Shown here piece by piece: positions 1 through 64,000 of a stretch of 64,000 nucleotides of DNA. A model generated the notes under the pieces. The model did no database searches and had not been told where the DNA came from. It saw nothing but the letters and a program-made list of their open reading frames with translations. A program made the position numbers and the translations under genes. Within the stretch, counting starts at the first letter, position 1; each line of letters starts with the position of its first letter. Location: contig NZ_VIAR01000003.1 of assembly GCF_006546625.1 (NCBI RefSeq), positions 124,001 to 188,000 of the forward strand. Reading direction: 5' to 3'. This DNA comes from Haloflavibacter putidus (GTDB lineage Bacteria; Bacteroidota; Bacteroidia; Flavobacteriales; Flavobacteriaceae).

Positions 1-1
1 T

Positions 2-175
2 TTTGCACCTGAGTTATGGCGCAAACTAAAAAGAGACCCAATATATTTAAAAGTACTTGGTTATGCACAAGAAAGAACATTAAAACCATTTATTGCAAGT
101 TTTGCCAATCATTTTGGCTTTCATGATATTAAGAATGATTGGAACACTAAAGATATTTGTCCTCAAATAATATGA
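2..175 (+). CDS. C-terminal end of an unidentified protein (cut by window edge)
   Basis: The frame beginning at base 2 is open for 57 codons and ends in TGA at 173-175. The peptide begins FAPELWRKLKRDP and ends KDICPQII. The stop overlaps the ATG of the next gene in an ATGA arrangement, which implies translational coupling, so the two probably work together. Because the neighbour is a DNA methyltransferase, a restriction or specificity component is possible, but the fragment has no motif I recognise. The rest of the gene lies upstream of the window. Confidence 0.6.
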   Translation, partial: FAPELWRKLKRDPIYLKVLGYAQERTLKPFIASFANHFGFHDIKNDWNTKDICPQII

Positions 176-2082
176 ACAAGTCTATTTTAAATAAATATCT
201 AAACAATTATTCTAATGAAATTTTAGCTGTTGATAGATTATTAGTTTCAACTTTTTTAGAATATAATAATATAAAAAAAGTTGAAAATAATTTAATTAAT
301 AATTATTTTATTAAAAATAGAGATAAAGATTATATAGAATTTTTAAAATTTAACTCAAAAGTAAAAATAGAAACTTTAGAAGAATTAATAACTGCTTTTG
401 AGTATGTTATATCTCCTGAAGACAAAGTTATTACAGGAGCAATATATACTCCTGAAAATATACGAAATTATATTGTTGAAACTTCTTTTAATAAGTGGGA
501 AGGAAATTTGGAAAATATAACCTGTGCTGATATCGCATGTGGTTGTGGTGGATTTCTATTAACTGTGTCAAATTATCTTAAGAATTACACCAATAAAAAC
601 TTTTATGAAATTTACAACGAAAATTTATTTGGTGTTGATGTTGCTGATTATAGTATTAATAGAGCAAAAATATTATTAACCTTAAATGCCATATTACAAG
701 GAGAAGATGTTGATTTTGACTTCAATTTTCATAAGGGCAATACCTTATGTCTTGAAATTAATAATGCATTTAACATACCTATAAATAGTTTCGACATAAT
801 TGTAGGTAATCCACCTTATGTCTGCTCTAGAAATATGGATGAAGAATCTTTGTCTTTAGTAAAAAACTGGAGTGTTGGCAATAGTGGCCATCCAGATTTG
901 TATATACCTTTTTTTGAAGTTGGTGTTGAAAACCTATCTCCAAATGGAGTTTTAGGTTACATAACTGTCAATTCTTTCTTTAAAAGTATAAATGGCAGAG
1001 CTTTACGTGAATATATTTCTAACAAAAAATTATCTCTTAAAATAGTTGATTTTGGAGGCGAACAAATTTTTGAAGCATATAACACTTATACTTGTTTATG
1101 CTTTATTACAAATGAAATCTCTGATGGAATCCATTATAAAAGAAAAGAAAGTAAATCTTTATTTGATATAAAAGAAAGTGATTTTTATTTTATTGAATAT
1201 GAAAACATTGATGATTGGAATGGTTGGAATTTAGTTGATAACGAATATGCGGAGAAGCTAATTTCCATAATAGAAAATACAGGAATTCACTTTTCTGATA
1301 AATACCAAACAAGAAATGGTATAGCTACACTTAAAAATAAAGTTTTTAAGTTCATACCAATTAGAGAAGACAATGAATTTTACTATAGAAAGGAAAAAGG
1401 GGAGGAGGAAGTTAGAATTGAAAGAGGAATTTGTCGTTCTATTATTAATTCAAATAGTATTGAAAGTAAAGAATCACTGTTAGCAAATAATGAAGTTATC
1501 ATTTTTCCTTACTATTATGTAAATGGCGTCAGAAAAGTAATATCAGAAGATGAATTTAGAACTAAATATCCGGATGCTTATAGATATTTAGAATATAATA
1601 AAATAGTACTTTCTGAAAGAGATAAAGGAAAAAGAGATTATGAAGCCTGGTACGCATACGGAAGAACTCAATCGCTAGACATTAAAGGTTTTAAGTTATT
1701 TTTTCCGCACATAACAGATTCTCCAAATTTTGTTATCACTAAAGATAGAGATTTACTATTTTATAATGGTTTAGCTGCGTTTTCAGAAGATATAGATGAA
1801 TTATTAATACTAAAATCCATTTTAGAAACAGATATATTCTGGTTTTACATCTCCCAAACAAGTAAATATTATGTATCAAATCATAGGTCGATAAGTAAAA
1901 ATTATATTAAAAAATTTGGAATTCCTGATTTTACCGAAAATGAAAAAAAAATTATATTGAATCATGATAATAAAGAAGATGTAAAATATTTTATTGAATC
2001 TAAATATTATGAAAGAATTGATAAACAATTAAAAAAAGATCAACAAGTAAATTTAAAAAATAAGAACTCAATAGTAATTTAA
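172..2082 (+). CDS. N6-adenine DNA methyltransferase with TaqI-like specificity region
   Basis: This 636-residue protein would transfer a methyl group from S-adenosylmethionine to adenine in a DNA target. The SAM-binding motif ADIACGCGGFLL lies at about residues 119-130 and the catalytic NPPY tetrad at 213-216 (IIVGNPPYV). A motif X-like segment (GAIYTPENIRNYI) precedes them at about 89-101, as in gamma-class/TaqI-type enzymes. The C-terminal half (from about 380, TRNGIATLKNKVFKF) resembles the TaqI-like target-recognition domain. ATG 172 is chosen because it overlaps the upstream stop; an in-frame TTG lies at 157. The gene is clearly more A+T-rich than the rest of the window, suggesting acquisition by transfer. 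It could be a type IIG enzyme or the modification half of a system whose nuclease lies upstream; no nuclease motif is visible here. Confidence 0.85.
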   Translation: MNKSILNKYLNNYSNEILAVDRLLVSTFLEYNNIKKVENNLINNYFIKNRDKDYIEFLKFNSKVKIETLEELITAFEYVISPEDKVITGAIYTPENIRNYIVETSFNKWEGNLENITCADIACGCGGFLLTVSNYLKNYTNKNFYEIYNENLFGVDVADYSINRAKILLTLNAILQGEDVDFDFNFHKGNTLCLEINNAFNIPINSFDIIVGNPPYVCSRNMDEESLSLVKNWSVGNSGHPDLYIPFFEVGVENLSPNGVLGYITVNSFFKSINGRALREYISNKKLSLKIVDFGGEQIFEAYNTYTCLCFITNEISDGIHYKRKESKSLFDIKESDFYFIEYENIDDWNGWNLVDNEYAEKLISIIENTGIHFSDKYQTRNGIATLKNKVFKFIPIREDNEFYYRKEKGEEEVRIERGICRSIINSNSIESKESLLANNEVIIFPYYYVNGVRKVISEDEFRTKYPDAYRYLEYNKIVLSERDKGKRDYEAWYAYGRTQSLDIKGFKLFFPHITDSPNFVITKDRDLLFYNGLAAFSEDIDELLILKSILETDIFWFYISQTSKYYVSNHRSISKNYIKKFGIPDFTENEKKIILNHDNKEDVKYFIESKYYERIDKQLKKDQQVNLKNKNSIVI

Positions 2083-2095
2083 TATATTAAAAAAC

Positions 2096-2281
2096 ATGGC
2101 TTATCCAGAACGTAAACCAATTTATGATACCTATAAAAAAATAATTTCAGATATAATTGATTCGAAAAGTTATATAGAATATGCAAATAGTGAAATTGAT
2201 GCATTGGATAATGAACTTTTAAGGGTCTTTAGAGAGATTCGAAAAGGATATTTATCTGAAAAAAAATGGCCATCCAATTAG
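2096..2281 (+). CDS. small hypothetical protein downstream of methyltransferase
   Basis: A 61-residue charged, helix-prone ORF (MAYPERKPIYDTYKKI to SEKKWPSN) starts 13 bases after the methyltransferase stop on the same strand and shares its A+T-rich composition. It has no signal peptide, membrane segment or motif that I recognise. Its position suggests co-transcription with the methyltransferase. It could be an accessory protein or the remnant of a longer gene, because the DNA after it is non-coding repeat. Confidence 0.5.
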   Translation: MAYPERKPIYDTYKKIISDIIDSKSYIEYANSEIDALDNELLRVFREIRKGYLSEKKWPSN

Positions 2282-2655
2282 CAAGTATTATTAAATAAGA
2301 TTGTATAGACCTAAGCGGATATAGGTGATATAGTCATCAACTATCAAGAGTAAATAGGCTGTTACATCATTGCAGCCTAGCTATGGAAATGAATGCAGCA
2401 AAATATTATTACATCAGTCTTTTTAATGATTAAAAATAGAGAACTGGAAAAATTCTGCTTACTGCAAACTGCATATTGTTTACTAAAAACGGTCAACTAA
2501 ACTACATCTCGATACAATTTCACCCTCGCTATCACTCTGCTAAAATCACCCCATTAGACTTGTATTGTTAATTTCAGATTATAATAATAGATAAAAAACA
2601 GAAAAACGGCCTATCGAGAAAAATATTGAAAATCAAGGTGGCAGCGAAGGGAAAA

Positions 2656-2695
2656 AGATAAAAAGCTGTTTGACCGCAGGGAGTTCTTTTTATCT
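2656..2695. repeat. hairpin 1 of structured repeat, copy A
   Basis: A perfect 10-bp stem, AGATAAAAAG (2656-2665) with CTTTTTATCT (2686-2695), encloses a 20-nt loop that begins CTGTTTGA and ends GAGTT. The equivalent stem in copy B has different arms but the same loop edges. Confidence 0.7.
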
Positions 2696-2750
2696 GTGGG
2701 GGAGGGCAGCGTAGTATTTTTTATGTTTTTCTCGTCAGCCTAGACTTTTG

Positions 2751-2775
2751 CTTCTTTTCGGCAATGGAAAAGAAG
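2751..2775. repeat. hairpin 2 of structured repeat, copy A
   Basis: A perfect 9-bp stem, CTTCTTTTC (2751-2759) with GAAAAGAAG (2767-2775), has the 7-nt loop GGCAATG. It follows the conserved string CAGCCTAGACTTTTG. Confidence 0.7.
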
Positions 2776-3068
2776 GGGTGATCTTTATTAAAGTTGAAAA
2801 GATTTCTCCTTTCGTCGAAATGACAAGGTGAAGTAGGAGGTAGATAGTAAATAGTAAATAGGGAATAGGATAATAGTAATTGATGATTTTAAACTTGAAG
2901 TCGAAATTGAAAATACAGCTTATTGAACACTGTAAATTAAACTACTTCTCGATACAATTTTACCTGCGCTACCGCTTAGCTAAAATCATTCGAAGTGATA
3001 GCAGTTCTTTGTTGTGCCTTTTTGCCAGTTCGAAATAATACCTTTTACAATACTATTAATTTGATGAG

Positions 3069-3089
3069 ATCCCGGATCAAGCCCGGGAT
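3069..3089. repeat. small CCCGG palindromic repeat
   Basis: ATCCCGG (3069-3075) and CCGGGAT (3083-3089) form a 7-bp stem followed by GACAAG. The form ATCCCGG-N7-CCGGGATGAC is one I know as a dispersed intergenic palindrome in many bacterial genomes. It is nested inside copy B of the larger repeat. Confidence 0.6.
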
Positions 3090-3160
3090 GACAAGCAAAT
3101 TCATTTTTAACCCGGCCTATCGAAAAAAGGATTAAAAATCAAGGAAGCAGCGAGGATACG

Positions 3161-3213
3161 GAATGAAAATCTGTTTGAGACCGACCGAAAGAGAGGTTGA
3201 GTTATTTTCATTC
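3161..3213. repeat. hairpin 1 of structured repeat, copy B
   Basis: GAATGAAAAT (3161-3170) pairs perfectly with ATTTTCATTC (3204-3213). The 33-nt loop again starts CTGTTTGA and ends GAGTT. Compared with copy A the arm sequence is different but pairing is retained, so the stem itself is conserved. Hairpin 2 of this copy lies at 3270-3294 and has arms and loop identical to copy A. Confidence 0.7.
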
Positions 3214-3407
3214 GTGGCGGTGGGTTCCGTAGTATTTTCTTATGCTTTTTTCGTCAGCCTAGACTTTTGCTTCTTTTCGGCAATGGAAAAGAAGGGGTAA
3301 TTCTTATTGAAATTGAAAAGATTTCTCCTTTCGTGGAAATGACAATGTGAATTAAACGACTACTTCTCGATACAATTTCACCCTTGCTATCGCTTTGCTA
3401 AAATCAC

Positions 3408-3533
3408 GCTACGACCTCGATTACAGTAACCGGGCCTACTGCGCTTTCAACTTCTACTGTGGTAAGAGATGTTTCTTGTAACGGCGCTACGGATGGAACG
3501 ATAGATGTCACGCTAACCGGCGGCACGGCTTGC
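3408..3533 (+). pseudogene. fragment of a SprB-repeat adhesin
   Basis: One frame reads ATTSITVTGPTALSTSTVV followed by RDVSCNGATDGTIDVTLTGG. The core DVSCNGATDGTIDVTVTGG is characteristic of SprB-type repeats in large surface adhesins of gliding Bacteroidota, secreted by the type IX system. Only about one repeat is left: the frame closes shortly after 3533, and upstream it runs directly into the palindromic repeat array. There is no start codon, signal peptide or C-terminal sorting domain. It is best read as the debris of a deleted or displaced adhesin gene. Confidence 0.75.
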
Positions 3534-3677
3534 AAACTTTTGATTTTTTTTGAATCTTATCTGTAGTAACGCTTATTTTAGATTTCCTATGCCTTTAAGA
3601 TTCATATTAGCAGTAGATATTGCCCGAGTTTTATATTTTATAGGTGATAATAGTGGAGGGCTGCGGTATAAACTAAA

Positions 3678-3700
3678 AAACCGGATTAAAAATCCGGTTT
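3678..3700 (-). terminator. intrinsic terminator of the SYLF gene
   Basis: AAACCGGATT (3678-3687) and AATCCGGTTT (3691-3700) form a 10-bp stem with a 3-nt loop. Read on the minus strand the stem is followed by a run of T, 33 bases beyond the stop of the SYLF-domain gene. Confidence 0.75.
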
Positions 3701-3732
3701 CTCTATTATTATATGTTATAGGCAACAATTTT

Positions 3733-4299
3733 TTATTTTGACCTATAATCAAATTCTTGTCCTTCTACAGAAATACCTACCATAGCTCCGGCTTTAGGCA
3801 TAATTGCTACTCCGGCGCCATTTTCAAAAGGTATGGCTTTTCCTGCGCCTTTGTCCCAAATTACAGCAGAAGCGCTGCCGCCAAATTCAAAGTTTCCTTT
3901 TTTAAAGCTGTCCAAAGCTTGTTCTGTTTTGAAAACAATAAGCTCCCTAAAGGCTTTTCCGCCAATTTGAAAACCAATATCAATTTGTCTAAGCTCGGCA
4001 AATCCTACTATTTGGTTATTTTCGTATACTACGCCGTTTCCTGCTGCCCCGCCAAGTACCCAGGTTCCTTTTCCTACATTAGGAAAAATAACATATCCTG
4101 CTGCGTCAGACAGCATATTATCTAATTCTGAATTAGCATTTTTAAAGGCAGTCAAAGCATCATCTGCATCAGACTTAATCACTTCTCGTTTCTCCATATC
4201 CATTAGTCTATCTTGGTCTTGTGCCATAACTTGCCCGGAAGCAAAAAGCAACATTACCACGATGATAGCGCTGTACATATTGTAAAAAACTCGTTTCAT
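3733..4299 (-). CDS. SYLF-domain (Ysc84-like) lipid-binding protein
   Basis: A 188-residue protein with an N-terminal signal peptide (MKRVFYNMYSAIIVVMLLF, probable cleavage after VMAQ), so it is exported. The rest is one SYLF/Ysc84 domain: the helical start KSDADDALTAFKNANSELDNML, then AAGYVIFPNVGKGTWVLGGAAGNGVVY, and the glycine-rich AIMPKAGAMVGISVEGQ near the end. SYLF domains bind phosphoinositides in eukaryotes; the bacterial role is not established. The length is typical. It is monocistronic with its own terminator. Confidence 0.85.
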   Translation of the reverse strand: MKRVFYNMYSAIIVVMLLFASGQVMAQDQDRLMDMEKREVIKSDADDALTAFKNANSELDNMLSDAAGYVIFPNVGKGTWVLGGAAGNGVVYENNQIVGFAELRQIDIGFQIGGKAFRELIVFKTEQALDSFKKGNFEFGGSASAVIWDKGAGKAIPFENGAGVAIMPKAGAMVGISVEGQEFDYRSK

Positions 4300-4558
4300 A
4301 ATACTGTTTTTTATGGCTACAAATCTAAATTACAGATTATGTGGTGTTTAGAGTGTTAAAAACCCGTTATTTCACGAAATCTTAAGGTTTAGTGATTAGT
4401 TATGCAGTTTTTCAAAAAAAAGTATGGTGGGTTTGGAATTGATAAAGTAGTAAAGACTATCTTTTATAGATGTGAGCAATACAAGTACTCGGGGAATTAA
4501 AAATGTATTTGAGTGAAAATAGTATTGATTAATAAGTTCTTAAACCTTTTTTTCGTGG

Positions 4559-5410
4559 TTATTTATTCATTTTTCTGGCAGGGCGCAAAAAATCAAACTC
4601 ATCGGTTTTAATAACATAGCCCAGCCGTATCCTGCTGGTAAACTGTTTGTAATTTATTAAACTTTGTGCCTGTCCGGCAAACCACTCTAACATAAAATAT
4701 TGGTTAGCGCTGTTAAACGGATTGTAAAATAATCTAGAACGCAAAGCTCCTTGCCAGTTCCACTCCAGGCCTTTTCTTGCCATTATTTCTAAACTTAGCT
4801 TTCGCGGAAGGAGCTCGCGTATATAAGTAACTTCCGCCAAGCCTATATAATCTAGCAGATCTGGGTTACCATCTTTATACATAAACGGAAACCAAGCTTT
4901 GGCTTTTAAAATGCTTTTAGAGTTTAAAGCAGTGGCATATTGCAGATGTAAATTATTCCAACTTCTAGAGAAAATACTGTCTCGCCCGTTAGATTCATGT
5001 TCAAACATTAAAGAGGCCATACCTACCATTTTGTCGTCACGGTTAAAAATTGGTTTTCCTAAACCTATAGACGGATTAAAATTTATTTCTTCAAACGGAC
5101 TAGAATTTTCGTAGATATTCCAAAAAGCTTTTTGGCTGTAAGTTACAAACAAGTAAGTATCCCAAGGTAAAGTATTACGGGTAATTAGCTGCTTAAAACT
5201 AATTTGATATTTTACATCTGCCGTGGTTTTATCAATACGTTTGTTGGTTGGCACGCCGGTAATAAAATAGTTGTCTTTATGAATTGAGAAGCCGGGCATA
5301 TTTTTGATATAAGCATCTACTTCTTCTCTATCTAATCTTTGGGCATTTAAAACATTACCTCCGGAAATTATTCCCAAAAAAGTAATAGATACTAAAACTA
5401 AATTTTTCAT
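4559..5410 (-). CDS. pldA: outer-membrane phospholipase A (OMPLA)
   Basis: A 283-residue exported beta-barrel enzyme that hydrolyses acyl esters of phospholipids in the outer membrane. The signal peptide is MKNLVLVSITFLGIISGGNV. The family block YSQKAFWNIYENSSPFEEINFNP is followed by the catalytic HxSNG signature (FEHESNGRDSIFSRSWNN), which supplies the His and Ser; the Asn of SRSWNN fits the third catalytic position of E. coli PldA. The mature protein alternates short hydrophobic strands, as expected for a barrel. It stands alone on the minus strand. Confidence 0.88.
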   Translation of the reverse strand: MKNLVLVSITFLGIISGGNVLNAQRLDREEVDAYIKNMPGFSIHKDNYFITGVPTNKRIDKTTADVKYQISFKQLITRNTLPWDTYLFVTYSQKAFWNIYENSSPFEEINFNPSIGLGKPIFNRDDKMVGMASLMFEHESNGRDSIFSRSWNNLHLQYATALNSKSILKAKAWFPFMYKDGNPDLLDYIGLAEVTYIRELLPRKLSLEIMARKGLEWNWQGALRSRLFYNPFNSANQYFMLEWFAGQAQSLINYKQFTSRIRLGYVIKTDEFDFLRPARKMNK

Positions 5411-5935
5411 ATTATAAATTAAATGATTAATTACCCACTAAATTTAAAAATACCGGTAAGCTATTAAGGAAGTTTAAAGATACAATTTCTAAAAACAGAT
5501 GTTCTTATAGCGTTCTAACCTAAATTAATAGCACAAAAAATCTCCGCACGTAAGGAATATGCTGAAAGAATTAGATTTTGTAGGCTGTATTTTGAAAGGC
5601 AAAACGCAAAGAACTATCCAATTTTTTAAACTCGAAAGATCAACACGATAAACTTTAATCTAAATTTTTAGCAAGTGTAAAAACTATACTGCTTAGAATT
5701 TTTACGTATAAAATTAATAGATAAAGTTTAAATAGAAGATCAATGAATGGAAACATTCAAAATACGAAATATACCAAAATAAGTAGAACTTTTTATAAAT
5801 TCCTAGGCTACAAACCCAAGAATATGCAAAAGTGTAGTTTGATTCTTACGGAAAAAGCAAATCAATTTATTATTTTGCGACCTATAAAAATAGCAAGGTT
5901 AATACCGTTTTTTCTAATTTTAGAACTTTAAATTT
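5411..5935. other. intergenic region without convincing gene
   Basis: This A+T-rich divergent region lies between the pldA start (minus) and the antiporter start (plus). The only open stretch (5743-5931, 62 codons) has no recognisable motif and ends 4 bases before the antiporter; I regard it as leader sequence. I see no clear terminator or RNA element. Confidence 0.5.
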
Positions 5936-7396
5936 ATGGACATTACCATTGAGAATATTGTATTAATTGGCTCGCTTTTACTTTTTATAAGTATTATTAT
6001 AGGCAAAACCTCTTATAAATTTGGCGTACCAACTTTATTGCTTTTTTTGGCAATTGGGATGCTGGCAGGTTCTGAAGGTATTGGAGGAATTAACTTTGAT
6101 AATCCTAGAATTGCACAATTCATCGGTATTGTATCTCTTAACTTCATCCTGTTTTCGGGTGGTCTTGATACAAACTGGAAAGCAGTTAAACCCATTCTCA
6201 AAGAAGGGATAGCATTATCTACGTTGGGCGTTTTATTTACAGCCGTTTCTATAGGTATATTTGTTTGGGCAGTTACCAATTTTACCATTTACGAAAGTTT
6301 ATTACTAGGCTCAATTGTTTCTTCAACAGATGCAGCCGCTGTATTTTCCATACTTCGCTCAAAAAGTATTGCTTTAAAAACAAATTTACGACCAACATTA
6401 GAACTTGAAAGTGGTAGTAACGACCCAATGGCTTATGTGCTGACTATTGCATTTTTAACCTTGGTTATTAATCAAGATCAAAGCATAACGTCTGTTATTC
6501 CTATGTTTTTACAGCAAATGATTTTTGGCGGCATACTAGGGTTTGTTTTTGGTATATTCAGCAAGTTTGTTATTAACAAGATTAAACTGGGTTTTGAAGG
6601 CCTTTACCCCGTCTTAGTAATTTCTTTGATGTTCATAACATTTTCGGCCACAGATTTTGTAGGTGGAAATGGGTTTCTAGCCATTTATATTTGTGCAGTT
6701 TATTTGGGTAATCAAGAATTGATACATAAAAGAACTATCTTAAAAATGTTTGATGGTTTAGCTTGGTTAATGCAAATTGTACTCTTTCTTACCTTAGGCT
6801 TGCTGGTTTTTCCTTCTCAGATCATTCCGTATTTGGGAGTAGGACTTCTTATTTCATTATTTCTAATTTTTATTGCTAGGCCGGTAGGTGTTTTTCTTAG
6901 CTTGATATTTTTCAAAATGAAATTGAGAAGAAGATTTTATATTTCTTGGGTTGGTTTACGAGGAGCAGTGCCTATTGTTTTTGCTACCTATCCTCTTCTA
7001 GCAGGAGTAGAAAAAGCAAATATAATTTTCAATATCGTTTTCTTTATCTCGGTAACATCGGTACTATTACAAGGTACAACACTTTCAATCGTAGCAAAAT
7101 GGTTAAACGTTGCCTTACCGGAACAAGAAAAAAAACTAACTGCAACAGACTTGCTGCTAAACGAAGATCCTAAAGGCGAAATGAGAGAAATTTTAATATC
7201 TTCTGACGCTTTTGCAGTAGATAAAAAAATTGTAGAACTAGGATTTCCAAAAAGTGCAATAATAGCCATGATTATAAGAGACAACAGCTACATAACGCCA
7301 AATGGTACCACAGAAATTAAAGCGCATGATACGTTAATCGTTCTTGCAGATAGACCTAATATTTTTGAAGAAGTATACAAAACACTTAAAATTTAG
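5936..7396 (+). CDS. CPA1 family cation/proton antiporter with RCK-C domain (NhaP2/CvrA-like)
   Basis: A 486-residue inner-membrane exchanger that swaps K+ or Na+ for H+. About 12 hydrophobic segments fill residues 5-395. The conserved inner motifs FSGGLDTNW and SSTDAAAVFSILRS are present, followed by LELESGSNDPMAYVLT, the Asp-containing core of CPA transporters. The C-terminal 80 residues (REILISSDAFAVDKKIVELGFPK to LADRPNIFEEVYKTL) are a TrkA-C/RCK-C regulatory domain, typical of NhaP2/CvrA potassium/proton antiporters rather than plain NhaP. Start at ATG 5936. It is alone in its transcription unit. Confidence 0.87.
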   Translation: MDITIENIVLIGSLLLFISIIIGKTSYKFGVPTLLLFLAIGMLAGSEGIGGINFDNPRIAQFIGIVSLNFILFSGGLDTNWKAVKPILKEGIALSTLGVLFTAVSIGIFVWAVTNFTIYESLLLGSIVSSTDAAAVFSILRSKSIALKTNLRPTLELESGSNDPMAYVLTIAFLTLVINQDQSITSVIPMFLQQMIFGGILGFVFGIFSKFVINKIKLGFEGLYPVLVISLMFITFSATDFVGGNGFLAIYICAVYLGNQELIHKRTILKMFDGLAWLMQIVLFLTLGLLVFPSQIIPYLGVGLLISLFLIFIARPVGVFLSLIFFKMKLRRRFYISWVGLRGAVPIVFATYPLLAGVEKANIIFNIVFFISVTSVLLQGTTLSIVAKWLNVALPEQEKKLTATDLLLNEDPKGEMREILISSDAFAVDKKIVELGFPKSAIIAMIIRDNSYITPNGTTEIKAHDTLIVLADRPNIFEEVYKTLKI

Positions 7397-7764
7397 AAGA
7401 TAAGCAAGCAGTTAATCTTTTAGGTTATGCGAGAATACTGTAAAAAATCGGTTGCTCTTTTATTATTTACACTAGCAGTTTTATTATACTCTTTACGGAA
7501 TTATTGAAATTTTTTTTATACTTGATTTGTAGATTGCTTCTATTCTTAAATTCTTATAGCATCAATTTATTTGAACATAATAGCGGTTAGCACCTTCTTT
7601 AAATTAAAATATCATCAACAACTTCCATAAAGAAAGCGTTTTCATAATTCTTTAAATAAAGCTTAATGTGTAATCTTATTAAACTTTTACATATTGAAGT
7701 TAAAACCTGTTAAGTTTGATAGCATATTTTTAAATGATTATTATTTTAAAACAAAATTAAAACT
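7397..7764. other. intergenic region, A+T-rich, no gene seen
   Basis: The gap between the antiporter and the DUF302 pseudogene contains a copy of the over-represented 10-mer CTTTACGGAA at 7491-7500. I see no reading frame, hairpin or RNA signature worth naming. Confidence 0.5.
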
Positions 7765-8685
7765 ATGCTGAAGTTAAACTTACTATTTGCCGCTATTTTT
7801 TTATTGAGTTCTTGCGTCAGCCAAAACACTAATTCTACATTCTCAACAAAAGAAACGCTAAACTCGTCCACGGCTACAGGGGTGGTTTTTTTTTGAAAAT
7901 ACTTTAAAATTAGAAGAGGCTTTAAAAACTGCTTTAGAAGGCAATAATAATATAGGGGTTGTGACAGAAATAGACCATTCTCAAAACGCGACTTCTGTAG
8001 ATTTAGAATTACCACCTACGCAAGTTATTTTCTTCGGAAATCCTAATCTCGGAACTCCATTAATGCAAAAAAATCAATTAGCCGGTTTAGATCTTCCGCA
8101 AAAAGTTTTGTTTTATGAAGATAAAAATCAGGTTTTGTGCTCTATAATAGTACAGAATATCTTGCTTCTAGGTACGGGGTAGGAGAAGTTGAAAGTCTCT
8201 CCAAAACTTCAAAAGCGCTAAATAATCTGGTAAGTACTGCAACTAAAACACAGGGAAAGCATACAAAAAAGCAGAATGTAGGTTTGGAAGAAGGTATAAT
8301 AAATGTTAAAAGCACTACCGATTTTGAATCTACTTACAATAATTTAAAATCGGCTATTGAGGCTAATGAAAATATAAGCGTAATGGGGGAGTTAGATCAT
8401 AAAAAGAATGCTGCAAGTGTGGGGATGAATTTGCGACCTACGAAAGTGATTATGTTTGGAAATCCTAAATTAGGAACGCCTATAATGCATACTAAAAGAA
8501 ACTTAGGTTTAGACTTGCCCCAAAAAATGCTGGTATGGGAAAATGCTAAGGGGAATGTATATATTTCTTATAACAATGCAAACTTCTTAGCTAAAAAGCA
8601 TAGGTTAGAAATGCACGGTCAAAAATTTAAGGAAATTTCTAAAGCGCTGGAAATGTTGGCAAATGCCGCCGCAGAAATTGATTAA
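7765..8685 (+). pseudogene. tandem DUF302 lipoprotein with two frameshifts
   Basis: ATG 7765 opens a lipoprotein (MLKLNLLFAAIFLLSSC, lipobox LLSSC). The frame stops at 7894-7896 in a run of nine T (7886-7894); eight T would continue into ENTLKLEEALKTALEG. A second shift lies in TTTT at 8133-8136, where one added T restores VFVLYNSTEYLASRYG. The two shifts cancel, giving 306 codons. The repaired product has two DUF302 copies: residues about 45-150 (TEIDHSQNATSVDLELPPTQVIFFGNP) and about 190-300 (GELDHKKNAASVGMNLRPT followed by KVIMFGNPKLGTP). DUF302 function is unknown. GTG 8137 could start the second domain alone. Phase variation, true decay or sequencing error in homopolymers are all possible. 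Confidence 0.8.
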
Positions 8686-8766
8686 AATAGCGCTTCGAAG
8701 TTAGTGAAATTTAAATAGTCCTGTTCTTTTTTGCAAACGCATATTATAGAAAAACTAAATTATAAT

Positions 8767-8799
8767 AAAGCAGGAAATACATCGTGAAAATCCTGCTTT
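8767..8799. terminator. bidirectional terminator between DUF302 gene and arsM
   Basis: AAAGCAGGA (8767-8775) pairs with TCCTGCTTT (8791-8799) with a 15-nt loop, in the gap between two convergent genes. The A/T flanks could serve both directions. Confidence 0.65.
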
Positions 8800-8827
8800 T
8801 AATAATCTTTAAATTATATAATAGAAA

Positions 8828-9715
8828 TTAGCAACAATTTGTACTTGGAGAACAACAATCTGAACTCTCAATGTCAGAAAGATTTACTTTTTGTTTATTA
8901 TTTTTTGTACCGGGTTTTTCTGCATAAACGGTAATACTGAAAATTCCTGCTCCATCTTTATTAAAAGTTTCTACCGCTTCTTTAGAAAGATATTTTTCAA
9001 GAATATCGTTAGGAATGCTAATAGGTTTCTCTTTTTGGATTGTAATGTTCTCAAAACCATTATTTTTAATAAGCTCTAAATATTCGGTTTTTTGAATTGC
9101 TCCTGCCACGCAACCTGCGTACATTTCTGCGTCTTCTTGCAACGCGACAGGAAGCTCGCCAACAAGAACAATGTCTGAAATGCTAAAATGACCGCCGGGT
9201 TTTAAAGTGCGTTGTATTTCTGCAATCACTTTCTGTTTATTGGGTACCAAATTTAGCACGCAGTTGCTCACAATTACATCTGCAACATTGTCGTTTACCG
9301 GCATTGCATCAATATCGCCTTCCCTAAACTCGACGTTGTTATAATTCAGTTTTTCTGCGTTTTTACGCGCTTTTTCTATCATAATTGGGGTAAAATCAAT
9401 TCCAATTACTTTGCCGGTATCTCCGGTTTCGTTTCTTGCTACAAAACAATCGTTTCCCGCTCCAGAACCCAAATCTATAACCGTGTCGCCTTTTTCTATT
9501 TTTGCATATTGGGTAGGCAAACCGCAACCTAAACCTAAATCTGCTTCTTCTACATAACCATCGGTTTCAGAGTAATCGTCCATCATAATATTGTAAACTT
9601 TATTAGATGGTGTGGTGGCGCCACAACAAGAAGATGCATTTTCAGTCTTTTCTTGTTCGGCTATTTTTGCGTAGCGTTCTTTTACAATATCTTTTAATTC
9701 TTTTTCGTCTTTCAT
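8828..9715 (-). CDS. arsM: arsenite S-adenosylmethionine methyltransferase
   Basis: A 295-residue cytosolic enzyme that methylates As(III) to volatile or less reactive organoarsenicals. The SAM-binding loop VIDLGSGAGNDCFVA is at about residues 79-92, and the family block GYVEEADLGLGCGLPT precedes it. Cysteines that can bind arsenic are present: the N-terminal CCG pair (SSCCGATT), VSNCVLNLVPNK and YAGCVAGA. The C-terminus ends in a Cys-rich tail (SSDCCSPSTNCC). It lies 44 bases after arsR on the same strand, so both are probably induced by arsenite. No arsenite pump or reductase is in the window. Confidence 0.92.
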   Translation of the reverse strand: MKDEKELKDIVKERYAKIAEQEKTENASSCCGATTPSNKVYNIMMDDYSETDGYVEEADLGLGCGLPTQYAKIEKGDTVIDLGSGAGNDCFVARNETGDTGKVIGIDFTPIMIEKARKNAEKLNYNNVEFREGDIDAMPVNDNVADVIVSNCVLNLVPNKQKVIAEIQRTLKPGGHFSISDIVLVGELPVALQEDAEMYAGCVAGAIQKTEYLELIKNNGFENITIQKEKPISIPNDILEKYLSKEAVETFNKDGAGIFSITVYAEKPGTKNNKQKVNLSDIESSDCCSPSTNCC

Positions 9716-9759
9716 AATTATAATTTAATGTTGTTTTTCAATTCTAAATAATAATAGAA

Positions 9760-10089
9760 CTAACAGCAATCCGGTTGCGGAATCTCTTTGTCTAAAAAGC
9801 TATGCATAATTTTTTGCATCTCTGTCCATTTTTCGGGGTTTATACAGTAGCAAACTCTTGTGCCTTCTACACTGCCTTGTATTAATCCTAGATTTTTTAG
9901 TTCTTTAAGGTGTTGCGAGATGGTAGGTTGTGCTAGTTTTATTTCGTTTACCAAATCTCCGCATACACAGGTTTTTATTTTGAATAAATGCTGCAAAATT
10001 GCTACTCTGGCCGGATGCCCAAAGGCTTTGGCAAATAAAGCAATCTCATTTTGTTGCTTTGTAAAAATTGTGGTTTTCGAAAGTCCCAT
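9760..10089 (-). CDS. arsR: ArsR-family arsenic-responsive repressor
   Basis: A 109-residue winged-helix repressor that would release DNA on binding As(III). The sensing motif TCVCGDL sits on the alpha-3 helix like the CVC of E. coli ArsR. The recognition helix is AQPTISQHLKELKNLGL, followed by the wing GSVEGTRVCYCI. An extra C-terminal CC may add a ligand. It heads the arsR-arsM operon, and a 12-bp palindrome lies just upstream of its start, consistent with autoregulation. Confidence 0.92.
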   Translation of the reverse strand: MGLSKTTIFTKQQNEIALFAKAFGHPARVAILQHLFKIKTCVCGDLVNEIKLAQPTISQHLKELKNLGLIQGSVEGTRVCYCINPEKWTEMQKIMHSFLDKEIPQPDCC

Positions 10090-10105
10090 TTTATTAGTTA
10101 TTGTT

Positions 10106-10117
10106 ATATTGCAATAT
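10106..10117. promoter_or_regulatory. candidate ArsR operator palindrome
   Basis: ATATTGCAATAT is a perfect 12-bp palindrome 17 bases upstream of the arsR start codon. Its position and symmetry fit a dimeric ArsR site. This is inferred from location only. Confidence 0.45.
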
Positions 10118-10358
10118 TACGATTAATAATTTAAACTGTAAATCTTTAGAGGCTATTTTTTGTAAAAAGCATTTTTTATATGTTAACAAAAAAGCAATCT
10201 TTTTTGAAAAAGGTTAAAATTCACTTAAGCTTTCTGCAATAGCATATTCGGTTACAACCAAAACTTGATAGCCTGTTTTTATATTTGTAAATTGTAGCAA
10301 AATTTTCCGTAAAGCTATATAAAATGCTTGGGTAACATAATTAAAAGCAGGCAAAGAA

Positions 10359-11669
10359 ATGAAAGATAAAAAAGTAGTAATTATTGGTGGCGGTTTTGCC
10401 GGAATTAATCTAGCAAAGTATTTGGGTGGCAAAGTTGGCGTAGAGGTAACTTTGGTAGATAAAAACAATTACAATTATTTTACGCCGCTTTTGTACCAAG
10501 TAAGTACGGGTATGCTAGATGTTTCTAGCATTAGTATACCTTTTAGAACACTTTTTAAAGATAAAACTAACTTAAATTATCGTTTAGGAAAATTGGTTAG
10601 GGTTAAACCCGAAGAAAACAAGGTAGAGCTCACAACGGGAGAACTAACCTATGATTATTTGATTTTGTCTCACGGCACGCGAAGTAATTTTTTTGGTATG
10701 GAAAATATTAAAAAAAATGCGCTCCCAATGAAATCTATAAGTCAGGCCGTAAAATTGCGTAACTATCTTTTGCGCGAGGCAGAACGATATATCTACACCA
10801 AAGACGAAACCGAAAAACGTAAAATGCGCAATATTGTAATTTCTGGGGCGGGGCCTTCGGGAGTAGAAATTGCAGGAATGTTGGCAGAAATGCGCAACCA
10901 TATTTTAGACGATGTTTACCCAGAACTCAAACGAGAGAAAATGAATATTTATTTGGTAGACGGCGCTCCAAATGTATTGCCGCCAATGCGGGAGAAATCA
11001 CAAAAATATTCTGAAAAAACACTAAAAGAAATGGGCATCATCGTAAAGCTAAATAAAATGGTGTCTGATTATAAAGAAGATAAAGTTCATTTTAAGGATG
11101 GCGATACTATAGAAACAAAAACATTAATTTGGACAGCCGGAGTAACCGGTATAAAAATAGACGGTATTCCCGACGAAAACTACGAAAAAGGAAACCGAAT
11201 AAAAGTAAACGAATATTTTAAACTCGAAAATTCAGATAATATTTATGCCGTTGGCGATGCATGCGTACTTAAAACAGATCCTGCATTTCCCGACGGTCAT
11301 CCGCAATTGGCCAGTGTAGCTACCCAACAAGGAAAATTGTTGGGAAAAAATTTATTAAAAGTTATAAAAGGAAATAAACCGGAAGCTTTTACCTATAACG
11401 ATAAAGGTACAATGGCCATTATTGGCAGAAGCAAAGCAGTGGCAGATCTCACCACGCCCAAAAAATCATTAACCGGTTGGATTGCCTGGTTCTCTTGGTT
11501 GTTTGTACATTTATTCTTGCTTATAAATTATCGTAATCGCATTAGCACAATGTGGAACTGGACGACGGCTTATTTAAGCAAAGGCCAGGCAAGCGGTTTG
11601 TTGGTAGGAAAAACTGCAAACGGAAGCATGCCAGATTTAAAAAAGCAAACTAAAACTAAAAGTGCTTAA
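10359..11669 (+). CDS. ndh: type II NADH:quinone dehydrogenase (NDH-2)
   Basis: A 436-residue single-subunit flavoprotein that passes electrons from NADH to quinone at the inner membrane without pumping protons. The FAD-binding Rossmann motif KVVIIGGGFAGINLAKYLG is at the extreme N-terminus. The NADH-binding motif IVISGAGPSGVEIAGMLAE is at about residues 159-177. The second FAD contact NIYAVGDAC is followed by the quinone-site segment ASVATQQGKLLGKNL. The C-terminal hydrophobic WIAWFSWLFVHLFLLINY anchors it to the membrane. A copy of CTTTACGGAA (minus orientation) lies about 45 bases upstream. Confidence 0.88.
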   Translation: MKDKKVVIIGGGFAGINLAKYLGGKVGVEVTLVDKNNYNYFTPLLYQVSTGMLDVSSISIPFRTLFKDKTNLNYRLGKLVRVKPEENKVELTTGELTYDYLILSHGTRSNFFGMENIKKNALPMKSISQAVKLRNYLLREAERYIYTKDETEKRKMRNIVISGAGPSGVEIAGMLAEMRNHILDDVYPELKREKMNIYLVDGAPNVLPPMREKSQKYSEKTLKEMGIIVKLNKMVSDYKEDKVHFKDGDTIETKTLIWTAGVTGIKIDGIPDENYEKGNRIKVNEYFKLENSDNIYAVGDACVLKTDPAFPDGHPQLASVATQQGKLLGKNLLKVIKGNKPEAFTYNDKGTMAIIGRSKAVADLTTPKKSLTGWIAWFSWLFVHLFLLINYRNRISTMWNWTTAYLSKGQASGLLVGKTANGSMPDLKKQTKTKSA

Positions 11670-11707
11670 GAAGAAACACTTGAAGAAAATTTAATTTTAA
11701 AATAAAA

Positions 11708-11741
11708 AACCTGTCTTAAAACATTAAAATTAAGACAGGTT
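11708..11741. terminator. bidirectional terminator between ndh and ferritin
   Basis: AACCTGTCTTAA (11708-11719) and TTAAGACAGGTT (11730-11741) form a perfect 12-bp stem. It is flanked by A-tracts on the left and T-tracts on the right, so it can act on both convergent genes. Confidence 0.9.
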
Positions 11742-11760
11742 TTTTTGGTACTGATTTTTA

Positions 11761-12303
11761 TTAGAACTCCTCATCTCTAGGCGTTTCCGCTTCTTGCGAT
11801 GCTTCGCTCAAATCGCGATCCATTTCGTATAAACTAGTATTGCTGTCTACATTGGTAGAAGCCAAATTATACTTGTCTATAATACTGTTTATTAAGGTTT
11901 CTTCCTCAATTTGCTCTTGCACAAACCATTGGGCAAAATTAAAAGTGGCCCAATCTTTTTCTTCGTGCGCAAGGTTTACAATTTTATCAATTTCTTTGGA
12001 ATTATCTATCTCGTGTTGTAAGGTTTTTTGCAGGCAATCGCCAATATCTTTTGGGTTTTTTGGCGCTGCATCTATGGCTTCAATCTTGGCTTCGCCACCA
12101 CGATCGTTAATATACTTTAAAAACTTAAACATATGTTCGCGCTCTTCGTGCATATGCCCGTATAAAAAATTAGCAATACCCGTAAAACTATTTACCTCTG
12201 CCCAGGAAGCATACGAAAGATAAACCTGCGCCTGATAGGCTTCCCGAGTCATTTGGGTGTTTAATAATTTCTCCATTTTGTTTGATATTCTCTTCTTTCC
12301 CAT
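11761..12303 (-). CDS. ftnA: ferritin
   Basis: A 180-residue iron-storage protein assembling into a 24-subunit shell. Ferroxidase ligands are visible: E in REAYQAQVYLSYASWAE, the E-x2-H pair in HMHEEREHMFKF, and E in QWFVQEQIEEETLI. The C-terminal tail after about residue 155 (SLYEMDRDLSEASQEAETP) is acidic and longer than in E. coli FtnA. The ORF starts at the ATG at 12303; the internal ATG at 12276 (MEKLLNTQ) is closer to the usual ferritin start. It is convergent with ndh. Confidence 0.9.
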   Translation of the reverse strand: MGKKRISNKMEKLLNTQMTREAYQAQVYLSYASWAEVNSFTGIANFLYGHMHEEREHMFKFLKYINDRGGEAKIEAIDAAPKNPKDIGDCLQKTLQHEIDNSKEIDKIVNLAHEEKDWATFNFAQWFVQEQIEEETLINSIIDKYNLASTNVDSNTSLYEMDRDLSEASQEAETPRDEEF

Positions 12304-12366
12304 AATCTTTGATTTTAAATTTAATTTTTATTTTACTGAATTTCAGATGTTATAAAATAACGATTT

Positions 12367-12592
12367 TTAAGCAACTTCATCCACTTTTACCATTTGTTTA
12401 CCAATATTTTCTCCTTCAAACAAACCAATAAAAGTAGCAGTGATTTTTGTAAAGTCTTTTAAACTTTCTTTGTGGTATAACTGATTATTATTCAGCCAAT
12501 ATCCCAGTTGTTATTGGCTTTTGACGGGTTTCCCCCGAAGGATATCCTGCCAATACAATCTTCTTGTTGTTCTCTTTGTTTTTCATCTGCAT
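12367..12592 (-). pseudogene. deletion remnant of an MDR-family NADP-dependent oxidoreductase
   Basis: On the minus strand a start (MKNKENNKKIVLAGYPSGE) reads into a stop after about 30 codons. In another frame the DNA continues as LYHKESLKDFTKITATFIGL and FEGENIGKQMVKVDEVA, ending at 12367. That tail matches the style of the C-terminus of the intact MDR gene at 34298-35296 (FMGLFSGENKGKMLVKVF), and the head matches its N-terminus (QVILLNERPKGE). About 0.8 kb of the middle is missing and the junction is out of frame. A CTTTACGGAA copy is nearby at 12606. Confidence 0.6.
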
Positions 12593-12900
12593 AAAATCTT
12601 CTGTTCTTTACGGAAAACATAAAGGTAAATAATCGTAGACCTGCATGTAGCTAAAGAAAATGTAAAGTTGATTGACAAATCTTTATATAATTTATGAATC
12701 CTTAAAACCTTTAAGGACGTATTATCACAAAAAATATTTTGCATTTGGGGAAATTATTTGAAAATCAGCTGTTTGTTTAAAAATTTCTTTATATTTAGTT
12801 TTTGCAACTGCTAAACTTATACTCCCTAGAATAGCTTTATTTATTGCGTTGCCCATTTTTTCTAGCTTCAATAAATAAAGCCATCTAACCCCCTTAAGTT

Positions 12901-13611
12901 ATGGAGAGCAGACTTTATTCTACCACATTTTCTAATTTTCAACCCGAATTTTTTGCGCCTTTTTCTTTTGTAAAGCCAGTGATACAAAGCATAGAAAAAA
13001 CCGCTAACTTTATTCCTGGCCTGGTTACTGTTCAAGATTATAATACAAGAAAGCCGGTATATATAAACCAATATGGCTGTGATTTTTTTAAGCTTTCAAA
13101 ATCTGCTTTATTGCAAATGGGAGAAAACTATCAAACCAATTTCTTTTTTCCGGAAGAAGAGGCTTTTTTACAAGCGCAAATAGAAGAATTATTCCAAAGC
13201 AATAGAACTCAAAAAAGCCTTTCTTTTTTTCAACGGATTAAACCTTCCAAAACAGGCCAATATTCTTGGTTTTTTACCACCTCGCAGTATTTTCCTAATT
13301 ATTCAGACGCAGTAACACCTATTTTGCATATTTCTTTACCGGTAAATAATTGCAGCTATATGGGTAAAAAATTAGATCAACTCACCGAAGAAAATTTATT
13401 TATCCAAAACAATTATAAAAAGTTTAAACGCCTTACCTTGAGAGAAAAAGAAATTCTTCAATTTATTTCTGAAGGCAAATGCAGTCAGAAAATTGCAGAT
13501 TTACTTTATATTTCCATACACACGGTAAACAACCACCGCAAAAACATTATTAAAAAATTGGGCAAGAAAAAGCTTTCTACTTTTATTAAACTTTTTCCTG
13601 CCTTTAGCTAA
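12901..13611 (+). CDS. LuxR-type HTH transcriptional regulator with PAS-like N-terminus
   Basis: A 236-residue regulator. The C-terminal 60 residues form a LuxR/NarL helix-turn-helix (LTLREKEILQFISEGKCSQK followed by IADLLYISIHTVNNHRKNII). The N-terminal part (IPGLVTVQDYNTRKPVYINQ) looks like the PAS-type sensor fold found in many flavobacterial LuxR proteins, with no phospho-acceptor receiver motif. It ends 13 bases from the end of the first giant gene and converges with it, so no shared promoter is likely. Whether it controls the giant genes is unknown. Confidence 0.8.
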   Translation: MESRLYSTTFSNFQPEFFAPFSFVKPVIQSIEKTANFIPGLVTVQDYNTRKPVYINQYGCDFFKLSKSALLQMGENYQTNFFFPEEEAFLQAQIEELFQSNRTQKSLSFFQRIKPSKTGQYSWFFTTSQYFPNYSDAVTPILHISLPVNNCSYMGKKLDQLTEENLFIQNNYKKFKRLTLREKEILQFISEGKCSQKIADLLYISIHTVNNHRKNIIKKLGKKKLSTFIKLFPAFS

Positions 13612-13624
13612 ATTTTTGTTTCAA

Positions 13625-16600
13625 CTAGCAATCTATGCAACAAGTTGTTGGTACAGCGGTAAGTGGCGAGCTGCGGAGTATTCTGTATTTACCCAAATCT
13701 GTGCTTAGCGGCTTTCCATCATCTGCAGGAGTTTCTGCAGCAGCTTTTATGTCTCTACCAAGATCTTCTTCCAGTTGCTGTCCAATTTTTAAATCGAGTT
13801 CATTTTTAACGCTTTGCGAAACTTCTTGTCGTAGCGTATAATCGTCTGTAATGCCACTAACGTGTTCTACAATATTTCGAATATACCCAAATACTTCCAC
13901 ACAAAGAACACTTAGCGAAGCATCTTCTGGTAAACCATAAGCTTGTAAAGCTTGGGTTATTTCTTCCAATTCAAAATCACCCACGGCATATTGTGTTCTT
14001 TTCTTGTCGTGTAAATCTACAATAGCACCCGTTTTAGGATCTCTGTAAGGTTCTTGGTATCTATGCTCTAGTTTTATTTCGGTAAGCAAAATATTCCTGA
14101 ATTCTTTGCCGTCTGCTTGCGCTACTTGAGCATAAAGCATAGCCCAAATAGAAGTTCGCGGCGGAAAAGCAGTCACGTTTTTACCATTGTTTACTGCCAT
14201 AGCATAAGGCGCGCTAACCTGTATTTTATTTTTAGTTCGTTGTACAGAACAATTTAAATTTGGCGCAGGATGTTGTAAACCGGTCAACCGGAATGGGCGG
14301 CCAAAACGACCCTGAGCAGTACTCCAAAGTTGCTCGGTATGGCCAAACCTAAACTCATAGGTATGAAAACCAAAAAGCTCTGCACTTTCATGGTGTAAGC
14401 CTTCTGGTAGTGGCAGTAAATAAAAATGTCTTTCCTTGCCGTTCTGACTGGTGTTTTGAGCCTTTTGCATTTTTCGCATAGCTTTTAAACCTGCGTTTTC
14501 TTGCCCAGATATGGGAGTGATTACCCGGGTAAACTCAGGATCTATTGGCAAAGGCGCATCTTTTTCTACTGAAAAAAGAGAAGGATGGTTGTTGCTAATT
14601 AATTGGTCTGGGGCGTAGGCTACTTGTCTTGCAAACAAAGCATCTCTATCGTCGTTGGGTTTTTCGTTAAATTCTAACCATAAATATTTTCTTCTGGCTT
14701 CTGTACGCGAATACTTATCCTCTTTTATATAAGGAGAAAGAGCAATTCCCGAGCCGATAATTTCTGGGGTTTGACTTGGCGTTATCGTAACGGGAAGTAG
14801 TAGGTTTTCACTTTCAAAAGCCTCAGTCTGCAAATCAAAAGAAATAGCTGTTTTTATTTGAGGGTTAATTTTATACTTTACGGAAATTGTATCTGCCAGA
14901 TCTCCTTTGGTAGGAAGCGGATCTATGGCATCAATAAACACTATTCTGGTATATTCCCGATAAACTTTGTTATCTTCTCCTTCTTGTATGGCTTGAAAAG
15001 AGGCAGTTCTTAGCAACTCGGCATCTCCGATTTGTCGGTAGGGAATTCCGGCCATTTTTTGCTCCCGTTCTAAAAAATCTGTAGGATTGTTTTTTCTACT
15101 CATTTTCCGTTCAATCGTAAAAGCAAGGGTTTGTAGGCCGTCCCAAGTCCAATCTCTATCAATTTTAAAACTGGTAGCCACCAACCATTTATTGGAGAGC
15201 TCATTTTTCCCTGCAAAGGTAATACTGCTTTTATCTGGACTTAAGCTGTGGGCAATAAAATTACTGCACCAAAATTGTATGCGTTCTCCTTTTTCTGCCG
15301 TTAGGGTCATATTTTTAGGATCGTTATTGCAACTTACTTCCAGTTGTTGCGCCAAACGTTGCAAAATATTTGGCAGGCCGTTTTGGGAGGGGGTTATTTT
15401 ATCTACCGAAATTCTCCCATTAATACGTTTTACAGGATCTGGTTGAAGATAAATACCTTGTATAACCCGCGCAGCTTTGGTTTCTTTTAATAAATTACTT
15501 TCGCTTTCACTATTTCTACGCATATGCAGTACGGTGGTTTTTCCGTAAAGGCTTTTATCTTTCGTTGAGTTTGTATGGCCCCAATAATTGGCATCTTCTT
15601 TTCCTTTTGCGCGCAAACTAACGCGCAGGTTTCTGCAAGTTGGCAGTAGCAGCGAGCCGTTATTGTTAGGATCTTCTTCAAAACTTTGATCAAAATCTAA
15701 GACAGGAATATCTTTATAGGTAAAATTCAGGTCCAGTTCTTTTTCAAAATCTTCTTTAAATTTACGCGAAGTGGTGTAGAGCGTTATAAAATTATCTTGG
15801 CCGCTATCACTACGCAGGTTATCCATTTTTAAGCTTTGCACTTCTACTTTTATCTCGACTTGCAGCACATCTGGATCGGCAATTCCTATAACTACTTTTG
15901 CTTGGCCGTTACCATCTTTTTCTTCTAATTGTTTTTCTATAGATTTTTGTAGTAAAGCTACCGGATCTTCATATTTTCCGGTGTAAACCACAGATGGATA
16001 ACCTATTAAAGGGCGTTTTATTTGTAGCAAATCGCCTTCAAAACTCAAATCGTCGCTCGAGGTTTTTATTTCTTCTTTATTTACAATTCGGACAGCGTGC
16101 GGAGAAACATAGCGTTTAAAATGAATTTCTGCTTCGTTGCTTAAATTGTTTTCGTTAGTGTTTGCATTAAGGCTTGGTCCGCCGCCGGTTGTATCTGTAA
16201 GTCGCACACGAAATTTATAAGATTTACCATACCTAAGTTTGTTTATTTTACTTTGGGCTTGGTAAGTATCCGAAATTTTTACGTTTCTCTTGGTGCCATT
16301 TACATCGTTTAAGGCCGCTTTTTGAATGGCTTCGTAATTTCTGTACAAATCTGCCGCAGTTTTGTCCGGTAAGACCATAGAATGGTTATTCCAATTGGCA
16401 AAATACATTGGCAACCAATAGTTTGTTTCTGCTGTTTCTAAGGCTTTTGTAGGGTAAACTTGAAAAGGCAATTCGCCTTCGTATTTGCCAAGTTCAATAT
16501 CTTCCAAAAATATTGGTCCTTTACTTTTTACTGCGGTAAGGCTTTCGTAGTGCCAGTGATCGGGCGTACCTATTCCTACTTCTTTTACGTCAATATTATA

Positions 16601-17722
16601 GCCCATTACGCCCAAAGGAGCATCTAACCTGTCGTTTCCGCCATTTACACTGGGATCTTTAGCAAGCTGTCTTAAATACCAAATTAAAATTTGCTCGTCA
16701 TCCCAACCTAAACGTATTCCCATTTCTTGTTGTGGCGGCATTCCGTCCGGCTCCTCTGCTAGTAAATTGCTGCTTTTTGGTTGGTTGGCGTGTACTATTT
16801 TTGCAAAACCATCGTTGTAGGCAGCACTTTCAATATACAAATCGTCATAATTTCCTTTGGGCGATTCGTTGGGTTTCATTACCGGAAACAGTACAGCGGC
16901 AAATAATTGTTGTTCAATAAATTTATTGTTTTTCCTTTTCAGGGAAGGAACTCTGGCTGCATACGATTTGATGAAAATGTCTTTATTAGCTTGTAACGAA
17001 TCCTGTTGCTCTTGTGCATAGACACTATCTTCGCTAACCGAAATATAAAGCCAACCCCCTTGTTTAAAATCGTCTTCTTTTAGTTTAATTTTTATATTTC
17101 TGTACAATAAACCGGCTTTTTCTGCCAATAGCGGCTGCCGCAATAAATGCGCATATACTTTTCCCCAACTTACTTTATTATCGGGTTTTACCGGCTTTGG
17201 TTTTTTGGTTTTACGCATCGCACAAGCATAACTATCGTCTGTTACGGCATTTTCTACCCGCGGACTGTTAAAATTAAAGGCCGTTCGGTACGAAAGCGGC
17301 AGGTATTTTTTAACCGCTTTGGAAACCTCTACAGCTTTAGGAGCCCGATGCTTGTCCATTTTACTATAACTCTCCTCAATGTCAAAGTATTTTGGGTTAC
17401 CGTTGGTGTCTTTGGCATCTTTAAGGGTTTTATAAATTTTCGCCATATTTTCCGGATAGTCCAACTTTAAAAATTCTGCCCTTCCAAGATTTCCGGCTTT
17501 TCCCGGAAAATCGTTAGGATTATTTACCAACATAGCGTTTAATTTTGGCTTAACCTCTACAAACTTTGGTATGCCATCATTGCTACCGAAAATAGCTTCT
17601 AAGGTCTGCAACGGACTAAAATTTCTTGGAACGAATAATATATTGAGGTTTAGATAGCCGTTGGCATCTACTTTTTGTGGAAATGCCATTAGCGTAAAAC
17701 GGGTATTTTTTGCGGTTGCCAT
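13625..17722 (-). CDS. giant hypothetical protein, 1365 aa (second gene of the giant pair)
   Basis: I do not recognise a family. The protein starts MATAKNTRFTLMAFPQKV, with no signal peptide and no transmembrane segment visible, so it is probably cytoplasmic or released by a non-Sec route. Composition is mixed and beta-rich, with many aromatic residues. A fibronectin-like or immunoglobulin-like strand pattern occurs at about residues 495-520 (LRYGKSYKFRVRLTDTTGGG). The C-terminus is unusual: after a helical region (VSQSVKNELDLKIGQQLEED) it ends in clustered cysteines (PTTCCIDC). It lies 42 bases downstream of the even larger gene on the same strand, so the two are almost certainly co-transcribed. 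Codon use looks native to this genome, and the frame is intact over 4.1 kb, arguing for selection on its product. Confidence 0.85.
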   Translation of the reverse strand: MATAKNTRFTLMAFPQKVDANGYLNLNILFVPRNFSPLQTLEAIFGSNDGIPKFVEVKPKLNAMLVNNPNDFPGKAGNLGRAEFLKLDYPENMAKIYKTLKDAKDTNGNPKYFDIEESYSKMDKHRAPKAVEVSKAVKKYLPLSYRTAFNFNSPRVENAVTDDSYACAMRKTKKPKPVKPDNKVSWGKVYAHLLRQPLLAEKAGLLYRNIKIKLKEDDFKQGGWLYISVSEDSVYAQEQQDSLQANKDIFIKSYAARVPSLKRKNNKFIEQQLFAAVLFPVMKPNESPKGNYDDLYIESAAYNDGFAKIVHANQPKSSNLLAEEPDGMPPQQEMGIRLGWDDEQILIWYLRQLAKDPSVNGGNDRLDAPLGVMGYNIDVKEVGIGTPDHWHYESLTAVKSKGPIFLEDIELGKYEGELPFQVYPTKALETAETNYWLPMYFANWNNHSMVLPDKTAADLYRNYEAIQKAALNDVNGTKRNVKISDTYQAQSKINKLRYGKSYKFRVRLTDTTGGGPSLNANTNENNLSNEAEIHFKRYVSPHAVRIVNKEEIKTSSDDLSFEGDLLQIKRPLIGYPSVVYTGKYEDPVALLQKSIEKQLEEKDGNGQAKVVIGIADPDVLQVEIKVEVQSLKMDNLRSDSGQDNFITLYTTSRKFKEDFEKELDLNFTYKDIPVLDFDQSFEEDPNNNGSLLLPTCRNLRVSLRAKGKEDANYWGHTNSTKDKSLYGKTTVLHMRRNSESESNLLKETKAARVIQGIYLQPDPVKRINGRISVDKITPSQNGLPNILQRLAQQLEVSCNNDPKNMTLTAEKGERIQFWCSNFIAHSLSPDKSSITFAGKNELSNKWLVATSFKIDRDWTWDGLQTLAFTIERKMSRKNNPTDFLEREQKMAGIPYRQIGDAELLRTASFQAIQEGEDNKVYREYTRIVFIDAIDPLPTKGDLADTISVKYKINPQIKTAISFDLQTEAFESENLLLPVTITPSQTPEIIGSGIALSPYIKEDKYSRTEARRKYLWLEFNEKPNDDRDALFARQVAYAPDQLISNNHPSLFSVEKDAPLPIDPEFTRVITPISGQENAGLKAMRKMQKAQNTSQNGKERHFYLLPLPEGLHHESAELFGFHTYEFRFGHTEQLWSTAQGRFGRPFRLTGLQHPAPNLNCSVQRTKNKIQVSAPYAMAVNNGKNVTAFPPRTSIWAMLYAQVAQADGKEFRNILLTEIKLEHRYQEPYRDPKTGAIVDLHDKKRTQYAVGDFELEEITQALQAYGLPEDASLSVLCVEVFGYIRNIVEHVSGITDDYTLRQEVSQSVKNELDLKIGQQLEEDLGRDIKAAAETPADDGKPLSTDLGKYRILRSSPLTAVPTTCCIDC

Positions 17723-17764
17723 GCTTTTAAATTTTAGTAGTTCTTTATTTGTTTTTTTCTACAC

Positions 17765-20700
17765 CTATGCAATTTGTCTTGTTTCTTCCCACTCTTCATG
17801 AAAACTAATATCAATAAAAAAGGCCACGCTAATATCTAAGCCAAAAGCAACGCTTGCCCTGCAGTTGGTTGGGGAGTTATCATTAGATTTTTCTATGGCA
17901 CCTTTCGCTTCAATAACAATGGTTACACCAATAGCTCCGCCTAAAAGTTCGGCGTGGCCGCGAAACATCATTATGGCTGTAATTGCTACCGTATTTCCGG
18001 TATCTGCATTTACTTCTATACTGGTCATAAATTGAAGACTGGCATTACCTACTACCGGTAAACCAACTGCCAGTTGCGCACCAAAACCAAATTTCATCGC
18101 CACGGCCAGAGCCGGCGCAGTGTCTGCGGTAAGTTTAAGGTCTACATTTCCTATTGCATAAATAGTTGCCCCGCCAATACTCACGCACATTACTTGCAAG
18201 CCACCGTGGAAAATAAAAAACGCCCCAGCCGTAGGAAGTAAATCTTTTGGATTGCTGGTAACTTTAAGAGCTGCGTTAAAATTAAAACCAAGACGCATAC
18301 TTGCTTCTAATTTTAGCGGAACTTGGGGAGAGTTGTATAAATCTCCCATTGGAAATTGAATAAGACCAATTTCTTTTTTTGCCTCGTACTTATATTCCCA
18401 AATATTGGCGTTGTTGCTCATTGCGACTTGTAATCCTTTTTTAAGCGCATCTGCATAATCGTCTGAAGACAAATCTTTTAAAATTTCTAAAATCTGAATT
18501 ACCGGTTCAACGGCATCGCTAAATTTAATTTTTGGTGTTGGTAAGGCATCCACATCAGCAGAAATCACTCCGCCAAAATTGGCTTCTTTTCCTTTTTCAT
18601 TATTAAAGTTTCCTTGTACCGTCATCAAATCGTCAAACGGGCCTAAGCTTACTACCATCGCTAGGTTGTTTAACCTTCCGCGCCATTGATCTTCTAAATC
18701 TTCGGCAAAAGAATCTAGGTTATAATCTAATTTGCTTTCTCCTGCATCTGATTCATAATCAATTCTTATTTTAAAATGTTCTGTATCTATTAAATTGTAT
18801 TCCGTAAAGGGAATATCAAAATTCAAGGCTTTGTTTATTTCGTCTCCAACTCCTTTTTTAAGCAATTGGTAGCCTTGATCTATTAATTTTTCTTCATCTA
18901 CTTTCGGGATTATCTCCAAAAGCTCGTATACTTTTTTGGCTCCATCTGTCACGTCTTGTAATTGTTGAAAAAGAGCATCTACAGTGCCGTTTTCTAATTT
19001 TCCTTTTAGCAATTCTACGGTTTCGCCAAAATCATCTACAGCATCGCCAATATTGGGAAAAATCCCTTTTGAATTCAATAAACGATAGCCATCTGCTAAC
19101 AAGGGTGGGGTTTTGCTTAAAAGTTTGTTGATACCTTTTTGAAAAGAAGGCGTTAAGAAAAGTACTTTTTGTGTGTCTAAGTTTTGTAAGAAGCCGTAGT
19201 TGATAGTATCTAAGGCTATCGTCTGCCGCAATAATTCGGTAGGATTTGCAATTCGCTGTAAGTTTTGTAAATCGGCTTCATCTATTAGCTTACCTAAATC
19301 CCATTTTCCTTTACGGATTAGCGGAACAGACATCGCGGTGTCTAAAGGTGTTACCGTGCCGTCTTTTACGGTATGTTTTACCATTGTCCAGCTTCCTTCT
19401 TTTGGCAGAACTACCGAGCCGCGCGCTGCTACTATAAAAATGGGTTGTTCGTTTTCGTCTTTGGCGTTGTTTACATCTATACGGTTTATTTTCATGTATT
19501 GATCTGTCCCGGCAATTTTTATCGTACAGTTTACCGGTCCGCCAATAGAATTGTTTTGAAACTTGAGCAAACGTTCTAAAACCTCTGGGGTTAGTGCCGT
19601 GCCTGGGGGAGATAATTGCACAAAACCTTGTACACCTTTGGAGGCAACCAGATTTGTTGTAGTATTATCTTGGGTAGAATTTTGTCCTTCAATAACATCT
19701 TCTATGGCAATATCTGCATCAAAAGTTAAACCTTGCAAGATTACTTCTTTACTAGTTCCTTCGGTTTGCATCGTATCCTTATACTCTAGATTATTGTCTT
19801 CGCGAATATTACGAATGTTGTACAGACCGTGAACCAAACCTGCATGGTATTCGTATGGATTTGGCTCATTGTTTATCCCGAAATAAAATTTACCATCACT
19901 TTCTGCTTGCCAGCCACTATCTAACCTGGCAATATAACCGTTGCTTAAACGTAAAATAGTAATGGTGCGCACTACAAAAATTCCCCAAGGGTAAATAATA
20001 CTTTTTACTTGAACCACTTCTTGTGCGGTACGACCGGTAGCTACATTAAAAGTAGCCTGACTGGTTTCCGCGAAAGCGGCATTTTTATTATACCAGTCGC
20101 TAAAAATATTTGCGCCATAACCGCTTAGACCTATTTTGTTTAAAGGAACTCCAGGCCGAGCTACATCGTCTAAATTATTTGAAATTTCACCAAATTCGTT
20201 GTTGAATATTTTATGCACACTAGCACCCAAAGTACTGTAATTACCTTGTCTGCCGCCCATATCCTGAACATTTGCCAGCTGAATGGTCATGCCTTGAAAT
20301 AAGTCGCCTTCTGTTGCAAAAGAGCTGCCGGCAGTAAGTTCTAACTGTATGCCGCCCTTAATGTTTTCTTTAAACTTTGGCGCAACGTTTTTTATAGTGG
20401 GAGCTTTATCTTGTCCAGATCTTTTGTCTAAAACACTTAAACCCCACATGCCAAAAGGCAAATTGAAAGAAGCATAAGTAATAGCATCATCTTGATTTTT
20501 ATATACTTTTTCTAAATAATTAGACAAAGGGATAGGCGCCAAGGGAACAGCAGTTTTGCTGAGGTTACCAATATAGGTAGGAAAACCATCGTTGGGGAAA
20601 TAATTAAAACCTTGCCGCGGATCGTTAGCTTCATTGCTGGTAATAACTTGTTCGGAAAAATTAAATATTGGCTCCCAAGAAATTTGTGGCAACATAAAAG

Positions 20701-23161
20701 CCTGTGCATTTATACCTTGGGTAAGCATAGCCATCTTTTCCATCTTAAAAGGAAAATCCCAATCTTCTGCACTATTGGTATATGCCAAACGGGTAGATGA
20801 TTCGTATTTTTTATAGCTTATTCCAATTTGATTGGCATTGCTACTAACATCTAATAAAGAAAACCTATTTGCGCTATGTACATTTAGTGCAATCTCGCTT
20901 ATAAGACTACCAATATTGTTTGTTTTATCTTTTTCTGTTGCTTTAAATGGAAGTTGTTCTTTTGTTAAAGATCTTTCTTTGGCCAATAAAGGTTTTAAAA
21001 TTTTATGATGTTCAACGCGCAGTTTTTCTTCTTTAGATCTGCCGGTTTGCGTATCGCTTTCTTCTTCTGAAGCTGTGGCATCTTCTGCTTTGTTTGCTGT
21101 AGTAAAACCTGCGGTTCCAAACTGAAAATCGGTGGTTACTTCTTCTTCACTCCAAATGCTTTTGTTACTAATGGTAAAGTTTATGTCTGCTTTTCTATAA
21201 GCAGTTGTCTTTTTTTTCTGTTTGTTTTTAGTTGTGTTAGAAAAACTAGAAGCATAGGGATCTGGCAGGGTAGGTAAGTAGCTAAAAAGTCCGAAAATAC
21301 TAATAAGTTCTCCGGCGTTTACGGTTTGAAAATTTTCATCGTAAGTACCTTTAAAAAATACTCCCATTGGCGGACTGGTGGTTAATAGAGCATTTTGTAA
21401 AGCAAAGGCTATAGGTTTTATAACTTGATCTTTAGGGTTTGCATTAGGAAAATTGTCGTCTAGAATATCAAAATCAATTATAGAAAGTCCGCGTTTAGCT
21501 TCTTTTCCTATAAAATATAAAATACTTTTTTTGGTCTTAATAGCAACCGGTTCTGCATTAACCTTAACCGGCCGATCAATACTAAAGTCTAAATTGGCAA
21601 AAGTGGCAAGGTTTTCTTCTCCTTCCGTCTTAGCGATGATATACACGCCGGTCTCTTGATTATAGCTAATACCAAGTTTGGAGGCGAATGCCTTTGGGTC
21701 GTTTTTGTCTTTCCATAAGTTTACATTTTGCTGCAAACCTTGGCCATTACTTTTTTCGTCATACACTAACAAACCAACTTTGGGAGCAAAAAATATAAAA
21801 GGCTCTGTAAATAAAAGTTTTTCTTCCCTGTTTTTAATATTGGCTGTTAAGCCTTCTTTAGTTTCAAATAGCAAACCGCCGTTACTATCTGCTTCCAAAG
21901 GGTTTTGCAGGTCTATTGGGTTGCTAAATAAAGTCCAATAAGTTTTTTTTAAGGCAGCCTTTCCTTCAATATTCACCAAGCCGGCCTCACATTTTTTTAT
22001 ATTAAAGTGCTGTGATTTCGTTGTTATTGGAATGGTAATACTAGCTATTTGCTCTTTATAAGCTAGATCTTGCGAATGGTTATAAAACAGTTCGTATTCT
22101 GTATCGTAGAGTTTTGCATAAGCATCTGCAAGGCTTAAAATTTTACTTTGTTTATTTTTTAAGCTAAAGCTGAATTTTTTGGGAAGTTTGCTTTCGGTAT
22201 TTCTAGCATCTATACCAAAAATCGAATCGTTTGTGGCGGCAACTTCTTTTTGTTCTAAGTTTAAATTTACAGTAATGCTTGTGGTTTTGCTTACGGTAAT
22301 TTTATCGTTTTCTTGCTTGGTTGGCAATTTATCTAAAAAGACACTGCCTTTTTTTATCCGTAAAGCACAATAATGATCTTCTGGAGCAGTAGAACTTAAT
22401 AGTTTTGCACGTATCCATATTGTATTGCCGGCAAGTTCATAAAGCCGGGTTTGTTTAAAAAGCTTACCTACGATTTCTTTTTCAATTTCCGGGTTTTCCT
22501 GAATGCGTTTTATGCGTTTGTCTTTTAATGGGCGTCTTTTTTTTATGGGTTGGTTTTTCTTTTCTAAGTCTAGCTGCTTGGCTATTTTCTTATTTTTTTT
22601 AGCTTCCAAAACAGCTTTTTCTTGCAGTAAAAACGGTAAATCCTGCAAAATAATAGGAAGTCTAAAACGCCTGGTTTTAAACAGAAGAGCGGGCAAAGTT
22701 TGTCCTTCTATATAAAGAGAATTGAGTTTGGTAAAAATAGGATAATAGTCAAAAATCAAATCGGTTCCGTCTTGTAGTGTAAAAGGACCTTTGGTTTTTT
22801 CTATGCGCGCACCAGCATAAACCGGCACCATATTTTTTAGCAAAGCGGTTTGTTTGGCCTCCTTAAAATTTGTGGTCTTAAAAGCAGATTTGCGCACTTT
22901 TATATGTGCTGATTTTTTTCCTCTTAATGGTTTTACCTTTTTTAGAACTTTAGCAATGTTTTTTCTGTCTATAGACTCCGTTTTTGCCAAAGGCTCTTCC
23001 ACTAAATCAGAAGGAATATCGTTTAAAAGACTTTCTTGGCTAAGTAAAATTTCGGCTAGTGATTGCTGTAAATTTTCAGTACGTTTTCCCTTTTTACCGG
23101 TGTCTTTTTGCTGGTCGCCTTTAAGGTTGGCAAGTAGTTTATATAACTTATTTTTTTCCAT
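17765..23161 (-). CDS. giant hypothetical protein, about 1798 aa (first gene of the giant pair)
   Basis: I do not recognise a family. The start is set at ATG 23161 (MEKNKLYKLLANLKGD); an in-frame ATG at 23188 would add nine residues. There is no signal peptide. Residues 1 to about 240 are strongly basic and Lys-rich (KKRRPLKDKRIKRI). A long beta-rich middle follows. From about 1000 to 1180 there is a compact, motif-rich block (GLSGYGANIFSDWYNKNAAF, VATGRTAQEVVQVKSIIYPW, IARLDSGWQAESDGKFYFG) that looks like an ordered domain. The last 150 residues alternate hydrophobic and small residues with many glycines (KFGFGAQLAVGLPVVGNASL), like amphipathic beta-strands. The frame is intact over 5.4 kb. 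It precedes the 1365-aa gene by 42 bases. Confidence 0.85.
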   Translation of the reverse strand: MEKNKLYKLLANLKGDQQKDTGKKGKRTENLQQSLAEILLSQESLLNDIPSDLVEEPLAKTESIDRKNIAKVLKKVKPLRGKKSAHIKVRKSAFKTTNFKEAKQTALLKNMVPVYAGARIEKTKGPFTLQDGTDLIFDYYPIFTKLNSLYIEGQTLPALLFKTRRFRLPIILQDLPFLLQEKAVLEAKKNKKIAKQLDLEKKNQPIKKRRPLKDKRIKRIQENPEIEKEIVGKLFKQTRLYELAGNTIWIRAKLLSSTAPEDHYCALRIKKGSVFLDKLPTKQENDKITVSKTTSITVNLNLEQKEVAATNDSIFGIDARNTESKLPKKFSFSLKNKQSKILSLADAYAKLYDTEYELFYNHSQDLAYKEQIASITIPITTKSQHFNIKKCEAGLVNIEGKAALKKTYWTLFSNPIDLQNPLEADSNGGLLFETKEGLTANIKNREEKLLFTEPFIFFAPKVGLLVYDEKSNGQGLQQNVNLWKDKNDPKAFASKLGISYNQETGVYIIAKTEGEENLATFANLDFSIDRPVKVNAEPVAIKTKKSILYFIGKEAKRGLSIIDFDILDDNFPNANPKDQVIKPIAFALQNALLTTSPPMGVFFKGTYDENFQTVNAGELISIFGLFSYLPTLPDPYASSFSNTTKNKQKKKTTAYRKADINFTISNKSIWSEEEVTTDFQFGTAGFTTANKAEDATASEEESDTQTGRSKEEKLRVEHHKILKPLLAKERSLTKEQLPFKATEKDKTNNIGSLISEIALNVHSANRFSLLDVSSNANQIGISYKKYESSTRLAYTNSAEDWDFPFKMEKMAMLTQGINAQAFMLPQISWEPIFNFSEQVITSNEANDPRQGFNYFPNDGFPTYIGNLSKTAVPLAPIPLSNYLEKVYKNQDDAITYASFNLPFGMWGLSVLDKRSGQDKAPTIKNVAPKFKENIKGGIQLELTAGSSFATEGDLFQGMTIQLANVQDMGGRQGNYSTLGASVHKIFNNEFGEISNNLDDVARPGVPLNKIGLSGYGANIFSDWYNKNAAFAETSQATFNVATGRTAQEVVQVKSIIYPWGIFVVRTITILRLSNGYIARLDSGWQAESDGKFYFGINNEPNPYEYHAGLVHGLYNIRNIREDNNLEYKDTMQTEGTSKEVILQGLTFDADIAIEDVIEGQNSTQDNTTTNLVASKGVQGFVQLSPPGTALTPEVLERLLKFQNNSIGGPVNCTIKIAGTDQYMKINRIDVNNAKDENEQPIFIVAARGSVVLPKEGSWTMVKHTVKDGTVTPLDTAMSVPLIRKGKWDLGKLIDEADLQNLQRIANPTELLRQTIALDTINYGFLQNLDTQKVLFLTPSFQKGINKLLSKTPPLLADGYRLLNSKGIFPNIGDAVDDFGETVELLKGKLENGTVDALFQQLQDVTDGAKKVYELLEIIPKVDEEKLIDQGYQLLKKGVGDEINKALNFDIPFTEYNLIDTEHFKIRIDYESDAGESKLDYNLDSFAEDLEDQWRGRLNNLAMVVSLGPFDDLMTVQGNFNNEKGKEANFGGVISADVDALPTPKIKFSDAVEPVIQILEILKDLSSDDYADALKKGLQVAMSNNANIWEYKYEAKKEIGLIQFPMGDLYNSPQVPLKLEASMRLGFNFNAALKVTSNPKDLLPTAGAFFIFHGGLQVMCVSIGGATIYAIGNVDLKLTADTAPALAVAMKFGFGAQLAVGLPVVGNASLQFMTSIEVNADTGNTVAITAIMMFRGHAELLGGAIGVTIVIEAKGAIEKSNDNSPTNCRASVAFGLDISVAFFIDISFHEEWEETRQIA

Positions 23162-23269
23162 AATAATGCCGCATCTATTGGTATGCACAAGTTAGATAGT
23201 AAGAAGCTTTTCTAAAATAGCTACTGGTAGTCATTTTTATGTAATTCTTTAGGTCTTACGTTTTATTTT

Positions 23270-23303
23270 TTCCGTAAAGTAAACAGGATAATTGCTTTAC
23301 GGA
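23270..23303. promoter_or_regulatory. inverted pair of CTTTACGGAA forming a hairpin upstream of the giant genes
   Basis: TTCCGTAAAG (23270-23279) and CTTTACGGAA (23294-23303) are perfect inverted copies of the window's over-represented 10-mer, separated by 14 bases. They lie in the divergent gap between the giant operon (minus) and the GNAT gene (plus). They could be a protein-binding dyad or a hairpin; the divergent setting argues against a terminator. Confidence 0.5.
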
Positions 23304-23386
23304 AGCGACAAGTGCTGCCATAAAGCAAAAGCCTTCGTGAAGTATTTATAGGTATATTCGTCAAAAAAATAGAAGGAGTAACAATT

Positions 23387-23851
23387 ATGGCAGAAATGGT
23401 AAAAATTATTCCGTATCAAGACCAATACAAAGCAGATTTTAGGGCTATAAATTATGAATGGTTAGAGAAATATTTTGAGGTAACAGCCTTAGATAAAAAG
23501 TTTTTTGATAATCCCAGACAAGAGATAATAAATTGTGGCGGTTATATTTATTTGGCCGTATTTGACCAAAAAATAATTGGTTCTGTTGCTTTAGAACGCA
23601 TAAACAACAAGGAATTTACATTGGCAAAAATGGGCGTAAATAAAAATTACCAAGGCAAAAAAGTAGGGCAATTATTGCTGGAAAAAGCCTTAGAGAGAGC
23701 AAAAGAATTAAATTTAGACAGCCTTGTTTTATATACCAACCATAGTTTGGTTAGCGCTTTAAACCTCTACACCAAATACAAATTTAAATTTGTGCCGGTA
23801 AACAACGCCGCTTTTTCTCGCGCAACGGTAAAAATGCGATTAAAGTTTTAG
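23387..23851 (+). CDS. GNAT-family N-acetyltransferase
   Basis: A 154-residue acetyl-CoA-dependent acetyltransferase of unknown substrate. The acetyl-CoA-binding motif A is LAKMGVNKNYQGKKVGQLLLEKALERA, with the Q/R-x-x-G-x-G/A loop seen as YQGKKVG. Motif B (LVLYTNHSLVSALNLYTKYKF) follows. Length is typical of the fold. It is divergent from the giant operon, sharing an upstream gap of about 200 bases that contains the CTTTACGGAA hairpin. Confidence 0.85.
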   Translation: MAEMVKIIPYQDQYKADFRAINYEWLEKYFEVTALDKKFFDNPRQEIINCGGYIYLAVFDQKIIGSVALERINNKEFTLAKMGVNKNYQGKKVGQLLLEKALERAKELNLDSLVLYTNHSLVSALNLYTKYKFKFVPVNNAAFSRATVKMRLKF

Positions 23852-23874
23852 TAAAAAGAGAATTAAACCTTGAT

Positions 23875-24930
23875 TTATAGCTGTTTATCAAAACCTTCTT
23901 CTTTCCCATTCATAGGGTTTACATAAAGTTCTTGCACCAATATTAAAATGATAAGTACTAACGGAGTGGCAAAAATAACACCCCAAACACCTGAAAGTGC
24001 ACCAACAAAAACCTGAGCAAGAATAATTAATGCTGGCGGTATTTTAACCAGTTTTTGTTGTGCTTTTGGGGTAATTAGGCTACTTTCTATAAACTGCACT
24101 ACAAAATATAAAATTGCTACGGTTAGCGCCATGGTAGGACTTTGCGATAAACCTACCATAATAGCCGGAACGGCAGAAACAAGCGGACCAAAGTTTGGAA
24201 TAAAATTGAGCAAACCGGCCAAAATAGATAAGGTAAGCCATCTGGGCACATCCAGCAAGATTAAACCAATAGCGGTTAGTGCAAAAACACCAAACATGGC
24301 AATAAACTTTCCTGCCAGCCATTTGGTTAAACTAGATCCCAAATGTACCATAAGTTCTTTTGCAGAAGTTCGTTTTTTAGGAGGCACAAGTTGAAGAATC
24401 CCGTTGGCATAAATTCCGGGAGCAACGGTAAAGAAAATTCCCAATAAAATTAAAATGTAAATATTAATAATACCTCCCAAAGTTGCATCAAAAAAAGTAG
24501 ATAAAAAGCTAGAAAATTCTTCCGAAGATTTAATTGCTTCTGCCTGAACAATTATTTCTCTTCCCAGCGGACTTTTGTTTAAAAGTTGTTCCACATCTTC
24601 TACCATTTTCGGAAAAGACTGTTGTATTTCGGTAGCATCAGATACTACGGTAGAGCCCACCAAATAAAAAATTCCGCCAAATAATAAAAACGATACTAAG
24701 ACAGAAACCGTCAGCGAAATATGGGGTCTCCAGTTAAATTTTCGTTGCAAGAAAATACTAATTCCTCTAAAATAACAAGCTATAAGTGCGCCGGCCAAAA
24801 CCAATATGACCAAGTCAAAAGTGGCTTCAATTATTAAAAGAGCAGTGGCAATAAACGAAAATATTAAGCCAACAATCCACACTTTTTTGACAAAGCTATA
24901 CTCTCTTTCTTGGTTTTTTTCTTGCGACAT
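23875..24930 (-). CDS. AI-2E family transporter (PerM/TqsA-like)
   Basis: A 351-residue inner-membrane protein with about eight hydrophobic segments: two pairs at the N-terminus (WIVGLIFSFIATALLIIEA, LTVSVLVSFLLFGGIFYLVG) and the rest after residue 150. A hydrophilic loop (SDATEIQQSFPKMVEDVEQLL) separates them. The family signature region GLLNFIPNFGPLVSAVPAI is at about residues 240-258. Members move autoinducer-2 or other small solutes or Na+; the substrate cannot be read from sequence. It is convergent with the GNAT gene. Confidence 0.85.
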   Translation of the reverse strand: MSQEKNQEREYSFVKKVWIVGLIFSFIATALLIIEATFDLVILVLAGALIACYFRGISIFLQRKFNWRPHISLTVSVLVSFLLFGGIFYLVGSTVVSDATEIQQSFPKMVEDVEQLLNKSPLGREIIVQAEAIKSSEEFSSFLSTFFDATLGGIINIYILILLGIFFTVAPGIYANGILQLVPPKKRTSAKELMVHLGSSLTKWLAGKFIAMFGVFALTAIGLILLDVPRWLTLSILAGLLNFIPNFGPLVSAVPAIMVGLSQSPTMALTVAILYFVVQFIESSLITPKAQQKLVKIPPALIILAQVFVGALSGVWGVIFATPLVLIILILVQELYVNPMNGKEEGFDKQL

Positions 24931-25230
24931 TGATTTAAACTTAAGTTTGAAAGGTAAGAAGTTTTTTAAAAGGAAAATATAAAGAAAGCCTAAAAATCAA
25001 ACGAACTTTTAAAATAAACTGTTATTTTCTTTACGGAATTTTAAAGTGATTCTTAAAATATTATGAGCAAGTCTGCCCTTTCGGGGAAATAATAATAAAC
25101 GAAATTACTTTCAGAACCCAAATCTAAAATAATACTAAAAAAAGTATAAACTTGCTAAAAATACGTTAAGCTAAAAGGCATTTTAATGGGTTTTTTATAT
25201 TTTCCGTAGTAAACCAAAAACCAACTATTT
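24931..25230. other. divergent intergenic region
   Basis: A 300-base gap between the AI-2E gene (minus) and the P-type ATPase (plus), A+T-rich, with a CTTTACGGAA copy at 25029-25038. I see no gene, and no clear promoter box beyond general A+T richness. Confidence 0.4.
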
Positions 25231-27897
25231 GTGGAAAATTTTTACCGAGAAGAAGCTACCGATGTAGTCGAAAATTTTGGAGTAGATCCTGAAAAAGGTT
25301 GGAGCAAGGAAGAGGCTAAAAAAGCGCTAGAAGAACACGGTCGCAACAAATTAGAAGAACATAAAGGTAAAAGCATTTGGGAAATTATTTTGGCGCAAAT
25401 CAACAATCCCGTGGTTTATTTGTTGGTCGCGGCTACAATTTTGGCTTTTGCAATGGGCGATCTCGCCGAAGGAATCGCCATAACAGTAGTACTTTTAATC
25501 AACACCATTATTGGTTTTTGGATGGAATATCAGGCCCAACAATCCATGCAGGCCATAAAAGAAATAGATAAAGTAAAAGCAAATGTACTTCGGGAGGGGA
25601 AAGAAGAAGAAATAGATGCAGAAGAAGTGGTGCCGGGCGATATCTTAATGGTAAATGCAGGCGACTTAATTACCGCCGATGCCCGCGTAATAGAAGCTAC
25701 CGAATTTAAAGTAGATGAAGCTGCCCTTACGGGGGAATCGGTACCCGTCGATAAAAAACCGGAACTTATTCAGGAAGAAAAACAGGTAGCCGACCGCAAA
25801 AATATGGTTTATAAAGGTACGCCCGTTACCGGTGGAAAAGGAAAAGCCATTGCTGTTGCCACCGGAATGAATACCGAAATGGGCAGTATTTCTGCAATGG
25901 TGCAAGATCAGGAAGCCAGCCAAACTCCTCTGGATAAAAAATTGAATAAACTTACCAAAGTGCTTATTTATGTAATTCTTGGGCTGGCAGCAGCTTTTTT
26001 CGCTTTTGGTTACTTTGCGGGCAAAGAGGTGTATTTATTGGTACAAACCGCCATTGCCTGGGCTATTGCCGCCATTCCGGAAGGTTTGCCAATTGTGGCC
26101 AGTATTGCGCTCGCACGCGGAATGTTGCGTCTTTCCAGAAAAAATGTGCTTATAAAACGCTTGAGTGCGGTGGAAACCCTGGGCGAAACCACCGTAATTT
26201 TTACCGATAAAACCGGAACCCTTACCAAAAACGAACTTACTGTAAAAGCTTTTGCCGTTCCCGGCGATAAATACTGGAAGGTAAATTGGGACGACGACAA
26301 ACCAAAACTTCCCGATACCGAAAATGCAGAAAACCAGGATAATTTTAAAGCTTTATTTAAAATATGCGTTCTGGCCAACGATGCTTCTTTACAGGAAGAT
26401 GGTAACGATGCCAAAGGCGATCCGCTGGAAATTGCTTTACTGAATTTTACCAAAGCTTTCGACAAAGAAAAATTTCAGAAGCATAAAAAATTACAACGAA
26501 AATTACACGATCCGTTCGATTCCGATTCTATGGTAATGGGAGCGGTTTACGAAGTGGAAGACGGTTTTTATATGGCCGGAAAAGGTTCTGCAGATAAAAT
26601 TCTGGAACGCTCTAAAAAGATTTTGGTAAACGGCGAAATAAAAGAGCTTTCCGATGAAGATAAAAAAGAATGGCTCGAAAAAAACAATCAACTTTCCAAA
26701 GACGGTTTACGAGTCTTAGGCTTTGCTTATAAAGAGCCAAAAGAACTTCCGCAAGGCGATGCGAAAGAAGATTTTCTGTACGAACTGGTTTTTACCGGTT
26801 TGGTAGGCTTTATAGATCCGCCGCGTAAAGAAGTAGCCAACAGTATGGATATTACTAAAAACGCCGGAATAAAAGTTGTAATGGTTACCGGAGACCATCC
26901 TGGAACGGCGCAAAACGTGGCCAAAGAAGTGCATCTTGCCAATGAAGAAGATGAGCAGGAAAGCGTTGTACACGGAAAAGATATGGGCGAGGAATTAAAT
27001 AAAGAGGCCGAAAAAGTAGTGGCCACTAAAGTATTTTCGCGGGTAACGCCCGAACAAAAATTAAAACTCATCGAATTTTACCAAGAACAGGGCGAAATTG
27101 TGGGAATGACCGGCGATGGTGTAAACGACGCGCCCGCCTTAAAAAAAGCCGATATCGGCATCGCAATGGGAAAACGCGGCACGCAAGTAGCCCAAGAGGT
27201 TGCAGATGTAGTTTTAAAAGACGACGCCTTTCAGTCTATCGAACTGGCCATTGAGCAAGGTCGCATTATTTTCGGTAATATTAGAAAGTTTGTGGTGTAT
27301 CAACTTTCCTATCATTTAAGCGAGATTATCATTATCGCCTTAATGAGTTTTACGCTTTTTGTTTTACCAATTTTACCGCTGCAGTTATTGTTTCTCAACT
27401 TACTTTCCGATGTTTTTCCGGCGCTGGCGTTGGGAATTGGTCGTGGAAATTCCGGCGTGATGGATTTGCCGCCAAAAGACCCCGAAGAACCTATTATTAC
27501 CAAAAAGAACTGGACGCAAATCGCCGTTTACGGACTAATAATCGCGGCCAGTGTGAGTGGCGCTTATCTTTATGCACACTTTGTATGGGAAAGTCCCGAA
27601 GATATTACCAACAACATTGCCTTTTTTAGCTTGGCATTTTCGCAATTTCTGCACGTTTTTAATATGCGCGATGGCACCGAAGGCTTTTTCAATAACCAGG
27701 TTACGCGCAACAAATATGTTTGGATGGCCGTAGCTTTATGTTTTGTGACGGTAATTGTAAGCTATTTTATTCCCGGTCTAGCCGAAGTTTTCAACTTTCA
27801 AGATTTAGAAATGCGGGTTTGGGTGCTCATCGCAATAGCCAGTTTATTGCCTAGCGTTATTATTCAGCTGATTAAATTTATCAAGAAAGATTTTTAA
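25231..27897 (+). CDS. P2-type cation-transporting ATPase (calcium-pump-like)
   Basis: An 888-residue membrane pump. The start is GTG 25231. In order: N-terminal cation-ATPase domain (residues 1-75), actuator domain with LTGESVPVDK (about 165-175), ion-site helix M4 with AAIPEGLP, phosphorylation site TDKTGTLT, the nucleotide domain with KGSADKIL (the KGA-like motif), MVTGDHPGTAQ, and the hinge TGDGVNDAPALKKADIGIAMG. Six C-terminal membrane helices follow. The architecture is that of P2A/P2B Ca2+ or Na+/K+ ATPases. Ion choice (Ca2+, Mn2+ or Na+) cannot be settled here. Confidence 0.9.
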   Translation: MENFYREEATDVVENFGVDPEKGWSKEEAKKALEEHGRNKLEEHKGKSIWEIILAQINNPVVYLLVAATILAFAMGDLAEGIAITVVLLINTIIGFWMEYQAQQSMQAIKEIDKVKANVLREGKEEEIDAEEVVPGDILMVNAGDLITADARVIEATEFKVDEAALTGESVPVDKKPELIQEEKQVADRKNMVYKGTPVTGGKGKAIAVATGMNTEMGSISAMVQDQEASQTPLDKKLNKLTKVLIYVILGLAAAFFAFGYFAGKEVYLLVQTAIAWAIAAIPEGLPIVASIALARGMLRLSRKNVLIKRLSAVETLGETTVIFTDKTGTLTKNELTVKAFAVPGDKYWKVNWDDDKPKLPDTENAENQDNFKALFKICVLANDASLQEDGNDAKGDPLEIALLNFTKAFDKEKFQKHKKLQRKLHDPFDSDSMVMGAVYEVEDGFYMAGKGSADKILERSKKILVNGEIKELSDEDKKEWLEKNNQLSKDGLRVLGFAYKEPKELPQGDAKEDFLYELVFTGLVGFIDPPRKEVANSMDITKNAGIKVVMVTGDHPGTAQNVAKEVHLANEEDEQESVVHGKDMGEELNKEAEKVVATKVFSRVTPEQKLKLIEFYQEQGEIVGMTGDGVNDAPALKKADIGIAMGKRGTQVAQEVADVVLKDDAFQSIELAIEQGRIIFGNIRKFVVYQLSYHLSEIIIIALMSFTLFVLPILPLQLLFLNLLSDVFPALALGIGRGNSGVMDLPPKDPEEPIITKKNWTQIAVYGLIIAASVSGAYLYAHFVWESPEDITNNIAFFSLAFSQFLHVFNMRDGTEGFFNNQVTRNKYVWMAVALCFVTVIVSYFIPGLAEVFNFQDLEMRVWVLIAIASLLPSVIIQLIKFIKKDF

Positions 27898-28540
27898 GTC
27901 GGTTTAGCTGTAGCTGAAAAATTAATTCTATAAAAAATAAAGGGCAATTTCCATAAACTCTAATTAACTTAAACTTTTACCCTACTAATGCTTTATGAAT
28001 CAAACTTCTTTTAAGGTTTTTACGGAAAAAACTATCTGAAAAAATTTGGATAAAGTAGATGATTTTTGGCTTTCGCCGGCTTTTTTTCTATTGGTGAAAG
28101 AAGGAGAAGTGAAGTTAGTGGCGCAATAGTACCATAATGCAAGAGCCTATACGTTAAGTGTTTCGGCTAGACAAAATCCGGTAGAAATAACCGAAATGTC
28201 TTCCAACTACTCACTTTTATTTTTGAAATACGAGCTTCAAGAAATGCGGAAAATGTCTTAGCTCAATCTCGTATTCTTTCTTTAAAGGGTTGGGCTATGC
28301 CTTCGCTAAGCTGAATAAGCAGAGTTTTATTTTTAGTTATTTTCTCAACTCTTTGGCACTGGTAATATTGCCATGAACTATTTCAACTTCGTCTTTAAAC
28401 GAAGCAATTTTTTTTAACGGCTTTTGATGGTTTTTCATCAAAAACAGTTAGTCGCCATTTGTCTCGGGAAACTAAGTGTTTTGGAACTTCATTTCTAAGG
28501 AAAAACTATTTTGCAAGTAAAATTACAGCGGAAAAATAAA
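27898..28540. other. intergenic debris with small coding remnants
   Basis: This 640-base gap holds broken frames. At about 28062-28260 the plus strand reads FWLSPAFFLLVKEGEVKLVA, then a stop, then a 35-codon piece ending in YSLLFLKYELQEMRK, suggestive of the sensor half of an AraC-type regulator. On the minus strand at about 28335-28415 a piece reads KKIASFKDEVEIVHGNITSA. This resembles the start of an NAD(P)-binding NmrA-like protein. Neither has a full-length frame. A TTTTACGGAA variant of the common 10-mer is at about 28018. Confidence 0.35.
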
Positions 28541-28541
28541 A

Positions 28542-28577
28542 AACCCGTCTTGGCGATTATGCAGACGAGTTTTTTTA
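28542..28577. terminator. bidirectional terminator between ATPase and TonB receptor
   Basis: AACCCGTCT (28542-28550) pairs with AGACGAGTT (28563-28571) with one mismatch. It is preceded by an A-rich run and followed by a T-run, in the gap between convergent genes. Confidence 0.7.
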
Positions 28578-28598
28578 CAGAAATACTATTCTCTTCTT

Positions 28599-30692
28599 TT
28601 AAAAATCGTAGGTTATAAATATTGAGAAATTTCTACCTGGATCATTAATAGGAACATTTTCAAAACCGGCTTGATTTATATACGAATAGTTTAAATGATT
28701 GTGGTAGGTCTTATCAAAGACGTTTAAAACTGCCAATCCAATATCCAAATTATTCCACGGTTTAAAGCCACCTCGAATATCTAGTAAACTATAACCAGGC
28801 GTGCTTTCTTCGCCAAAAGATTGTGCAATATCATCTTGCTCAGAAGTAATATTATAATCTACTTGTGCCCAATACTTTTCTTTTTCCATTCCTAAACTTA
28901 GTTGGGTGGTAAGTGGTGGAGTTAAAGCAATAGCTTCATCTAAATCTTTGTTTTTGGTGTATACGTAAGCAATTTCCGCCCCAGCGAAAAAATCTTTGTA
29001 GAAACCTACGCGTATATTTGCTTCTAAACCAGTTTTATAGGCATCGTCTATGTTTATAAAACGTTTTACTTCTTGGGGTGGCATCATGGGCATAAATTTC
29101 TTGTCTAAACTTGGGTCTATTACCGCGGCAATGTAATTTTCGTATTTAGAATAATAGGCAGATAGGCCGTAAGAAAGTTCATTAAAAATACCTTCAAAAT
29201 TCTGTCTTCCTTTTAAGCCCAATTCTATTTGGTTGTTAACTTCTGCATCTAAATACGGATTGCCAACATATTCGTGTCCGTCCATCCCCACAGAAAAATG
29301 ATTAATATACCGCTCTATCATACTTGCAGAGCGCACGCCGCGACCTATGGCTAATTCCAGATTATGTTTTTCACCTAAATCTTGCTGCAAAGAGATATTT
29401 CCTGAAAAGTTATGCTCCTCTGTTTGGTCTAAATTTGGGTAAAGTTCTTTAAAATCTTCGGCTGGTGCTTGGCTTTCGGCAAGAACCAAATCATAACGTA
29501 CGCCGGCAGTTAGAGAAGTTTGATTACTGAATTTATACCTGCCTTCTATAAAATAACCAAAATCGTTAATATAAGAATCTTGCCAAATAGCATCTGTAAA
29601 ATACATTGGCTCCGGTAAAATTTCTCCTTGCATATTGCGCTTTACTTTACGGTTACGATCACCTTCTCTGCTAATTAAAAGCGCATCTACGCCCGTATAT
29701 AAAGTGAGTTGGCTGGCAGGTTTTAAAGTAAATTCTACTTTACCGCCGGCTGTATGCGACTCTACCGGCGAAACTGCTTCGGTACTCATTGCCATTGGCC
29801 GGTCTAAATTACTCATCACGTGATCTACATAAGAATAATAAACCTTTGCAGTAATTTTACGAACAAACGGACTCACATATTTATAGTTATAATCTAACGA
29901 GAGTGTAGAACTGTTGTCTTCTTCTGTGTCCATCATCAAACCGGCGTGCAAAATATCGCGCCCAAAAGATTGTTGCCATTTTGCACTTATTTCCTGATTG
30001 TTAGAGAGCTTATAGCCTATTCCTAAATCATAATCTATGGTTCTGAAAGAAGAAGGAATTTCGTTGCCATCGCCATCTTCATAATTGCCAAAATCGCGAT
30101 AAGCAATTCCGCCAGAGAGCTTAAATTTTTCGGTAACTTGGCTTAAACTTATACTTCCTACAAAAGCATTGGCATTGGTTTCATAGCCGGAGCTTACACT
30201 TCCGTGGAAACCTTCGTTATTATAATTTGCCGGTTCGCTTACAAAATTAATAATACCGCCAAAAGTTGCGCCGTAGCGAACCGAAAACGGCCCTTTTATT
30301 ACTTCAACTTCCTTAATATCGTCTGGATTAACGTGGCTGGTAATTGGGTCCATACGGCTGGGACAAGAATTCATGGTTTTTGTTCCGCCATTAAATTGAA
30401 TATTTAATTGCTCATATTGCGCCGCTCTAAACGAAGGATCTATCGAGTAACTGCCGCGTTTTATAAGATGAAATCCGTTTAAATCTCTAAACAAATCTGT
30501 TACGTTCTTGGGTTGTACCACTTTTTTGGTCAAGTCTACTTTTTGCTTGATCATAAGCGGTTGGGTAATTATCCGGCCTTTTAACATAACCGGTTCTAAG
30601 GTGTTTACTTTTGTGGTATCTGTTGGGGTAACTTGGGCTGCTGCGTTTAAACAAAACGCCATACTTAGCAACCCGAAAAAAATATTTTTCAT
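28599..30692 (-). CDS. TonB-dependent receptor, copper-receptor-like (OprC/NosA type)
   Basis: A 697-residue outer-membrane receptor with signal peptide (MKNIFFGLLSMAFCLNAAAQ), an N-terminal plug and a 22-strand-type barrel ending in aromatic F (FSIFITYDF). The plug contains TKTMNSCPSRMDPITSHVNP followed by EVEVIKGPFSVRYGATFGGI. The first segment resembles the CxxRMDPPTSY block of the copper receptors OprC and NosA, and exposed Met-rich loops (MPMMPP, LMMDTEE) also occur. I infer copper or another soft metal as ligand. It lies downstream of a Cys/His-rich small exported protein on the same strand, probably in one operon. Confidence 0.85.
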   Translation of the reverse strand: MKNIFFGLLSMAFCLNAAAQVTPTDTTKVNTLEPVMLKGRIITQPLMIKQKVDLTKKVVQPKNVTDLFRDLNGFHLIKRGSYSIDPSFRAAQYEQLNIQFNGGTKTMNSCPSRMDPITSHVNPDDIKEVEVIKGPFSVRYGATFGGIINFVSEPANYNNEGFHGSVSSGYETNANAFVGSISLSQVTEKFKLSGGIAYRDFGNYEDGDGNEIPSSFRTIDYDLGIGYKLSNNQEISAKWQQSFGRDILHAGLMMDTEEDNSSTLSLDYNYKYVSPFVRKITAKVYYSYVDHVMSNLDRPMAMSTEAVSPVESHTAGGKVEFTLKPASQLTLYTGVDALLISREGDRNRKVKRNMQGEILPEPMYFTDAIWQDSYINDFGYFIEGRYKFSNQTSLTAGVRYDLVLAESQAPAEDFKELYPNLDQTEEHNFSGNISLQQDLGEKHNLELAIGRGVRSASMIERYINHFSVGMDGHEYVGNPYLDAEVNNQIELGLKGRQNFEGIFNELSYGLSAYYSKYENYIAAVIDPSLDKKFMPMMPPQEVKRFINIDDAYKTGLEANIRVGFYKDFFAGAEIAYVYTKNKDLDEAIALTPPLTTQLSLGMEKEKYWAQVDYNITSEQDDIAQSFGEESTPGYSLLDIRGGFKPWNNLDIGLAVLNVFDKTYHNHLNYSYINQAGFENVPINDPGRNFSIFITYDF

Positions 30693-30768
30693 CGGTTTAT
30701 TTTTAACAATAAGAGGTGATGCCGTAAAAAATTACAGCTTTAAAATAACTAGAAATACGAAAGTTAAA

Positions 30769-31149
30769 TTACCCGATGGGCGGATGAAATATTTGAGTTT
30801 GCAAAAGGTGTTGGTAATGGTCTTGATGCACCCAATTTACTTTATTAGAACGAACTTGAAGTAGGTTCAGCGTAAATAAATTGGTGTTTTCATAAAAGAA
30901 AAAAGCCTCTTTCCAGTCGGTTACGGCTGCGGGAATATCTTTTTGATCGTGATTGTTTTCTGCTGCTAATTTGGTAAGGTAGCATTTACCGTTACAATTT
31001 AATTCTGGCTTATCTGTGTTTTCGCAAAATTGCGCTACAAAACTGGAATTGGCTCCAAAATAATAGCCATACGCCATAGAAAATTTGGTGCTGTTTATTA
31101 TAACCAGCGAAACCAGAAGACAGGCACTTATTTGTTGCAATTTTTTCAC
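30769..31149 (-). CDS. small exported Cys-containing protein, probable metal-handling partner
   Basis: A 126-residue protein with GTG start and a hydrophobic leader (LLVSLVIINSTKFSMAYG). The mature part has CENTDKPELNCNGKCYLTKL, with cysteines suited to metal binding or a disulfide, and a His-containing end (HQDHYQHLLQTQIFHPPIG). I recognise the CNGKCYL pattern only as recurring in small Bacteroidota proteins near TonB metal receptors; the function is unknown. A TATCTTTG box lies four bases upstream of the start, so the transcript may be nearly leaderless. The downstream neighbour is the copper-receptor-like TonB protein, 76 bases away. Confidence 0.7.
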   Translation of the reverse strand: MKKLQQISACLLVSLVIINSTKFSMAYGYYFGANSSFVAQFCENTDKPELNCNGKCYLTKLAAENNHDQKDIPAAVTDWKEAFFFYENTNLFTLNLLQVRSNKVNWVHQDHYQHLLQTQIFHPPIG

Positions 31150-31153
31150 AGAA

Positions 31154-31161
31154 CAAAGATA
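31154..31161 (-). promoter_or_regulatory. TAnnTTTG promoter box upstream of small Cys-rich gene
   Basis: On the minus strand the sequence is TATCTTTG, matching the Bacteroidota -7 consensus, immediately upstream of the GTG start. No matching -33 TTG was found at the usual spacing. Confidence 0.5.
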
Positions 31162-31228
31162 AGGGTGGGTTAGAGATTGCTCTATGATTTTTATCAGTAA
31201 AAAGCTAACTTTTTAAACCCGGGAAAGT

Positions 31229-31813
31229 CTATTTTGGTAAAAAGTAAATAAATAATTCTTTTCCTTGCCTTGGCGGAATAGAGTTATAGGCGGTTTCTAA
31301 CTTTTTAAAAGAAAAGTGGTTTTTAAAATACTCTTTGTATAATGCTTTGTTGCCGCCAAACGGGGGTTTGGTTTCATTTAAGGGCGCATCAAACAAAAGA
31401 CCGACTAACTTGCCATCATCTGCTAACAAATCGTGCATTTTTTCTACGTATTTTTTCCGTAAAGAGGGATCTAAAGCGCAGAAAAAGGTTTGTTCTAAAA
31501 TCAAATCGTATTGACCTTTCAGCTTAAAAAAATCTTTTTGAATTAAATTCTCTTTCGGGAAATTAGGTTCGCGTTGCAATAAATTTTCAAACGGAACGGC
31601 AGAAATATCTACCACAAAGACATTTTTAAAACCTTGTTTAAAAAGATATTCTGCTTCGTAAGAATTACCACCCCCGGGAATTAAAATTTTTAAATCTTTA
31701 TTCTCTAATTGGTCAATATATTCTTTTATGGGTGTAGCAACGTAGCCAATATCCCAACCCATATCTTGGTTTTGATATTTGCCGGTCCAAAAATCTTGAT
31801 CAAAACTTTGCAT
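31229..31813 (-). CDS. TPMT-family SAM-dependent methyltransferase
   Basis: A 194-residue cytosolic methyltransferase of the thiopurine S-methyltransferase class. Family blocks: FWTGKYQNQDMGWDIGYVATP near the N-terminus (W-x-x-R/K-x5-GWD), ILIPGGGNSYEAEYLFKQG as the SAM-binding loop, and YDLILEQTFFCALDPSLRKKY in the middle. The natural substrate is unknown (thiols, halides and metalloids are known for relatives). Its ATG overlaps the stop of the rhodanese gene in a TAATG, so the two are translationally coupled; a sulfur-related role is plausible. Confidence 0.85.
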   Translation of the reverse strand: MQSFDQDFWTGKYQNQDMGWDIGYVATPIKEYIDQLENKDLKILIPGGGNSYEAEYLFKQGFKNVFVVDISAVPFENLLQREPNFPKENLIQKDFFKLKGQYDLILEQTFFCALDPSLRKKYVEKMHDLLADDGKLVGLLFDAPLNETKPPFGGNKALYKEYFKNHFSFKKLETAYNSIPPRQGKELFIYFLPK

Positions 31814-32181
31814 TATTCAGACCAATTCATATAACCGCCTTCTAAATCGTATATTTCCGTAAAACCCATATCTACCAGTATTTTAGCAGCTTTCTGACTT
31901 CTGTTACCAGAGCGGCAATACAAATAAACCGGCTCGTCTTTATCTAATTTTCCGGCATATTTTCTAAAAGCATCTTTTTCAAAATAATTCAGCAATTTTG
32001 CATCGGCAATATGGCCTTCGGCATATTCTTTTGGCGTGCGTACATCCAATAATTGTATGTTATTATCTTTAATTGCTTCCGCAAAGTTATCTTTTCCTAA
32101 GATAGTAATAGCGTCTTTTTTCTGCGCGTTTCCCACAAAAACAAAGCATATAAGTAAGAGAGAATTCAATAATAATTTCAT
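31813..32181 (-). CDS. exported single-domain rhodanese
   Basis: A sulfurtransferase-like protein with signal peptide (MKLLLNSLLLICFVFVGNAQ). The start is taken at ATG 32181 because the signal peptide begins there; the frame is open to 32226. The domain has LLDVRTPKEYAEGHIADAK and the active-site loop YCRSGNRSQKAAKIL with the catalytic Cys. It is periplasmic by prediction. It is coupled to the downstream TPMT-like methyltransferase by a 1-base overlap. Confidence 0.85.
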   Translation of the reverse strand: MKLLLNSLLLICFVFVGNAQKKDAITILGKDNFAEAIKDNNIQLLDVRTPKEYAEGHIADAKLLNYFEKDAFRKYAGKLDKDEPVYLYCRSGNRSQKAAKILVDMGFTEIYDLEGGYMNWSE

Positions 32182-32328
32182 AGCTATTTTATTTTTTTCA
32201 AATTTACGGAAATTTTTCAATAGCAAAAAACAAACGGAATAGTCTTTGCATCAAATAATTACATAAATAAAAACGCAATTTTTTATATAAATTGACGTTC
32301 TTTGCAGTATAAATTTAAAAAGCAAACG

Positions 32329-33024
32329 ATGAAGAAATTTTTAATGATTTTTTTTATGGCCTTAACGGTCGTAGCCTGTTCATCTGACGATGACAACCAA
32401 ATTACTCCAGAAAATAATGATGACAATCCCAACAATCCGCCACAAGAAGAAGTAGTGGTTACCGAGGGCAGTTTAGCATTACGTGCAACTTTGGAAGAAA
32501 TTAAAGACTTTGCAAACTTAAGAGCGCAAACCGATTTGTGTTTCAATTTTGATTATCCTATCAATTTAGAATACAACAATGGGACTACAGAAAGTATTAC
32601 AGATTATGAAGCTTTGTTAACCGCACTTTTAGAAGAAACGCAAACCGAGCATATTACCGGAATAGAATTTCCGTTTACGGTAATTCAAGAGTCTGGCAAT
32701 ACCGTAATCAATTCTGAAGCAGAGTTTCAAACCTTGGTTGCAGACTGCAATTATGATATTGTAAGTGTGCAAGATGTAGTAGTTGCGACGCAATTTTGTT
32801 TTGAAGTAAATTATCCTGTAACCATGTATGTTAATGAAGATACGCCAACGTTTAACAACCAAAGTGAAGTAGAAGCGTATTTTGGTGGTGATATTACCAA
32901 TATAGAAGTTTTAGGATTTGATTATCCGTTTTCGGTTACCTTAACGGAAACAAACGAAGAGCTTCAAATAGAAGACGATTATGCCGTAGTAAATTTAATA
33001 AACAATATTTGTGGCATAAATTAG
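32329..33024 (+). CDS. surface lipoprotein with two related domains, hypothetical
   Basis: A 231-residue lipoprotein. The start is set at ATG 32329 (MKKFLMIFFMALTVVACSS); the frame opens at 32302. The lipobox VVAC is followed by SSDDDN, an acidic tail typical of the flavobacterial signal for outer-leaflet display. An Asn/Pro/Asp-rich linker leads to two similar halves, CFNFDYPINLEYNNGTTES and CFEVNYPVTMYVNEDTPTF, each preceding a Phe-rich FPF/YPF strand, so the protein arose by internal duplication. Conserved Cys in each half may pair. The function is unknown. Confidence 0.75.
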   Translation: MKKFLMIFFMALTVVACSSDDDNQITPENNDDNPNNPPQEEVVVTEGSLALRATLEEIKDFANLRAQTDLCFNFDYPINLEYNNGTTESITDYEALLTALLEETQTEHITGIEFPFTVIQESGNTVINSEAEFQTLVADCNYDIVSVQDVVVATQFCFEVNYPVTMYVNEDTPTFNNQSEVEAYFGGDITNIEVLGFDYPFSVTLTETNEELQIEDDYAVVNLINNICGIN

Positions 33025-33101
33025 AAGCGACCTTAAAATTTTGTAAAGCTTTTGTTTTACGAATAAATTTCGCTTATCTTGGGATTTAAGAATTACCAAA
33101 A

Positions 33102-33134
33102 AAAGGAGGCAATGTGAAATTCGCCTCTTTTTTT
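33102..33134 (+). terminator. intrinsic terminator of the lipoprotein gene
   Basis: AAAGGAGGC (33102-33110) pairs with GCCTCTTTT (33123-33131, one G-T) and is followed by more T. It overlaps the first bases of the longer GreA-like frame, supporting the later ATG at 33153. Confidence 0.65.
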
Positions 33135-33152
33135 CGGTTAAAACCGAAGATT

Positions 33153-33650
33153 ATGAGTAGAGGATTTGTAAAAGAAGACGACCAAGAAGAAGCACCAATT
33201 ATACCGCCAAGAGCAGCTTTGCCAGATGGCGTGACCAATTATGTAACACCACAAGGTCTAAAATCTTTGCAAGAAGAACGTAAAGAACTAGAAAATGAAC
33301 GCGCAAACTTATCTTCTGAAAACGAAACCGAGCGTCGCCGCGCAGCAATGTTAATAGATGGTAAACTTAACTTGTTGGTAGATCGTTTAAGTTCTGCTCA
33401 AGTAATCTCGGCCACAGATCAACCAAAAGACGAAGTTAGGTTTGGAGCATTGGTAAAATTTAAAATGAACGGAAACATTCAGAAATTTCAAATAGTTGGC
33501 GTAGACGAAGCAGATGTAAAAAAACAAAAAATTGCTTTTACCGCGCCAATTGCCAAGGCTCTAAACGGTAAAAAAGTAGGGGAGGAAGTTACTTTTAAAC
33601 TGGGTGACGAAAACAGAAAAATAGAAATTTTAGAAATCTCTTATCCATAA
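33153..33650 (+). CDS. GreA/GreB-family transcription elongation factor homologue
   Basis: A 165-residue protein with a coiled-coil N-terminus (LQEERKELENERANLSSENE) and a C-terminal FKBP-like GreA/B domain (VRFGALVKFKMNGNIQKFQI, IAFTAPIAKALNGKKVGEEV). GreA proteins bind RNA polymerase through the secondary channel and stimulate transcript cleavage. The N-terminal PPRAALPDGVTNYVTPQG is the GreB-like lead seen in Bacteroidota. ATG 33153 is preferred over 33114 because the terminator of the upstream gene occupies 33102-33134. The next gene begins 3 bases after its stop. Confidence 0.85.
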   Translation: MSRGFVKEDDQEEAPIIPPRAALPDGVTNYVTPQGLKSLQEERKELENERANLSSENETERRRAAMLIDGKLNLLVDRLSSAQVISATDQPKDEVRFGALVKFKMNGNIQKFQIVGVDEADVKKQKIAFTAPIAKALNGKKVGEEVTFKLGDENRKIEILEISYP

Positions 33651-33652
33651 AA

Positions 33653-34117
33653 ATGAAAGTAGATAATCTACAACAAGGTTATTTTGGTATTGGTATTCAA
33701 AACGGCAAAACCCCCGAAAATTTGGGGGTTTTATGGCGTTCTGCACAAAATCTTGGCGCGAGTTTTATTTTTACCATTGGCAATCGCTACCAAAAACAAG
33801 CATCAGACACGCATAAAGCCGTTGGCGCTTTACCCTATTTTCATTACGATACCTTTACGGAATTTTACAAACACTTGCCCAAAAGTGCTTTGTTAATTGG
33901 CGTAGAGTTAACCGAAACTGCAGAAGCTTTAGAAAGTTTTAAACATCCGCGGCGGGCTGTTTATTTACTGGGTGCAGAAGATCACGGCCTGAGTAAAGAA
34001 GCCATAGAAAAATCGCATAGATTGATAAGATTTCATTCCAGATTAAGTCTCAATGTTTCGGTAGCGGGCAGCATTGTTATGTACGACCGCAATACAAAAG
34101 GCACGCACGTTTATTAA
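33653..34117 (+). CDS. SpoU/TrmH-family RNA 2'-O-methyltransferase
   Basis: A 154-residue SPOUT-fold methyltransferase. Motif 1 is NLGVLWRSAQNLGASFIFTIG, motif 2 VYLLGAEDHGLS and motif 3 LSLNVSVAGSIVMYDR, which together form the trefoil-knot SAM site with the catalytic Arg/Asn/Ser positions. Its size fits short TrmL/TrmH-like enzymes acting on tRNA; the exact nucleotide cannot be read. It starts 3 bases after the GreA-like gene, in the same operon. Confidence 0.87.
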   Translation: MKVDNLQQGYFGIGIQNGKTPENLGVLWRSAQNLGASFIFTIGNRYQKQASDTHKAVGALPYFHYDTFTEFYKHLPKSALLIGVELTETAEALESFKHPRRAVYLLGAEDHGLSKEAIEKSHRLIRFHSRLSLNVSVAGSIVMYDRNTKGTHVY

Positions 34118-34297
34118 GAAATTTGCACCGAGTTTTACTTTTGCTTTAGGTGTCAAAATTAAAAATTCAGAACTTATTTCTTAAACGCAAATACTCGTGT
34201 GCTGAATAAAATTTAATTTACTGCTAAACTAATTCAAGTATAACAACTTCTTAACAGCACTTTTATTGACTTTTGTGTAGCTTGAAAATAAAAAATT

Positions 34298-35296
34298 ATG
34301 AATCAAGTTATTTTACTGAATGAACGACCAAAAGGCGAACCCAACGACGAAACTTTTCGGTTTACCGAAGAAAAAAAACCAACACCACAAGAAGGTGAGG
34401 TGCTTTTAAAAACAAAATATGTTTCTGTAGATCCGTATTTACGCGGAAGAATGCGCGATGAAAAATCATATATCGAGCCATTTGAAGTTGGCAAACCTAT
34501 TAATTCGCTTATAATTGCTGAGGTTGTTGCTTCAAAAAATAAAAACTTACAGGAAGGCGATTTTGTTTCGGGTATGTTATCTTGGAAACAATACCAAACT
34601 TCTAAAGGCGAAAACTTACAAAAAGTAGATGCAGATAAAGCGCCGCTTACTGCCTATTTAAGCATTTTAGGAATGACAGGTTTAACCGCTTATTTTGGCT
34701 TGCTAGATATAGGAAAACCAAAAGAAGACGAAACCGTTTTAGTTTCTGGAGCAGCCGGCGCCGTAGGAAGTGCAGTTGGTCAGATTGCTAAAATTAAAGG
34801 CTGTAAAGTAATTGGCATTGCCGGAAGCGACGAAAAAATAGAAATGATAAAAGAGAAGTTTGGTTTTGATGCAGGCATAAATTACAAGACGACTTCTAAT
34901 ATGAAAAAAGCCATTGCCGAAAAAGCGCCAAGCGGCGTAGATATTTATTATGACAATGTTGGCGGCGAAATTTTAGATGCTGCTTTGGCTAATATTGCAC
35001 GTAATGGGCGTATAATAAATTGTGGGGCAATCTCTTTATATAATTCTACTGAAACGCCAACCGGACCGCGGGTAGAAACTACTTTAATTAAAAAAAGCGT
35101 TTTGATGAAAGGTTTTACCGTAGGCGATTACCAAGAGCGTTTTAATGAAGGTATGCAAGAAATGGCCAAATGGTTACAAGCAGATAAATTAGAATTTGAA
35201 GAAACTATAATAGACGGTTTTGATGCTATTCCTAAGGCTTTTATGGGCTTGTTTTCGGGAGAAAATAAAGGAAAAATGCTGGTAAAAGTTTTTTAA
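34298..35296 (+). CDS. MDR-family NADP-dependent oxidoreductase (PTGR/CurA-like)
   Basis: A 332-residue zinc-free medium-chain reductase, expected to reduce alpha,beta-unsaturated carbonyls with NADPH. The N-terminus VILLNERPKGEPNDETFRF is the class hallmark. The NADP-binding loop is VLVSGAAGAVGSAVGQIAKIKGC, followed by IYYDNVGGEILDAAL. The end DAIPKAFMGLFSGENKGKML is also typical. A decayed relative lies at 12367-12592. It is convergent with the next gene (3-base gap). Confidence 0.9.
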   Translation: MNQVILLNERPKGEPNDETFRFTEEKKPTPQEGEVLLKTKYVSVDPYLRGRMRDEKSYIEPFEVGKPINSLIIAEVVASKNKNLQEGDFVSGMLSWKQYQTSKGENLQKVDADKAPLTAYLSILGMTGLTAYFGLLDIGKPKEDETVLVSGAAGAVGSAVGQIAKIKGCKVIGIAGSDEKIEMIKEKFGFDAGINYKTTSNMKKAIAEKAPSGVDIYYDNVGGEILDAALANIARNGRIINCGAISLYNSTETPTGPRVETTLIKKSVLMKGFTVGDYQERFNEGMQEMAKWLQADKLEFEETIIDGFDAIPKAFMGLFSGENKGKMLVKVF

Positions 35297-35299
35297 TTT

Positions 35300-36568
35300 T
35301 TACCGATCTTTTATTTTTTCTATAGCATTTTGAATGGTTTTATCGGGTTCTATAATGTTGTTTTTGCCCCAAAATTCAGGATCTCGAAAACCGGAAATAT
35401 CATCTGTCATCACCACCGAAGGTTTTATATATCCGTCGGTTTTTTTAAGGTTTTTGATATTTTTCTCTTCTTTGGTAATCATCATTTCGCTACTAATCGT
35501 ATAGCGAGAGTTGAATAGTTTTTTATCCCAATTTACTTTTACTTTTAACATAGCTTTACCGTAGCTATAATGCCACTTACCGTTTTCAGCAATATAATTT
35601 ACTACATAATGGGTTTCTAAAGGTGTAACTTGAGAATTACTTGGTTTTCGATAAACCAAAAAATCTGTTGCAGCAGCTTCATCATCTACATTTAGTTTAT
35701 AATCTGCTTTTACGAGACTATAAGTTTCTGCATCTATATAAAGTTTACCGTAATACCAAACATCGTTTTTATTGGTGTCTTCAAATCTTACAACGTGAAC
35801 ATAACGTCCGTAAAGCGATGTTGGTTTTTTTAGACTGAATTTGTAATTATTTATACTTCTATCGTAAAATAAATAATCTGGATATTTCATCAAATCTAGA
35901 TATAGAGTAGAATAGGGCCCGCCGCGCAGTTTAATGGCTAGAGTGTCTAAACGCGAATAATCTGTATACTTACGCGCTTTTTTTATCGCAATATTTTCTT
36001 TGTTCCAAGAACGGTAAGGGCGTTTTTTTAGGCTTACCACCGCTTCAGATAGCGATACATTCTGGTTACCACGCTTTACGGTTTCTCTATAAAAAGCGGT
36101 ATAAAGAGCATCTTTTTTTAAATAATTTACATCTCGTTTACTAAGCATTTTTTGTACTAAGCCTTGGGCATTACTTGCTTGGTATATTTTTACCGCTTCT
36201 AGACTCTCTGCTTTAGAACCGCGTTTTCGTAAAAAAACCTGCATATTTTCTTCCGTAAAGTAATTTAAAGCAACAGATTTGCTTTGGTAACCAATTTTTG
36301 AAGTAGTTACCGTGGCATTTTTAATACTGTTCGGGATTTTTAAAGAAAATCTGCCTTCGCTATTGCTAATACTTGATATTTGCTGATTTTCGACTTGTAA
36401 AACCGCTCCGGCAATGGCTTCTTCCTTAGCGGCATCTAAAACAATACCTTTATATTCTGTATATGTACTATCTTGCTGAAAAGCATACAAGCAATTTGCA
36501 GACAGTAAAAAAATTAAACTGAAAATAATATAATAATATCTTTTATTTATACAGCGTTTTGATAGCAT
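35300..36568 (-). CDS. exported protein with CarboxypepD_reg-like domain
   Basis: A 422-residue protein with an N-terminal hydrophobic leader (YYIIFSLIFLLSANCLYAFQ). Residues about 38-115 form a carboxypeptidase regulatory-like beta-sandwich (YKGIVLDAAKEEAIAGAVLQ, SNSEGRFSLKIP). The remaining 300 residues resemble the DUF5686-type outer-membrane-associated region of Bacteroidota proteins (DALYTAFYRETVKRGNQNVS, VWYYGKLYIDAETYSLVKAD). The role is unknown, probably at the cell envelope. It is monocistronic; a CTTTACGGAA copy lies inside at 36251. Confidence 0.75.
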   Translation of the reverse strand: MLSKRCINKRYYYIIFSLIFLLSANCLYAFQQDSTYTEYKGIVLDAAKEEAIAGAVLQVENQQISSISNSEGRFSLKIPNSIKNATVTTSKIGYQSKSVALNYFTEENMQVFLRKRGSKAESLEAVKIYQASNAQGLVQKMLSKRDVNYLKKDALYTAFYRETVKRGNQNVSLSEAVVSLKKRPYRSWNKENIAIKKARKYTDYSRLDTLAIKLRGGPYSTLYLDLMKYPDYLFYDRSINNYKFSLKKPTSLYGRYVHVVRFEDTNKNDVWYYGKLYIDAETYSLVKADYKLNVDDEAAATDFLVYRKPSNSQVTPLETHYVVNYIAENGKWHYSYGKAMLKVKVNWDKKLFNSRYTISSEMMITKEEKNIKNLKKTDGYIKPSVVMTDDISGFRDPEFWGKNNIIEPDKTIQNAIEKIKDR

Positions 36569-36688
36569 AGTAGTAGGGTTTTACCTTATCAATATACTGA
36601 ATTTTAGCCACTAACAAAAGTTAATTTTTTCTGTTTTTTGTATAAAATGGAATTAGCTTTTATTCTTTCCGTAAAGTTTATTTTGTTT

Positions 36689-36696
36689 TATTTTTG
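36689..36696 (+). promoter_or_regulatory. TAnnTTTG promoter box before hemolysin III gene
   Basis: TATTTTTG matches the Bacteroidota -7 consensus and lies 17 bases upstream of the ATG at 36714. A CTTTACGGAA copy (minus orientation) at 36667-36676 lies just upstream of it. Confidence 0.5.
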
Positions 36697-36713
36697 CATA
36701 AAGAATAAAAAAA

Positions 36714-37364
36714 ATGGCTTCACAACGCAGCGGTTACTACCCGCCAACAGAAGAGAAATGGAATGTGTATACGCACGCTTTTGGTTTGGTAATGAGTTGT
36801 GTAGGACTCATTTTTTTAATTTTACGCGCCAATAGATTAGAAGGATATGTGCCTTTAGTAAGCTTTAGCATATTTGGGGCAAGTATGATTTTGTTATATG
36901 CGGCTTCTACATTTTACCATAGCGCCAAAGAAGAAAAAATACGTTATCATCTTAATATTTTAGATCATGCTGCCATATTCGTTTTAATTGCAGGAACATA
37001 CACGCCGTTTACCTTAATAACTTTGTCTGGTTTTACGGGATGGCTAATATTTGGTATTGTCTGGGGAATTGCTCTTTTAGGAATAATACTAAAATTATTT
37101 TTTACCGGTAGGTACCGTCTTTTATCTACAATTATTTATGTTTTTATGGGAACCATAATACTTTTTGCTATAAAACCATTAACCGAAAAATTACCACTTA
37201 ACGGATTATATTGGGTTTTAGGTGGTGGCGTAGCCTACGTATTGGGTGCGATTCTTTTTAGTATTCGTAAAATACCTTTTAACCATGCAATATTTCATGT
37301 AATGGTTTTACTCGGATCTTTTGCCCACTATATGGCAATTTACCATTATGTACTACCGGGTTAA
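36714..37364 (+). CDS. hemolysin III / PAQR-family membrane protein
   Basis: A 216-residue protein with seven hydrophobic segments. Family hallmarks: NVYTHAFGLVMS at the N-terminus, AASTFYHS after helix 2, LDHAAIFVLIAGTYTPFTL, and FNHAIFHVMVLLGSFAHYMAI with the His residues that form the zinc site in the PAQR superfamily. The bacterial function is unsettled, with roles in membrane homeostasis proposed. Its end overlaps the convergent small membrane-protein gene by 4 bases. Confidence 0.88.
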   Translation: MASQRSGYYPPTEEKWNVYTHAFGLVMSCVGLIFLILRANRLEGYVPLVSFSIFGASMILLYAASTFYHSAKEEKIRYHLNILDHAAIFVLIAGTYTPFTLITLSGFTGWLIFGIVWGIALLGIILKLFFTGRYRLLSTIIYVFMGTIILFAIKPLTEKLPLNGLYWVLGGGVAYVLGAILFSIRKIPFNHAIFHVMVLLGSFAHYMAIYHYVLPG

Positions 37365-37591
37365 AACTTATCACTTTCATGAAGAGGTCTATCTTCATAC
37401 CAATCGTTAAATTTTTTATTGGTAGAATAATGATCGGTCAAAACTTTATATACGGTTACGAACCATACTACTTGACCAATAGTTGCAGTATAGAATACCC
37501 AATCAAAGCCTAAGTTTACGCTCACGAATAAACTTGTTAAAATAAGTAGGAGGGTAGTAAAGAGTACTAATATTATTGCTGTATTTTTCAT
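37361..37591 (-). CDS. small two-helix membrane protein, hypothetical
   Basis: A 76-residue protein with two predicted transmembrane helices (IILVLFTTLLLILTSLFVSV and FYTATIGQVVWFVTVYKVL), joined by a short loop and followed by a charged tail (KKFNDWYEDRPLHESDKF). I do not recognise a family. It lies on the opposite strand to its neighbours and overlaps the end of the hemolysin III gene by 4 bases. Confidence 0.65.
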   Translation of the reverse strand: MKNTAIILVLFTTLLLILTSLFVSVNLGFDWVFYTATIGQVVWFVTVYKVLTDHYSTNKKFNDWYEDRPLHESDKF

Positions 37592-37733
37592 TTTTTACTT
37601 TAAGTTAAGCAATTATCAAGTAATTGTTCTTAATAAAGTTTTAAAAATCAGACTTTTATATCTATTTTAAGTGAATTTTAGCAAAATTGACTTGCTTTAT
37701 GTAAATTAGCGGCTATTTGAAAAAAATTAAGTT

Positions 37734-39680
37734 ATGAAACTAACATTGCAGCTTTTATTTTGCGCAATTTTCTTGTTACCTGCTTATCAAATGCAAGCGC
37801 AAGAAAACCAAACTAAAAAAGTAGATAACCAAGCCATTTTTGATGAGCTAATGTACAGGCGCGGAAACACCTACCGCACAGCATCCGGTAAACCCGGTCC
37901 CGAATATTGGCAAAATCAAGCAGATTATGAAATTGAAGTAGAGTTAGACGATAGTGCTAATACCATAACTGGGAATGTGCAAATTACCTATACAAATAAC
38001 AGTCCGCAAAATTTAGATTTTGTTTGGTTGCAATTAGAGCAAAACAGGTTTACACACGATTCTCGTGGAACGCTTACCACACCAACCGGTGGTAATCGTT
38101 ATAGCGGAAATGAATTTGGCGGTTACGATATTCAAAACGTAAAAGTAGACGGAGAGTCTGTCGAGATTTTTATTACCGATACCAGAATGAAAATTTATCT
38201 TCCCGAAACTTTAGAAAAAGATGGCGAAGATGTAGAAATAAGCATGAATTTTAGCTATAAAATTCCACAAGAAGGAATGGATAGAATGGGCCGTTTAGAT
38301 GTAAAAGACGGTACTATTTATGCAATGGCACAATGGCACCCAAGAATGGCCGTTTTTGATGATGTGGTTGGCTGGAACATCGAACCTTATTTAGGTGCGG
38401 GAGAGTTTTATTTAGATTATGGTAATTTTGATTATAAAGTAACCGTGCCGGTAAGTCATATTGTTGTAGGCTCGGGAGAGTTGCAAAATCCCGAAGAAGT
38501 CTTGACAGAAAAACAACAAGAACGTATGGAAGAAGCGCGTAAAAGCAATGAACGCGTGTATATTATTAAACCAAAAGAAGTTGGTAGGAATTCTAGCCGA
38601 CCAAAAAATTCTGGGAAACTTACTTGGCATTTCAAAATGGAGAATACTCGCGATGTTGCCTTTGCTTCCTCTAAAGCATTTATTTGGGATGCCGCAAAAA
38701 TTAACTTGCCAGAAGGTAAAACGGCTGTAGCACAATCTGCTTATCCAAAAGAAAGCGATGGTAAAAAAGCTTGGGGAAGAAGTACAGAATATACCAAAGA
38801 ATCTGTAGAATTTTATTCTAACAATTACTATCCTTACCCTTACAAAACCGCGGTAAATGTTGCGGCCAATGTTGGCGGTATGGAATATCCGGGAGTTTCT
38901 TTTTGTAGTTGGCAAAGTAAAGAAGCTTCGCTTTGGGGCGTAACAGATCACGAATTTGGCCACAACTGGTTCCCAATGATTGTTGGCTCTAACGAAAGAA
39001 GGTATGCGTGGATGGACGAAGGTTTCAATAGCTTTATTAACCATTACAGTACATTAAATTTTAATAATGGTGAGTATCCCTCAAGATTAGGAAATGTAAA
39101 CGTAATTCAACGCTATTTAAGAAACGAAAATCGCGAAAGCATTAACACCTATCCAGATGTTACCAATCTTAGAAATTTAGGTTATACCGCTTATTATAAG
39201 CCGGCAGTTGGTTTAATTATGTTGCGTGAATATATTTTAGATACAGAAACTTTTGATAAAGCTTTTAATTCTTATATAGAAACCTGGGCGTACAAACACC
39301 CGCAACCAAGTGACTTTTTCAACTTTATGGAAAATGCAGTAGGAGAAAACCTTAATTGGTTTTGGAGAACCTGGTTTTACGGAAACGGTAATATAGACAT
39401 TGCTGTTAAAGAAATAAAAAAGCATAAAGATGGTTTTATGATACATTTGAAAAATAATGGCGAAATACCAATGCCTGTAAAACTAAGTGTTACCTATAAA
39501 GATGGTAGTAAAGAAAAAGTAAACTTACCTGTCGAAATTTGGCAACGTGGAGACAAATGGGAACATTTGTTAAAAACGGAAAAAAAGGTCGAAAAAGTTC
39601 AATTTGATGCAGATGGTCAAGTAACCGACATCAATAAAGACAACGATCTTTACCAAGTTTCTTCTGAAAAATCAAATTAA
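37734..39680 (+). CDS. exported M1-family zinc metallopeptidase
   Basis: A 648-residue aminopeptidase-like protein with signal peptide (MKLTLQLLFCAIFLLPAYQM). The N-terminal beta domain (YEIEVELDDSANTITGNVQI) is followed by the thermolysin-like catalytic domain: substrate-binding GGMEYPG (GAMEN position), the zinc site HEFGHNW and the third ligand in RYAWMDEGFN. It lacks the long C-terminal helical domain of large M1 enzymes and ends in a beta-sandwich. It probably trims peptides in the periplasm or at the surface. It is followed by a strong terminator. Confidence 0.9.
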   Translation: MKLTLQLLFCAIFLLPAYQMQAQENQTKKVDNQAIFDELMYRRGNTYRTASGKPGPEYWQNQADYEIEVELDDSANTITGNVQITYTNNSPQNLDFVWLQLEQNRFTHDSRGTLTTPTGGNRYSGNEFGGYDIQNVKVDGESVEIFITDTRMKIYLPETLEKDGEDVEISMNFSYKIPQEGMDRMGRLDVKDGTIYAMAQWHPRMAVFDDVVGWNIEPYLGAGEFYLDYGNFDYKVTVPVSHIVVGSGELQNPEEVLTEKQQERMEEARKSNERVYIIKPKEVGRNSSRPKNSGKLTWHFKMENTRDVAFASSKAFIWDAAKINLPEGKTAVAQSAYPKESDGKKAWGRSTEYTKESVEFYSNNYYPYPYKTAVNVAANVGGMEYPGVSFCSWQSKEASLWGVTDHEFGHNWFPMIVGSNERRYAWMDEGFNSFINHYSTLNFNNGEYPSRLGNVNVIQRYLRNENRESINTYPDVTNLRNLGYTAYYKPAVGLIMLREYILDTETFDKAFNSYIETWAYKHPQPSDFFNFMENAVGENLNWFWRTWFYGNGNIDIAVKEIKKHKDGFMIHLKNNGEIPMPVKLSVTYKDGSKEKVNLPVEIWQRGDKWEHLLKTEKKVEKVQFDADGQVTDINKDNDLYQVSSEKSN

Positions 39681-39717
39681 TAATTAGTATTTGGTAAAAT
39701 TGATTGTAAGTTTATAG

Positions 39718-39745
39718 CCCTTAACCTTTTGGTTAGGGGTTTTTT
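39718..39745 (+). terminator. intrinsic terminator of the M1 peptidase gene
   Basis: CCCTTAACC (39718-39726) and GGTTAGGGG (39731-39739) form a 9-bp stem with one G-T pair and a TTTT loop, followed by TTTTTTG. Confidence 0.88.
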
Positions 39746-39884
39746 GTTTTTATTGATAAATGTCCGATTATATTAATTAAAACAAATGACGCTTCAATAA
39801 CAGCAAAGAGTTTGAGTGATTTTATACTATGGCTACTAGCTTTAAAGCTTTTTATTTTTCAATGGCCTAAGCGAAATTTGCGTT

Positions 39885-40090
39885 AAAAATGATGGGAGTG
39901 GAGGGCCAAGCAAACTAGCGCTAGCTGCAAAAATTGGATAGAAACAAGCAAAACTTTGAACTTTAAAATTTATGAAAGCCTGCGAGTACCTTTAGTTTGC
40001 GCCGTAACGAGGGAGATTTTTAGCAAAGTTCGGTTGAGCCTAGACTTTTTTGGTTCGTTTTTTTGTCAATGAAAAAAATGAACAACCAAA
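39885..40090. repeat. third copy of the structured dispersed repeat (TAGACTTTT family)
   Basis: In the 557-base gap between the M1 peptidase and era lies GAGCCTAGACTTTT (40036-40049), matching CAGCCTAGACTTTT of the array at 2.5-3.4 kb. It is followed by a hairpin: GTTCGTTTTTTT (40053-40064) with AAAAAAATGAAC (40072-40083, one G-T). The loop GTCAATG has the same length as GGCAATG in the other copies, but the arms differ completely. An upstream stem GCAAACTA (39910-39917)/TAGTTTGC (39993-40000) takes the place of hairpin 1. I see no gene here. Confidence 0.65.
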
Positions 40091-40203
40091 TTTTATTGAA
40101 AATAACTATTGTTAATTTTAAGAGCAAGTTTTATTAATCGGGCAATAATGATTTTTATTATAACCAAATGTTAGAGCTTGTAATAGCCTACAAATTTTTA
40201 AAG

Positions 40204-40211
40204 TATATTTG
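40204..40211 (+). promoter_or_regulatory. TAnnTTTG promoter box before era
   Basis: TATATTTG matches the Bacteroidota -7 consensus, 26 bases upstream of the era ATG. The nearest TTG upstream is at a longer than usual spacing. Confidence 0.55.
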
Positions 40212-40237
40212 CATCCTAAACTTTAAACGCGCAAACA

Positions 40238-41122
40238 ATGGCACACAAAGCAGGTTTTGTAAATATTATAGGAAATCCAAATGTAGGAAAATCTACGCTT
40301 ATGAATGCTTTTGTAGGCGAGCGTTTATCTATAATTACCAGCAAAGCACAAACTACACGCCACCGTATTTTAGGCATTGTAAATGGAGAAGATTTTCAAG
40401 TGGTTTTAAGCGATACCCCAGGCATAATCAAACCCGCTTACGAGCTACAAGCATCTATGATGGATTTTGTAAAATCTGCTTTTGAAGATGCAGACGTTTT
40501 ACTTTATTTGGTAGAATTGGGTGAAAAAGAACTAAAAGACGAAAATCTTTTTAAACGTATAACCACCGCAGAAGTTCCGGTTTTGTTGTTACTGAATAAA
40601 GTAGATAAAGGCAACCAAGAATTGGTAGAAGAACAAGTAAAGTTGTGGCAGGCAAAAGTTCCCAATGCAGAGGTTTTTGCAATTTCGGCTTTAGAAAATT
40701 TTGGGGTGCCAGAAGTTTTTAACCGCATTGTAGAGTTATTACCGCAGTCTCCGGCATTTTATCCTAAAGATGCTTTAACAGACAAGCCAGAACGCTTTTT
40801 TGTAAACGAAATCGTACGCGAAAAAATACTTATTCATTATAAAAAAGAAATTCCGTACAGTGTAGAAATAGAAACCGAAGAGTTTTTTGAAGAAGAAGAC
40901 ATTATACGTATGCGAAGCGTAATTATGGTTGAGCGCGAATCACAAAAAGGTATTATTATTGGCCATAAAGGCAAAGCAATAAAACGTGTAGGAATGGAAG
41001 CCAGAAAAGATCTCGAAAAGTTTTTTGGTAAGCAGGTACATATAGAATTGTACGTAAAAATAAACAAAAATTGGCGCAGCAGCGACAGCCAATTAAAACG
41101 TTTTGGTTATTCTAACCAATAA
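40238..41122 (+). CDS. era: GTPase Era
   Basis: A 294-residue essential GTPase that binds the 3' end of 16S rRNA during small-subunit assembly. G1 is GNPNVGKSTLMNAF (about residues 12-25), G3 DTPGI, and G4 NKVD. The C-terminal KH domain carries IIIGHKGKAIKRVGMEARKD. Length and layout are standard. der follows 77 bases later, after its own promoter-like box. Confidence 0.97.
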   Translation: MAHKAGFVNIIGNPNVGKSTLMNAFVGERLSIITSKAQTTRHRILGIVNGEDFQVVLSDTPGIIKPAYELQASMMDFVKSAFEDADVLLYLVELGEKELKDENLFKRITTAEVPVLLLLNKVDKGNQELVEEQVKLWQAKVPNAEVFAISALENFGVPEVFNRIVELLPQSPAFYPKDALTDKPERFFVNEIVREKILIHYKKEIPYSVEIETEEFFEEEDIIRMRSVIMVERESQKGIIIGHKGKAIKRVGMEARKDLEKFFGKQVHIELYVKINKNWRSSDSQLKRFGYSNQ

Positions 41123-41172
41123 TAAAATAAAATTTTAGTTGGGTGTACCTCTACAAACCAACATTTTAGCCG

Positions 41173-41180
41173 TATTTTTG
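41173..41180 (+). promoter_or_regulatory. TAnnTTTG promoter box before der
   Basis: TATTTTTG lies 19 bases upstream of the der start codon and matches the Bacteroidota -7 consensus. Confidence 0.5.
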
Positions 41181-41199
41181 CCGCGTAAAAATTTCAACT

Positions 41200-42504
41200 A
41201 TGAGCAATATTGTAGCCATTGTAGGACGTCCTAATGTAGGAAAGTCTACCTTTTTTAACCGCCTAATTCAACGTAGAGAAGCTATTGTAGATTCGGTTAG
41301 CGGGGTAACACGTGATAGACATTACGGAAAATCTGACTGGAACGGAAAAGAGTTTACCGTAATAGATACCGGCGGCTATGTGGTAGGAAGTGATGATGTC
41401 TTTGAAAAAGAAATAGACAAGCAAGTAAAACTGGCCATAGACGAAGCAGACGTAATTATTTTTATGGTAGATGTAGAATTTGGTATAAACCCGATGGATC
41501 AAGAGGTTGCCAAATTATTGCGCCGCGTAGATAAACCGGTTTTTCTAGCCGTAAATAAAGTAGATAGCGCCGTTAGAGAAGAAAGCGCTATAGAATTTTA
41601 TTCACTCGGGTTGGGAGATTATTATACCATTGCCGGGATAAGTGGTAGCGGTACCGGAGATTTATTAGATGCCGTCGTAGAAGCTTTACCGGAGAAAAAA
41701 GAAGATGCAGAAACAGATTTGCCACGTTTTGCCGTGGTAGGAAGACCAAACGCAGGAAAATCTTCGTTCATCAATGCTTTAATTGGCGAAGAACGCTATA
41801 TTGTTACAGATATTGCCGGCACCACGCGCGACTCGATGGATACGAAATACAATCGTTTTGGGTTTGAGTTTAATTTGGTAGACACCGCAGGAATCCGTCG
41901 TAAGGCAAAGGTAAAAGAAGATGTAGAGTTTTACTCGGTTATGCGTAGTGTGCGCGCCATAGAGAACTCAGATGTATGTATTTTATTGTTAGATGCTACG
42001 CGTGGTTTTGATGGGCAAGTACAAAATATATTTTGGTTAGCGCATCGCAATAAAAAAGGTATTGTAATCTTGGTAAATAAATGGGATTTGGTAGAAAAAG
42101 AAACCAAAACCGTTAAAGAATACGAAAAGCACATAAGGCAAGAAATAGAGCCCTTTACAGATGTGCCAATTTTGTTTATTTCGGTAACCAGCAAACAACG
42201 TATTTACAAAGCCATAGAAACGGCTGTAAATGTTTATAAAAACCGGAGCCAACGCATAAAAACACGTAAATTGAACGACGTGATGTTACCAATAATTCAA
42301 GATAACCCGCCTCCGGGGTACAAAGGTAAATATGTAAAAATCAAATTTGTATCGCAAATACCAACCCCAACACCGCAATTTGCTTTTTTCTGTAATTTGC
42401 CGCAATACGTTAAAGATCCGTATAAGCGATTTTTAGAAAACAAAATCCGTAAAGAATTTGATTTTACCGGCGTGCCCATTAGTATTTTTATGCGGAAGAA
42501 GTAG
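41200..42504 (+). CDS. der: ribosome-associated GTPase Der (EngA)
   Basis: A 434-residue GTPase for 50S subunit maturation. It has the diagnostic two tandem G domains: [14 protein letters not shown] at residue about 8 and [14 protein letters not shown] at about 180. Each has a DT(A)G and an NK-x-D motif (VNKVDS; VNKWDL). A C-terminal KH-like domain ([20 protein letters not shown]) completes it. A terminator follows. Confidence 0.97.
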
Positions 42505-42633
42505 AGAAGTTTCAAAGCTTCTGCTTACAGTAATTCTTGCATTTCGTATTATCAGCGTGCAACATTTCGGCATTTAATATTCTTATAAGTAATTAACCAA
42601 TTAGGCACGAAATGTCTTTTAAAAATATATTCG

Positions 42634-42660
42634 CCCGGCTTTTTTTAGGCCGGGTTTTTT
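42634..42660 (+). terminator. intrinsic terminator after der
   Basis: CCCGGC (42634-42639) pairs with GCCGGG (42649-42654) and is followed by TTTTTTG and more T. It lies in a convergent gap with the TPM-domain gene. Confidence 0.85.
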
Positions 42661-42787
42661 GTTTTTTTCGCTTCCGCGGAAATCTTGCCTAAAAATCAAA
42701 AAAATAACAGGCAATCAAAAAACGCTTGAGCTGGTTGTGTAGGAAGAAAAATAAGTTAGCGGTATAAAGCAATTTATAAAAATTGGT

Positions 42788-43582
42788 TTACCAACTGCCG
42801 CCAGCGCCGCCGCCGCCAAAGCCTCCGCCACCAAAGCCGCCACCAAAACCACCGCCGCCAAAGCCGCCTCCGGAAGAGCCGCCGCCAAAGCCGCCGCCAC
42901 CGCCAAACATACCGCGACCAAGGCTGCTTAAAATAATAGCATCAAATAAAGTGTCGGAGCCGGAGCGTCTTCCGCCATTTTTGCCGCCGCCTTTATTCTT
43001 TTTAATAATAGAGATTATGATAATTATAAAGAAGATAGCAAAGACAATAAGTTGTGGCGGGATACCTTTTCTTTGCGATTGTTTGGGCATTCCGTCAAAA
43101 GTGCCGTTTAATACCTGAAAAATTGCTGTGGTGCCTTTATCCAAACCTGCATAAAAATTATTACGTTTAAATTCCGGTAGGATAATTTGATTAATTATTT
43201 GTTTAGATTTGGCATCGGTAAGGTATTCTTCTAAGCCGTAACCGGTGGTAATCCAGATTTTTCGGTCTTCTTTAGAAAGCAAAATAAGCAAGCCGTTATC
43301 TTTTTTACTTTGACCAATTCCCCATTCGTGCGCCCATTTTGCAGAATAAGTCCCAATATATTCCCCATTTAAACTGGGAATGCTTGCAATAACTATTTGC
43401 GTAGAAGTGGTATCTGCATAATTTACCAATTTTTGTTTTAAGTTTCTTTCTTCCGCATCGGTTAGCATATTGCCACCGTCGTAAACGCTGGTTTCTTTGT
43501 TGGGTTTTTTGGGGATGTTCAATTGTCCGTAACCAGAAAAAGCAAAGCTTATAAAAAGAAAGAATAATAATAAATTACGCAT
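42788..43582 (-). CDS. TPM-domain protein with Gly-rich tail (YgcG-like)
   Basis: A 264-residue exported or membrane-anchored protein: signal peptide (LLLFFLFISFAFSGYG), TPM domain at about residues 30-165 (YDGGNMLTDAEERNLKQKLV, KDNGLLILLSKEDRKIWITT), one transmembrane helix (LIVFAIFFIIIIISII), then a cytoplasmic or external tail of GGGFGG repeats. TPM domains have been linked to phosphatase activity and photosystem repair (TLP18.3), but the role in these clusters is unproven. It is the last gene of a LemA-TPM-TPM set. Confidence 0.85.
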   Translation of the reverse strand: MRNLLLFFLFISFAFSGYGQLNIPKKPNKETSVYDGGNMLTDAEERNLKQKLVNYADTTSTQIVIASIPSLNGEYIGTYSAKWAHEWGIGQSKKDNGLLILLSKEDRKIWITTGYGLEEYLTDAKSKQIINQIILPEFKRNNFYAGLDKGTTAIFQVLNGTFDGMPKQSQRKGIPPQLIVFAIFFIIIIISIIKKNKGGGKNGGRRSGSDTLFDAIILSSLGRGMFGGGGGFGGGSSGGGFGGGGFGGGFGGGGFGGGGAGGSW

Positions 43583-43603
43583 AAAAGGTTAATGTTGGGG
43601 TTG

Positions 43604-44038
43604 TTATCCGCGAGAAATTTCGTCTGATAATTCGTTTATATCATCTTCGGCTACCGGAAAATGTTTTTTTAATTGCTCGCCGGCTTTTAAAATACCGGCC
43701 ACCAAACCTTCCTTAAAGGCTTCTTGTTTAAAGTGGTTTTGCATAACGTTTTTGGTGCTTTCCCAAAAATTATCGGGCACAACTTTGTCTATACCGGTGT
43801 CTCCCATAATATAGAATTTTTTGTCTTCTACAGCCAAGTAAATCAAAACACCATTTTTTAGTTCTGTGCGGTGCATTTTTAAATTTTCAAAAACCTGTTT
43901 GGCGCGTTCTAGCAAATCTATGCTGCAAACCCGCTCTATATGCACACGAATTTCACCCGAAGTTTTATTTTCGGAAGTTTTAATGGCTTCTACAATTTCA
44001 AGCTCTTCTTCAGAGGTTAAAAATTCGGGTTTTTTCAT
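43604..44038 (-). CDS. soluble TPM-domain protein
   Basis: A 144-residue single TPM domain without signal peptide (EIVEAIKTSENKTSGEIRVH, GVLIYLAVEDKKFYIMGDTG). It lies between lemA (12 bases upstream) and the Gly-rich TPM gene (21 bases downstream). The trio LemA plus two TPM proteins is a recurring bacterial cluster thought to act at the membrane; biochemical function is not established. Confidence 0.85.
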   Translation of the reverse strand: MKKPEFLTSEEELEIVEAIKTSENKTSGEIRVHIERVCSIDLLERAKQVFENLKMHRTELKNGVLIYLAVEDKKFYIMGDTGIDKVVPDNFWESTKNVMQNHFKQEAFKEGLVAGILKAGEQLKKHFPVAEDDINELSDEISRG

Positions 44039-44050
44039 AGTATGTGATTT

Positions 44051-44641
44051 TTAAAATTCTACCGTAGGGGCGTTTTCTGCACCTTCGTCTGCTTCAAAAG
44101 TACTCATACGCTCAAAACCGAACATTCCTGCAAAAATATTATTAGGAAATTTACGAATGTAGGTATTGTATTGCCGCACAGCTTCATTAAAACGATTACG
44201 TTGTACGCTAATTCTATTTTCGGTACCTTCTAATTGCGATTGTAATTGTTGGAAATTTTGCGTGGCTTTTAATTGCGGATAGCGCTCTACGCTTACCAAT
44301 AATCTAGACAAGGCCGAAGAAACTTCGCCTTGGGCCTTTTTAAATTTGTCTATGGCAGCGGCATCCAAATTATCTGCATTTACATTTACAGAGGTTGCTT
44401 TAGAACGCGCCTCAATAACTTGCGTTAGAGTTTCTTTTTCAAAATCTGCAGCTCCTTTTACGGTATTTACCAGATTGGGTATTAAATCTGTTCTACGCTG
44501 GTAGGCGTTTTCTACGTTTGCCCAAGAAGCTTTTACATTTTCTTCATATTCTACAGCCGTATTGTTTATACCTGCCGTAAGACTATAAATTGCTATTGCT
44601 GCAACCGCAATTATAATTACTGGAATAAGCCATTTTTTCAT
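44051..44641 (-). CDS. lemA: LemA family protein
   Basis: A 196-residue protein with a single N-terminal membrane helix (LIPVIIIAVAAIAIYSL) and a helical bundle. Conserved blocks: VKASWANVENAYQRRTDLIPNLV, ALSRLLVSVERYPQLKATQNF and EGTENRISVQRNRFNEAVRQYN. The family is well defined structurally, but its role is unclear. It heads the LemA-TPM-TPM group and follows the MerR gene by 12 bases. Confidence 0.92.
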   Translation of the reverse strand: MKKWLIPVIIIAVAAIAIYSLTAGINNTAVEYEENVKASWANVENAYQRRTDLIPNLVNTVKGAADFEKETLTQVIEARSKATSVNVNADNLDAAAIDKFKKAQGEVSSALSRLLVSVERYPQLKATQNFQQLQSQLEGTENRISVQRNRFNEAVRQYNTYIRKFPNNIFAGMFGFERMSTFEADEGAENAPTVEF

Positions 44642-44653
44642 GCGTTTCTGTAT

Positions 44654-44983
44654 TTAAAGTTGATTTTTTATTTCGGTAAGTTCGTTTTTAATTTTTTCTA
44701 ATTTACGTACAATTTCAAAATTGCTTAAGGTTTCTGCTTTTTCTTCTTTTAAATGCGTTTTGGCGCCTTCTAAAGTAAATCCCCTTACTTTTACCAAATG
44801 ATAAATAAGTTCCAGGTTTTTAATATCTTCCGGGGTAAATTTACGGTTGCCTTTTGCATTTTTTTTGGGCTTAATAACATCAAATTCTTTTTCCCAAAAA
44901 CGAATAAGCGAGGCGTTTACTTTAAATGCTTCGGCTACTTCACCAATACCATAATAACGTTTATTGGGCAATTTTATATGCAT
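44654..44983 (-). CDS. MerR-family transcriptional regulator
   Basis: A 109-residue protein with the MerR winged helix at residues 8-75 (YYGIGEVAEAFKVNASLIRF, KGNRKFTPEDIKNLELIYHL) and a short C-terminal coiled coil. No effector-binding cysteines are present, so it is not a metal sensor of the classic type. Its start overlaps the stop of the M23 peptidase gene (TAATG), so the two are coupled; it may tie envelope status to the LemA/TPM genes. Confidence 0.88.
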   Translation of the reverse strand: MHIKLPNKRYYGIGEVAEAFKVNASLIRFWEKEFDVIKPKKNAKGNRKFTPEDIKNLELIYHLVKVRGFTLEGAKTHLKEEKAETLSNFEIVRKLEKIKNELTEIKNQL

Positions 44984-45957
44984 TAGTCTAAAGATTGGTT
45001 TTCTAAAGCAGATTGGTTAAGCATAATATCGTATTCTTCTGCGGTCAAATCTCCGTGGTAAAAGTTTATCGGGTTTACCACTTTGCCGTTTTTATGTACT
45101 TCATAATGTAAATGCGATCCGGTAGATAAACCGGTGTTGCCAACTTTGGCTATAATTTCGCCGCGTTTTACTTTATCTCCTTTTCGCACTTCAAACTCAC
45201 TTAAATGCGCATAATAAGTTTCATAACCAAAACCATGGTCTAAAACAATTAAGTTTCCAAAACCTCTGCTTCGTTTGGCTTTTTTTACCACAGCATCTCC
45301 GGTGGCAAAAACTGATGTTCCGGTTTTTGCGGTAAAATCCATCCCGTTATGCATTTTTCTGTATTTTAAAATAGGATGCATTCTAATACCGTAACCGGAA
45401 GCCATTCTGGTTAAGTTTTCGTTTTGTACCGGCTGTATTGCAGGTATGGCAGCCAATAATTTCTCTTTTTCTTTAGCCAAATTGGCAATTTCGTCTAAAG
45501 ATTTAGATTGCACTACAATTTGTTTTTGCAGTACATCCATATTTTTACTGGTCTCTATAATCAATTTAGAGTTGTCGTAACCTTCTAAATCTTTATAACG
45601 ATTAACCCCACCAAAACCAGCTTTTCGTTGCTCTTCAGGAATCGGATTGGCCTCAAAATAAATTCTATAAAGATTATCGTCCCGGTTTTGCACATTTGCA
45701 AGGACTTTTTGCGCCTGATTCATTTTTTTGTTCAGTACCTCATATTGCAATTGCATATGTTGTAATTCGCGTTTTAGGGCTTTTTCTTTAGGGGTTTGTA
45801 TTTGCGGTAAATTTAAATAAACCACCAGCAAAATAAACCCAGCCAAAAAAGTACCTACAACGGCAAGCGCTACATAGCCAAAACGCCTACCTTTTTTTCG
45901 CTCTATCTTTCGGTAGGAAAGCGTTTCGCTGTCGTAATAATATTTTACTTTCGACAT
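44983..45957 (-). CDS. M23-family peptidoglycan endopeptidase (LytM-like)
   Basis: A 324-residue membrane-anchored protein: cytoplasmic start, one helix (YVALAVVGTFLAGFILLVVYL), a periplasmic coiled coil (LKRELQHMQLQYEVLNKKMN) and a C-terminal M23 domain. Zinc ligands are intact: HNGMDF (H-x3-D) and HLHYEV, with YAHLSEF between. Intact ligands suggest a true DD-endopeptidase rather than an activator. It heads the M23-MerR-LemA-TPM-TPM run and is divergent from alaS. Confidence 0.9.
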   Translation of the reverse strand: MSKVKYYYDSETLSYRKIERKKGRRFGYVALAVVGTFLAGFILLVVYLNLPQIQTPKEKALKRELQHMQLQYEVLNKKMNQAQKVLANVQNRDDNLYRIYFEANPIPEEQRKAGFGGVNRYKDLEGYDNSKLIIETSKNMDVLQKQIVVQSKSLDEIANLAKEKEKLLAAIPAIQPVQNENLTRMASGYGIRMHPILKYRKMHNGMDFTAKTGTSVFATGDAVVKKAKRSRGFGNLIVLDHGFGYETYYAHLSEFEVRKGDKVKRGEIIAKVGNTGLSTGSHLHYEVHKNGKVVNPINFYHGDLTAEEYDIMLNQSALENQSLD

Positions 45958-45972
45958 TCTTCTAAATTATAC

Positions 45973-45980
45973 TAAATTTG
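45973..45980 (+). promoter_or_regulatory. TAnnTTTG promoter box before alaS
   Basis: TAAATTTG matches the Bacteroidota -7 consensus, 100 bases upstream of the alaS ATG. It leaves a leader of about 95 nt in which I see no obvious T-box or attenuator. Confidence 0.45.
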
Positions 45981-46080
45981 CAGTCTAATTTTAATGCATT
46001 TTCATACAATTAGACGAACAAAGATAGAAATTGTTTCATTAGTAACATAATAAATGCAATTTACCTAGCAAATATAGCCT

Positions 46081-48705
46081 ATGAAATCACAAGAAATACG
46101 CGATAAATTCCTTTCCTTTTTTCAATCGAAACAACATAAAATTGTGCCTTCTGCGCCAATGGTTATGAAAGACGATCCTACGTTAATGTTTACCAACGCC
46201 GGGATGAACCAGTTTAAAGAGTATTTTTTAGGAAACGCAAAATCTAAGTATAAGCGTATTGCAGATACCCAAAAATGTTTACGCGTAAGCGGAAAACACA
46301 ACGATTTGGAAGAGGTAGGAAAAGATACTTACCACCACACCATGTTCGAGATGTTGGGTAATTGGAGTATTGGCGATTATTTTAAGGAAGACGCCATTGC
46401 TTGGGCTTGGGAATTTTTAACAGATGAATTAAAAATAAATCCCAACAATCTGTATGTTACCGTTTTTGAAGGCGATAAAAAAGATGGCCTCGCAAAAGAT
46501 GAAGAAGCGTTTGATTTGTGGAAAAAACACATTGCCCAAGAAAGAATTTTATTAGGCAATAAAAAAGATAACTTTTGGGAAATGGGCGATCAAGGTCCGT
46601 GTGGGCCGGCTTCAGAAATTCACGTAGATATTAGAACCGAAGAAGAGAAAGCAAAAATCCCCGGAAAAGATTTGGTAAACCAAGACCATCCGCAAGTGGT
46701 AGAAATCTGGAACCTCGTTTTCATACAATATAACAGGATGGCCAACGGCAGTTTAAAAGAATTACCCGCAAAACACATAGATACCGGAATGGGTTTTGAA
46801 CGCCTGGCAATGGTAATGCAAGACAAGCAATCTAATTATGATACAGACGTTTTTACCCCGCTTATTCGCGAAATAGAAACCATTACCAATGCTACATACG
46901 GCAGTAATGACGCTTCCGCGGAAGAAACAAATATCGCCATTCGGGTAATTGCAGACCACGTTCGTGCAGTAACATTCGCAATTGCAGACGGCCAGTTGCC
47001 AAGCAATAATGGCGCCGGATATGTTATTAGACGTATTTTGCGTCGCGCTATACGATACGGATTTACTTTTCTTAACACCAAAGAAGCATTTATCTACAAA
47101 CTGGTAAATGTTTTATCCCAGCAAATGGGCGAAGCTTTCCCAGAGCTAAAAAAACAACAAAACCTTTGCGAAAAAGTAATAAAAGAAGAAGAAATTTCTT
47201 TCCTTAAAACTTTAGATCAAGGTTTAAGCTTGTTAGATAGCATTATAGCAAATGCCGACTCGAAAGAAATTTCCGGCAAAAAAGCTTTTGAGCTTTACGA
47301 TACCTATGGTTTTCCTATAGATTTAACCGCTTTAATTTTAGAGGAAAAAGGCTATAACTTAAATCAGCAGGAATTTGAAAAAGAATTACAAAAACAAAAA
47401 GAACGTTCGCGCTCTGCCGCACAAAGTAGCGCGGGAGATTGGGTAGTTTTACGCGAAGACGACGAAGAAGAATTTATAGGTTATGACCAATTAAAAACCG
47501 ATGTAAAAATCACCAAATATCGTCAAGTAGAAAGTAAAAAAGAAGGTAAATTATACCAGTTGGTATTTAATCTAACCCCATTTTATCCCGAAGGTGGCGG
47601 TCAAGTTGGCGATAAAGGTTATTTAGAAACCCCAAACGGCAATGTTGTTTATATTTTAGATACCAAAAAAGAAAACAACCTGATTATACATATTACTAAA
47701 AATCTGCCGCAAGAAATAGAAGCCAGGTTTACAGCTGTGGTAGACGAGCAGCACAGAAACAGAGCTGCTGCCAACCATACAGCAACGCACTTGTTGCACC
47801 AAGCTTTACGGAATATTTTAGGAGACCACGTAGAACAAAAAGGTTCTTTGGTGCATCCAGATTATTTGCGGTTCGACTTTTCGCACTTCAGTAAAGTTTC
47901 TAAAGATGAGTTGCAAGAAATAGAGCAATTTGTAAATGCAAGAATTCGGGAGCAAATAGCTTTAGAAGAAGAGCGTAATGTACCATTTCAAGAAGCTTTA
48001 GATAAAGGTGCTACCGCATTGTTTGGCGAAAAATATGGCGATACGGTAAGAACCATTTGCTACGGAAACTCCATGGAGTTATGTGGCGGAACCCACGTAG
48101 CAAATACCAGTAACATCTGGCATTTTAAAATAATTTCTGAGGCTGCCGTAGCGGCTGGAGTTAGACGTATTGAAGCCATTACCGGAGATGCCGCCAAAGA
48201 ATTTTTAACCCAACAAAGCGAGAGTTTTAATGCGTTAAAACAATTGGTGAAAAACAACAAAGAACCGCTAAAAGCAGTAAGTGCTTTACAGGAAGAAAAT
48301 CAGCAGCTTAAAAAGCAAATTGAGCAATTTAAAAAAGAAAAAGCAGGTAACGTAAAAGGCGATTTAAAAGCTGCCTTAACGGAAGTAAACGGAATTAAAT
48401 TTTTGGCAAAAAAAGTAGATTTAGACGCTGCTGCTATGAAAGATTTGTCCTTTCAATTGGGGGGCGAAGTAGATAAGCTGTTTTTAGTACTAGGTTCCGA
48501 GCATAATGGTAAAGCTCTGTTGTCTATTTACATCGATAAACAATTGGCAGAAGAAAAAGAACTCAACGCCGGAAAAATGGTAAGAGAACTCGGTAAATTA
48601 ATTCAAGGCGGCGGCGGCGGACAAGCATTTTTTGCAACCGCTGGCGGCAAAAACCCGGACGGTCTTGAAAATGCCCTAACCGAAAGTAAAAACTATATAA
48701 GTTAG
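46081..48705 (+). CDS. alaS: alanyl-tRNA synthetase
   Basis: An 874-residue class II synthetase that charges tRNA-Ala and edits mischarged Ser/Gly. The catalytic domain has [14 protein letters not shown] and [15 protein letters not shown] near the N-terminus. The editing domain carries the zinc motifs HTATHLL and CGGTHVANT. The C-terminal oligomerisation domain ends with [17 protein letters not shown]. Two odd short motifs lie inside the gene: CTTTACGGAA at 47804 and the palindrome-like CGCTTCCGCGGAAG at 46911, both read through as ordinary codons. Confidence 0.97.
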
Positions 48706-48759
48706 CTTGAAGGTGAGTTGCGGTGTTAATTAGTTTTCCAATTCAATTTCAGAAAAAAG

Positions 48760-49710
48760 ATGAAACTACAAACCCAATTAAATATTCCTGAGCAAGAACC
48801 TAAAATTAGCTACAAATCTAAGTTGCTGTTGTTGGGTTCTTGCTTTACGGAAAATATAGGGGAGAAGTTTGTGTACTTTAAATTCCGCCACGTTCAAAAT
48901 CCGTTTGGAATTTTGTTTCATCCTTTTGCCATAGAAAATTTAATCGTCAAGGCTGTTCGGCAAAAAGAATTTACAGAAAAAGATATTTTTCAGTACAACC
49001 AAAATTGGCATTCTTTTGAAGCACATTCGCGTTTAAGTCAGCCAAGGCCGGAAGCAATTCTTAAGGCTTTAAACGGCGGAATAACCCAAACCCATAAAGC
49101 CATACAAGAAAGCTCGCACCTAATTATTAGTTTAGGAACTGCTTTTATTTACCAACATTTAGAAAGCAAAAACTACGTAGCCAATTGCCATAAAGTTCCG
49201 CAAAAGGAATTCCGTAAAGAATTAATTTCTGCCCAAAGAGTTTACAAAAGTTTAGAAAATATAATTGCCTCTTGTAGAACTTTAAACCCCGATTTACAGT
49301 TTATTTTCACGGTTTCGCCGGTGCGTCACGCAAAAGATGGCTTGGTGCAAAACAATAGAAGTAAAGCGCAATTAATTTCGGCAATTCACGAAGTGATTGA
49401 CCAAAAAGAAAAAGCAGCTTATTTCCCTTCTTACGAATTATTGCTGGACGAGTTGCGCGATTACCGTTTTTATACCCAAGATATGTTGCATCCAAACACA
49501 ACCGCCATTCAATACATTTGGGAAAAATTTACACAAACTTGGTTAGCCAAAGAAGCTATACCAACTATGAAAAAAGTAGATGCTTTGCAAAGAAATTTAC
49601 AGCACAAAGCCTTTAATCCGCAAAGTGAAGCGCACCAAAAGTTTTTGCAAAAATTAAAAGAACAAAAAGCAGAATTGAAAACACAATTTCCTTTTATGAA
49701 TTTTAGCTAG
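48760..49710 (+). CDS. GSCFA-domain protein (SGNH-hydrolase-like)
   Basis: A 316-residue protein of the GSCFA family, named for the block seen here as LLLLGSCFTENIGEKF near the N-terminus. Other conserved pieces are VQNPFGILFHP, SLGTAFIYQH, FTVSPVRHAKDGLVQNNRSK and YTQDMLHPN, the last supplying Asp/His-like catalytic positions of a GDSL/SGNH fold. The substrate is unknown; envelope polysaccharide deacylation is a guess from related folds. Its 3' end overlaps the convergent rhodanese gene by 8 bases. Confidence 0.88.
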   Translation: MKLQTQLNIPEQEPKISYKSKLLLLGSCFTENIGEKFVYFKFRHVQNPFGILFHPFAIENLIVKAVRQKEFTEKDIFQYNQNWHSFEAHSRLSQPRPEAILKALNGGITQTHKAIQESSHLIISLGTAFIYQHLESKNYVANCHKVPQKEFRKELISAQRVYKSLENIIASCRTLNPDLQFIFTVSPVRHAKDGLVQNNRSKAQLISAIHEVIDQKEKAAYFPSYELLLDELRDYRFYTQDMLHPNTTAIQYIWEKFTQTWLAKEAIPTMKKVDALQRNLQHKAFNPQSEAHQKFLQKLKEQKAELKTQFPFMNFS

Positions 49711-50023
49711 TTTCTTCTTGCAATTTCTTATAAAGACTATGCCAACCACCGCCGTTTACACATTCAATCCCTTTGCTCTTTAAAATTCCCGCAGCACTGC
49801 CAGAGCGCATACCGCTTGCGCAACAAACAATTACCGGTTTGTTCATTTTTTTAATCTTTTCAACATTTGAGTTTATTTGTTGTAAAGGTATGTTTTTAGA
49901 ACCCGGAATCGCCCCACCGGCATATTCTCCTTTACTACGAACGTCTATAATTACTGCGTCGCGCGATTTGAAATCTTGTATCATTTTGCTTTTATTTCCA
50001 AATAAAAAATTTAGTATTCCCAT
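49703..50023 (-). CDS. cytosolic rhodanese-like protein
   Basis: A 106-residue single rhodanese domain: VIDVRSKGEYAGGAIPGSKN, then the active loop VIVCCASGMRSGSAAGILKS with the catalytic Cys. There is no signal peptide. ATG 50023 is used; an in-frame TTG lies at 50032. It probably moves sulfane sulfur; the partner is unknown. It is convergent with the GSCFA gene. Confidence 0.85.
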   Translation of the reverse strand: MGILNFLFGNKSKMIQDFKSRDAVIIDVRSKGEYAGGAIPGSKNIPLQQINSNVEKIKKMNKPVIVCCASGMRSGSAAGILKSKGIECVNGGGWHSLYKKLQEETS

Positions 50024-50103
50024 TATTTTCAATTTATTTACAAAGTAAGGGTATAAAACCTAAGCGTGGCGTAACCTAAGTTACAATAGGTGTATTTATG
50101 TTT

Positions 50104-50208
50104 TGGGCGTTCCCACCAATTAAAATTGGGGTCGGGCTTTTCGCTTTTACGCTTCGGTTCGCTATCGCTCCCTGCAGGGTAACCGCTGCAATCCCTAACG
50201 CAAAAAAT
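50104..50208. repeat. dispersed GGGGTCGGGCT...CCGCTGCAATCCCTAACGC repeat, copy 1
   Basis: In the gap before the DUF4230 gene, TGGGCGT is followed by a small hairpin (CCAATT/AATTGG), GGGGTCGGGCTTTTCGCT, a variable centre and ACCGCTGCAATCCCTAACGCAAAA. The same order with a different hairpin occurs at 60946-61091. I know this layout as a common intergenic repeat of flavobacterial genomes; its origin is not known to me. Confidence 0.65.
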
Positions 50209-50232
50209 TGTATTTTAGACCAAAATTAAGCA

Positions 50233-50841
50233 ATGAAAAAGTTTATTCTTGGTGTATTACTTACCCTTATAGTTGGTTTTGGTTATTGGTATTTTAATAA
50301 CAAAAAACAATCTGAAACCCAGCTAAAAAAAACTTCCGAGCTCATCGAAAAAGAAGTAAAAAATGTAAGTAAACTCATCGTTACAGAAAGTTCTTACGCC
50401 CAAATTTTCACCTACAAAAACAGCAAAGATATTTTTATGGGCATTGAGGCAAGAAAAAAAGCCATTGTTGCGGTAAATACAAAAGCAACGGTTGGTTATG
50501 ATTTAAGCCAATTAAAATACGAACTCTTCCCCGAAACAAAAACCTTACGCATTACCGCCATCCCAAAACCCGAACTTAATATTTATCCCGAATTTGATTT
50601 TTATGATGTAACCCAAGATTACCTTAATCAATTTAAAGCCGAAGATTATAATGCTATCAAAAAAAGGGTAACTCGTCAAATTCGTAAAAAAATAGAAAAG
50701 TCTGTCGTAATGCAAAATGCCGAAAATCGCTTACTTAGCGAGCTTCAAAAACTCTTTGTACTTACAAACAGTTTAGGGTGGACATTAGAATTTTACAAAC
50801 AACCTGTAAAAACCGAGCGTGAACTCGAAATTTTGCTTTAA
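50233..50841 (+). CDS. DUF4230-domain membrane-anchored protein
   Basis: A 202-residue protein with one N-terminal helix (FILGVLLTLIVGFGYWYF) and a DUF4230 domain (LIVTESSYAQIFTYKNSKDI, KKAIVAVNTKATVGYDLSQL). The rest faces the periplasm. It ends in a helical region (IEKSVVMQNAENRLLSELQK). The family is common in Bacteroidota and Firmicutes without a known function. Its end overlaps the convergent hydroxylase gene by 4 bases. Confidence 0.85.
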   Translation: MKKFILGVLLTLIVGFGYWYFNNKKQSETQLKKTSELIEKEVKNVSKLIVTESSYAQIFTYKNSKDIFMGIEARKKAIVAVNTKATVGYDLSQLKYELFPETKTLRITAIPKPELNIYPEFDFYDVTQDYLNQFKAEDYNAIKKRVTRQIRKKIEKSVVMQNAENRLLSELQKLFVLTNSLGWTLEFYKQPVKTERELEILL

Positions 50842-52604
50842 ATCGGTAAACTATCTTTTAATTCTAACGCAATACCATCGTCAATTAAATGTGCAATTTT
50901 TGGTCGGTTGGCTCTTACTTTTTTTAAATGTTGTTCACAATCCTGATACAGGTTTTTGAAAGCAAAATCTTTACTGAGTTCAAAAATTTCCAATGCTAAA
51001 AGCCAATCGGTTGCATGTTTTTCTTGCACTTGTTTTAAAATAGAAGGTAATTTTTCTTTGCTTTCGCGATTATTTCTAATATCCCGCACTTGCTCATAAA
51101 GACTTTCCAGTTCTTTTTGAGAAGTCGTTTTTTCAGGCCGTTTCTCACTGGTAGAAAGTTGATGAATAACTACTTCAAAAGAATACGGGTCTGCCGCACC
51201 CGCAAATGCCGAAACAATTTTTTTACCAACGGCCAAGTAATAATCGCCATCTTGGGGTGAGAATAAAATTTCGTTGCCGTAGGTAACCGTACAATCGGTA
51301 AACTGAATTAAAATAAGTTCTCCTTTTAAATTTCTAATTCCGGTAACGTTCAAGCCTTCTACCACAATGCCGCTTTCAAAAGTAAACTCTATGCGTTTGT
51401 TGTCGTAAAAATTATAAGCTTTTAAATCGCGCGGTCCCATATTTTCTATAGAAAGGTTTATGCCTTTTAGTTTTCCAATAGGCGATCTAAATCCGTTAGC
51501 GTGCGTTTTTATTCCGTGGCCAATAAGTTCTTTGTCGCGGTTGGCGAGCGCTGTTGGACCTTCGGTTTCAAAATATACCACTTCGTGATCGTCGTTGGTA
51601 ATCATTCGGGTAAAAACCCCTGAAATTTGTATGCCGGTACTCAACTCAATACTACCCATTGTTTTAGAATCGATTAGTTTTTGCAAACCTTTATAGCCGC
51701 CCTTTCGCAATGCCATCGTGTTGGCAAACTCTTCTAAAACTTCTGCCAGGTAGGCAAAATCTGGAGTGACATACAATTGCGGTTGCGGTTTGGTAATATC
51801 AAAATCTTGGTTGGCGGCAGCAATAGAATAGGGTATTTTTTTAACCTTAGGTTGCATACAACTTTTACTTTCGCCAATAGAAGAAAGCAAACCGGCGCCA
51901 TAAATTTTTGGATTTTCAAGACTTCCTACCAAGCCGTATTCTACCGTCCACCAATGCAAGTTTCTTATTTTGGCAATTTCAGAAGGTTTAACCTTTTTGT
52001 TTTGTAGATCTTCCACCTTTATTTCGGCTTGTTGTATCGCTTCCGCGGAAGCGTGATCACTCTCTTTTAAAATAGATAAATCGCGTACGGCGTGGTACAT
52101 ATTCATATCGTCGCCAGAAGCAATGGCTTTGCTGCCAATAGCGCCAAAACGCCGTAAATATTCGGCATAATCTGGGCTGGCAATAATGGGCGCGTGGCCG
52201 GCACCTTCGTGAATAATATCTGGAGCTGGCGTGTATTCTATATTTTCTAATTGCCTGATTTCTGAAGCAATAACCAGTACTTTGTATGCCTGAAACTCCA
52301 TAAACGCATTGGGCGGAATAAAACCATCTACCGCCACGGCAGCCCAACCAATTTCTTTTAAAATGCGGTTCATGCCGTACATACTAGGAATTTCGTCTAT
52401 AGAAATGCCCGTTTTTTGCAAACCTTCTAGGTAAGATTCGTGCGCAACTTTGCTTAAATAGTCTACATTTTTACGCATTACATATCGCCACACTGCTTGG
52501 TTAATGGGAGTGTATAAATCGTAATTTTGCGCCTTTATAAATTGTTTTAAATGCGGCGGCAATTGCTCTATTAATGCATTGCTTTGGTAAGTATTTGAAG
52601 ACAT
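50838..52604 (-). CDS. phhA: aromatic amino acid (phenylalanine) hydroxylase
   Basis: A 588-residue pterin- and iron-dependent enzyme converting phenylalanine to tyrosine. The 2-His-1-Glu iron site is visible: HEGAGH (both His) and WWTVEYGLVG (Glu). Other family blocks are ILKEIGWAAVAVDGFIPP and GAGLLSSIGES. It is about twice the length of proteobacterial PhhA because of a C-terminal extension (about residue 330 on) found in flavobacterial forms. ATG 52604 is used; a GTG at 52610 is in frame. It sits divergently beside the TetR gene and paa operon, giving a coherent aromatic catabolism locus. Confidence 0.9.
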   Translation of the reverse strand: MSSNTYQSNALIEQLPPHLKQFIKAQNYDLYTPINQAVWRYVMRKNVDYLSKVAHESYLEGLQKTGISIDEIPSMYGMNRILKEIGWAAVAVDGFIPPNAFMEFQAYKVLVIASEIRQLENIEYTPAPDIIHEGAGHAPIIASPDYAEYLRRFGAIGSKAIASGDDMNMYHAVRDLSILKESDHASAEAIQQAEIKVEDLQNKKVKPSEIAKIRNLHWWTVEYGLVGSLENPKIYGAGLLSSIGESKSCMQPKVKKIPYSIAAANQDFDITKPQPQLYVTPDFAYLAEVLEEFANTMALRKGGYKGLQKLIDSKTMGSIELSTGIQISGVFTRMITNDDHEVVYFETEGPTALANRDKELIGHGIKTHANGFRSPIGKLKGINLSIENMGPRDLKAYNFYDNKRIEFTFESGIVVEGLNVTGIRNLKGELILIQFTDCTVTYGNEILFSPQDGDYYLAVGKKIVSAFAGAADPYSFEVVIHQLSTSEKRPEKTTSQKELESLYEQVRDIRNNRESKEKLPSILKQVQEKHATDWLLALEIFELSKDFAFKNLYQDCEQHLKKVRANRPKIAHLIDDGIALELKDSLPI

Positions 52605-52621
52605 AAGCACAAATTATCCTA

Positions 52622-52629
52622 CAAAGATA
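52622..52629 (-). promoter_or_regulatory. TAnnTTTG promoter box before phenylalanine hydroxylase gene
   Basis: On the minus strand TATCTTTG matches the -7 consensus exactly, 17 bases upstream of the ATG at 52604. Confidence 0.55.
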
Positions 52630-52710
52630 CTGGTAATGGATATTTTAAAATGACAAGCATTTAAAAAAGTTTGTCTAATAACATTAAAATAATTTTTAAC
52701 TTGGCTACCC

Positions 52711-53289
52711 ATGAAAACAAACCGAAAAGAAGAAATCGTAAAAACCGCTGCTTATCTTTTTAAAGAAAAGGGATTTGTAGGTGTCTCAATGCGCGATTTG
52801 GCGCAGAAAATGGGTATAAAAGCTGCGAGTTTGTACAATCATATTTCGTCAAAAGACGAAATCTTATCGGAAGTGATTATGCAAGTTGCAGAGCGTTTTA
52901 CCGTTCATATAAATGAGGTTGCGCCAAAGCAGGTTTCGGTTATTCAAAAACTGGAAGAAATTATTTATATGCATATTGATTTGACTATTCAAAAAAGCGA
53001 TTATTTGGCTTGTATGAATAACGATTGGATGCATTTAGAAAAAGAAACAAAAGAAACTTACAGTAAAATGCGCAATGCTTATGAGCAAAAATTTCGGGAA
53101 ATCTTGCAGAAGGGAATTGCTAACCAAGAATTAAAAGCCACCGATCCGGAAATCGTTCTTTTTTCTATACTTTCTACTTTGCGAACCTTCTATTTATGGT
53201 ATGCAAAAAATAAAGGTTTAACAGCAGAAAATATAAAAGAAGATTTAACAAAAACGCTTCTAGAAGGGGTTGTGTTAAAACCGACTTAA
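52711..53289 (+). CDS. TetR/AcrR-family regulator, probable paa repressor
   Basis: A 192-residue repressor. The N-terminal HTH is typical of TetR (KEEIVKTAAYLFKEKGFVGV, MRDLAQKMGIKAASLYNHIS); the C-terminal two thirds form the ligand-binding helical domain (TYSKMRNAYEQKFREILQKG). It lies directly upstream of paaE, and a 22-bp dyad overlaps the expected paaE promoter. By analogy with TetR-type PaaR proteins of other phyla, phenylacetyl-CoA is the expected inducer. The assignment as paa regulator is an inference from position. Confidence 0.85.
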   Translation: MKTNRKEEIVKTAAYLFKEKGFVGVSMRDLAQKMGIKAASLYNHISSKDEILSEVIMQVAERFTVHINEVAPKQVSVIQKLEEIIYMHIDLTIQKSDYLACMNNDWMHLEKETKETYSKMRNAYEQKFREILQKGIANQELKATDPEIVLFSILSTLRTFYLWYAKNKGLTAENIKEDLTKTLLEGVVLKPT

Positions 53290-53425
53290 TTACAATAACT
53301 AGAAAACAATATTGCAGGAGCAGAAACTGGTTTACTAGCAAAAAGGCCATTGAAAATTATATAGCTAATCGGGACCGAAAGCGATAGTTGTTTCTTGATA
53401 ATCATTCACTTATGTTTTAACAAGC

Positions 53426-53433
53426 TAAATTTG
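53426..53433 (+). promoter_or_regulatory. TAnnTTTG promoter box of the paa operon
   Basis: TAAATTTG matches the Bacteroidota -7 consensus, 50 bases upstream of paaE. The operator dyad begins six bases after it, over the expected transcription start. Confidence 0.6.
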
Positions 53434-53438
53434 CATAA

Positions 53439-53460
53439 AAAACTAACAATCGTTAGTTTT
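53439..53460. promoter_or_regulatory. candidate TetR operator upstream of paaE
   Basis: AAAACTAAC (53439-53447), spacer AATC, GTTAGTTTT (53452-53460): a perfect dyad with 9-bp arms. It sits between the TAAATTTG box and the paaE start at 53483, so a bound dimer would block transcription initiation. The best candidate protein is the adjacent TetR regulator. Confidence 0.65.
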
Positions 53461-53482
53461 GTGAGGAAGTATAAATTAGACT

Positions 53483-54556
53483 ATGGCGAAATTTCATAAA
53501 TTAAATGTACAGGATGTTTATAAAGAGACGACAGACTGTACGGTTATAACCTTTGATGTACCCGAAAACCTACGGACAGATTTTAAATTTAACCAAGGGC
53601 AACACCTAACTTTACGGAAAGAAATAGACGGCGAAGATGTACGTCGTTCTTATTCTTTGTGTTCCAGTCCGTACGACAAAGAATGGAAAGTGGCCGTAAA
53701 AGAAATTCCGACCGGAATTTTTTCAACCTATGTTAACCAATCTTTAAAAAAGGGCGAAGTTTTGGAAGTTATGGCGCCCAGCGGCAAGTTTGGAGTAGAA
53801 GTTGCAGAAGATAATGCAAAGAATTATTTGTTTTTTGCTGCGGGCAGTGGTATTACCCCAGTGCTTTCTATGATCAAATCGCATTTGGCGGTAGAGCTAA
53901 ATTCTACTTGCAAGCTGTTTTATGTAAATAAGACTGCAAAATCTATTATTTTTAAAGAAGAGCTGGAGCAATTGCGCAATCAATATTTTGGAAGGTTGGA
54001 AATTTATTATTTCCTAACCCAAGAAAAACGCGATATCGATTTGTTCAATGGAAGGTTTGATGATGAGAAGATGGAAGTATTAACCCGTACATTTATCGAT
54101 ATTCCAGATACAAATGAAGTCTTTTTATGCGGTCCTGAAAATATGGTCATGTACTTAAAAGACTATTTAATAAATGCGGGTTTACCCGAAGAATTAGTAC
54201 ATTTTGAATTGTTTGTAACCGGTCTTTCAGAAGAAGATATTGCCAGGACAAAACGCCTGGCAAAGCAAAATGTAGAAGGTACAGAAGTAACGATTGTAGA
54301 TGGCGGAAAAGAATTTCAGTTTACCATGACCCAAGATTATGATAATATTTTGGATGCAGCCTTAGGGGCTGGAGCAGATTTGCCTTTTGCTTGTAAAGGC
54401 GGGGTTTGCAGCACGTGCAAATGCGAAGTTGTAGAAGGAGAAGTAGAGATGAAGGTAAACTATGCTTTAGAAGAAAAAGAACTGGAGCAAAATTTGGTAC
54501 TCAGTTGCCAATCGGTTCCTACATCTAAAAAGGTGAAAATGGATTTTGACGTGTAA
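53483..54556 (+). CDS. paaE: phenylacetyl-CoA epoxidase reductase subunit
   Basis: A 357-residue NADPH-dependent ferredoxin reductase feeding electrons to PaaABCD. The FAD-binding N-terminal half has RRSYSLCSSP; the NADP part has FFAAGSGITPVLSMI and VFLCGPENMVMYLKDYL. The C-terminal plant-type 2Fe-2S domain carries FACKGGVCSTCKCEV and LSCQSVP (C-x4-C-x2-C and a distal C). It is the first gene of the operon here. A CTTTACGGAA copy at 53610 reads as Leu-Arg-Lys codons. Confidence 0.95.
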   Translation: MAKFHKLNVQDVYKETTDCTVITFDVPENLRTDFKFNQGQHLTLRKEIDGEDVRRSYSLCSSPYDKEWKVAVKEIPTGIFSTYVNQSLKKGEVLEVMAPSGKFGVEVAEDNAKNYLFFAAGSGITPVLSMIKSHLAVELNSTCKLFYVNKTAKSIIFKEELEQLRNQYFGRLEIYYFLTQEKRDIDLFNGRFDDEKMEVLTRTFIDIPDTNEVFLCGPENMVMYLKDYLINAGLPEELVHFELFVTGLSEEDIARTKRLAKQNVEGTEVTIVDGGKEFQFTMTQDYDNILDAALGAGADLPFACKGGVCSTCKCEVVEGEVEMKVNYALEEKELEQNLVLSCQSVPTSKKVKMDFDV

Positions 54557-54604
54557 AGTTTACAAGTTTGCGATTGATAGTTGTAGAACGAAAACAAAAG
54601 AATT

Positions 54605-55561
54605 ATGAGTGAGAAAGAAATTAAAAATTTAGAAGAAATTTTCGAGGCAAAAATTGCCCGGGACGAGAAAATAGAACCCAAAGATTGGATGCCGGAAAAG
54701 TATCGTAAAACGCATATTAGACAAATGTCGCAACACGCACATTCTGAAATTGTAGGAATGTTGCCAGAAGGAAACTGGATTACCCGAGCTCCTTCTTTAC
54801 GCCGAAAAGTTGCTTTGTTGGCTAAAGTGCAAGATGAAGCCGGTCACGGACTCTATCTTTACAGCGCTACAGAAACTTTGGGAATCTCCAGAGACGAATT
54901 GTATGATCAATTACATTCGGGCAAGGCAAAATATTCCAGTATTTTTAATTATCCAACCATTACTTGGGCAGATATTGGTGCTATTGGCTGGCTGGTAGAT
55001 GGCGCGGCAATTATTAACCAAGTGCCATTGTGTAGCACTTCTTTTGGGCCGTATGCCCGAGCAATGGTACGTGTTTGTAAAGAAGAAAGTTTCCACCAGC
55101 GGCAAGGTTACGAAATTATGCTAACGCTTTGTAAAGGCACGCCAGAGCAAAAAGAAATGGCACAAGATGCGCTTAACCGCTGGTGGTGGCCAAGTTTGAT
55201 GATGTTTGGTCCAACAGATGATGAATCTACGCACACCGAACAATCGATGAAATGGAAATTGAAACGAAAAACCAACGATGAATTGCGTCAGCAATTTATA
55301 GATCAAACTGTTCCGCAAGCCGATATTTTAGGAATAAAAGTTCCGGATGAAGATTTAAAGTGGAACGAAGAAACCGGCCATTATGATTTTGGTAAAATAA
55401 ACTGGGATGAATTTTGGCAAGTAGTAAAAGGCCACGGTCCGTGTAATAAAGAACGCTTACAAACCCGTGTTGACGCTTGGGAAGGCGGAGAATGGGTGCG
55501 CGATGCAGCTATGGCTTACGCCGAAAAACAAGCCGATAAAAAAGTAAAAAGAGCGGGCTAA
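54605..55561 (+). CDS. paaA: phenylacetyl-CoA epoxidase catalytic subunit
   Basis: A 318-residue di-iron subunit that epoxidises the ring of phenylacetyl-CoA. Helical-bundle iron ligands are recognisable: E/H in ISQ-type segment [36 protein letters not shown] (E-x2-H) and [16 protein letters not shown] (E-x2-H). C-terminal CoA-contact region [20 protein letters not shown] is conserved. It follows paaE after 48 bases. Length is normal. Confidence 0.96.
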
Positions 55562-55725
55562 AATAGTAGTGAGTATTGAGTAATAAGTAGTTAGTGTTTA
55601 ATTCTTATTTATAAAATAGTAAAACATTTATTCATTAATCTAATTATTAGCGCATATCTCATCAAGAAATGATGGGTTGGAATTTTGCTACTCGCTTTTT
55701 TATTTTCAATTTCAAAAAATATAAT

Positions 55726-56070
55726 ATGACAGATAATAAAGGAAACAAAGAAAAACCAGCTACTGATTCTTCGAAGAAGACAACTGGAAAAAAAAATTGG
55801 CCCTTATGGGAAATATTTGTCCGTAGTAAAAACGGATTAGAACATCGTCATTTTGGAAGTCTTCACGCTGCAGACGCAGATATGGCTTTAGAAAATGCCC
55901 GCGATGTTTATACAAGAAGAAGCGAAGGCGTAAGCATTTGGGTGGTAGAGTCTAAAAATATCACCGCTTCTAACCCAGAACATAACGGCGAGTTATTCGA
56001 GCCGGCAGCAGATAAAGTGTATCGTCATCCTACATTTTACGATTTGCCAGATGAGGTAAAACATATGTAA
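55726..56070 (+). CDS. paaB: phenylacetyl-CoA epoxidase subunit PaaB
   Basis: A 114-residue structural subunit bridging PaaAC heterodimers. The diagnostic stretch is WPLWEIFVRSKNGLEHRHFG then GSLHAADADMALENARDVYT and RRSEGVSIWVVESKNI. ATG 55726 (MTDNKGNKEKPATD) is chosen; the frame is open from 55669, but that extension (FATRFFIFNFKKYN) looks like untranslated A+T-rich spacer. The N-terminal 20 residues are a disordered Lys/Ser/Thr stretch. Confidence 0.93.
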   Translation: MTDNKGNKEKPATDSSKKTTGKKNWPLWEIFVRSKNGLEHRHFGSLHAADADMALENARDVYTRRSEGVSIWVVESKNITASNPEHNGELFEPAADKVYRHPTFYDLPDEVKHM

Positions 56071-56175
56071 ATTACAAATTTGAAATGAAGAATAATAAAT
56101 GTAAAATTTAAAAGTGTCTTCGCTATTCAAATTTTGAACTTTAGCGTTTTACATTTTAAATTTTTCTGTTTGAAA

Positions 56176-56940
56176 ATGAAAAAAATGAATAAAGATTTTT
56201 TAATAAAATACCTTTACGGAATAGCCGACAATTCGCTTATTTTGGGACAACGGCTGGGAGAATTAACCGGACACGGACCAACTTTGGAAACCGATATTGC
56301 GCTTACCAACATTTCTTTAGATTTGTTTGGGCAAGTACGCAGTTATTTTCAATATGCTGCACAAATCTCAGAAAAAGAAGTGACTGAAGATGATTTGGCT
56401 TTTTTGCGTACGGAACGCGAATACCTGAACGTACTTTTGGTTGAGCAACCTAATACCAATTTTGCTTATACAATTGGACGACAATTTTTGTTTGATCATT
56501 TTCATATTCTGTTAATGACAGAGCTACAAAAATCTACAGATGATACGTTGGTGGCAATCGCCAAAAAAAGTATCAAAGAGGTAAATTATCATAAGCGTTT
56601 TTCTTCGGATTGGGTAAAACGTTTGGGAGACGGCACAGAAGAAAGCAAAGGAAAAATGCAAATGGCCATTAACGATTTATGGCGATTTACAGACGAATTA
56701 TTCCATACCACAAAAGCAGATGAAGAAATGATTAAAGCTGGAGTTGGCGTAGATGTAAAACAATTAAAAGATACGTATTACAAAAATGTATCCGAGATTT
56801 TAGAAGAAGCTACTTTAGAAGTTCCAGATTTAAAATACTTCCAAAAAGGCGGCAAAGACGGAATTCATACAGAGCATATGGGTTTTATTTTAAGCGATAT
56901 GCAGTATATGCAGCGCACGTATCCCGGAATGAAGTGGTAA
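56176..56940 (+). CDS. paaC: phenylacetyl-CoA epoxidase structural subunit PaaC
   Basis: A 254-residue ferritin-like subunit that partners PaaA but lacks the active di-iron centre. Conserved blocks: LYGIADNSLILGQRLGELTG, ALTNISLDLFGQVRSYFQYA and KEVNYHKRFSSDWVKRLGDG. ATG 56176 (MKKMNKDFLIKYL) is used; the frame opens at TTG 56134. A CTTTACGGAA copy at 56212 is read as Leu-Tyr-Gly codons. A small palindrome pair follows the stop codon. Confidence 0.93.
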   Translation: MKKMNKDFLIKYLYGIADNSLILGQRLGELTGHGPTLETDIALTNISLDLFGQVRSYFQYAAQISEKEVTEDDLAFLRTEREYLNVLLVEQPNTNFAYTIGRQFLFDHFHILLMTELQKSTDDTLVAIAKKSIKEVNYHKRFSSDWVKRLGDGTEESKGKMQMAINDLWRFTDELFHTTKADEEMIKAGVGVDVKQLKDTYYKNVSEILEEATLEVPDLKYFQKGGKDGIHTEHMGFILSDMQYMQRTYPGMKW

Positions 56941-57001
56941 ATTCCTGCGCAGGCAGGAATCTTAACCGGCGCTCTCAAATTCCTGCGAAGGCAGAAACTT
57001 T
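56940..57001. repeat. short palindromic repeat pair (ATTCCTGC...GCAGGAAT)
   Basis: Directly after paaC, ATTCCTGC-GCAG-GCAGGAAT makes an 8-bp stem with 4-nt loop (from 56941). About 20 bases on there is a second, decayed copy (ATTCCTGCGAAGGCAGAAAC). An identical intact copy occurs after paaD. This palindrome type is dispersed in many bacterial genomes. Confidence 0.7.
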
Positions 57002-57063
57002 AAGTGCGGTGAACAATAATTAAACTTTACCTTCAGGATAAATTAAAAATTGTTAAACTAATT

Positions 57064-57564
57064 ATGATAGAAGAGAAAGTAAATATCAATAAGGAATTAG
57101 AACCAATTTTACGAAAGGTTCCAGATCCTGAGATTCCTGTTTTATCTATAATAGATTTAGGCGTGGTTCGGGAAACCAAATTAGAGGGTAAAAAGGCAAT
57201 TGTAAAAATCACCCCAACCTACAGCGGTTGTCCCGCGATGGATGTGATTGGAGACGATATAGTAACTGCTTTAACAAAAGCCGGTTACCAAGCAAAAGTA
57301 GACTTAATTCTCGCACCAGCTTGGAGTACAGACTGGATTACCGAAAAAGGTAGAAAAGCTTTAGCAGATTATGGAATTGCACCTCCCATGGATGCTTCAG
57401 CAGATAAAAAAGCTCTGTTGGGCGAAGAAAAATTGGTAAAATGTCCGCAGTGCGGTTCCAAAAACACGCATCTGGTAAGTCAGTTTGGCTCTACCGCTTG
57501 CAAGGCGTTATTTAAGTGTAATGATTGCCAAGAACCTTTTGATTATTTTAAATGTTTAATTTAA
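57064..57564 (+). CDS. paaD: phenylacetyl-CoA epoxidase assembly subunit PaaD
   Basis: A 166-residue protein with an N-terminal DUF59/MIP18 domain (VPDPEIPVLSIIDLGVV) used in iron-sulfur or di-iron centre assembly. The C-terminal zinc-ribbon-like part has CPQCGSKNTHLVSQFGSTAC followed by FKCNDCQEPFDYFKC, the usual four-Cys arrangement of PaaD. It sits between two palindromic repeats, which may modulate mRNA stability within the operon. Confidence 0.94.
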   Translation: MIEEKVNINKELEPILRKVPDPEIPVLSIIDLGVVRETKLEGKKAIVKITPTYSGCPAMDVIGDDIVTALTKAGYQAKVDLILAPAWSTDWITEKGRKALADYGIAPPMDASADKKALLGEEKLVKCPQCGSKNTHLVSQFGSTACKALFKCNDCQEPFDYFKCLI

Positions 57565-57582
57565 TTCCTGCGCAGGCAGGAA
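57563..57582. repeat. short palindromic repeat after paaD
   Basis: ATTCCTGCGCAGGCAGGAAT, 8-bp stem with loop GCAG, is identical to the intact copy after paaC. It overlaps the last bases of paaD and is followed by CTTTTTA, so it could also act as a weak attenuator before paaG. Confidence 0.7.
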
Positions 57583-57599
57583 TCTTTTTATAGAATTAT

Positions 57600-58382
57600 A
57601 TGAGCAAAAATATACAAGTAGAAATAAAAGATCGAGTGGCGAAAATAAGTTTAAACCGCCCAAAAGTATTCAACAGTTTTAATAGAGAAATGGCTTTTGA
57701 GCTGCAAGACGCTCTCAAGAAAGCAGCTGAAAACGATGAGGTTCGAGCTATTTTACTTACCGGAAACGGAAAAGCTTTTTGCGCCGGTCAAGATTTAAAA
57801 GAAGTAACAGACCCAGACTTAAATCCGGGTTTTAAAGCCATTCTTGAAGAACATTACAATCCCGTTATAAAATTAATTCGTGAAACTTCAAAACCAATAA
57901 TTGCTGCTGTTAATGGTGTGGCAGCTGGTGCTGGAGCAAATATAGCTTTGGCTTGTGATATCGTTGTTGCTTCAGAAAGCGCCGCTTTTATTCAAGCCTT
58001 TAGTAAAATTGGTTTGATACCGGATTCTGCCGGTACATTTTTCTTACCACGATTAATCGGTTTTCAAAAAGCTTCGGCTTTAGCCATGTTGGGCGATAAA
58101 ATTGATGCTAAAGAAGCCGAGCGATTAGGAATGATTTACAAATATTTTTCAGCAGAAAACTTTACGGAAGAAAGCGTAAAGCTAGCACAAAAAATGGCAA
58201 AAATGCCCACAAAAGCACTAGCGCTTACCAAAGAAGCCTTAAACCAATCGCTCACCAATAATTTAGACGAACAATTAGCTTTAGAGAGTAAATTTCAAAT
58301 TGAAGCCGCTTCAACAGCAGATTATAAAGAAGGTGTAAGCGCTTTTGTAGAAAAGAGAAAACCGGAGTTTAAGGGAGAATAA
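57600..58382 (+). CDS. paaG: enoyl-CoA hydratase/isomerase family protein, probable ring-epoxide isomerase
   Basis: A 260-residue crotonase-fold protein, expected to isomerise the ring-1,2-epoxide of phenylacetyl-CoA to the oxepin. Oxyanion-hole segments: LLTGNGKAFCAGQDLKEVTD and NGVAAGAGANIALACDIVVA. The Asp of IPDSAGTFFLPRL fits the PaaG catalytic acid. The paaF-type hydratase could be a separate gene outside the window. It follows paaD after the palindromic repeat. Confidence 0.9.
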   Translation: MSKNIQVEIKDRVAKISLNRPKVFNSFNREMAFELQDALKKAAENDEVRAILLTGNGKAFCAGQDLKEVTDPDLNPGFKAILEEHYNPVIKLIRETSKPIIAAVNGVAAGAGANIALACDIVVASESAAFIQAFSKIGLIPDSAGTFFLPRLIGFQKASALAMLGDKIDAKEAERLGMIYKYFSAENFTEESVKLAQKMAKMPTKALALTKEALNQSLTNNLDEQLALESKFQIEAASTADYKEGVSAFVEKRKPEFKGE

Positions 58383-58406
58383 ATATCGAATACTGAATAT
58401 TCAATA
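58382..58406 (+). repeat. left inverted repeat of four-helix-bundle cassette
   Basis: A 25-nt sequence, AATATCGAATACTGAATATT plus CAATA, that begins immediately after the paaG stop. It matches the reverse complement of 58889-58913 at 21 of 25 positions. The pair brackets the four-helix-bundle gene. Confidence 0.65.
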
Positions 58407-58463
58407 AAGAATAGCCAAGTAATAGGTGTAAGAGAAAAAGGATTAAACTTTACATAAATTAAA

Positions 58464-58829
58464 ATGCCAAATTATAAATATGATATTGAAGAGCGTTTAA
58501 TTAATCTTTCTGTTAAAGTAATCCTTACTTGTGGTAAAATGGAAGGCTCGTTCGCTTCTCAACATCTTTCAAAACAATTAATAAGATCTACGACCTCTGC
58601 GGCCCTTAACTATGGTGAAGCTCAAAGTGCTCAATCGCCGAAAGATTTTCTGCATAAAATGCGTTTGTGTTTAAAAGAACTGCGTGAATCCTTAGTGAAT
58701 TTGAAAATTCAAAAAGAAGCGGAACTCATTAAAAATATAAAACAAGTAGATGAATTATTGGAAGAAAATAATCAATTGATAGCCATCTTCGTAACCAGTA
58801 TTAAGACTTCGGAACAAAAAAACAGATAA
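58464..58829 (+). CDS. four-helix-bundle protein (S23/IVS-like, Avd-related fold)
   Basis: A 121-residue all-helical protein of the family first seen encoded in 23S rRNA intervening sequences and related to the Avd accessory protein of diversity-generating retroelements. Hallmarks: LSVKVILTCGKMEGSFASQH, SKQLIRSTTSAALNYGEAQS and FLHKMRLCLKELRESLVNLK. It has no known part in phenylacetate breakdown. It is placed between paaG and paaH and flanked by 25-nt imperfect inverted repeats, which suggests it is a small inserted cassette. No reverse transcriptase or variable repeat is in the window. Confidence 0.88.
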   Translation: MPNYKYDIEERLINLSVKVILTCGKMEGSFASQHLSKQLIRSTTSAALNYGEAQSAQSPKDFLHKMRLCLKELRESLVNLKIQKEAELIKNIKQVDELLEENNQLIAIFVTSIKTSEQKNR

Positions 58830-58862
58830 AATTAAAATAGAAAATTTAAAAATCTCATTTAT

Positions 58863-58913
58863 CGAATAATTAAAATTTCATCATTCAGTATTAATTATTC
58901 GGTATTCAATATT
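58863..58913 (-). repeat. right inverted repeat and hairpin of four-helix-bundle cassette
   Basis: 58889-58913 (TATTAATTATTCGGTATTCA plus ATATT) is the inverted partner of 58382-58406. It overlaps a perfect 11-bp stem, CGAATAATTAA (58863-58873) with TTAATTATTCG (58891-58901). paaH starts 7 bases after its end. Confidence 0.65.
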
Positions 58914-58920
58914 CTAACAT

Positions 58921-60093
58921 ATGAAAATAGGAATTATAGGAGCAGGAACCATGGGGAGCGGAATTGCGCAAGTAGCAGCAACTGCCGGATGCCAAGTAAT
59001 GCTTTACGATACCAAACAAGAAGCCTTAGATAAAAGTAAAGCTAAACTCGAAAAAATCTTGTTTCGATTAATCGAAAAAGAAAGAATTGACGAAACAGAA
59101 AAAAACCGAATAGAAGGCAATATTTCTTATGTAAATGCTTTAAAAGATTTGGCTAAAGCCGATTTGACAATAGAGGCTATCGTAGAAAATTTAGATATTA
59201 AAAGAAAAGTTTTTCAAGAGTTAGAAAGCTATCAAAGAGAAGATGCGATTATCGCGTCTAATACTTCTTCCCTTTCCATTGCTTCTATCGCTGCTTCGTT
59301 AAAGAAGCCGGAACGCGTAATAGGAATTCATTTCTTTAATCCCGCACCTTTAATGCCGTTGGTAGAGATTATTCCTGCCGTTCAAACTTCAGAAGAAGTA
59401 AAAAATAAAGTAGTTCAAATCATAACCGATTGGAAAAAGGTTGGCGTACTTGCCAAAGACACGCCTGGTTTTATTGTAAATCGTGTGGCGCGACCATTTT
59501 ATGGAGAAGCTTTACGGATTTATGAAGAAGGAAAAGCCAGTTTTGCCGAGATAGATCAAGCTATGAAAGAATTGGGTGGCTTTAGAATGGGACCATTTGA
59601 GCTGATGGATTTTATTGGTAACGATGTAAATTACACGGTTACAGAAACCGTTTTTGCAGCCTTTTATTATGACCCGCGTTACAAACCTTCTTTCACACAA
59701 AAACGCCTTTCCGAGGCAGGTTATCTCGGAAGAAAAACCGGAAAAGGATATTACGATTACAAAGACGGGAAGCCTGTCAGCCCGAGCGGAGTCGAGGGGT
59801 CAATCAGCAAAGAAAAAGCAAACCAAATCCTAGACCGTATTCTAGTAATGCTTATCAACGAAGCTGCCGATGCACTTTTCTTAAATATCGCCACGGCAAA
59901 AGATATAGATTTGGCTATGACCAAAGGCGTAAACTATCCAAAAGGTTTACTAGCTTGGGCCAACGAAAAAGGAATAGATTGGTGCGTAAAAAAAATGGAC
60001 GCTTTATACGAAGAATACCACGAAGACCGCTATCGTTGCAGTCCGCTGATGAGGAAGATGGATAAAAATGACGAAACTTTTCAAGTTTCTTAG
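58921..60093 (+). CDS. paaH: 3-hydroxyacyl-CoA dehydrogenase of phenylacetate pathway
   Basis: A 390-residue NAD-dependent dehydrogenase acting on 3-hydroxyadipyl-CoA. The NAD-binding loop is IGIIGAGTMGSGIAQVAATA. The catalytic His lies in GIHFFNPAPLMPLVEIIPAV, and FELMDFIGNDVNYTVTETVF is in the dimerisation domain. Odd feature: at about residues 284-294, between the two halves, the codons for PVSPSGVEGS come from a dispersed palindromic repeat (59773-59802) apparently inserted in frame. The surrounding sequence is otherwise normal. Confidence 0.92.
   Translation: MKIGIIGAGTMGSGIAQVAATAGCQVMLYDTKQEALDKSKAKLEKILFRLIEKERIDETEKNRIEGNISYVNALKDLAKADLTIEAIVENLDIKRKVFQELESYQREDAIIASNTSSLSIASIAASLKKPERVIGIHFFNPAPLMPLVEIIPAVQTSEEVKNKVVQIITDWKKVGVLAKDTPGFIVNRVARPFYGEALRIYEEGKASFAEIDQAMKELGGFRMGPFELMDFIGNDVNYTVTETVFAAFYYDPRYKPSFTQKRLSEAGYLGRKTGKGYYDYKDGKPVSPSGVEGSISKEKANQILDRILVMLINEAADALFLNIATAKDIDLAMTKGVNYPKGLLAWANEKGIDWCVKKMDALYEEYHEDRYRCSPLMRKMDKNDETFQVS
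59773..59802. repeat. dispersed CCCGAGCGGAGTCGAGGGG repeat inside paaH
   Basis: TGTCAGCCCGAGCGGAGTCG followed by AGGGGTCA is a member of the widespread GAGCGGAGTCGA short-repeat family, normally intergenic. Here it sits within paaH and is translated as VSPSGVEGS without breaking the frame. Local G+C is visibly higher than in neighbouring codons. Confidence 0.7.
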
Positions 60094-60120
60094 TTTTTGA
60101 GTCTGTGAGTATTTGAGTGA
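60091..60120. repeat. left TTTGAGT repeat of second four-helix-bundle cassette
   Basis: TAGTTTTTGAGTCTGTGAGT followed by ATTTGAGT begins exactly at the paaH stop codon. Its reverse complement style (ACTCAAAAACT units) recurs at 60508-60546, inside the first codons of paaI. Confidence 0.55.
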
Positions 60121-60129
60121 AATTTTATT

Positions 60130-60510
60130 ATGCAAAGTAATTATCATTTCAAGTTTGAAGAACTAAAGATGTACTAAAAAGCTTTGGAGTTTGGAGATAT
60201 TGTAAATCGACAGATAAAAAGTTTTCCAAAAGAAGAAACCTATCGATTGGCCTCCCAATTTATTCGTGCGGCAGATTCAATTGCTCTTAATATCGCTGAA
60301 GGCTCTTCAAGCTCTAAACCAAATTTCAATAGATATTTACAAATGGCTTGGGATAGTGCGCACGAGTGCGTGGTTTGTAGCACGAAAGCCTATAGAAGAG
60401 GTTTTCTCTCTCAAGAAACTAATGAGAAAAATAGAGAATTGATTACCGAATTATCAAAAATGATCACAGCTTACAAGTCGTACTTAAAGAAAAATATAAA
60501 TGGAAGATAA
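60130..60510 (+). pseudogene. four-helix-bundle gene with in-frame stop codon
   Basis: ATG 60130 opens MQSNYHFKFEELKMY, then TAA at 60175-60177, then the same frame continues KALEFGDIVNRQIKSFPKEE to the stop at 60508. In relatives the stop position is a Gln (EELKVYQKALEF), so a single C-to-T change (CAA to TAA) explains it. The rest of the family core is intact: LASQFIRAADSIALNIAEGS and SAHECVVCSTKAYRRG. Re-initiation at TTG 60184 would give a 108-residue N-truncated product. It lies between paaH and paaI, overlapping paaI by 11 bases, and is bracketed by inverted TTTGAGT-type repeats. Confidence 0.85.
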
Positions 60511-60934
60511 CTCAAAAACTCAAAAACTACAAAACTCACAAACTATCCCGCGTCACATGCTGGAAAACGACGCTTTCAGTCAATGGCTGGGGATAGAGAT
60601 TGTGGCGGTACAAGAAGGTTATTGTAAAGTGCAGATGCAAATCCGTAAAGAGATGCTCAACAGCATGAAAAAAGCTCACGGCGGCATCACGTATTCTTTG
60701 GCAGATACCGCTTTTGGCTTTGCCTGCAACACTTACGGCAAAAAAGCAGTTTCTATAGAGACTTCCATAAATCACGTAGAAGCTTTGGAAGAAGGCGATA
60801 TAATTACCGCAGAATCCGATGTAAAAAGCCAGAAAAATAAACTCGGTTTCTATATTGTAGAAGTAAAAAAACAAGAGCAATTAGTTGCGCTTTTTAAAGG
60901 CGTCACTTATCGCACAAGCGTAGATTGGAAGTAA
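60500..60934 (+). CDS. paaI: hydroxyphenylacetyl-CoA thioesterase PaaI
   Basis: A 144-residue hotdog-fold thioesterase that removes dead-end CoA esters in the pathway. Family core: FSQWLGIEIVAVQEGYCKVQ, then KKAHGGITYSLADTAFGFAC with the conserved HGG and Asp, then ETSINHVEALEEGD. The first 15 or so residues (EDNSKTQKLQNSQTI) are encoded by ACTCAAAAACT repeat DNA and look like an added extension; MLENDAFSQ (60557) could be the ancestral start. It overlaps the preceding four-helix-bundle frame by 11 bases. Confidence 0.92.
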   Translation: MEDNSKTQKLQNSQTIPRHMLENDAFSQWLGIEIVAVQEGYCKVQMQIRKEMLNSMKKAHGGITYSLADTAFGFACNTYGKKAVSIETSINHVEALEEGDIITAESDVKSQKNKLGFYIVEVKKQEQLVALFKGVTYRTSVDWK

Positions 60935-60945
60935 AAGGATACTTT

Positions 60946-61091
60946 GGGTGCAACCCCCCAATAATCCCGAATAGTTATCGGGATTATTGGGGGTCGGGCT
61001 ATCCGCTATATCTTTTTTGCTAGAGAATTTCGGTCTGGTAGAAAACACCCCATAAGCAAAAAAGGATGCCGCTGCTATCCCTTGCGCAAAA
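60946..61091. repeat. dispersed GGGGTCGGGCT...CCGCTGCTATCCC repeat, copy 2
   Basis: Between paaI and paaJ lies TGGGTGC, then a perfect 16-bp hairpin (60955-60970 with 60978-60993, loop ATAGTTA), then GGGTCGGGCTATCCGCT, a second stem (CTTTTTTGCT with AGCAAAAAAG), and GCCGCTGCTATCCCTTGCGC. It follows the same order as 50104-50208, but the first hairpin is longer and unrelated in sequence. The 16-bp stem could cause partial termination or block mRNA decay within the operon. Confidence 0.7.
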
Positions 61092-61202
61092 AAAATAAAA
61101 ACTAGAAAATTTATAATGTAAAAGAAAAAAATTAGAGTGTAGTTATCAAAAAGCTATATCTTTTACGTTTAAAATAAATAATTGAAAATTTAAAGCATAC
61201 TT

Positions 61203-62414
61203 ATGAACGCATATATCATAGACGGCATTAGAACGCCAATAGGAAATTACAAAGGTACTTTATCGCCCGTAAGAACAGACGATTTAGGAGCTTTGGTCAT
61301 CAAAGAAATCGTAAAAAGAAACCCGAATATTCCTAAAAACGCTTACGCCGATGTAATTATGGGTTGCGCCAATCAAGCCGGTGAAGATAACAGAAACGTT
61401 GCCAGAATGTGTTCGCTTTTGGCAGGATTACCACACTCCGTTCCGGGAGAAACCGTGAACAGACTTTGTAGTAGCGGACTTTCGGCTATTATTCACGCCA
61501 ATCGAGCTATAAAAACGGGCGACGGAGATGTATTTATTTCCGGCGGGGTAGAACATATGACGCGCGGGCCTTACGCAATTGCTAAACCATCTTCAGCTTA
61601 TGGTAACGATGCTAAAATGTACGATACCAGTTTCGGTTGGCGATTTGTAAATCCAAAAATGCACGAAATGTACGGTACCGATGGGATGGGCGTTACCGCA
61701 GAAAATTTGGTAGATAAATATAAAATTTCACGGGAAGACCAAGACGCTTTTGCGTATTGGAGCCAGATGAAAGCTACTAAAGCTCAAGAAAACGGTCGTT
61801 TGGCCAAAGAAATAGTGCCTGTAGAAATTCCGCAAAGAAAAAAAGAGGCCATTCATTTTGATAAAGATGAGTTTGTAAAACCTAAAACTTCCAAAGAAAT
61901 TTTGGCCAAATTACGCCCTGTTTTCCGTAAAGAAGGCGGCAGCGTAACCGCAGGAAATGCCTCCGGACTTAACGATGGCGCCGCTGCAACCATTGTAGCA
62001 TCAGAAAATGCTGTAAAAAAGTATGGTTTGAAACCAATGGCAAAAATCCTGAGTTCTGCAGTAGTAGGCGTAGAACCACGAATAATGGGAATTGGTCCGG
62101 TAGAAGCTTCTAACAAAGCATTAGAAAAAGCGGGATTAACCATGGACGATATGGATATCATAGAATTGAACGAAGCTTTTGCAGCACAAGCCTTGGCTTG
62201 CATCAGAGCTTGGGGATTAAAAGACGACGACCCGCGATTAAATCCTAATGGTGGCGCCATTGCAATTGGGCATCCACTCGGCGTTACCGGAGCAAGATTA
62301 GCTCATACCGCTGCTTTAGAATTACAACTTACCGGCAAAAAATACGCTCTAGTTACCATGTGTGTTGGTGTAGGGCAAGGTTATGCTGCGGTTATTGAAA
62401 ATGCTGAGCTATAG
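61203..62414 (+). CDS. paaJ: 3-oxoadipyl-CoA thiolase
   Basis: A 403-residue thiolase that cleaves 3-oxoadipyl-CoA to succinyl-CoA and acetyl-CoA. The nucleophilic Cys is in VNRLCSSGLSAIIHANRAI. The C-terminal His and Cys are in GGAIAIGHPLGVTGARL and ALVTMCVGVGQGYAAVIENA. Length is standard. A partial, diverged copy of its last 15-20 codons lies 30-100 bases beyond the stop, marking a past duplication or insertion. Confidence 0.95.
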   Translation: MNAYIIDGIRTPIGNYKGTLSPVRTDDLGALVIKEIVKRNPNIPKNAYADVIMGCANQAGEDNRNVARMCSLLAGLPHSVPGETVNRLCSSGLSAIIHANRAIKTGDGDVFISGGVEHMTRGPYAIAKPSSAYGNDAKMYDTSFGWRFVNPKMHEMYGTDGMGVTAENLVDKYKISREDQDAFAYWSQMKATKAQENGRLAKEIVPVEIPQRKKEAIHFDKDEFVKPKTSKEILAKLRPVFRKEGGSVTAGNASGLNDGAAATIVASENAVKKYGLKPMAKILSSAVVGVEPRIMGIGPVEASNKALEKAGLTMDDMDIIELNEAFAAQALACIRAWGLKDDDPRLNPNGGAIAIGHPLGVTGARLAHTAALELQLTGKKYALVTMCVGVGQGYAAVIENAEL

Positions 62415-62440
62415 CGAAATCCCGAGAGCGCAGCGATTCT

Positions 62441-62509
62441 GGATGTGTTGGTGTAAGGCAAAATTATGCCATAGTTATTGAAAACATTCCTACGAAAGCA
62501 GCAATCTAA
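62441..62509 (+). pseudogene. duplicated 3' tail of paaJ or a related thiolase
   Basis: The frame GCVGVRQNYAIVIENIPTKA plus AI, ending in TAA at 62507, mirrors the paaJ C-terminus MCVGVGQGYAAVIENAEL. The DNA match (TGTGTTGGTGTARGGCAARR followed by TTATGCYRYRGTTATTGAAAA) is close. The two tails are separated by about 26 bases containing a CCCGAGAGCGCAGCGATTC repeat. There is no thiolase body attached to the second tail. Confidence 0.65.
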
Positions 62510-62672
62510 GAAGCAAAAGGAAACAAGTTTTGATAAGCAAAAACAAAGACATTTTTAAAAATTGAATAAAAAATACAAATAAGATTATCCACTTTTTGAG
62601 AATATAAGTTTTTGATAACCTGATTAGTGGAACTTATATTTATTAATTATATTTACAAAAAATAAATATAAA

Positions 62673-62918
62673 ATGGCAACATTCACCTCATCTCTACCGG
62701 ATCATTTATTAAAAGAATTGGCAAAAACAGCCAAAGAATTAAAGATGCCCAAGAATAAAGTTATAGAAAAAGCTTTGGAGATTTTTTTAGATGAAGTTCA
62801 AAGGGCTAAATATGCTGAATCTTACCGAAGGGCGGCAAAAGATAAAGATATGATGGCGATGGCAGAAGAAGGAATGGCAGATTACTTTAAACAGCTTCAA
62901 GATTTAGATAAAGAATGA
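62673..62918 (+). CDS. ribbon-helix-helix antitoxin
   Basis: An 81-residue protein with an N-terminal ribbon-helix-helix DNA-binding fold (TFTSSLPDHLLKELAKTAKE, PKNKVIEKALEIFLDEV) and a C-terminal acidic helical tail (AMAEEGMADYFKQLQDLDKE) suited to wrap the toxin. It overlaps the MazF-like gene in an ATGA, the usual antitoxin-first order. Such proteins repress their own promoter; no clear dyad was picked out upstream. It is an insertion between paaJ and paaZ. Confidence 0.88.
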   Translation: MATFTSSLPDHLLKELAKTAKELKMPKNKVIEKALEIFLDEVQRAKYAESYRRAAKDKDMMAMAEEGMADYFKQLQDLDKE

Positions 62919-63247
62919 AGCAAGGAGAAATCTGGCAGGTTTATTTCGATCCAATAAGAGGCAATGAACAAGGAGGGAACCGTCCAGCAGTAGTAGTTAG
63001 TGGGAATACCTTAAATAAAAATTTGGGTGTAGTGATTGTTTGTCCATTAACTAGTTCTATTCATAATTTTGAAGGAAATCCAGTTTTGGAGGCGACACAG
63101 GAGAATGGTTTGAAGCGAAAATCTGAAATAATGATTTTCCATATCCGGTCTCTATCTAAAGATCGTTTTAAACGAAAATTAGGTAATATTACTATGCCGG
63201 AGCTAAGTCAAATCAAGCAAACAATTTACGATATTTTAAAGTATTAG
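62915..63247 (+). CDS. MazF/PemK-family endoribonuclease toxin
   Basis: A 110-residue toxin expected to cut mRNA at short motifs. Family blocks: QGEIWQVYFDPIRGNEQGGN followed by RPAVVVSG, VVIVCPLTSSIHNFEGNPVL, and SEIMIFHIRSLSKDRFKRKL. The catalytic Arg of GGNRPAVV and the Thr of CPLTSS are present, so it looks active. It is coupled to the antitoxin by a 4-base overlap. Its place inside the paa operon probably reflects a chance insertion that stabilises the region. Confidence 0.9.
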   Translation: MKQGEIWQVYFDPIRGNEQGGNRPAVVVSGNTLNKNLGVVIVCPLTSSIHNFEGNPVLEATQENGLKRKSEIMIFHIRSLSKDRFKRKLGNITMPELSQIKQTIYDILKY

Positions 63248-63345
63248 ATTCATTTTATTTTTTATAGATTGGGTTTTGTTCTTTATTATAAAATATATTT
63301 AACAGACGGCTATTGGGAGAACAATAGAGTTAAAAAAAATAAAAA

Positions 63346-64000
63346 ATGCAAAAATTACAAAGTTATATTAACGGAAAATGGGTAGAAGGTTCTGGCGAAG
63401 GCGTACCAATGCTAGATGCCGTTACCGGAGAAACCATTGCGTTAAGTGATACAAAAGGGCTTGATTTTGATCAAGCTCTAAAATATGGTAGAAAAAAAGG
63501 AGAAGCTTTACGGAAAATGACATTCCAAGAACGCGGATTAATGCTTAAAAAATTGGCCTTTTACCTGCAAAAAAAGAAAAAACAATTTTACGAGGTAAGC
63601 TACCGTACCGGAGCCACCAAAGCAGATAGTTGGGTAGATATTGAAGGCGGATTTGGAAACCTCTTCGCCAATGCTTCTTTACGGAAAATTTTCCCAAACC
63701 AGCCTTTTGATGTGGAAGGAGATCCTATAGATTTATCGCGTGGCGGTCGTTTTATGGGGCATCATATTTTGGTACCAAAAGAAGGAGTCGCGGTACACAT
63801 CAATGCTTTTAATTTTCCGGTTTGGGGAATGTTAGAAAAATGTGCCGTAAACTGGATGGCCGGAATGCCTGCAGTGGTAAAACCAGCCACCAATACTTCG
63901 TTTTTAACAGAAGCGGTAGTGCGCGAAATCATTAATTCGGGAATTTTACCCGAAGGTTCTTTACAACTTATTTCAGGTTCTGCGCGTTCTATTTTAGATA
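63346..64000 (+). CDS. paaZ: PaaZ, oxepin-CoA hydrolase / aldehyde dehydrogenase (N-terminal part, cut by window edge)
   Basis: The open frame from ATG 63346 runs off the window after 218 codons. It begins MQKLQSYINGKWVEGSGEGV and continues with the aldehyde dehydrogenase fold: LRKMTFQERGLMLKKLAFYL and INAFNFPVWGMLEKCAVNWM, ending in SGSARSILD. Full-length PaaZ opens the oxepin ring with a C-terminal hydratase domain and oxidises the aldehyde with this N-terminal domain. Two CTTTACGGAA copies (63506, 63677) lie in it, both read as Leu-Arg-Lys codons. Confidence 0.93.
   Translation, partial: MQKLQSYINGKWVEGSGEGVPMLDAVTGETIALSDTKGLDFDQALKYGRKKGEALRKMTFQERGLMLKKLAFYLQKKKKQFYEVSYRTGATKADSWVDIEGGFGNLFANASLRKIFPNQPFDVEGDPIDLSRGGRFMGHHILVPKEGVAVHINAFNFPVWGMLEKCAVNWMAGMPAVVKPATNTSFLTEAVVREIINSGILPEGSLQLISGSARSILD

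Follow-up and report, generated by a model that had tools for sequence, protein, structure and literature searches.

The stretch of Mesonia DNA analyzed here (64 kb, hereafter the window) contains, among genes for a K+/H+ antiporter, a P-type ATPase, a ferredoxin-reductase-like protein, and an 874-aa protein that we take from its sequence to be AlaS, 22 copies of the non-palindromic 10-mer CTTTACGGAA, 13 on the plus and 9 on the minus strand (Table 1). It is the top-ranked 10-mer by count in the window, and the most frequent 11-mer containing it, CTTTACGGAAA, occurs 12 times. The copies expected by chance number 0.30 on average and 2 at most in 100 dinucleotide-preserving shuffles, and 0.48 under a third-order Markov model, so that the figure of 0.1-0.2 given in an earlier sequence-only reading was somewhat low. 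All 22 copies listed in that reading were recovered with the same division between the strands, 21 at the listed position and one displaced by a single base (23295, not 23294). Its description of the word as occurring in all reading frames holds for five of the six in predicted genes; the sixth is unused because it would contain a TAA stop.

Table 1 Copies of CTTTACGGAA in the window, their gene context, and their state in the sister species (G005)
Position	Strand	Context	Remark
7491..7500	+	intergenic, 94 bases past K+/H+ antiporter gene 5936-7396	
10305..10314	-	between divergent ORFs 9760-10089 (-) and 10359-11669 (+)	
12606..12615	+	between divergent ORFs 11761-12303 (-) and 12901-13611 (+)	
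14876..14885	+	within ORF 13625-17722 (-), antisense	
15541..15550	-	within ORF 13625-17722 (-), sense	
18800..18809	-	within ORF 17765-23188 (-), sense	
23270..23279	-	between divergent ORFs 17765-23188 (-) and 23387-23851 (+)	inverted pair, left arm; arm starts 25 bases apart
23295..23304	+		inverted pair, right arm; TTTTTCGGAA at aligned position in G005
25029..25038	+	between divergent ORFs 23875-24930 (-) and 25231-27897 (+, P-type ATPase)	
31455..31464	-	within ORF 31229-31813 (-), sense	
33853..33862	+	within ORF 33653-34117 (+), sense	
36251..36260	-	within ORF 35300-36568 (-), sense	
36667..36676	-	between divergent ORFs 35300-36568 (-) and 36714-37364 (+)	
47804..47813	+	within 874-aa ORF 46081-48705, sense	
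48843..48852	+	within ORF 48760-49710 (+), sense	
49210..49219	-	within ORF 48760-49710 (+), antisense	not retained in G005
53610..53619	+	within ferredoxin-reductase-like ORF 53483-54556, sense	
56212..56221	+	within ORF 56134-56940 (+), sense	absent in G005
58160..58169	+	within ORF 57600-58382 (+), sense	
61923..61932	-	within ORF 61203-62414 (+), antisense	
63506..63515	+	in gene predicted on longer contig, outside any closed window ORF	
63677..63686	+	in gene predicted on longer contig	171 bases past 63506 copy; one mismatch in G005

Genome-wide distribution and selection on DNA

The genome from which the window derives (G000, 2,923,547 bases) holds 746 copies (376 + 370), one per 3.9 kb, spread over many contigs, whereas the word read backwards occurs 8 times. 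Among 115 copies compared, the common sequence consists of the 10 bases, with flanks that show a weak A+T preference and little information, and no REP- or MITE-type sequence extends past the word. The two outcomes that would have told against the sequence-only reading, a count near the Markov expectation and confinement to a single repeat element, were thus not observed. Pairs less than 60 bases apart number eight in 444.6 kb of G000: three inverted (-,+), at 24-42 bases, two (+,-), and three direct.

With the peptides held fixed, codon usage predicts 3.0 copies in the five open frames of G000 and its sister species G005 together, against 128 observed (13, 26, 44, 20, and 25 by frame, against 0.25, 0.34, 1.60, 0.68, and 0.13 expected); the same test on six motif-poor congeners pooled gave 3 observed against 2.3 expected. 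The word in genes stands in for alternative spellings of identical peptides, in strong support of the earlier view that selection acts on DNA, not protein. In these two genomes it is about three times denser between genes (0.62/kb) than within them (0.20/kb). No such intergenic enrichment is found for the GAT dialect (0.073/kb intergenic, 0.075/kb genic), 23 of whose 32 genic copies are confined to two frames, or for the degenerate class of G003 and G015 (0.33 intergenic, 0.40 genic).

Conservation between species

The comparison of orthologous sites that the sequence-only reading had proposed covers 225 kb of aligned DNA at 89.9% identity, in which the word is intact in G005 at 45 of 55 sites, against 36.6% of flanking 10-mers and 429 of 1029 permuted words (41.7%), and conservation falls off at both of its edges. 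Among the 10 altered sites, four carry one mismatch and two carry two, and in the changed G005 sites the letters are substituted in place; the copies arise by point mutation, not as inserted elements. Fewer sites lie in the more conserved half of the DNA (19 versus 32, with 34 bins in each half and 3 aligned bins left over), a weak trend, and the unaligned, presumably acquired DNA has 1 site in 4 bins, these four being the whole sample. In distant congeners, the word is intact at 0 of 21 aligned sites (G012), 1 of 17 (G006), 1 of 17 (G001), and 3 of 14 (G015), fractions that are close to the 6-9% background and come partly from gapped alignments; G003, with 126-230 bases aligned to G000, offers too few for a site comparison. 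Site positions are hence unconserved between lineages, which counts against reading the word as an uptake tag.

Dialects within Mesonia

Dialect words, CTTTACGGAT and CTTAACGGA, occur in some relatives. The counts of CTTTACGGAA, CTTTACGGAT, and CCTTAACGGA are 746, 97, and 30 in G000 and 804, 102, and 36 in G005; 70, 169, and 18 in G001, 70, 154, and 16 in G006, and 69, 162, and 13 in G012; and 255, 37, and 145 in G003 and 263, 61, and 98 in G015. Overall, 7 of 16 Mesonia genomes are clearly enriched in some form of the word, and the other 9 have little or none. Aequorivita and other genera over-use a related word, CTTCGGAA, which there too exceeds what codon usage explains and shows no polarity. 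In the motif-poor congeners G011, G004, G014, G002, G013, and G008, CTAACGGA and CTAGCGGA look similar to the word but were set aside as probably codon-driven, since they occur mainly in two frames and are nearly absent between genes (1 and 0 intergenic copies, respectively); CTGCGGAA, which resembles the word as well, uses all six frames in the same genomes and has 6 intergenic copies.

Orientation relative to replication

Intergenic copies show no replication-strand bias (17 leading, 18 lagging), and the lean of 61:43 among genic copies matches what the direction of the genes, together with the frame closed by the stop codon, would produce. Counted by blocks, the ratio of leading to lagging copies is 53:37 in G000 (p = 0.11) and 25:24 in G005, whereas these data do reveal polarity in other words (AGATGTAG, 47:4 in G000 and G005; GATGAGGT, 46:1 in six congeners). 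An apparent restriction of CTTCGGAAA and CTTTACGGAW to a single strand over long contigs was taken as an artefact of listing forward matches first; the first 20 kb of contig 1 of G105 contain three minus-strand copies, contradicting that appearance.

Candidate uptake genes

ComEC and DUF5689 were found in all 16 Mesonia genomes, in each of which a homologue of the channel gene stands at the DUF5689 locus. In G000, which alone underwent the full domain check, a CarboxypepD_reg gene adjoins a DUF5689/DUF5017 lipoprotein (448 aa), and the domains match those of a Riemerella gene pair reported to be essential for transformation (PMC8459023). The beta-barrel of the channel gene had no Pfam match, its plug falling just below the cut-off, and searches of solved structures gave one weak match for the lipoprotein and none for the channel gene. 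Another DUF5689 protein, of 577 aa, bears a secretion tail and is encoded on contig 52, some 32 kb away from comEC; it was rejected as the Riemerella orthologue because Pfam shows the 448-aa lipoprotein to be the better match, the longer protein being the weaker of the DUF5689 matches.

The pilus/type II secretion ATPase (PF00437) gave weak matches only, none above the family cut-off, in the draft genomes G000, G005, G003, and G015, and scored above it in 4 of the 16 genomes (G002, G012, G013, and G014); judged by PF00437 in draft genomes, a Neisseria-type system, in which a ComP-like protein reads the word at a type IV pilus, was not found. The presence of ComEC fails as a marker of motif-rich species, rich and motif-free ones alike possessing it, and the motif-free congeners also carry DUF5689 and the channel gene. 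The channel/DUF5689 pair, which we had expected to follow the dialects, does not do so; in similarity between genomes it deviates from AlaS, yet it mismatches the words: G004 has a G000-like type yet only 5 copies of CTTTACGGAA, and the pair of G001, G006, and G012 is closest to that of the motif-poor G010, G011, and G013.

Discussion

The hundreds of copies, their upkeep independently of protein, and the differences between species lead us to regard CTTTACGGAA as probably a self-recognition tag for DNA uptake, with uptake itself deduced from the genomes and the reader protein a candidate. We assign a probability of roughly 0.6 to the reading that in this Mesonia species it serves as a self tag resembling an uptake sequence; of the three functions suggested at the outset (uptake sequence, Chi-like signal, nucleoid or segregation motif), the first is the best supported. 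In the predicted mechanism, a component of the uptake apparatus, located at the surface or in the periplasm, would bind DNA bearing the word, and such fragments would enter more often and then recombine into the chromosome, so that the word would be preserved and would spread by molecular drive. As no pilus or type II ATPase scored above the cut-off in G000, we infer that DNA may cross the outer membrane by way of a channel and a lipoprotein like those of Riemerella rather than by a pilus with ComP. A change in the reader might then let a genome drift to a new dialect or lose the word.

The DUS of Neisseriaceae is described as a 10-mer with hundreds to thousands of dispersed copies, with dialects among relatives, one of them differing by a one-base insertion (wadDUS), and with some genomes of the family lacking an obvious word (PMC3630211), all of which resembles Mesonia; CTTTACGGAA differs in belonging to another phylum, in being an unrelated word, and in its lower density. 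The DNA binder of Neisseria is reported to be a minor pilin (PMC7811141), whereas G000, G005, G003, and G015 lack a pilus-type ATPase above the cut-off. The USS of Pasteurellaceae, as the same source describes it, changes by point mutation, as does the Mesonia word, and is scarce in constrained and newly acquired DNA, for which Mesonia shows a weak trend only; it differs in receiving a strong contribution from AT-rich flanks, which carry little information here (PMC7811141). Riemerella, placed in the same family as the papers write it (PMC8459023, PMC7965970), shares ComEC and a pfam13620 gene adjoining a DUF5689/DUF5017 lipoprotein (PMC8459023); raw k-mer counts there gave A-rich words, whose role in uptake the authors leave undecided in their account (PMC7965970).

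Among the alternatives, a DNA-level process unlinked to uptake, such as a bias of modification or repair or a regulator with many sites, is unlikely. Like HIP1 of cyanobacteria, the word is short and highly iterated; it fails to track the candidate receptor pair, and both the reader and the uptake step are our proposals. Yet HIP1 is a palindrome whereas CTTTACGGAA is not, the process would have to override codon choice in five frames, and the species dialects parallel those of Neisseriaceae. Somewhat less likely still is a Chi site, at which a RecBCD/AddAB-type nuclease of Mesonia would halt degradation and start recombination repair. The 746 copies, dispersed over many contigs, are within the range of E. 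coli Chi, and the blocks of G000 lean toward the leading strand; Chi and KOPS, short, frequent, and dispersed as CTTTACGGAA is, are nevertheless oriented with replication, and the absence of any significant leading bias disfavours both this suggestion and that of a segregation motif. Chi is moreover common to whole families, unlike a word that changes dialect or nearly vanishes inside one genus, and the greater intergenic density also speaks against it. A chromosome-organising or segregation signal (KOPS, or a binding site for a nucleoid or division-site protein) is quite improbable: hundreds of dispersed copies would suit it, but the word is unpolarised where AGATGTAG and GATGAGGT are polarised, and it changes fast within the genus, whereas the proteins concerned are conserved. 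An origin from mobile or repetitive elements of the REP or MITE kind, or from repeats at the codon or protein level, to which the close pairs in G000 might point, can be dismissed in view of the unshared flanks, the in-place substitutions in the sister species, and the use of five frames encoding different peptides.

Returning to the uptake tag, we tentatively suggest, as a possibility that falls short of an even chance, that Flavobacteriaceae have evolved a sequence-specific DNA uptake system of their own, whose words, varying as dialects by genus and species, have the two-part form CTT-(0 or 2 bases)-CGGAA, namely CTTCGGAA in Aequorivita, Marixanthomonas, and others and CTTTACGGAA, CTTTACGGAT, and CTTNNCGGA in Mesonia, read by a TonB-type outer-membrane complex and not by a pilus. 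The reported preference of Riemerella columbina for its own DNA speaks for the uptake-tag reading of CTTTACGGAA, and the finding that Flavobacterium johnsoniae was non-competent under the conditions tested counts against it (both PMC7965970). A literature search with the exact word returned, among the matches listed, no title on an uptake word.

Uptake sequences are a clear means by which bacteria limit gene exchange to their own kind, and they are best known from two distant families, Neisseriaceae and Pasteurellaceae, in which uptake is described as beginning at the type IV pilus (PMC7811141). If the proposed role is true, Mesonia would add a case from a different phylum, one that has dialects inside a single genus and probably another kind of uptake complex, and would show how uptake-word systems arise. 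For the Flavobacteriaceae, in which an unexplained preference for own DNA and unusual transformation genes have been reported (PMC7965970, PMC8459023), the word and the candidate reader genes would then offer a handle on both.

Abundance and DNA-level maintenance of the word

All 22 copies of CTTTACGGAA listed by the sequence-only reading are present in the window, one of its coordinates being off by one, and the word is the window's most frequent 10-mer, with a mean chance count there of 0.30 (maximum 2) by shuffling. The whole genome (G000; 2.92 Mb, 53 contigs) carries 376 forward and 370 reverse copies, with 4 + 4 for the word read backwards, and in 444.6 kb of it 115 copies were counted versus 2.6 expected from a third-order Markov model. 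The flanks of these 115 copies show a slight A/T preference and avoidance of C directly after the word (3%), and no longer shared element was found in them. One-letter neighbours are much scarcer, the most frequent (T at position 1) occurring 30 times versus 173 for the word itself in the 700 kb fetched from G000 and its sister species (G005).

CTTTACGGAA is maintained at the DNA level. The 173 copies are divided into 128 in predicted genes and 45 between genes (0.204 versus 0.621 per kb), genes being predicted by a simple coding-score method with approximate borders, and the genic copies occupy five frames, a TAA stop falling in the sixth. With the encoded peptide held fixed and the use of the word's spelling compared with codon-usage expectation, the five frames showed that spelling at 13/19, 26/40, 44/73, 20/26, and 25/59 places, against expectations of 0.25, 0.34, 1.60, 0.68, and 0.13, respectively; the same codon-controlled test on six pooled congeners (G011, G004, G014, G002, G013, and G008) gave 3 versus 2.3 expected.

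Copies on contig 33, where the window occupies 124001-188000, were compared in a 225-kb alignment of G000 with G005 (89.9% identity). Intact counterparts were found in G005 for 45 of the 55 aligned copies (22 more, in DNA without G005 alignment, being excluded), versus 36.6% for flanking 10-mers and 41.7% for permuted words, and identity drops at either edge of the word. In the reverse direction, 45 of 50 aligned G005 copies are intact in G000 (58 copies, 8 excluded). The ten changed G000 sites include four with one mismatch and two with two. In other lineages, intact G000 copies number 0/21 (G012), 1/17 (G006), 1/17 (G001), and 3/14 (G015), close to the 6–9% background, the aligned places in distant congeners being substituted or in part gapped; thus, the sites are kept between sisters and turned over between lineages. 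Across 68 aligned 3-kb bins, 32 copies lie in the less and 19 in the more conserved half, a weak trend, and unaligned DNA, represented by 4 bins only, holds 1 copy.

Replication polarity

A Chi-like recombination or segregation (KOPS) role, also suggested by the sequence-only reading, is opposed by the lack of polarity in CTTTACGGAA; other words show a clear strand bias in the same data. On contig 33, where GC skew is nearly all of one sign, 42 copies are on the plus and 35 on the minus strand. In 20-kb blocks oriented by GC skew (blocks with skew <0.02 excluded), the leading/lagging split is 53/37 in G000 (p = 0.11) and 25/24 in G005; pooled, it is 17/18 between genes and 61/43 in genes, the genic leading-strand surplus presumably reflecting gene direction and the barred frame. 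Strongly strand-polarised words are AGATGTAG (47:4) and GAAGATGT (47:5) in the G000/G005 stretches, and GATGAGGT (46:1) in those of the six congeners pooled above; any of these could mark a genuine Chi or KOPS site, or stem from codon effects.

Dialects within the genus

The 16 genomes of the genus, taken to be Mesonia (Flavobacteriaceae), were counted in full (G010 by count search alone, without 20-kb stretches). CTTTACGGAA occurs 804 times in G005, 746 in G000, 263 in G015, 255 in G003, 70 in G001 and G006, 69 in G012, 27 in G007, 18 in G008, 17 in G002, 11 in G014, 9 in G009, 7 in G011, 5 in G004 and G013, and 4 in G010. The predominant form in G001 (169), G012 (162), and G006 (154) is CTTTACGGAT, and G003 (145) and G015 (98) have CCTTAACGGA as an additional form. 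These dialect forms give a less clear picture than CTTTACGGAA in G000. Codon control leaves a strong excess of both the GAT form and the degenerate G003/G015 class, but many of their genic copies fall in one or two frames, and neither is denser between genes (0.073 versus 0.075 and 0.33 versus 0.40 per kb in genes, respectively). CTTTACGGAA proper in G003/G015 is denser between genes (0.17 versus 0.07). Since the motif-rich genomes do not form one clade separate from the others by identity of the comparison protein AlaS, CTTTACGGAA probably dates from early in the genus and later disappeared from the branch comprising G004, G010, G011, G013, G014, and G002.

Recurring palindromic words around GCTTCCGCGGAAGC, together with CTTTCGCGGA and CTTACGCGGA, were seen in the window and in the G003 and G007 stretches, and look like a separate hairpin-type repeat. 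Another repeat family, represented by CCAATCCACAAC and ATCCTAGTTTGG among other words (22–23 copies in 200 kb sampled from G001, L018–L027), was removed by the dispersal filter and is therefore clustered, perhaps as an array.

A possibly related word in other Flavobacteriaceae

Among 397 family genomes (three Mesonia), CTTTACGGAW peaked outside the genus in G325 (109 versus 21 for the control; 394 genomes). A mechanical screen of named loci >10 kb placed ninth the word CTTCGGAAA, which is CTTTACGGAA minus two middle bases and was selected for this likeness. Across 149 genomes (two Mesonia), it reached 1048/115 against control in G092, 921/91 in G042, 817/58 in G105, and 613/76 in G069; it exceeded three times the control in 16 of the 147 non-Mesonia genomes and not in 131 (by a count from the table), one of the 16, G052, resting on small numbers (29 versus 5). 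The codon-controlled test was positive (p < 0.001) in 16 of 74 named loci (80 minus 6 under 10 kb), including four Aequorivita, two Salinimicrobium, Marixanthomonas spongiae, Marinirhabdus gelatinilytica, Galbibacter mesophilus, and Christiangramia bathymodioli, and negative in seven pooled Aquimarina (5 versus 3.2 expected) and three Winogradskyella loci (1 versus 1.2). In 20 kb of G042, 22 copies cover all six frames and the space between genes. When 15 of 17 loci were oriented by GC skew (two omitted for low skew), the word had 68 copies on the leading and 89 on the lagging strand (p = 0.11). By their likeness, seen before this conclusion was drawn, the Mesonia and family words may be related.

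The word CTTCGGAA is over-used regardless of codons and without strand bias in Aequorivita and several other genera (L041, L043, L039, L048, L057, and the G042 locus tabulated); it is at expectation in G000/G005 (15 versus 17.3), elevated in G011 (16 versus 3.4), and possibly a sister uptake-like word.

Candidate uptake machinery

Coordinates of the features discussed
Feature	Location	Strand	Remarks
ORF, 1365 aa	window 13625-17722	minus	huge; neighbour of next; no Pfam or NCBIfam match
ORF, 1807 aa	window 17765-23188	minus	huge; no Pfam or NCBIfam match
Eco57I-type DNA methyltransferase	window 157-2082		
24.6-kb stretch	contig 33 106845-131490		low GC; without CTTTACGGAA; 37% alignable to G005; holds methyltransferase and cytochrome bd genes
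Endonuclease/exonuclease/phosphatase-family gene	L264 5597-10945 region (G000 contig 52)	opposite to channel gene	upstream of channel gene
TonB receptor, 887 aa	ahead of preceding gene		full TonB-receptor domains
Channel gene, 929 aa	L264 6780-9569 (G000 contig 52)		CarboxypepD_reg domains above cut-off
Lipoprotein, 448 aa	L264 9599-10945		after channel gene; DUF5689 + DUF5017, choice-of-anchor J
CTTCGGAA locus	L268 1-20000 (G042)		

The 24.6-kb stretch may be a partly acquired island, its cytochrome bd genes notwithstanding. In the channel gene the TonB plug is slightly below cut-off, and the domain search gave no barrel match; the lipoprotein matches the NCBIfam M949_1556 family under the model's cut-off. 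According to Huang et al. (PMC8459023), transformation of Riemerella anatipestifer requires two genes of matching domain content, RS04915 and RS04920, alongside ComEC, DprA, ComF, RecA, an HHH protein, and a DUF1343 protein. Among the parts looked for here, Mesonia shares ComEC and the channel/DUF5689-type pair with this set, ComEC and DUF5689 each being present in 16/16 genomes; the predicted endonuclease/exonuclease/phosphatase could belong to a DNA uptake complex. PF00437 (secretion/pilus ATPase family) is above cut-off in G002, G012, G013, and G014, and matches weakly, below it, in the other 12 of 16, including G000, G005, G003, and G015.

Identity to the G000 channel is 95% in G005, 76–79% in G003, G015, and G004, and 60% in G001, G006, and G012 (from a fragment of about 450 aa), strongly unlike the AlaS pattern for the same three groups (95, 78–81, and 83), which suggests that the pair has been exchanged or is changing fast. 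The pair is no predictor of the word, G004 being the plain exception. Separately, ComEC identity is just about 30–45% between the main Mesonia lineages (AlaS about 70–85%; L248–L263), a fast change for an inner-membrane channel.

Proposed mechanism

Among the open-licence PubMed Central papers listed by the searches, none presents an established uptake word in Bacteroidetes, judging by title and abstract. The closest of them concerns Riemerella columbina, which prefers its own DNA; the k-mer passages of that paper (PMC7965970) give a raw table of A-rich words, the function of any of which its authors leave open. Uptake words in A+T-rich genomes may be masked by raw counts and exposed by a background model. 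For Neisseriaceae, the dialect section of Frye et al. (2013, PMC3630211) describes eight dialects and a form with one inserted base, and the pertinent parts of Mora et al. (PMC7811141) state that uptake sequences change by point mutation and are scarce in constrained and newly acquired DNA. The Mesonia word is substituted in place between sisters, lacks polarity, has dialects, and occurs with some uptake genes. We infer that DNA uptake would be the process reading CTTTACGGAA, that its reader may be part of a TonB-type complex, and that biased uptake and recombination would have spread the word.
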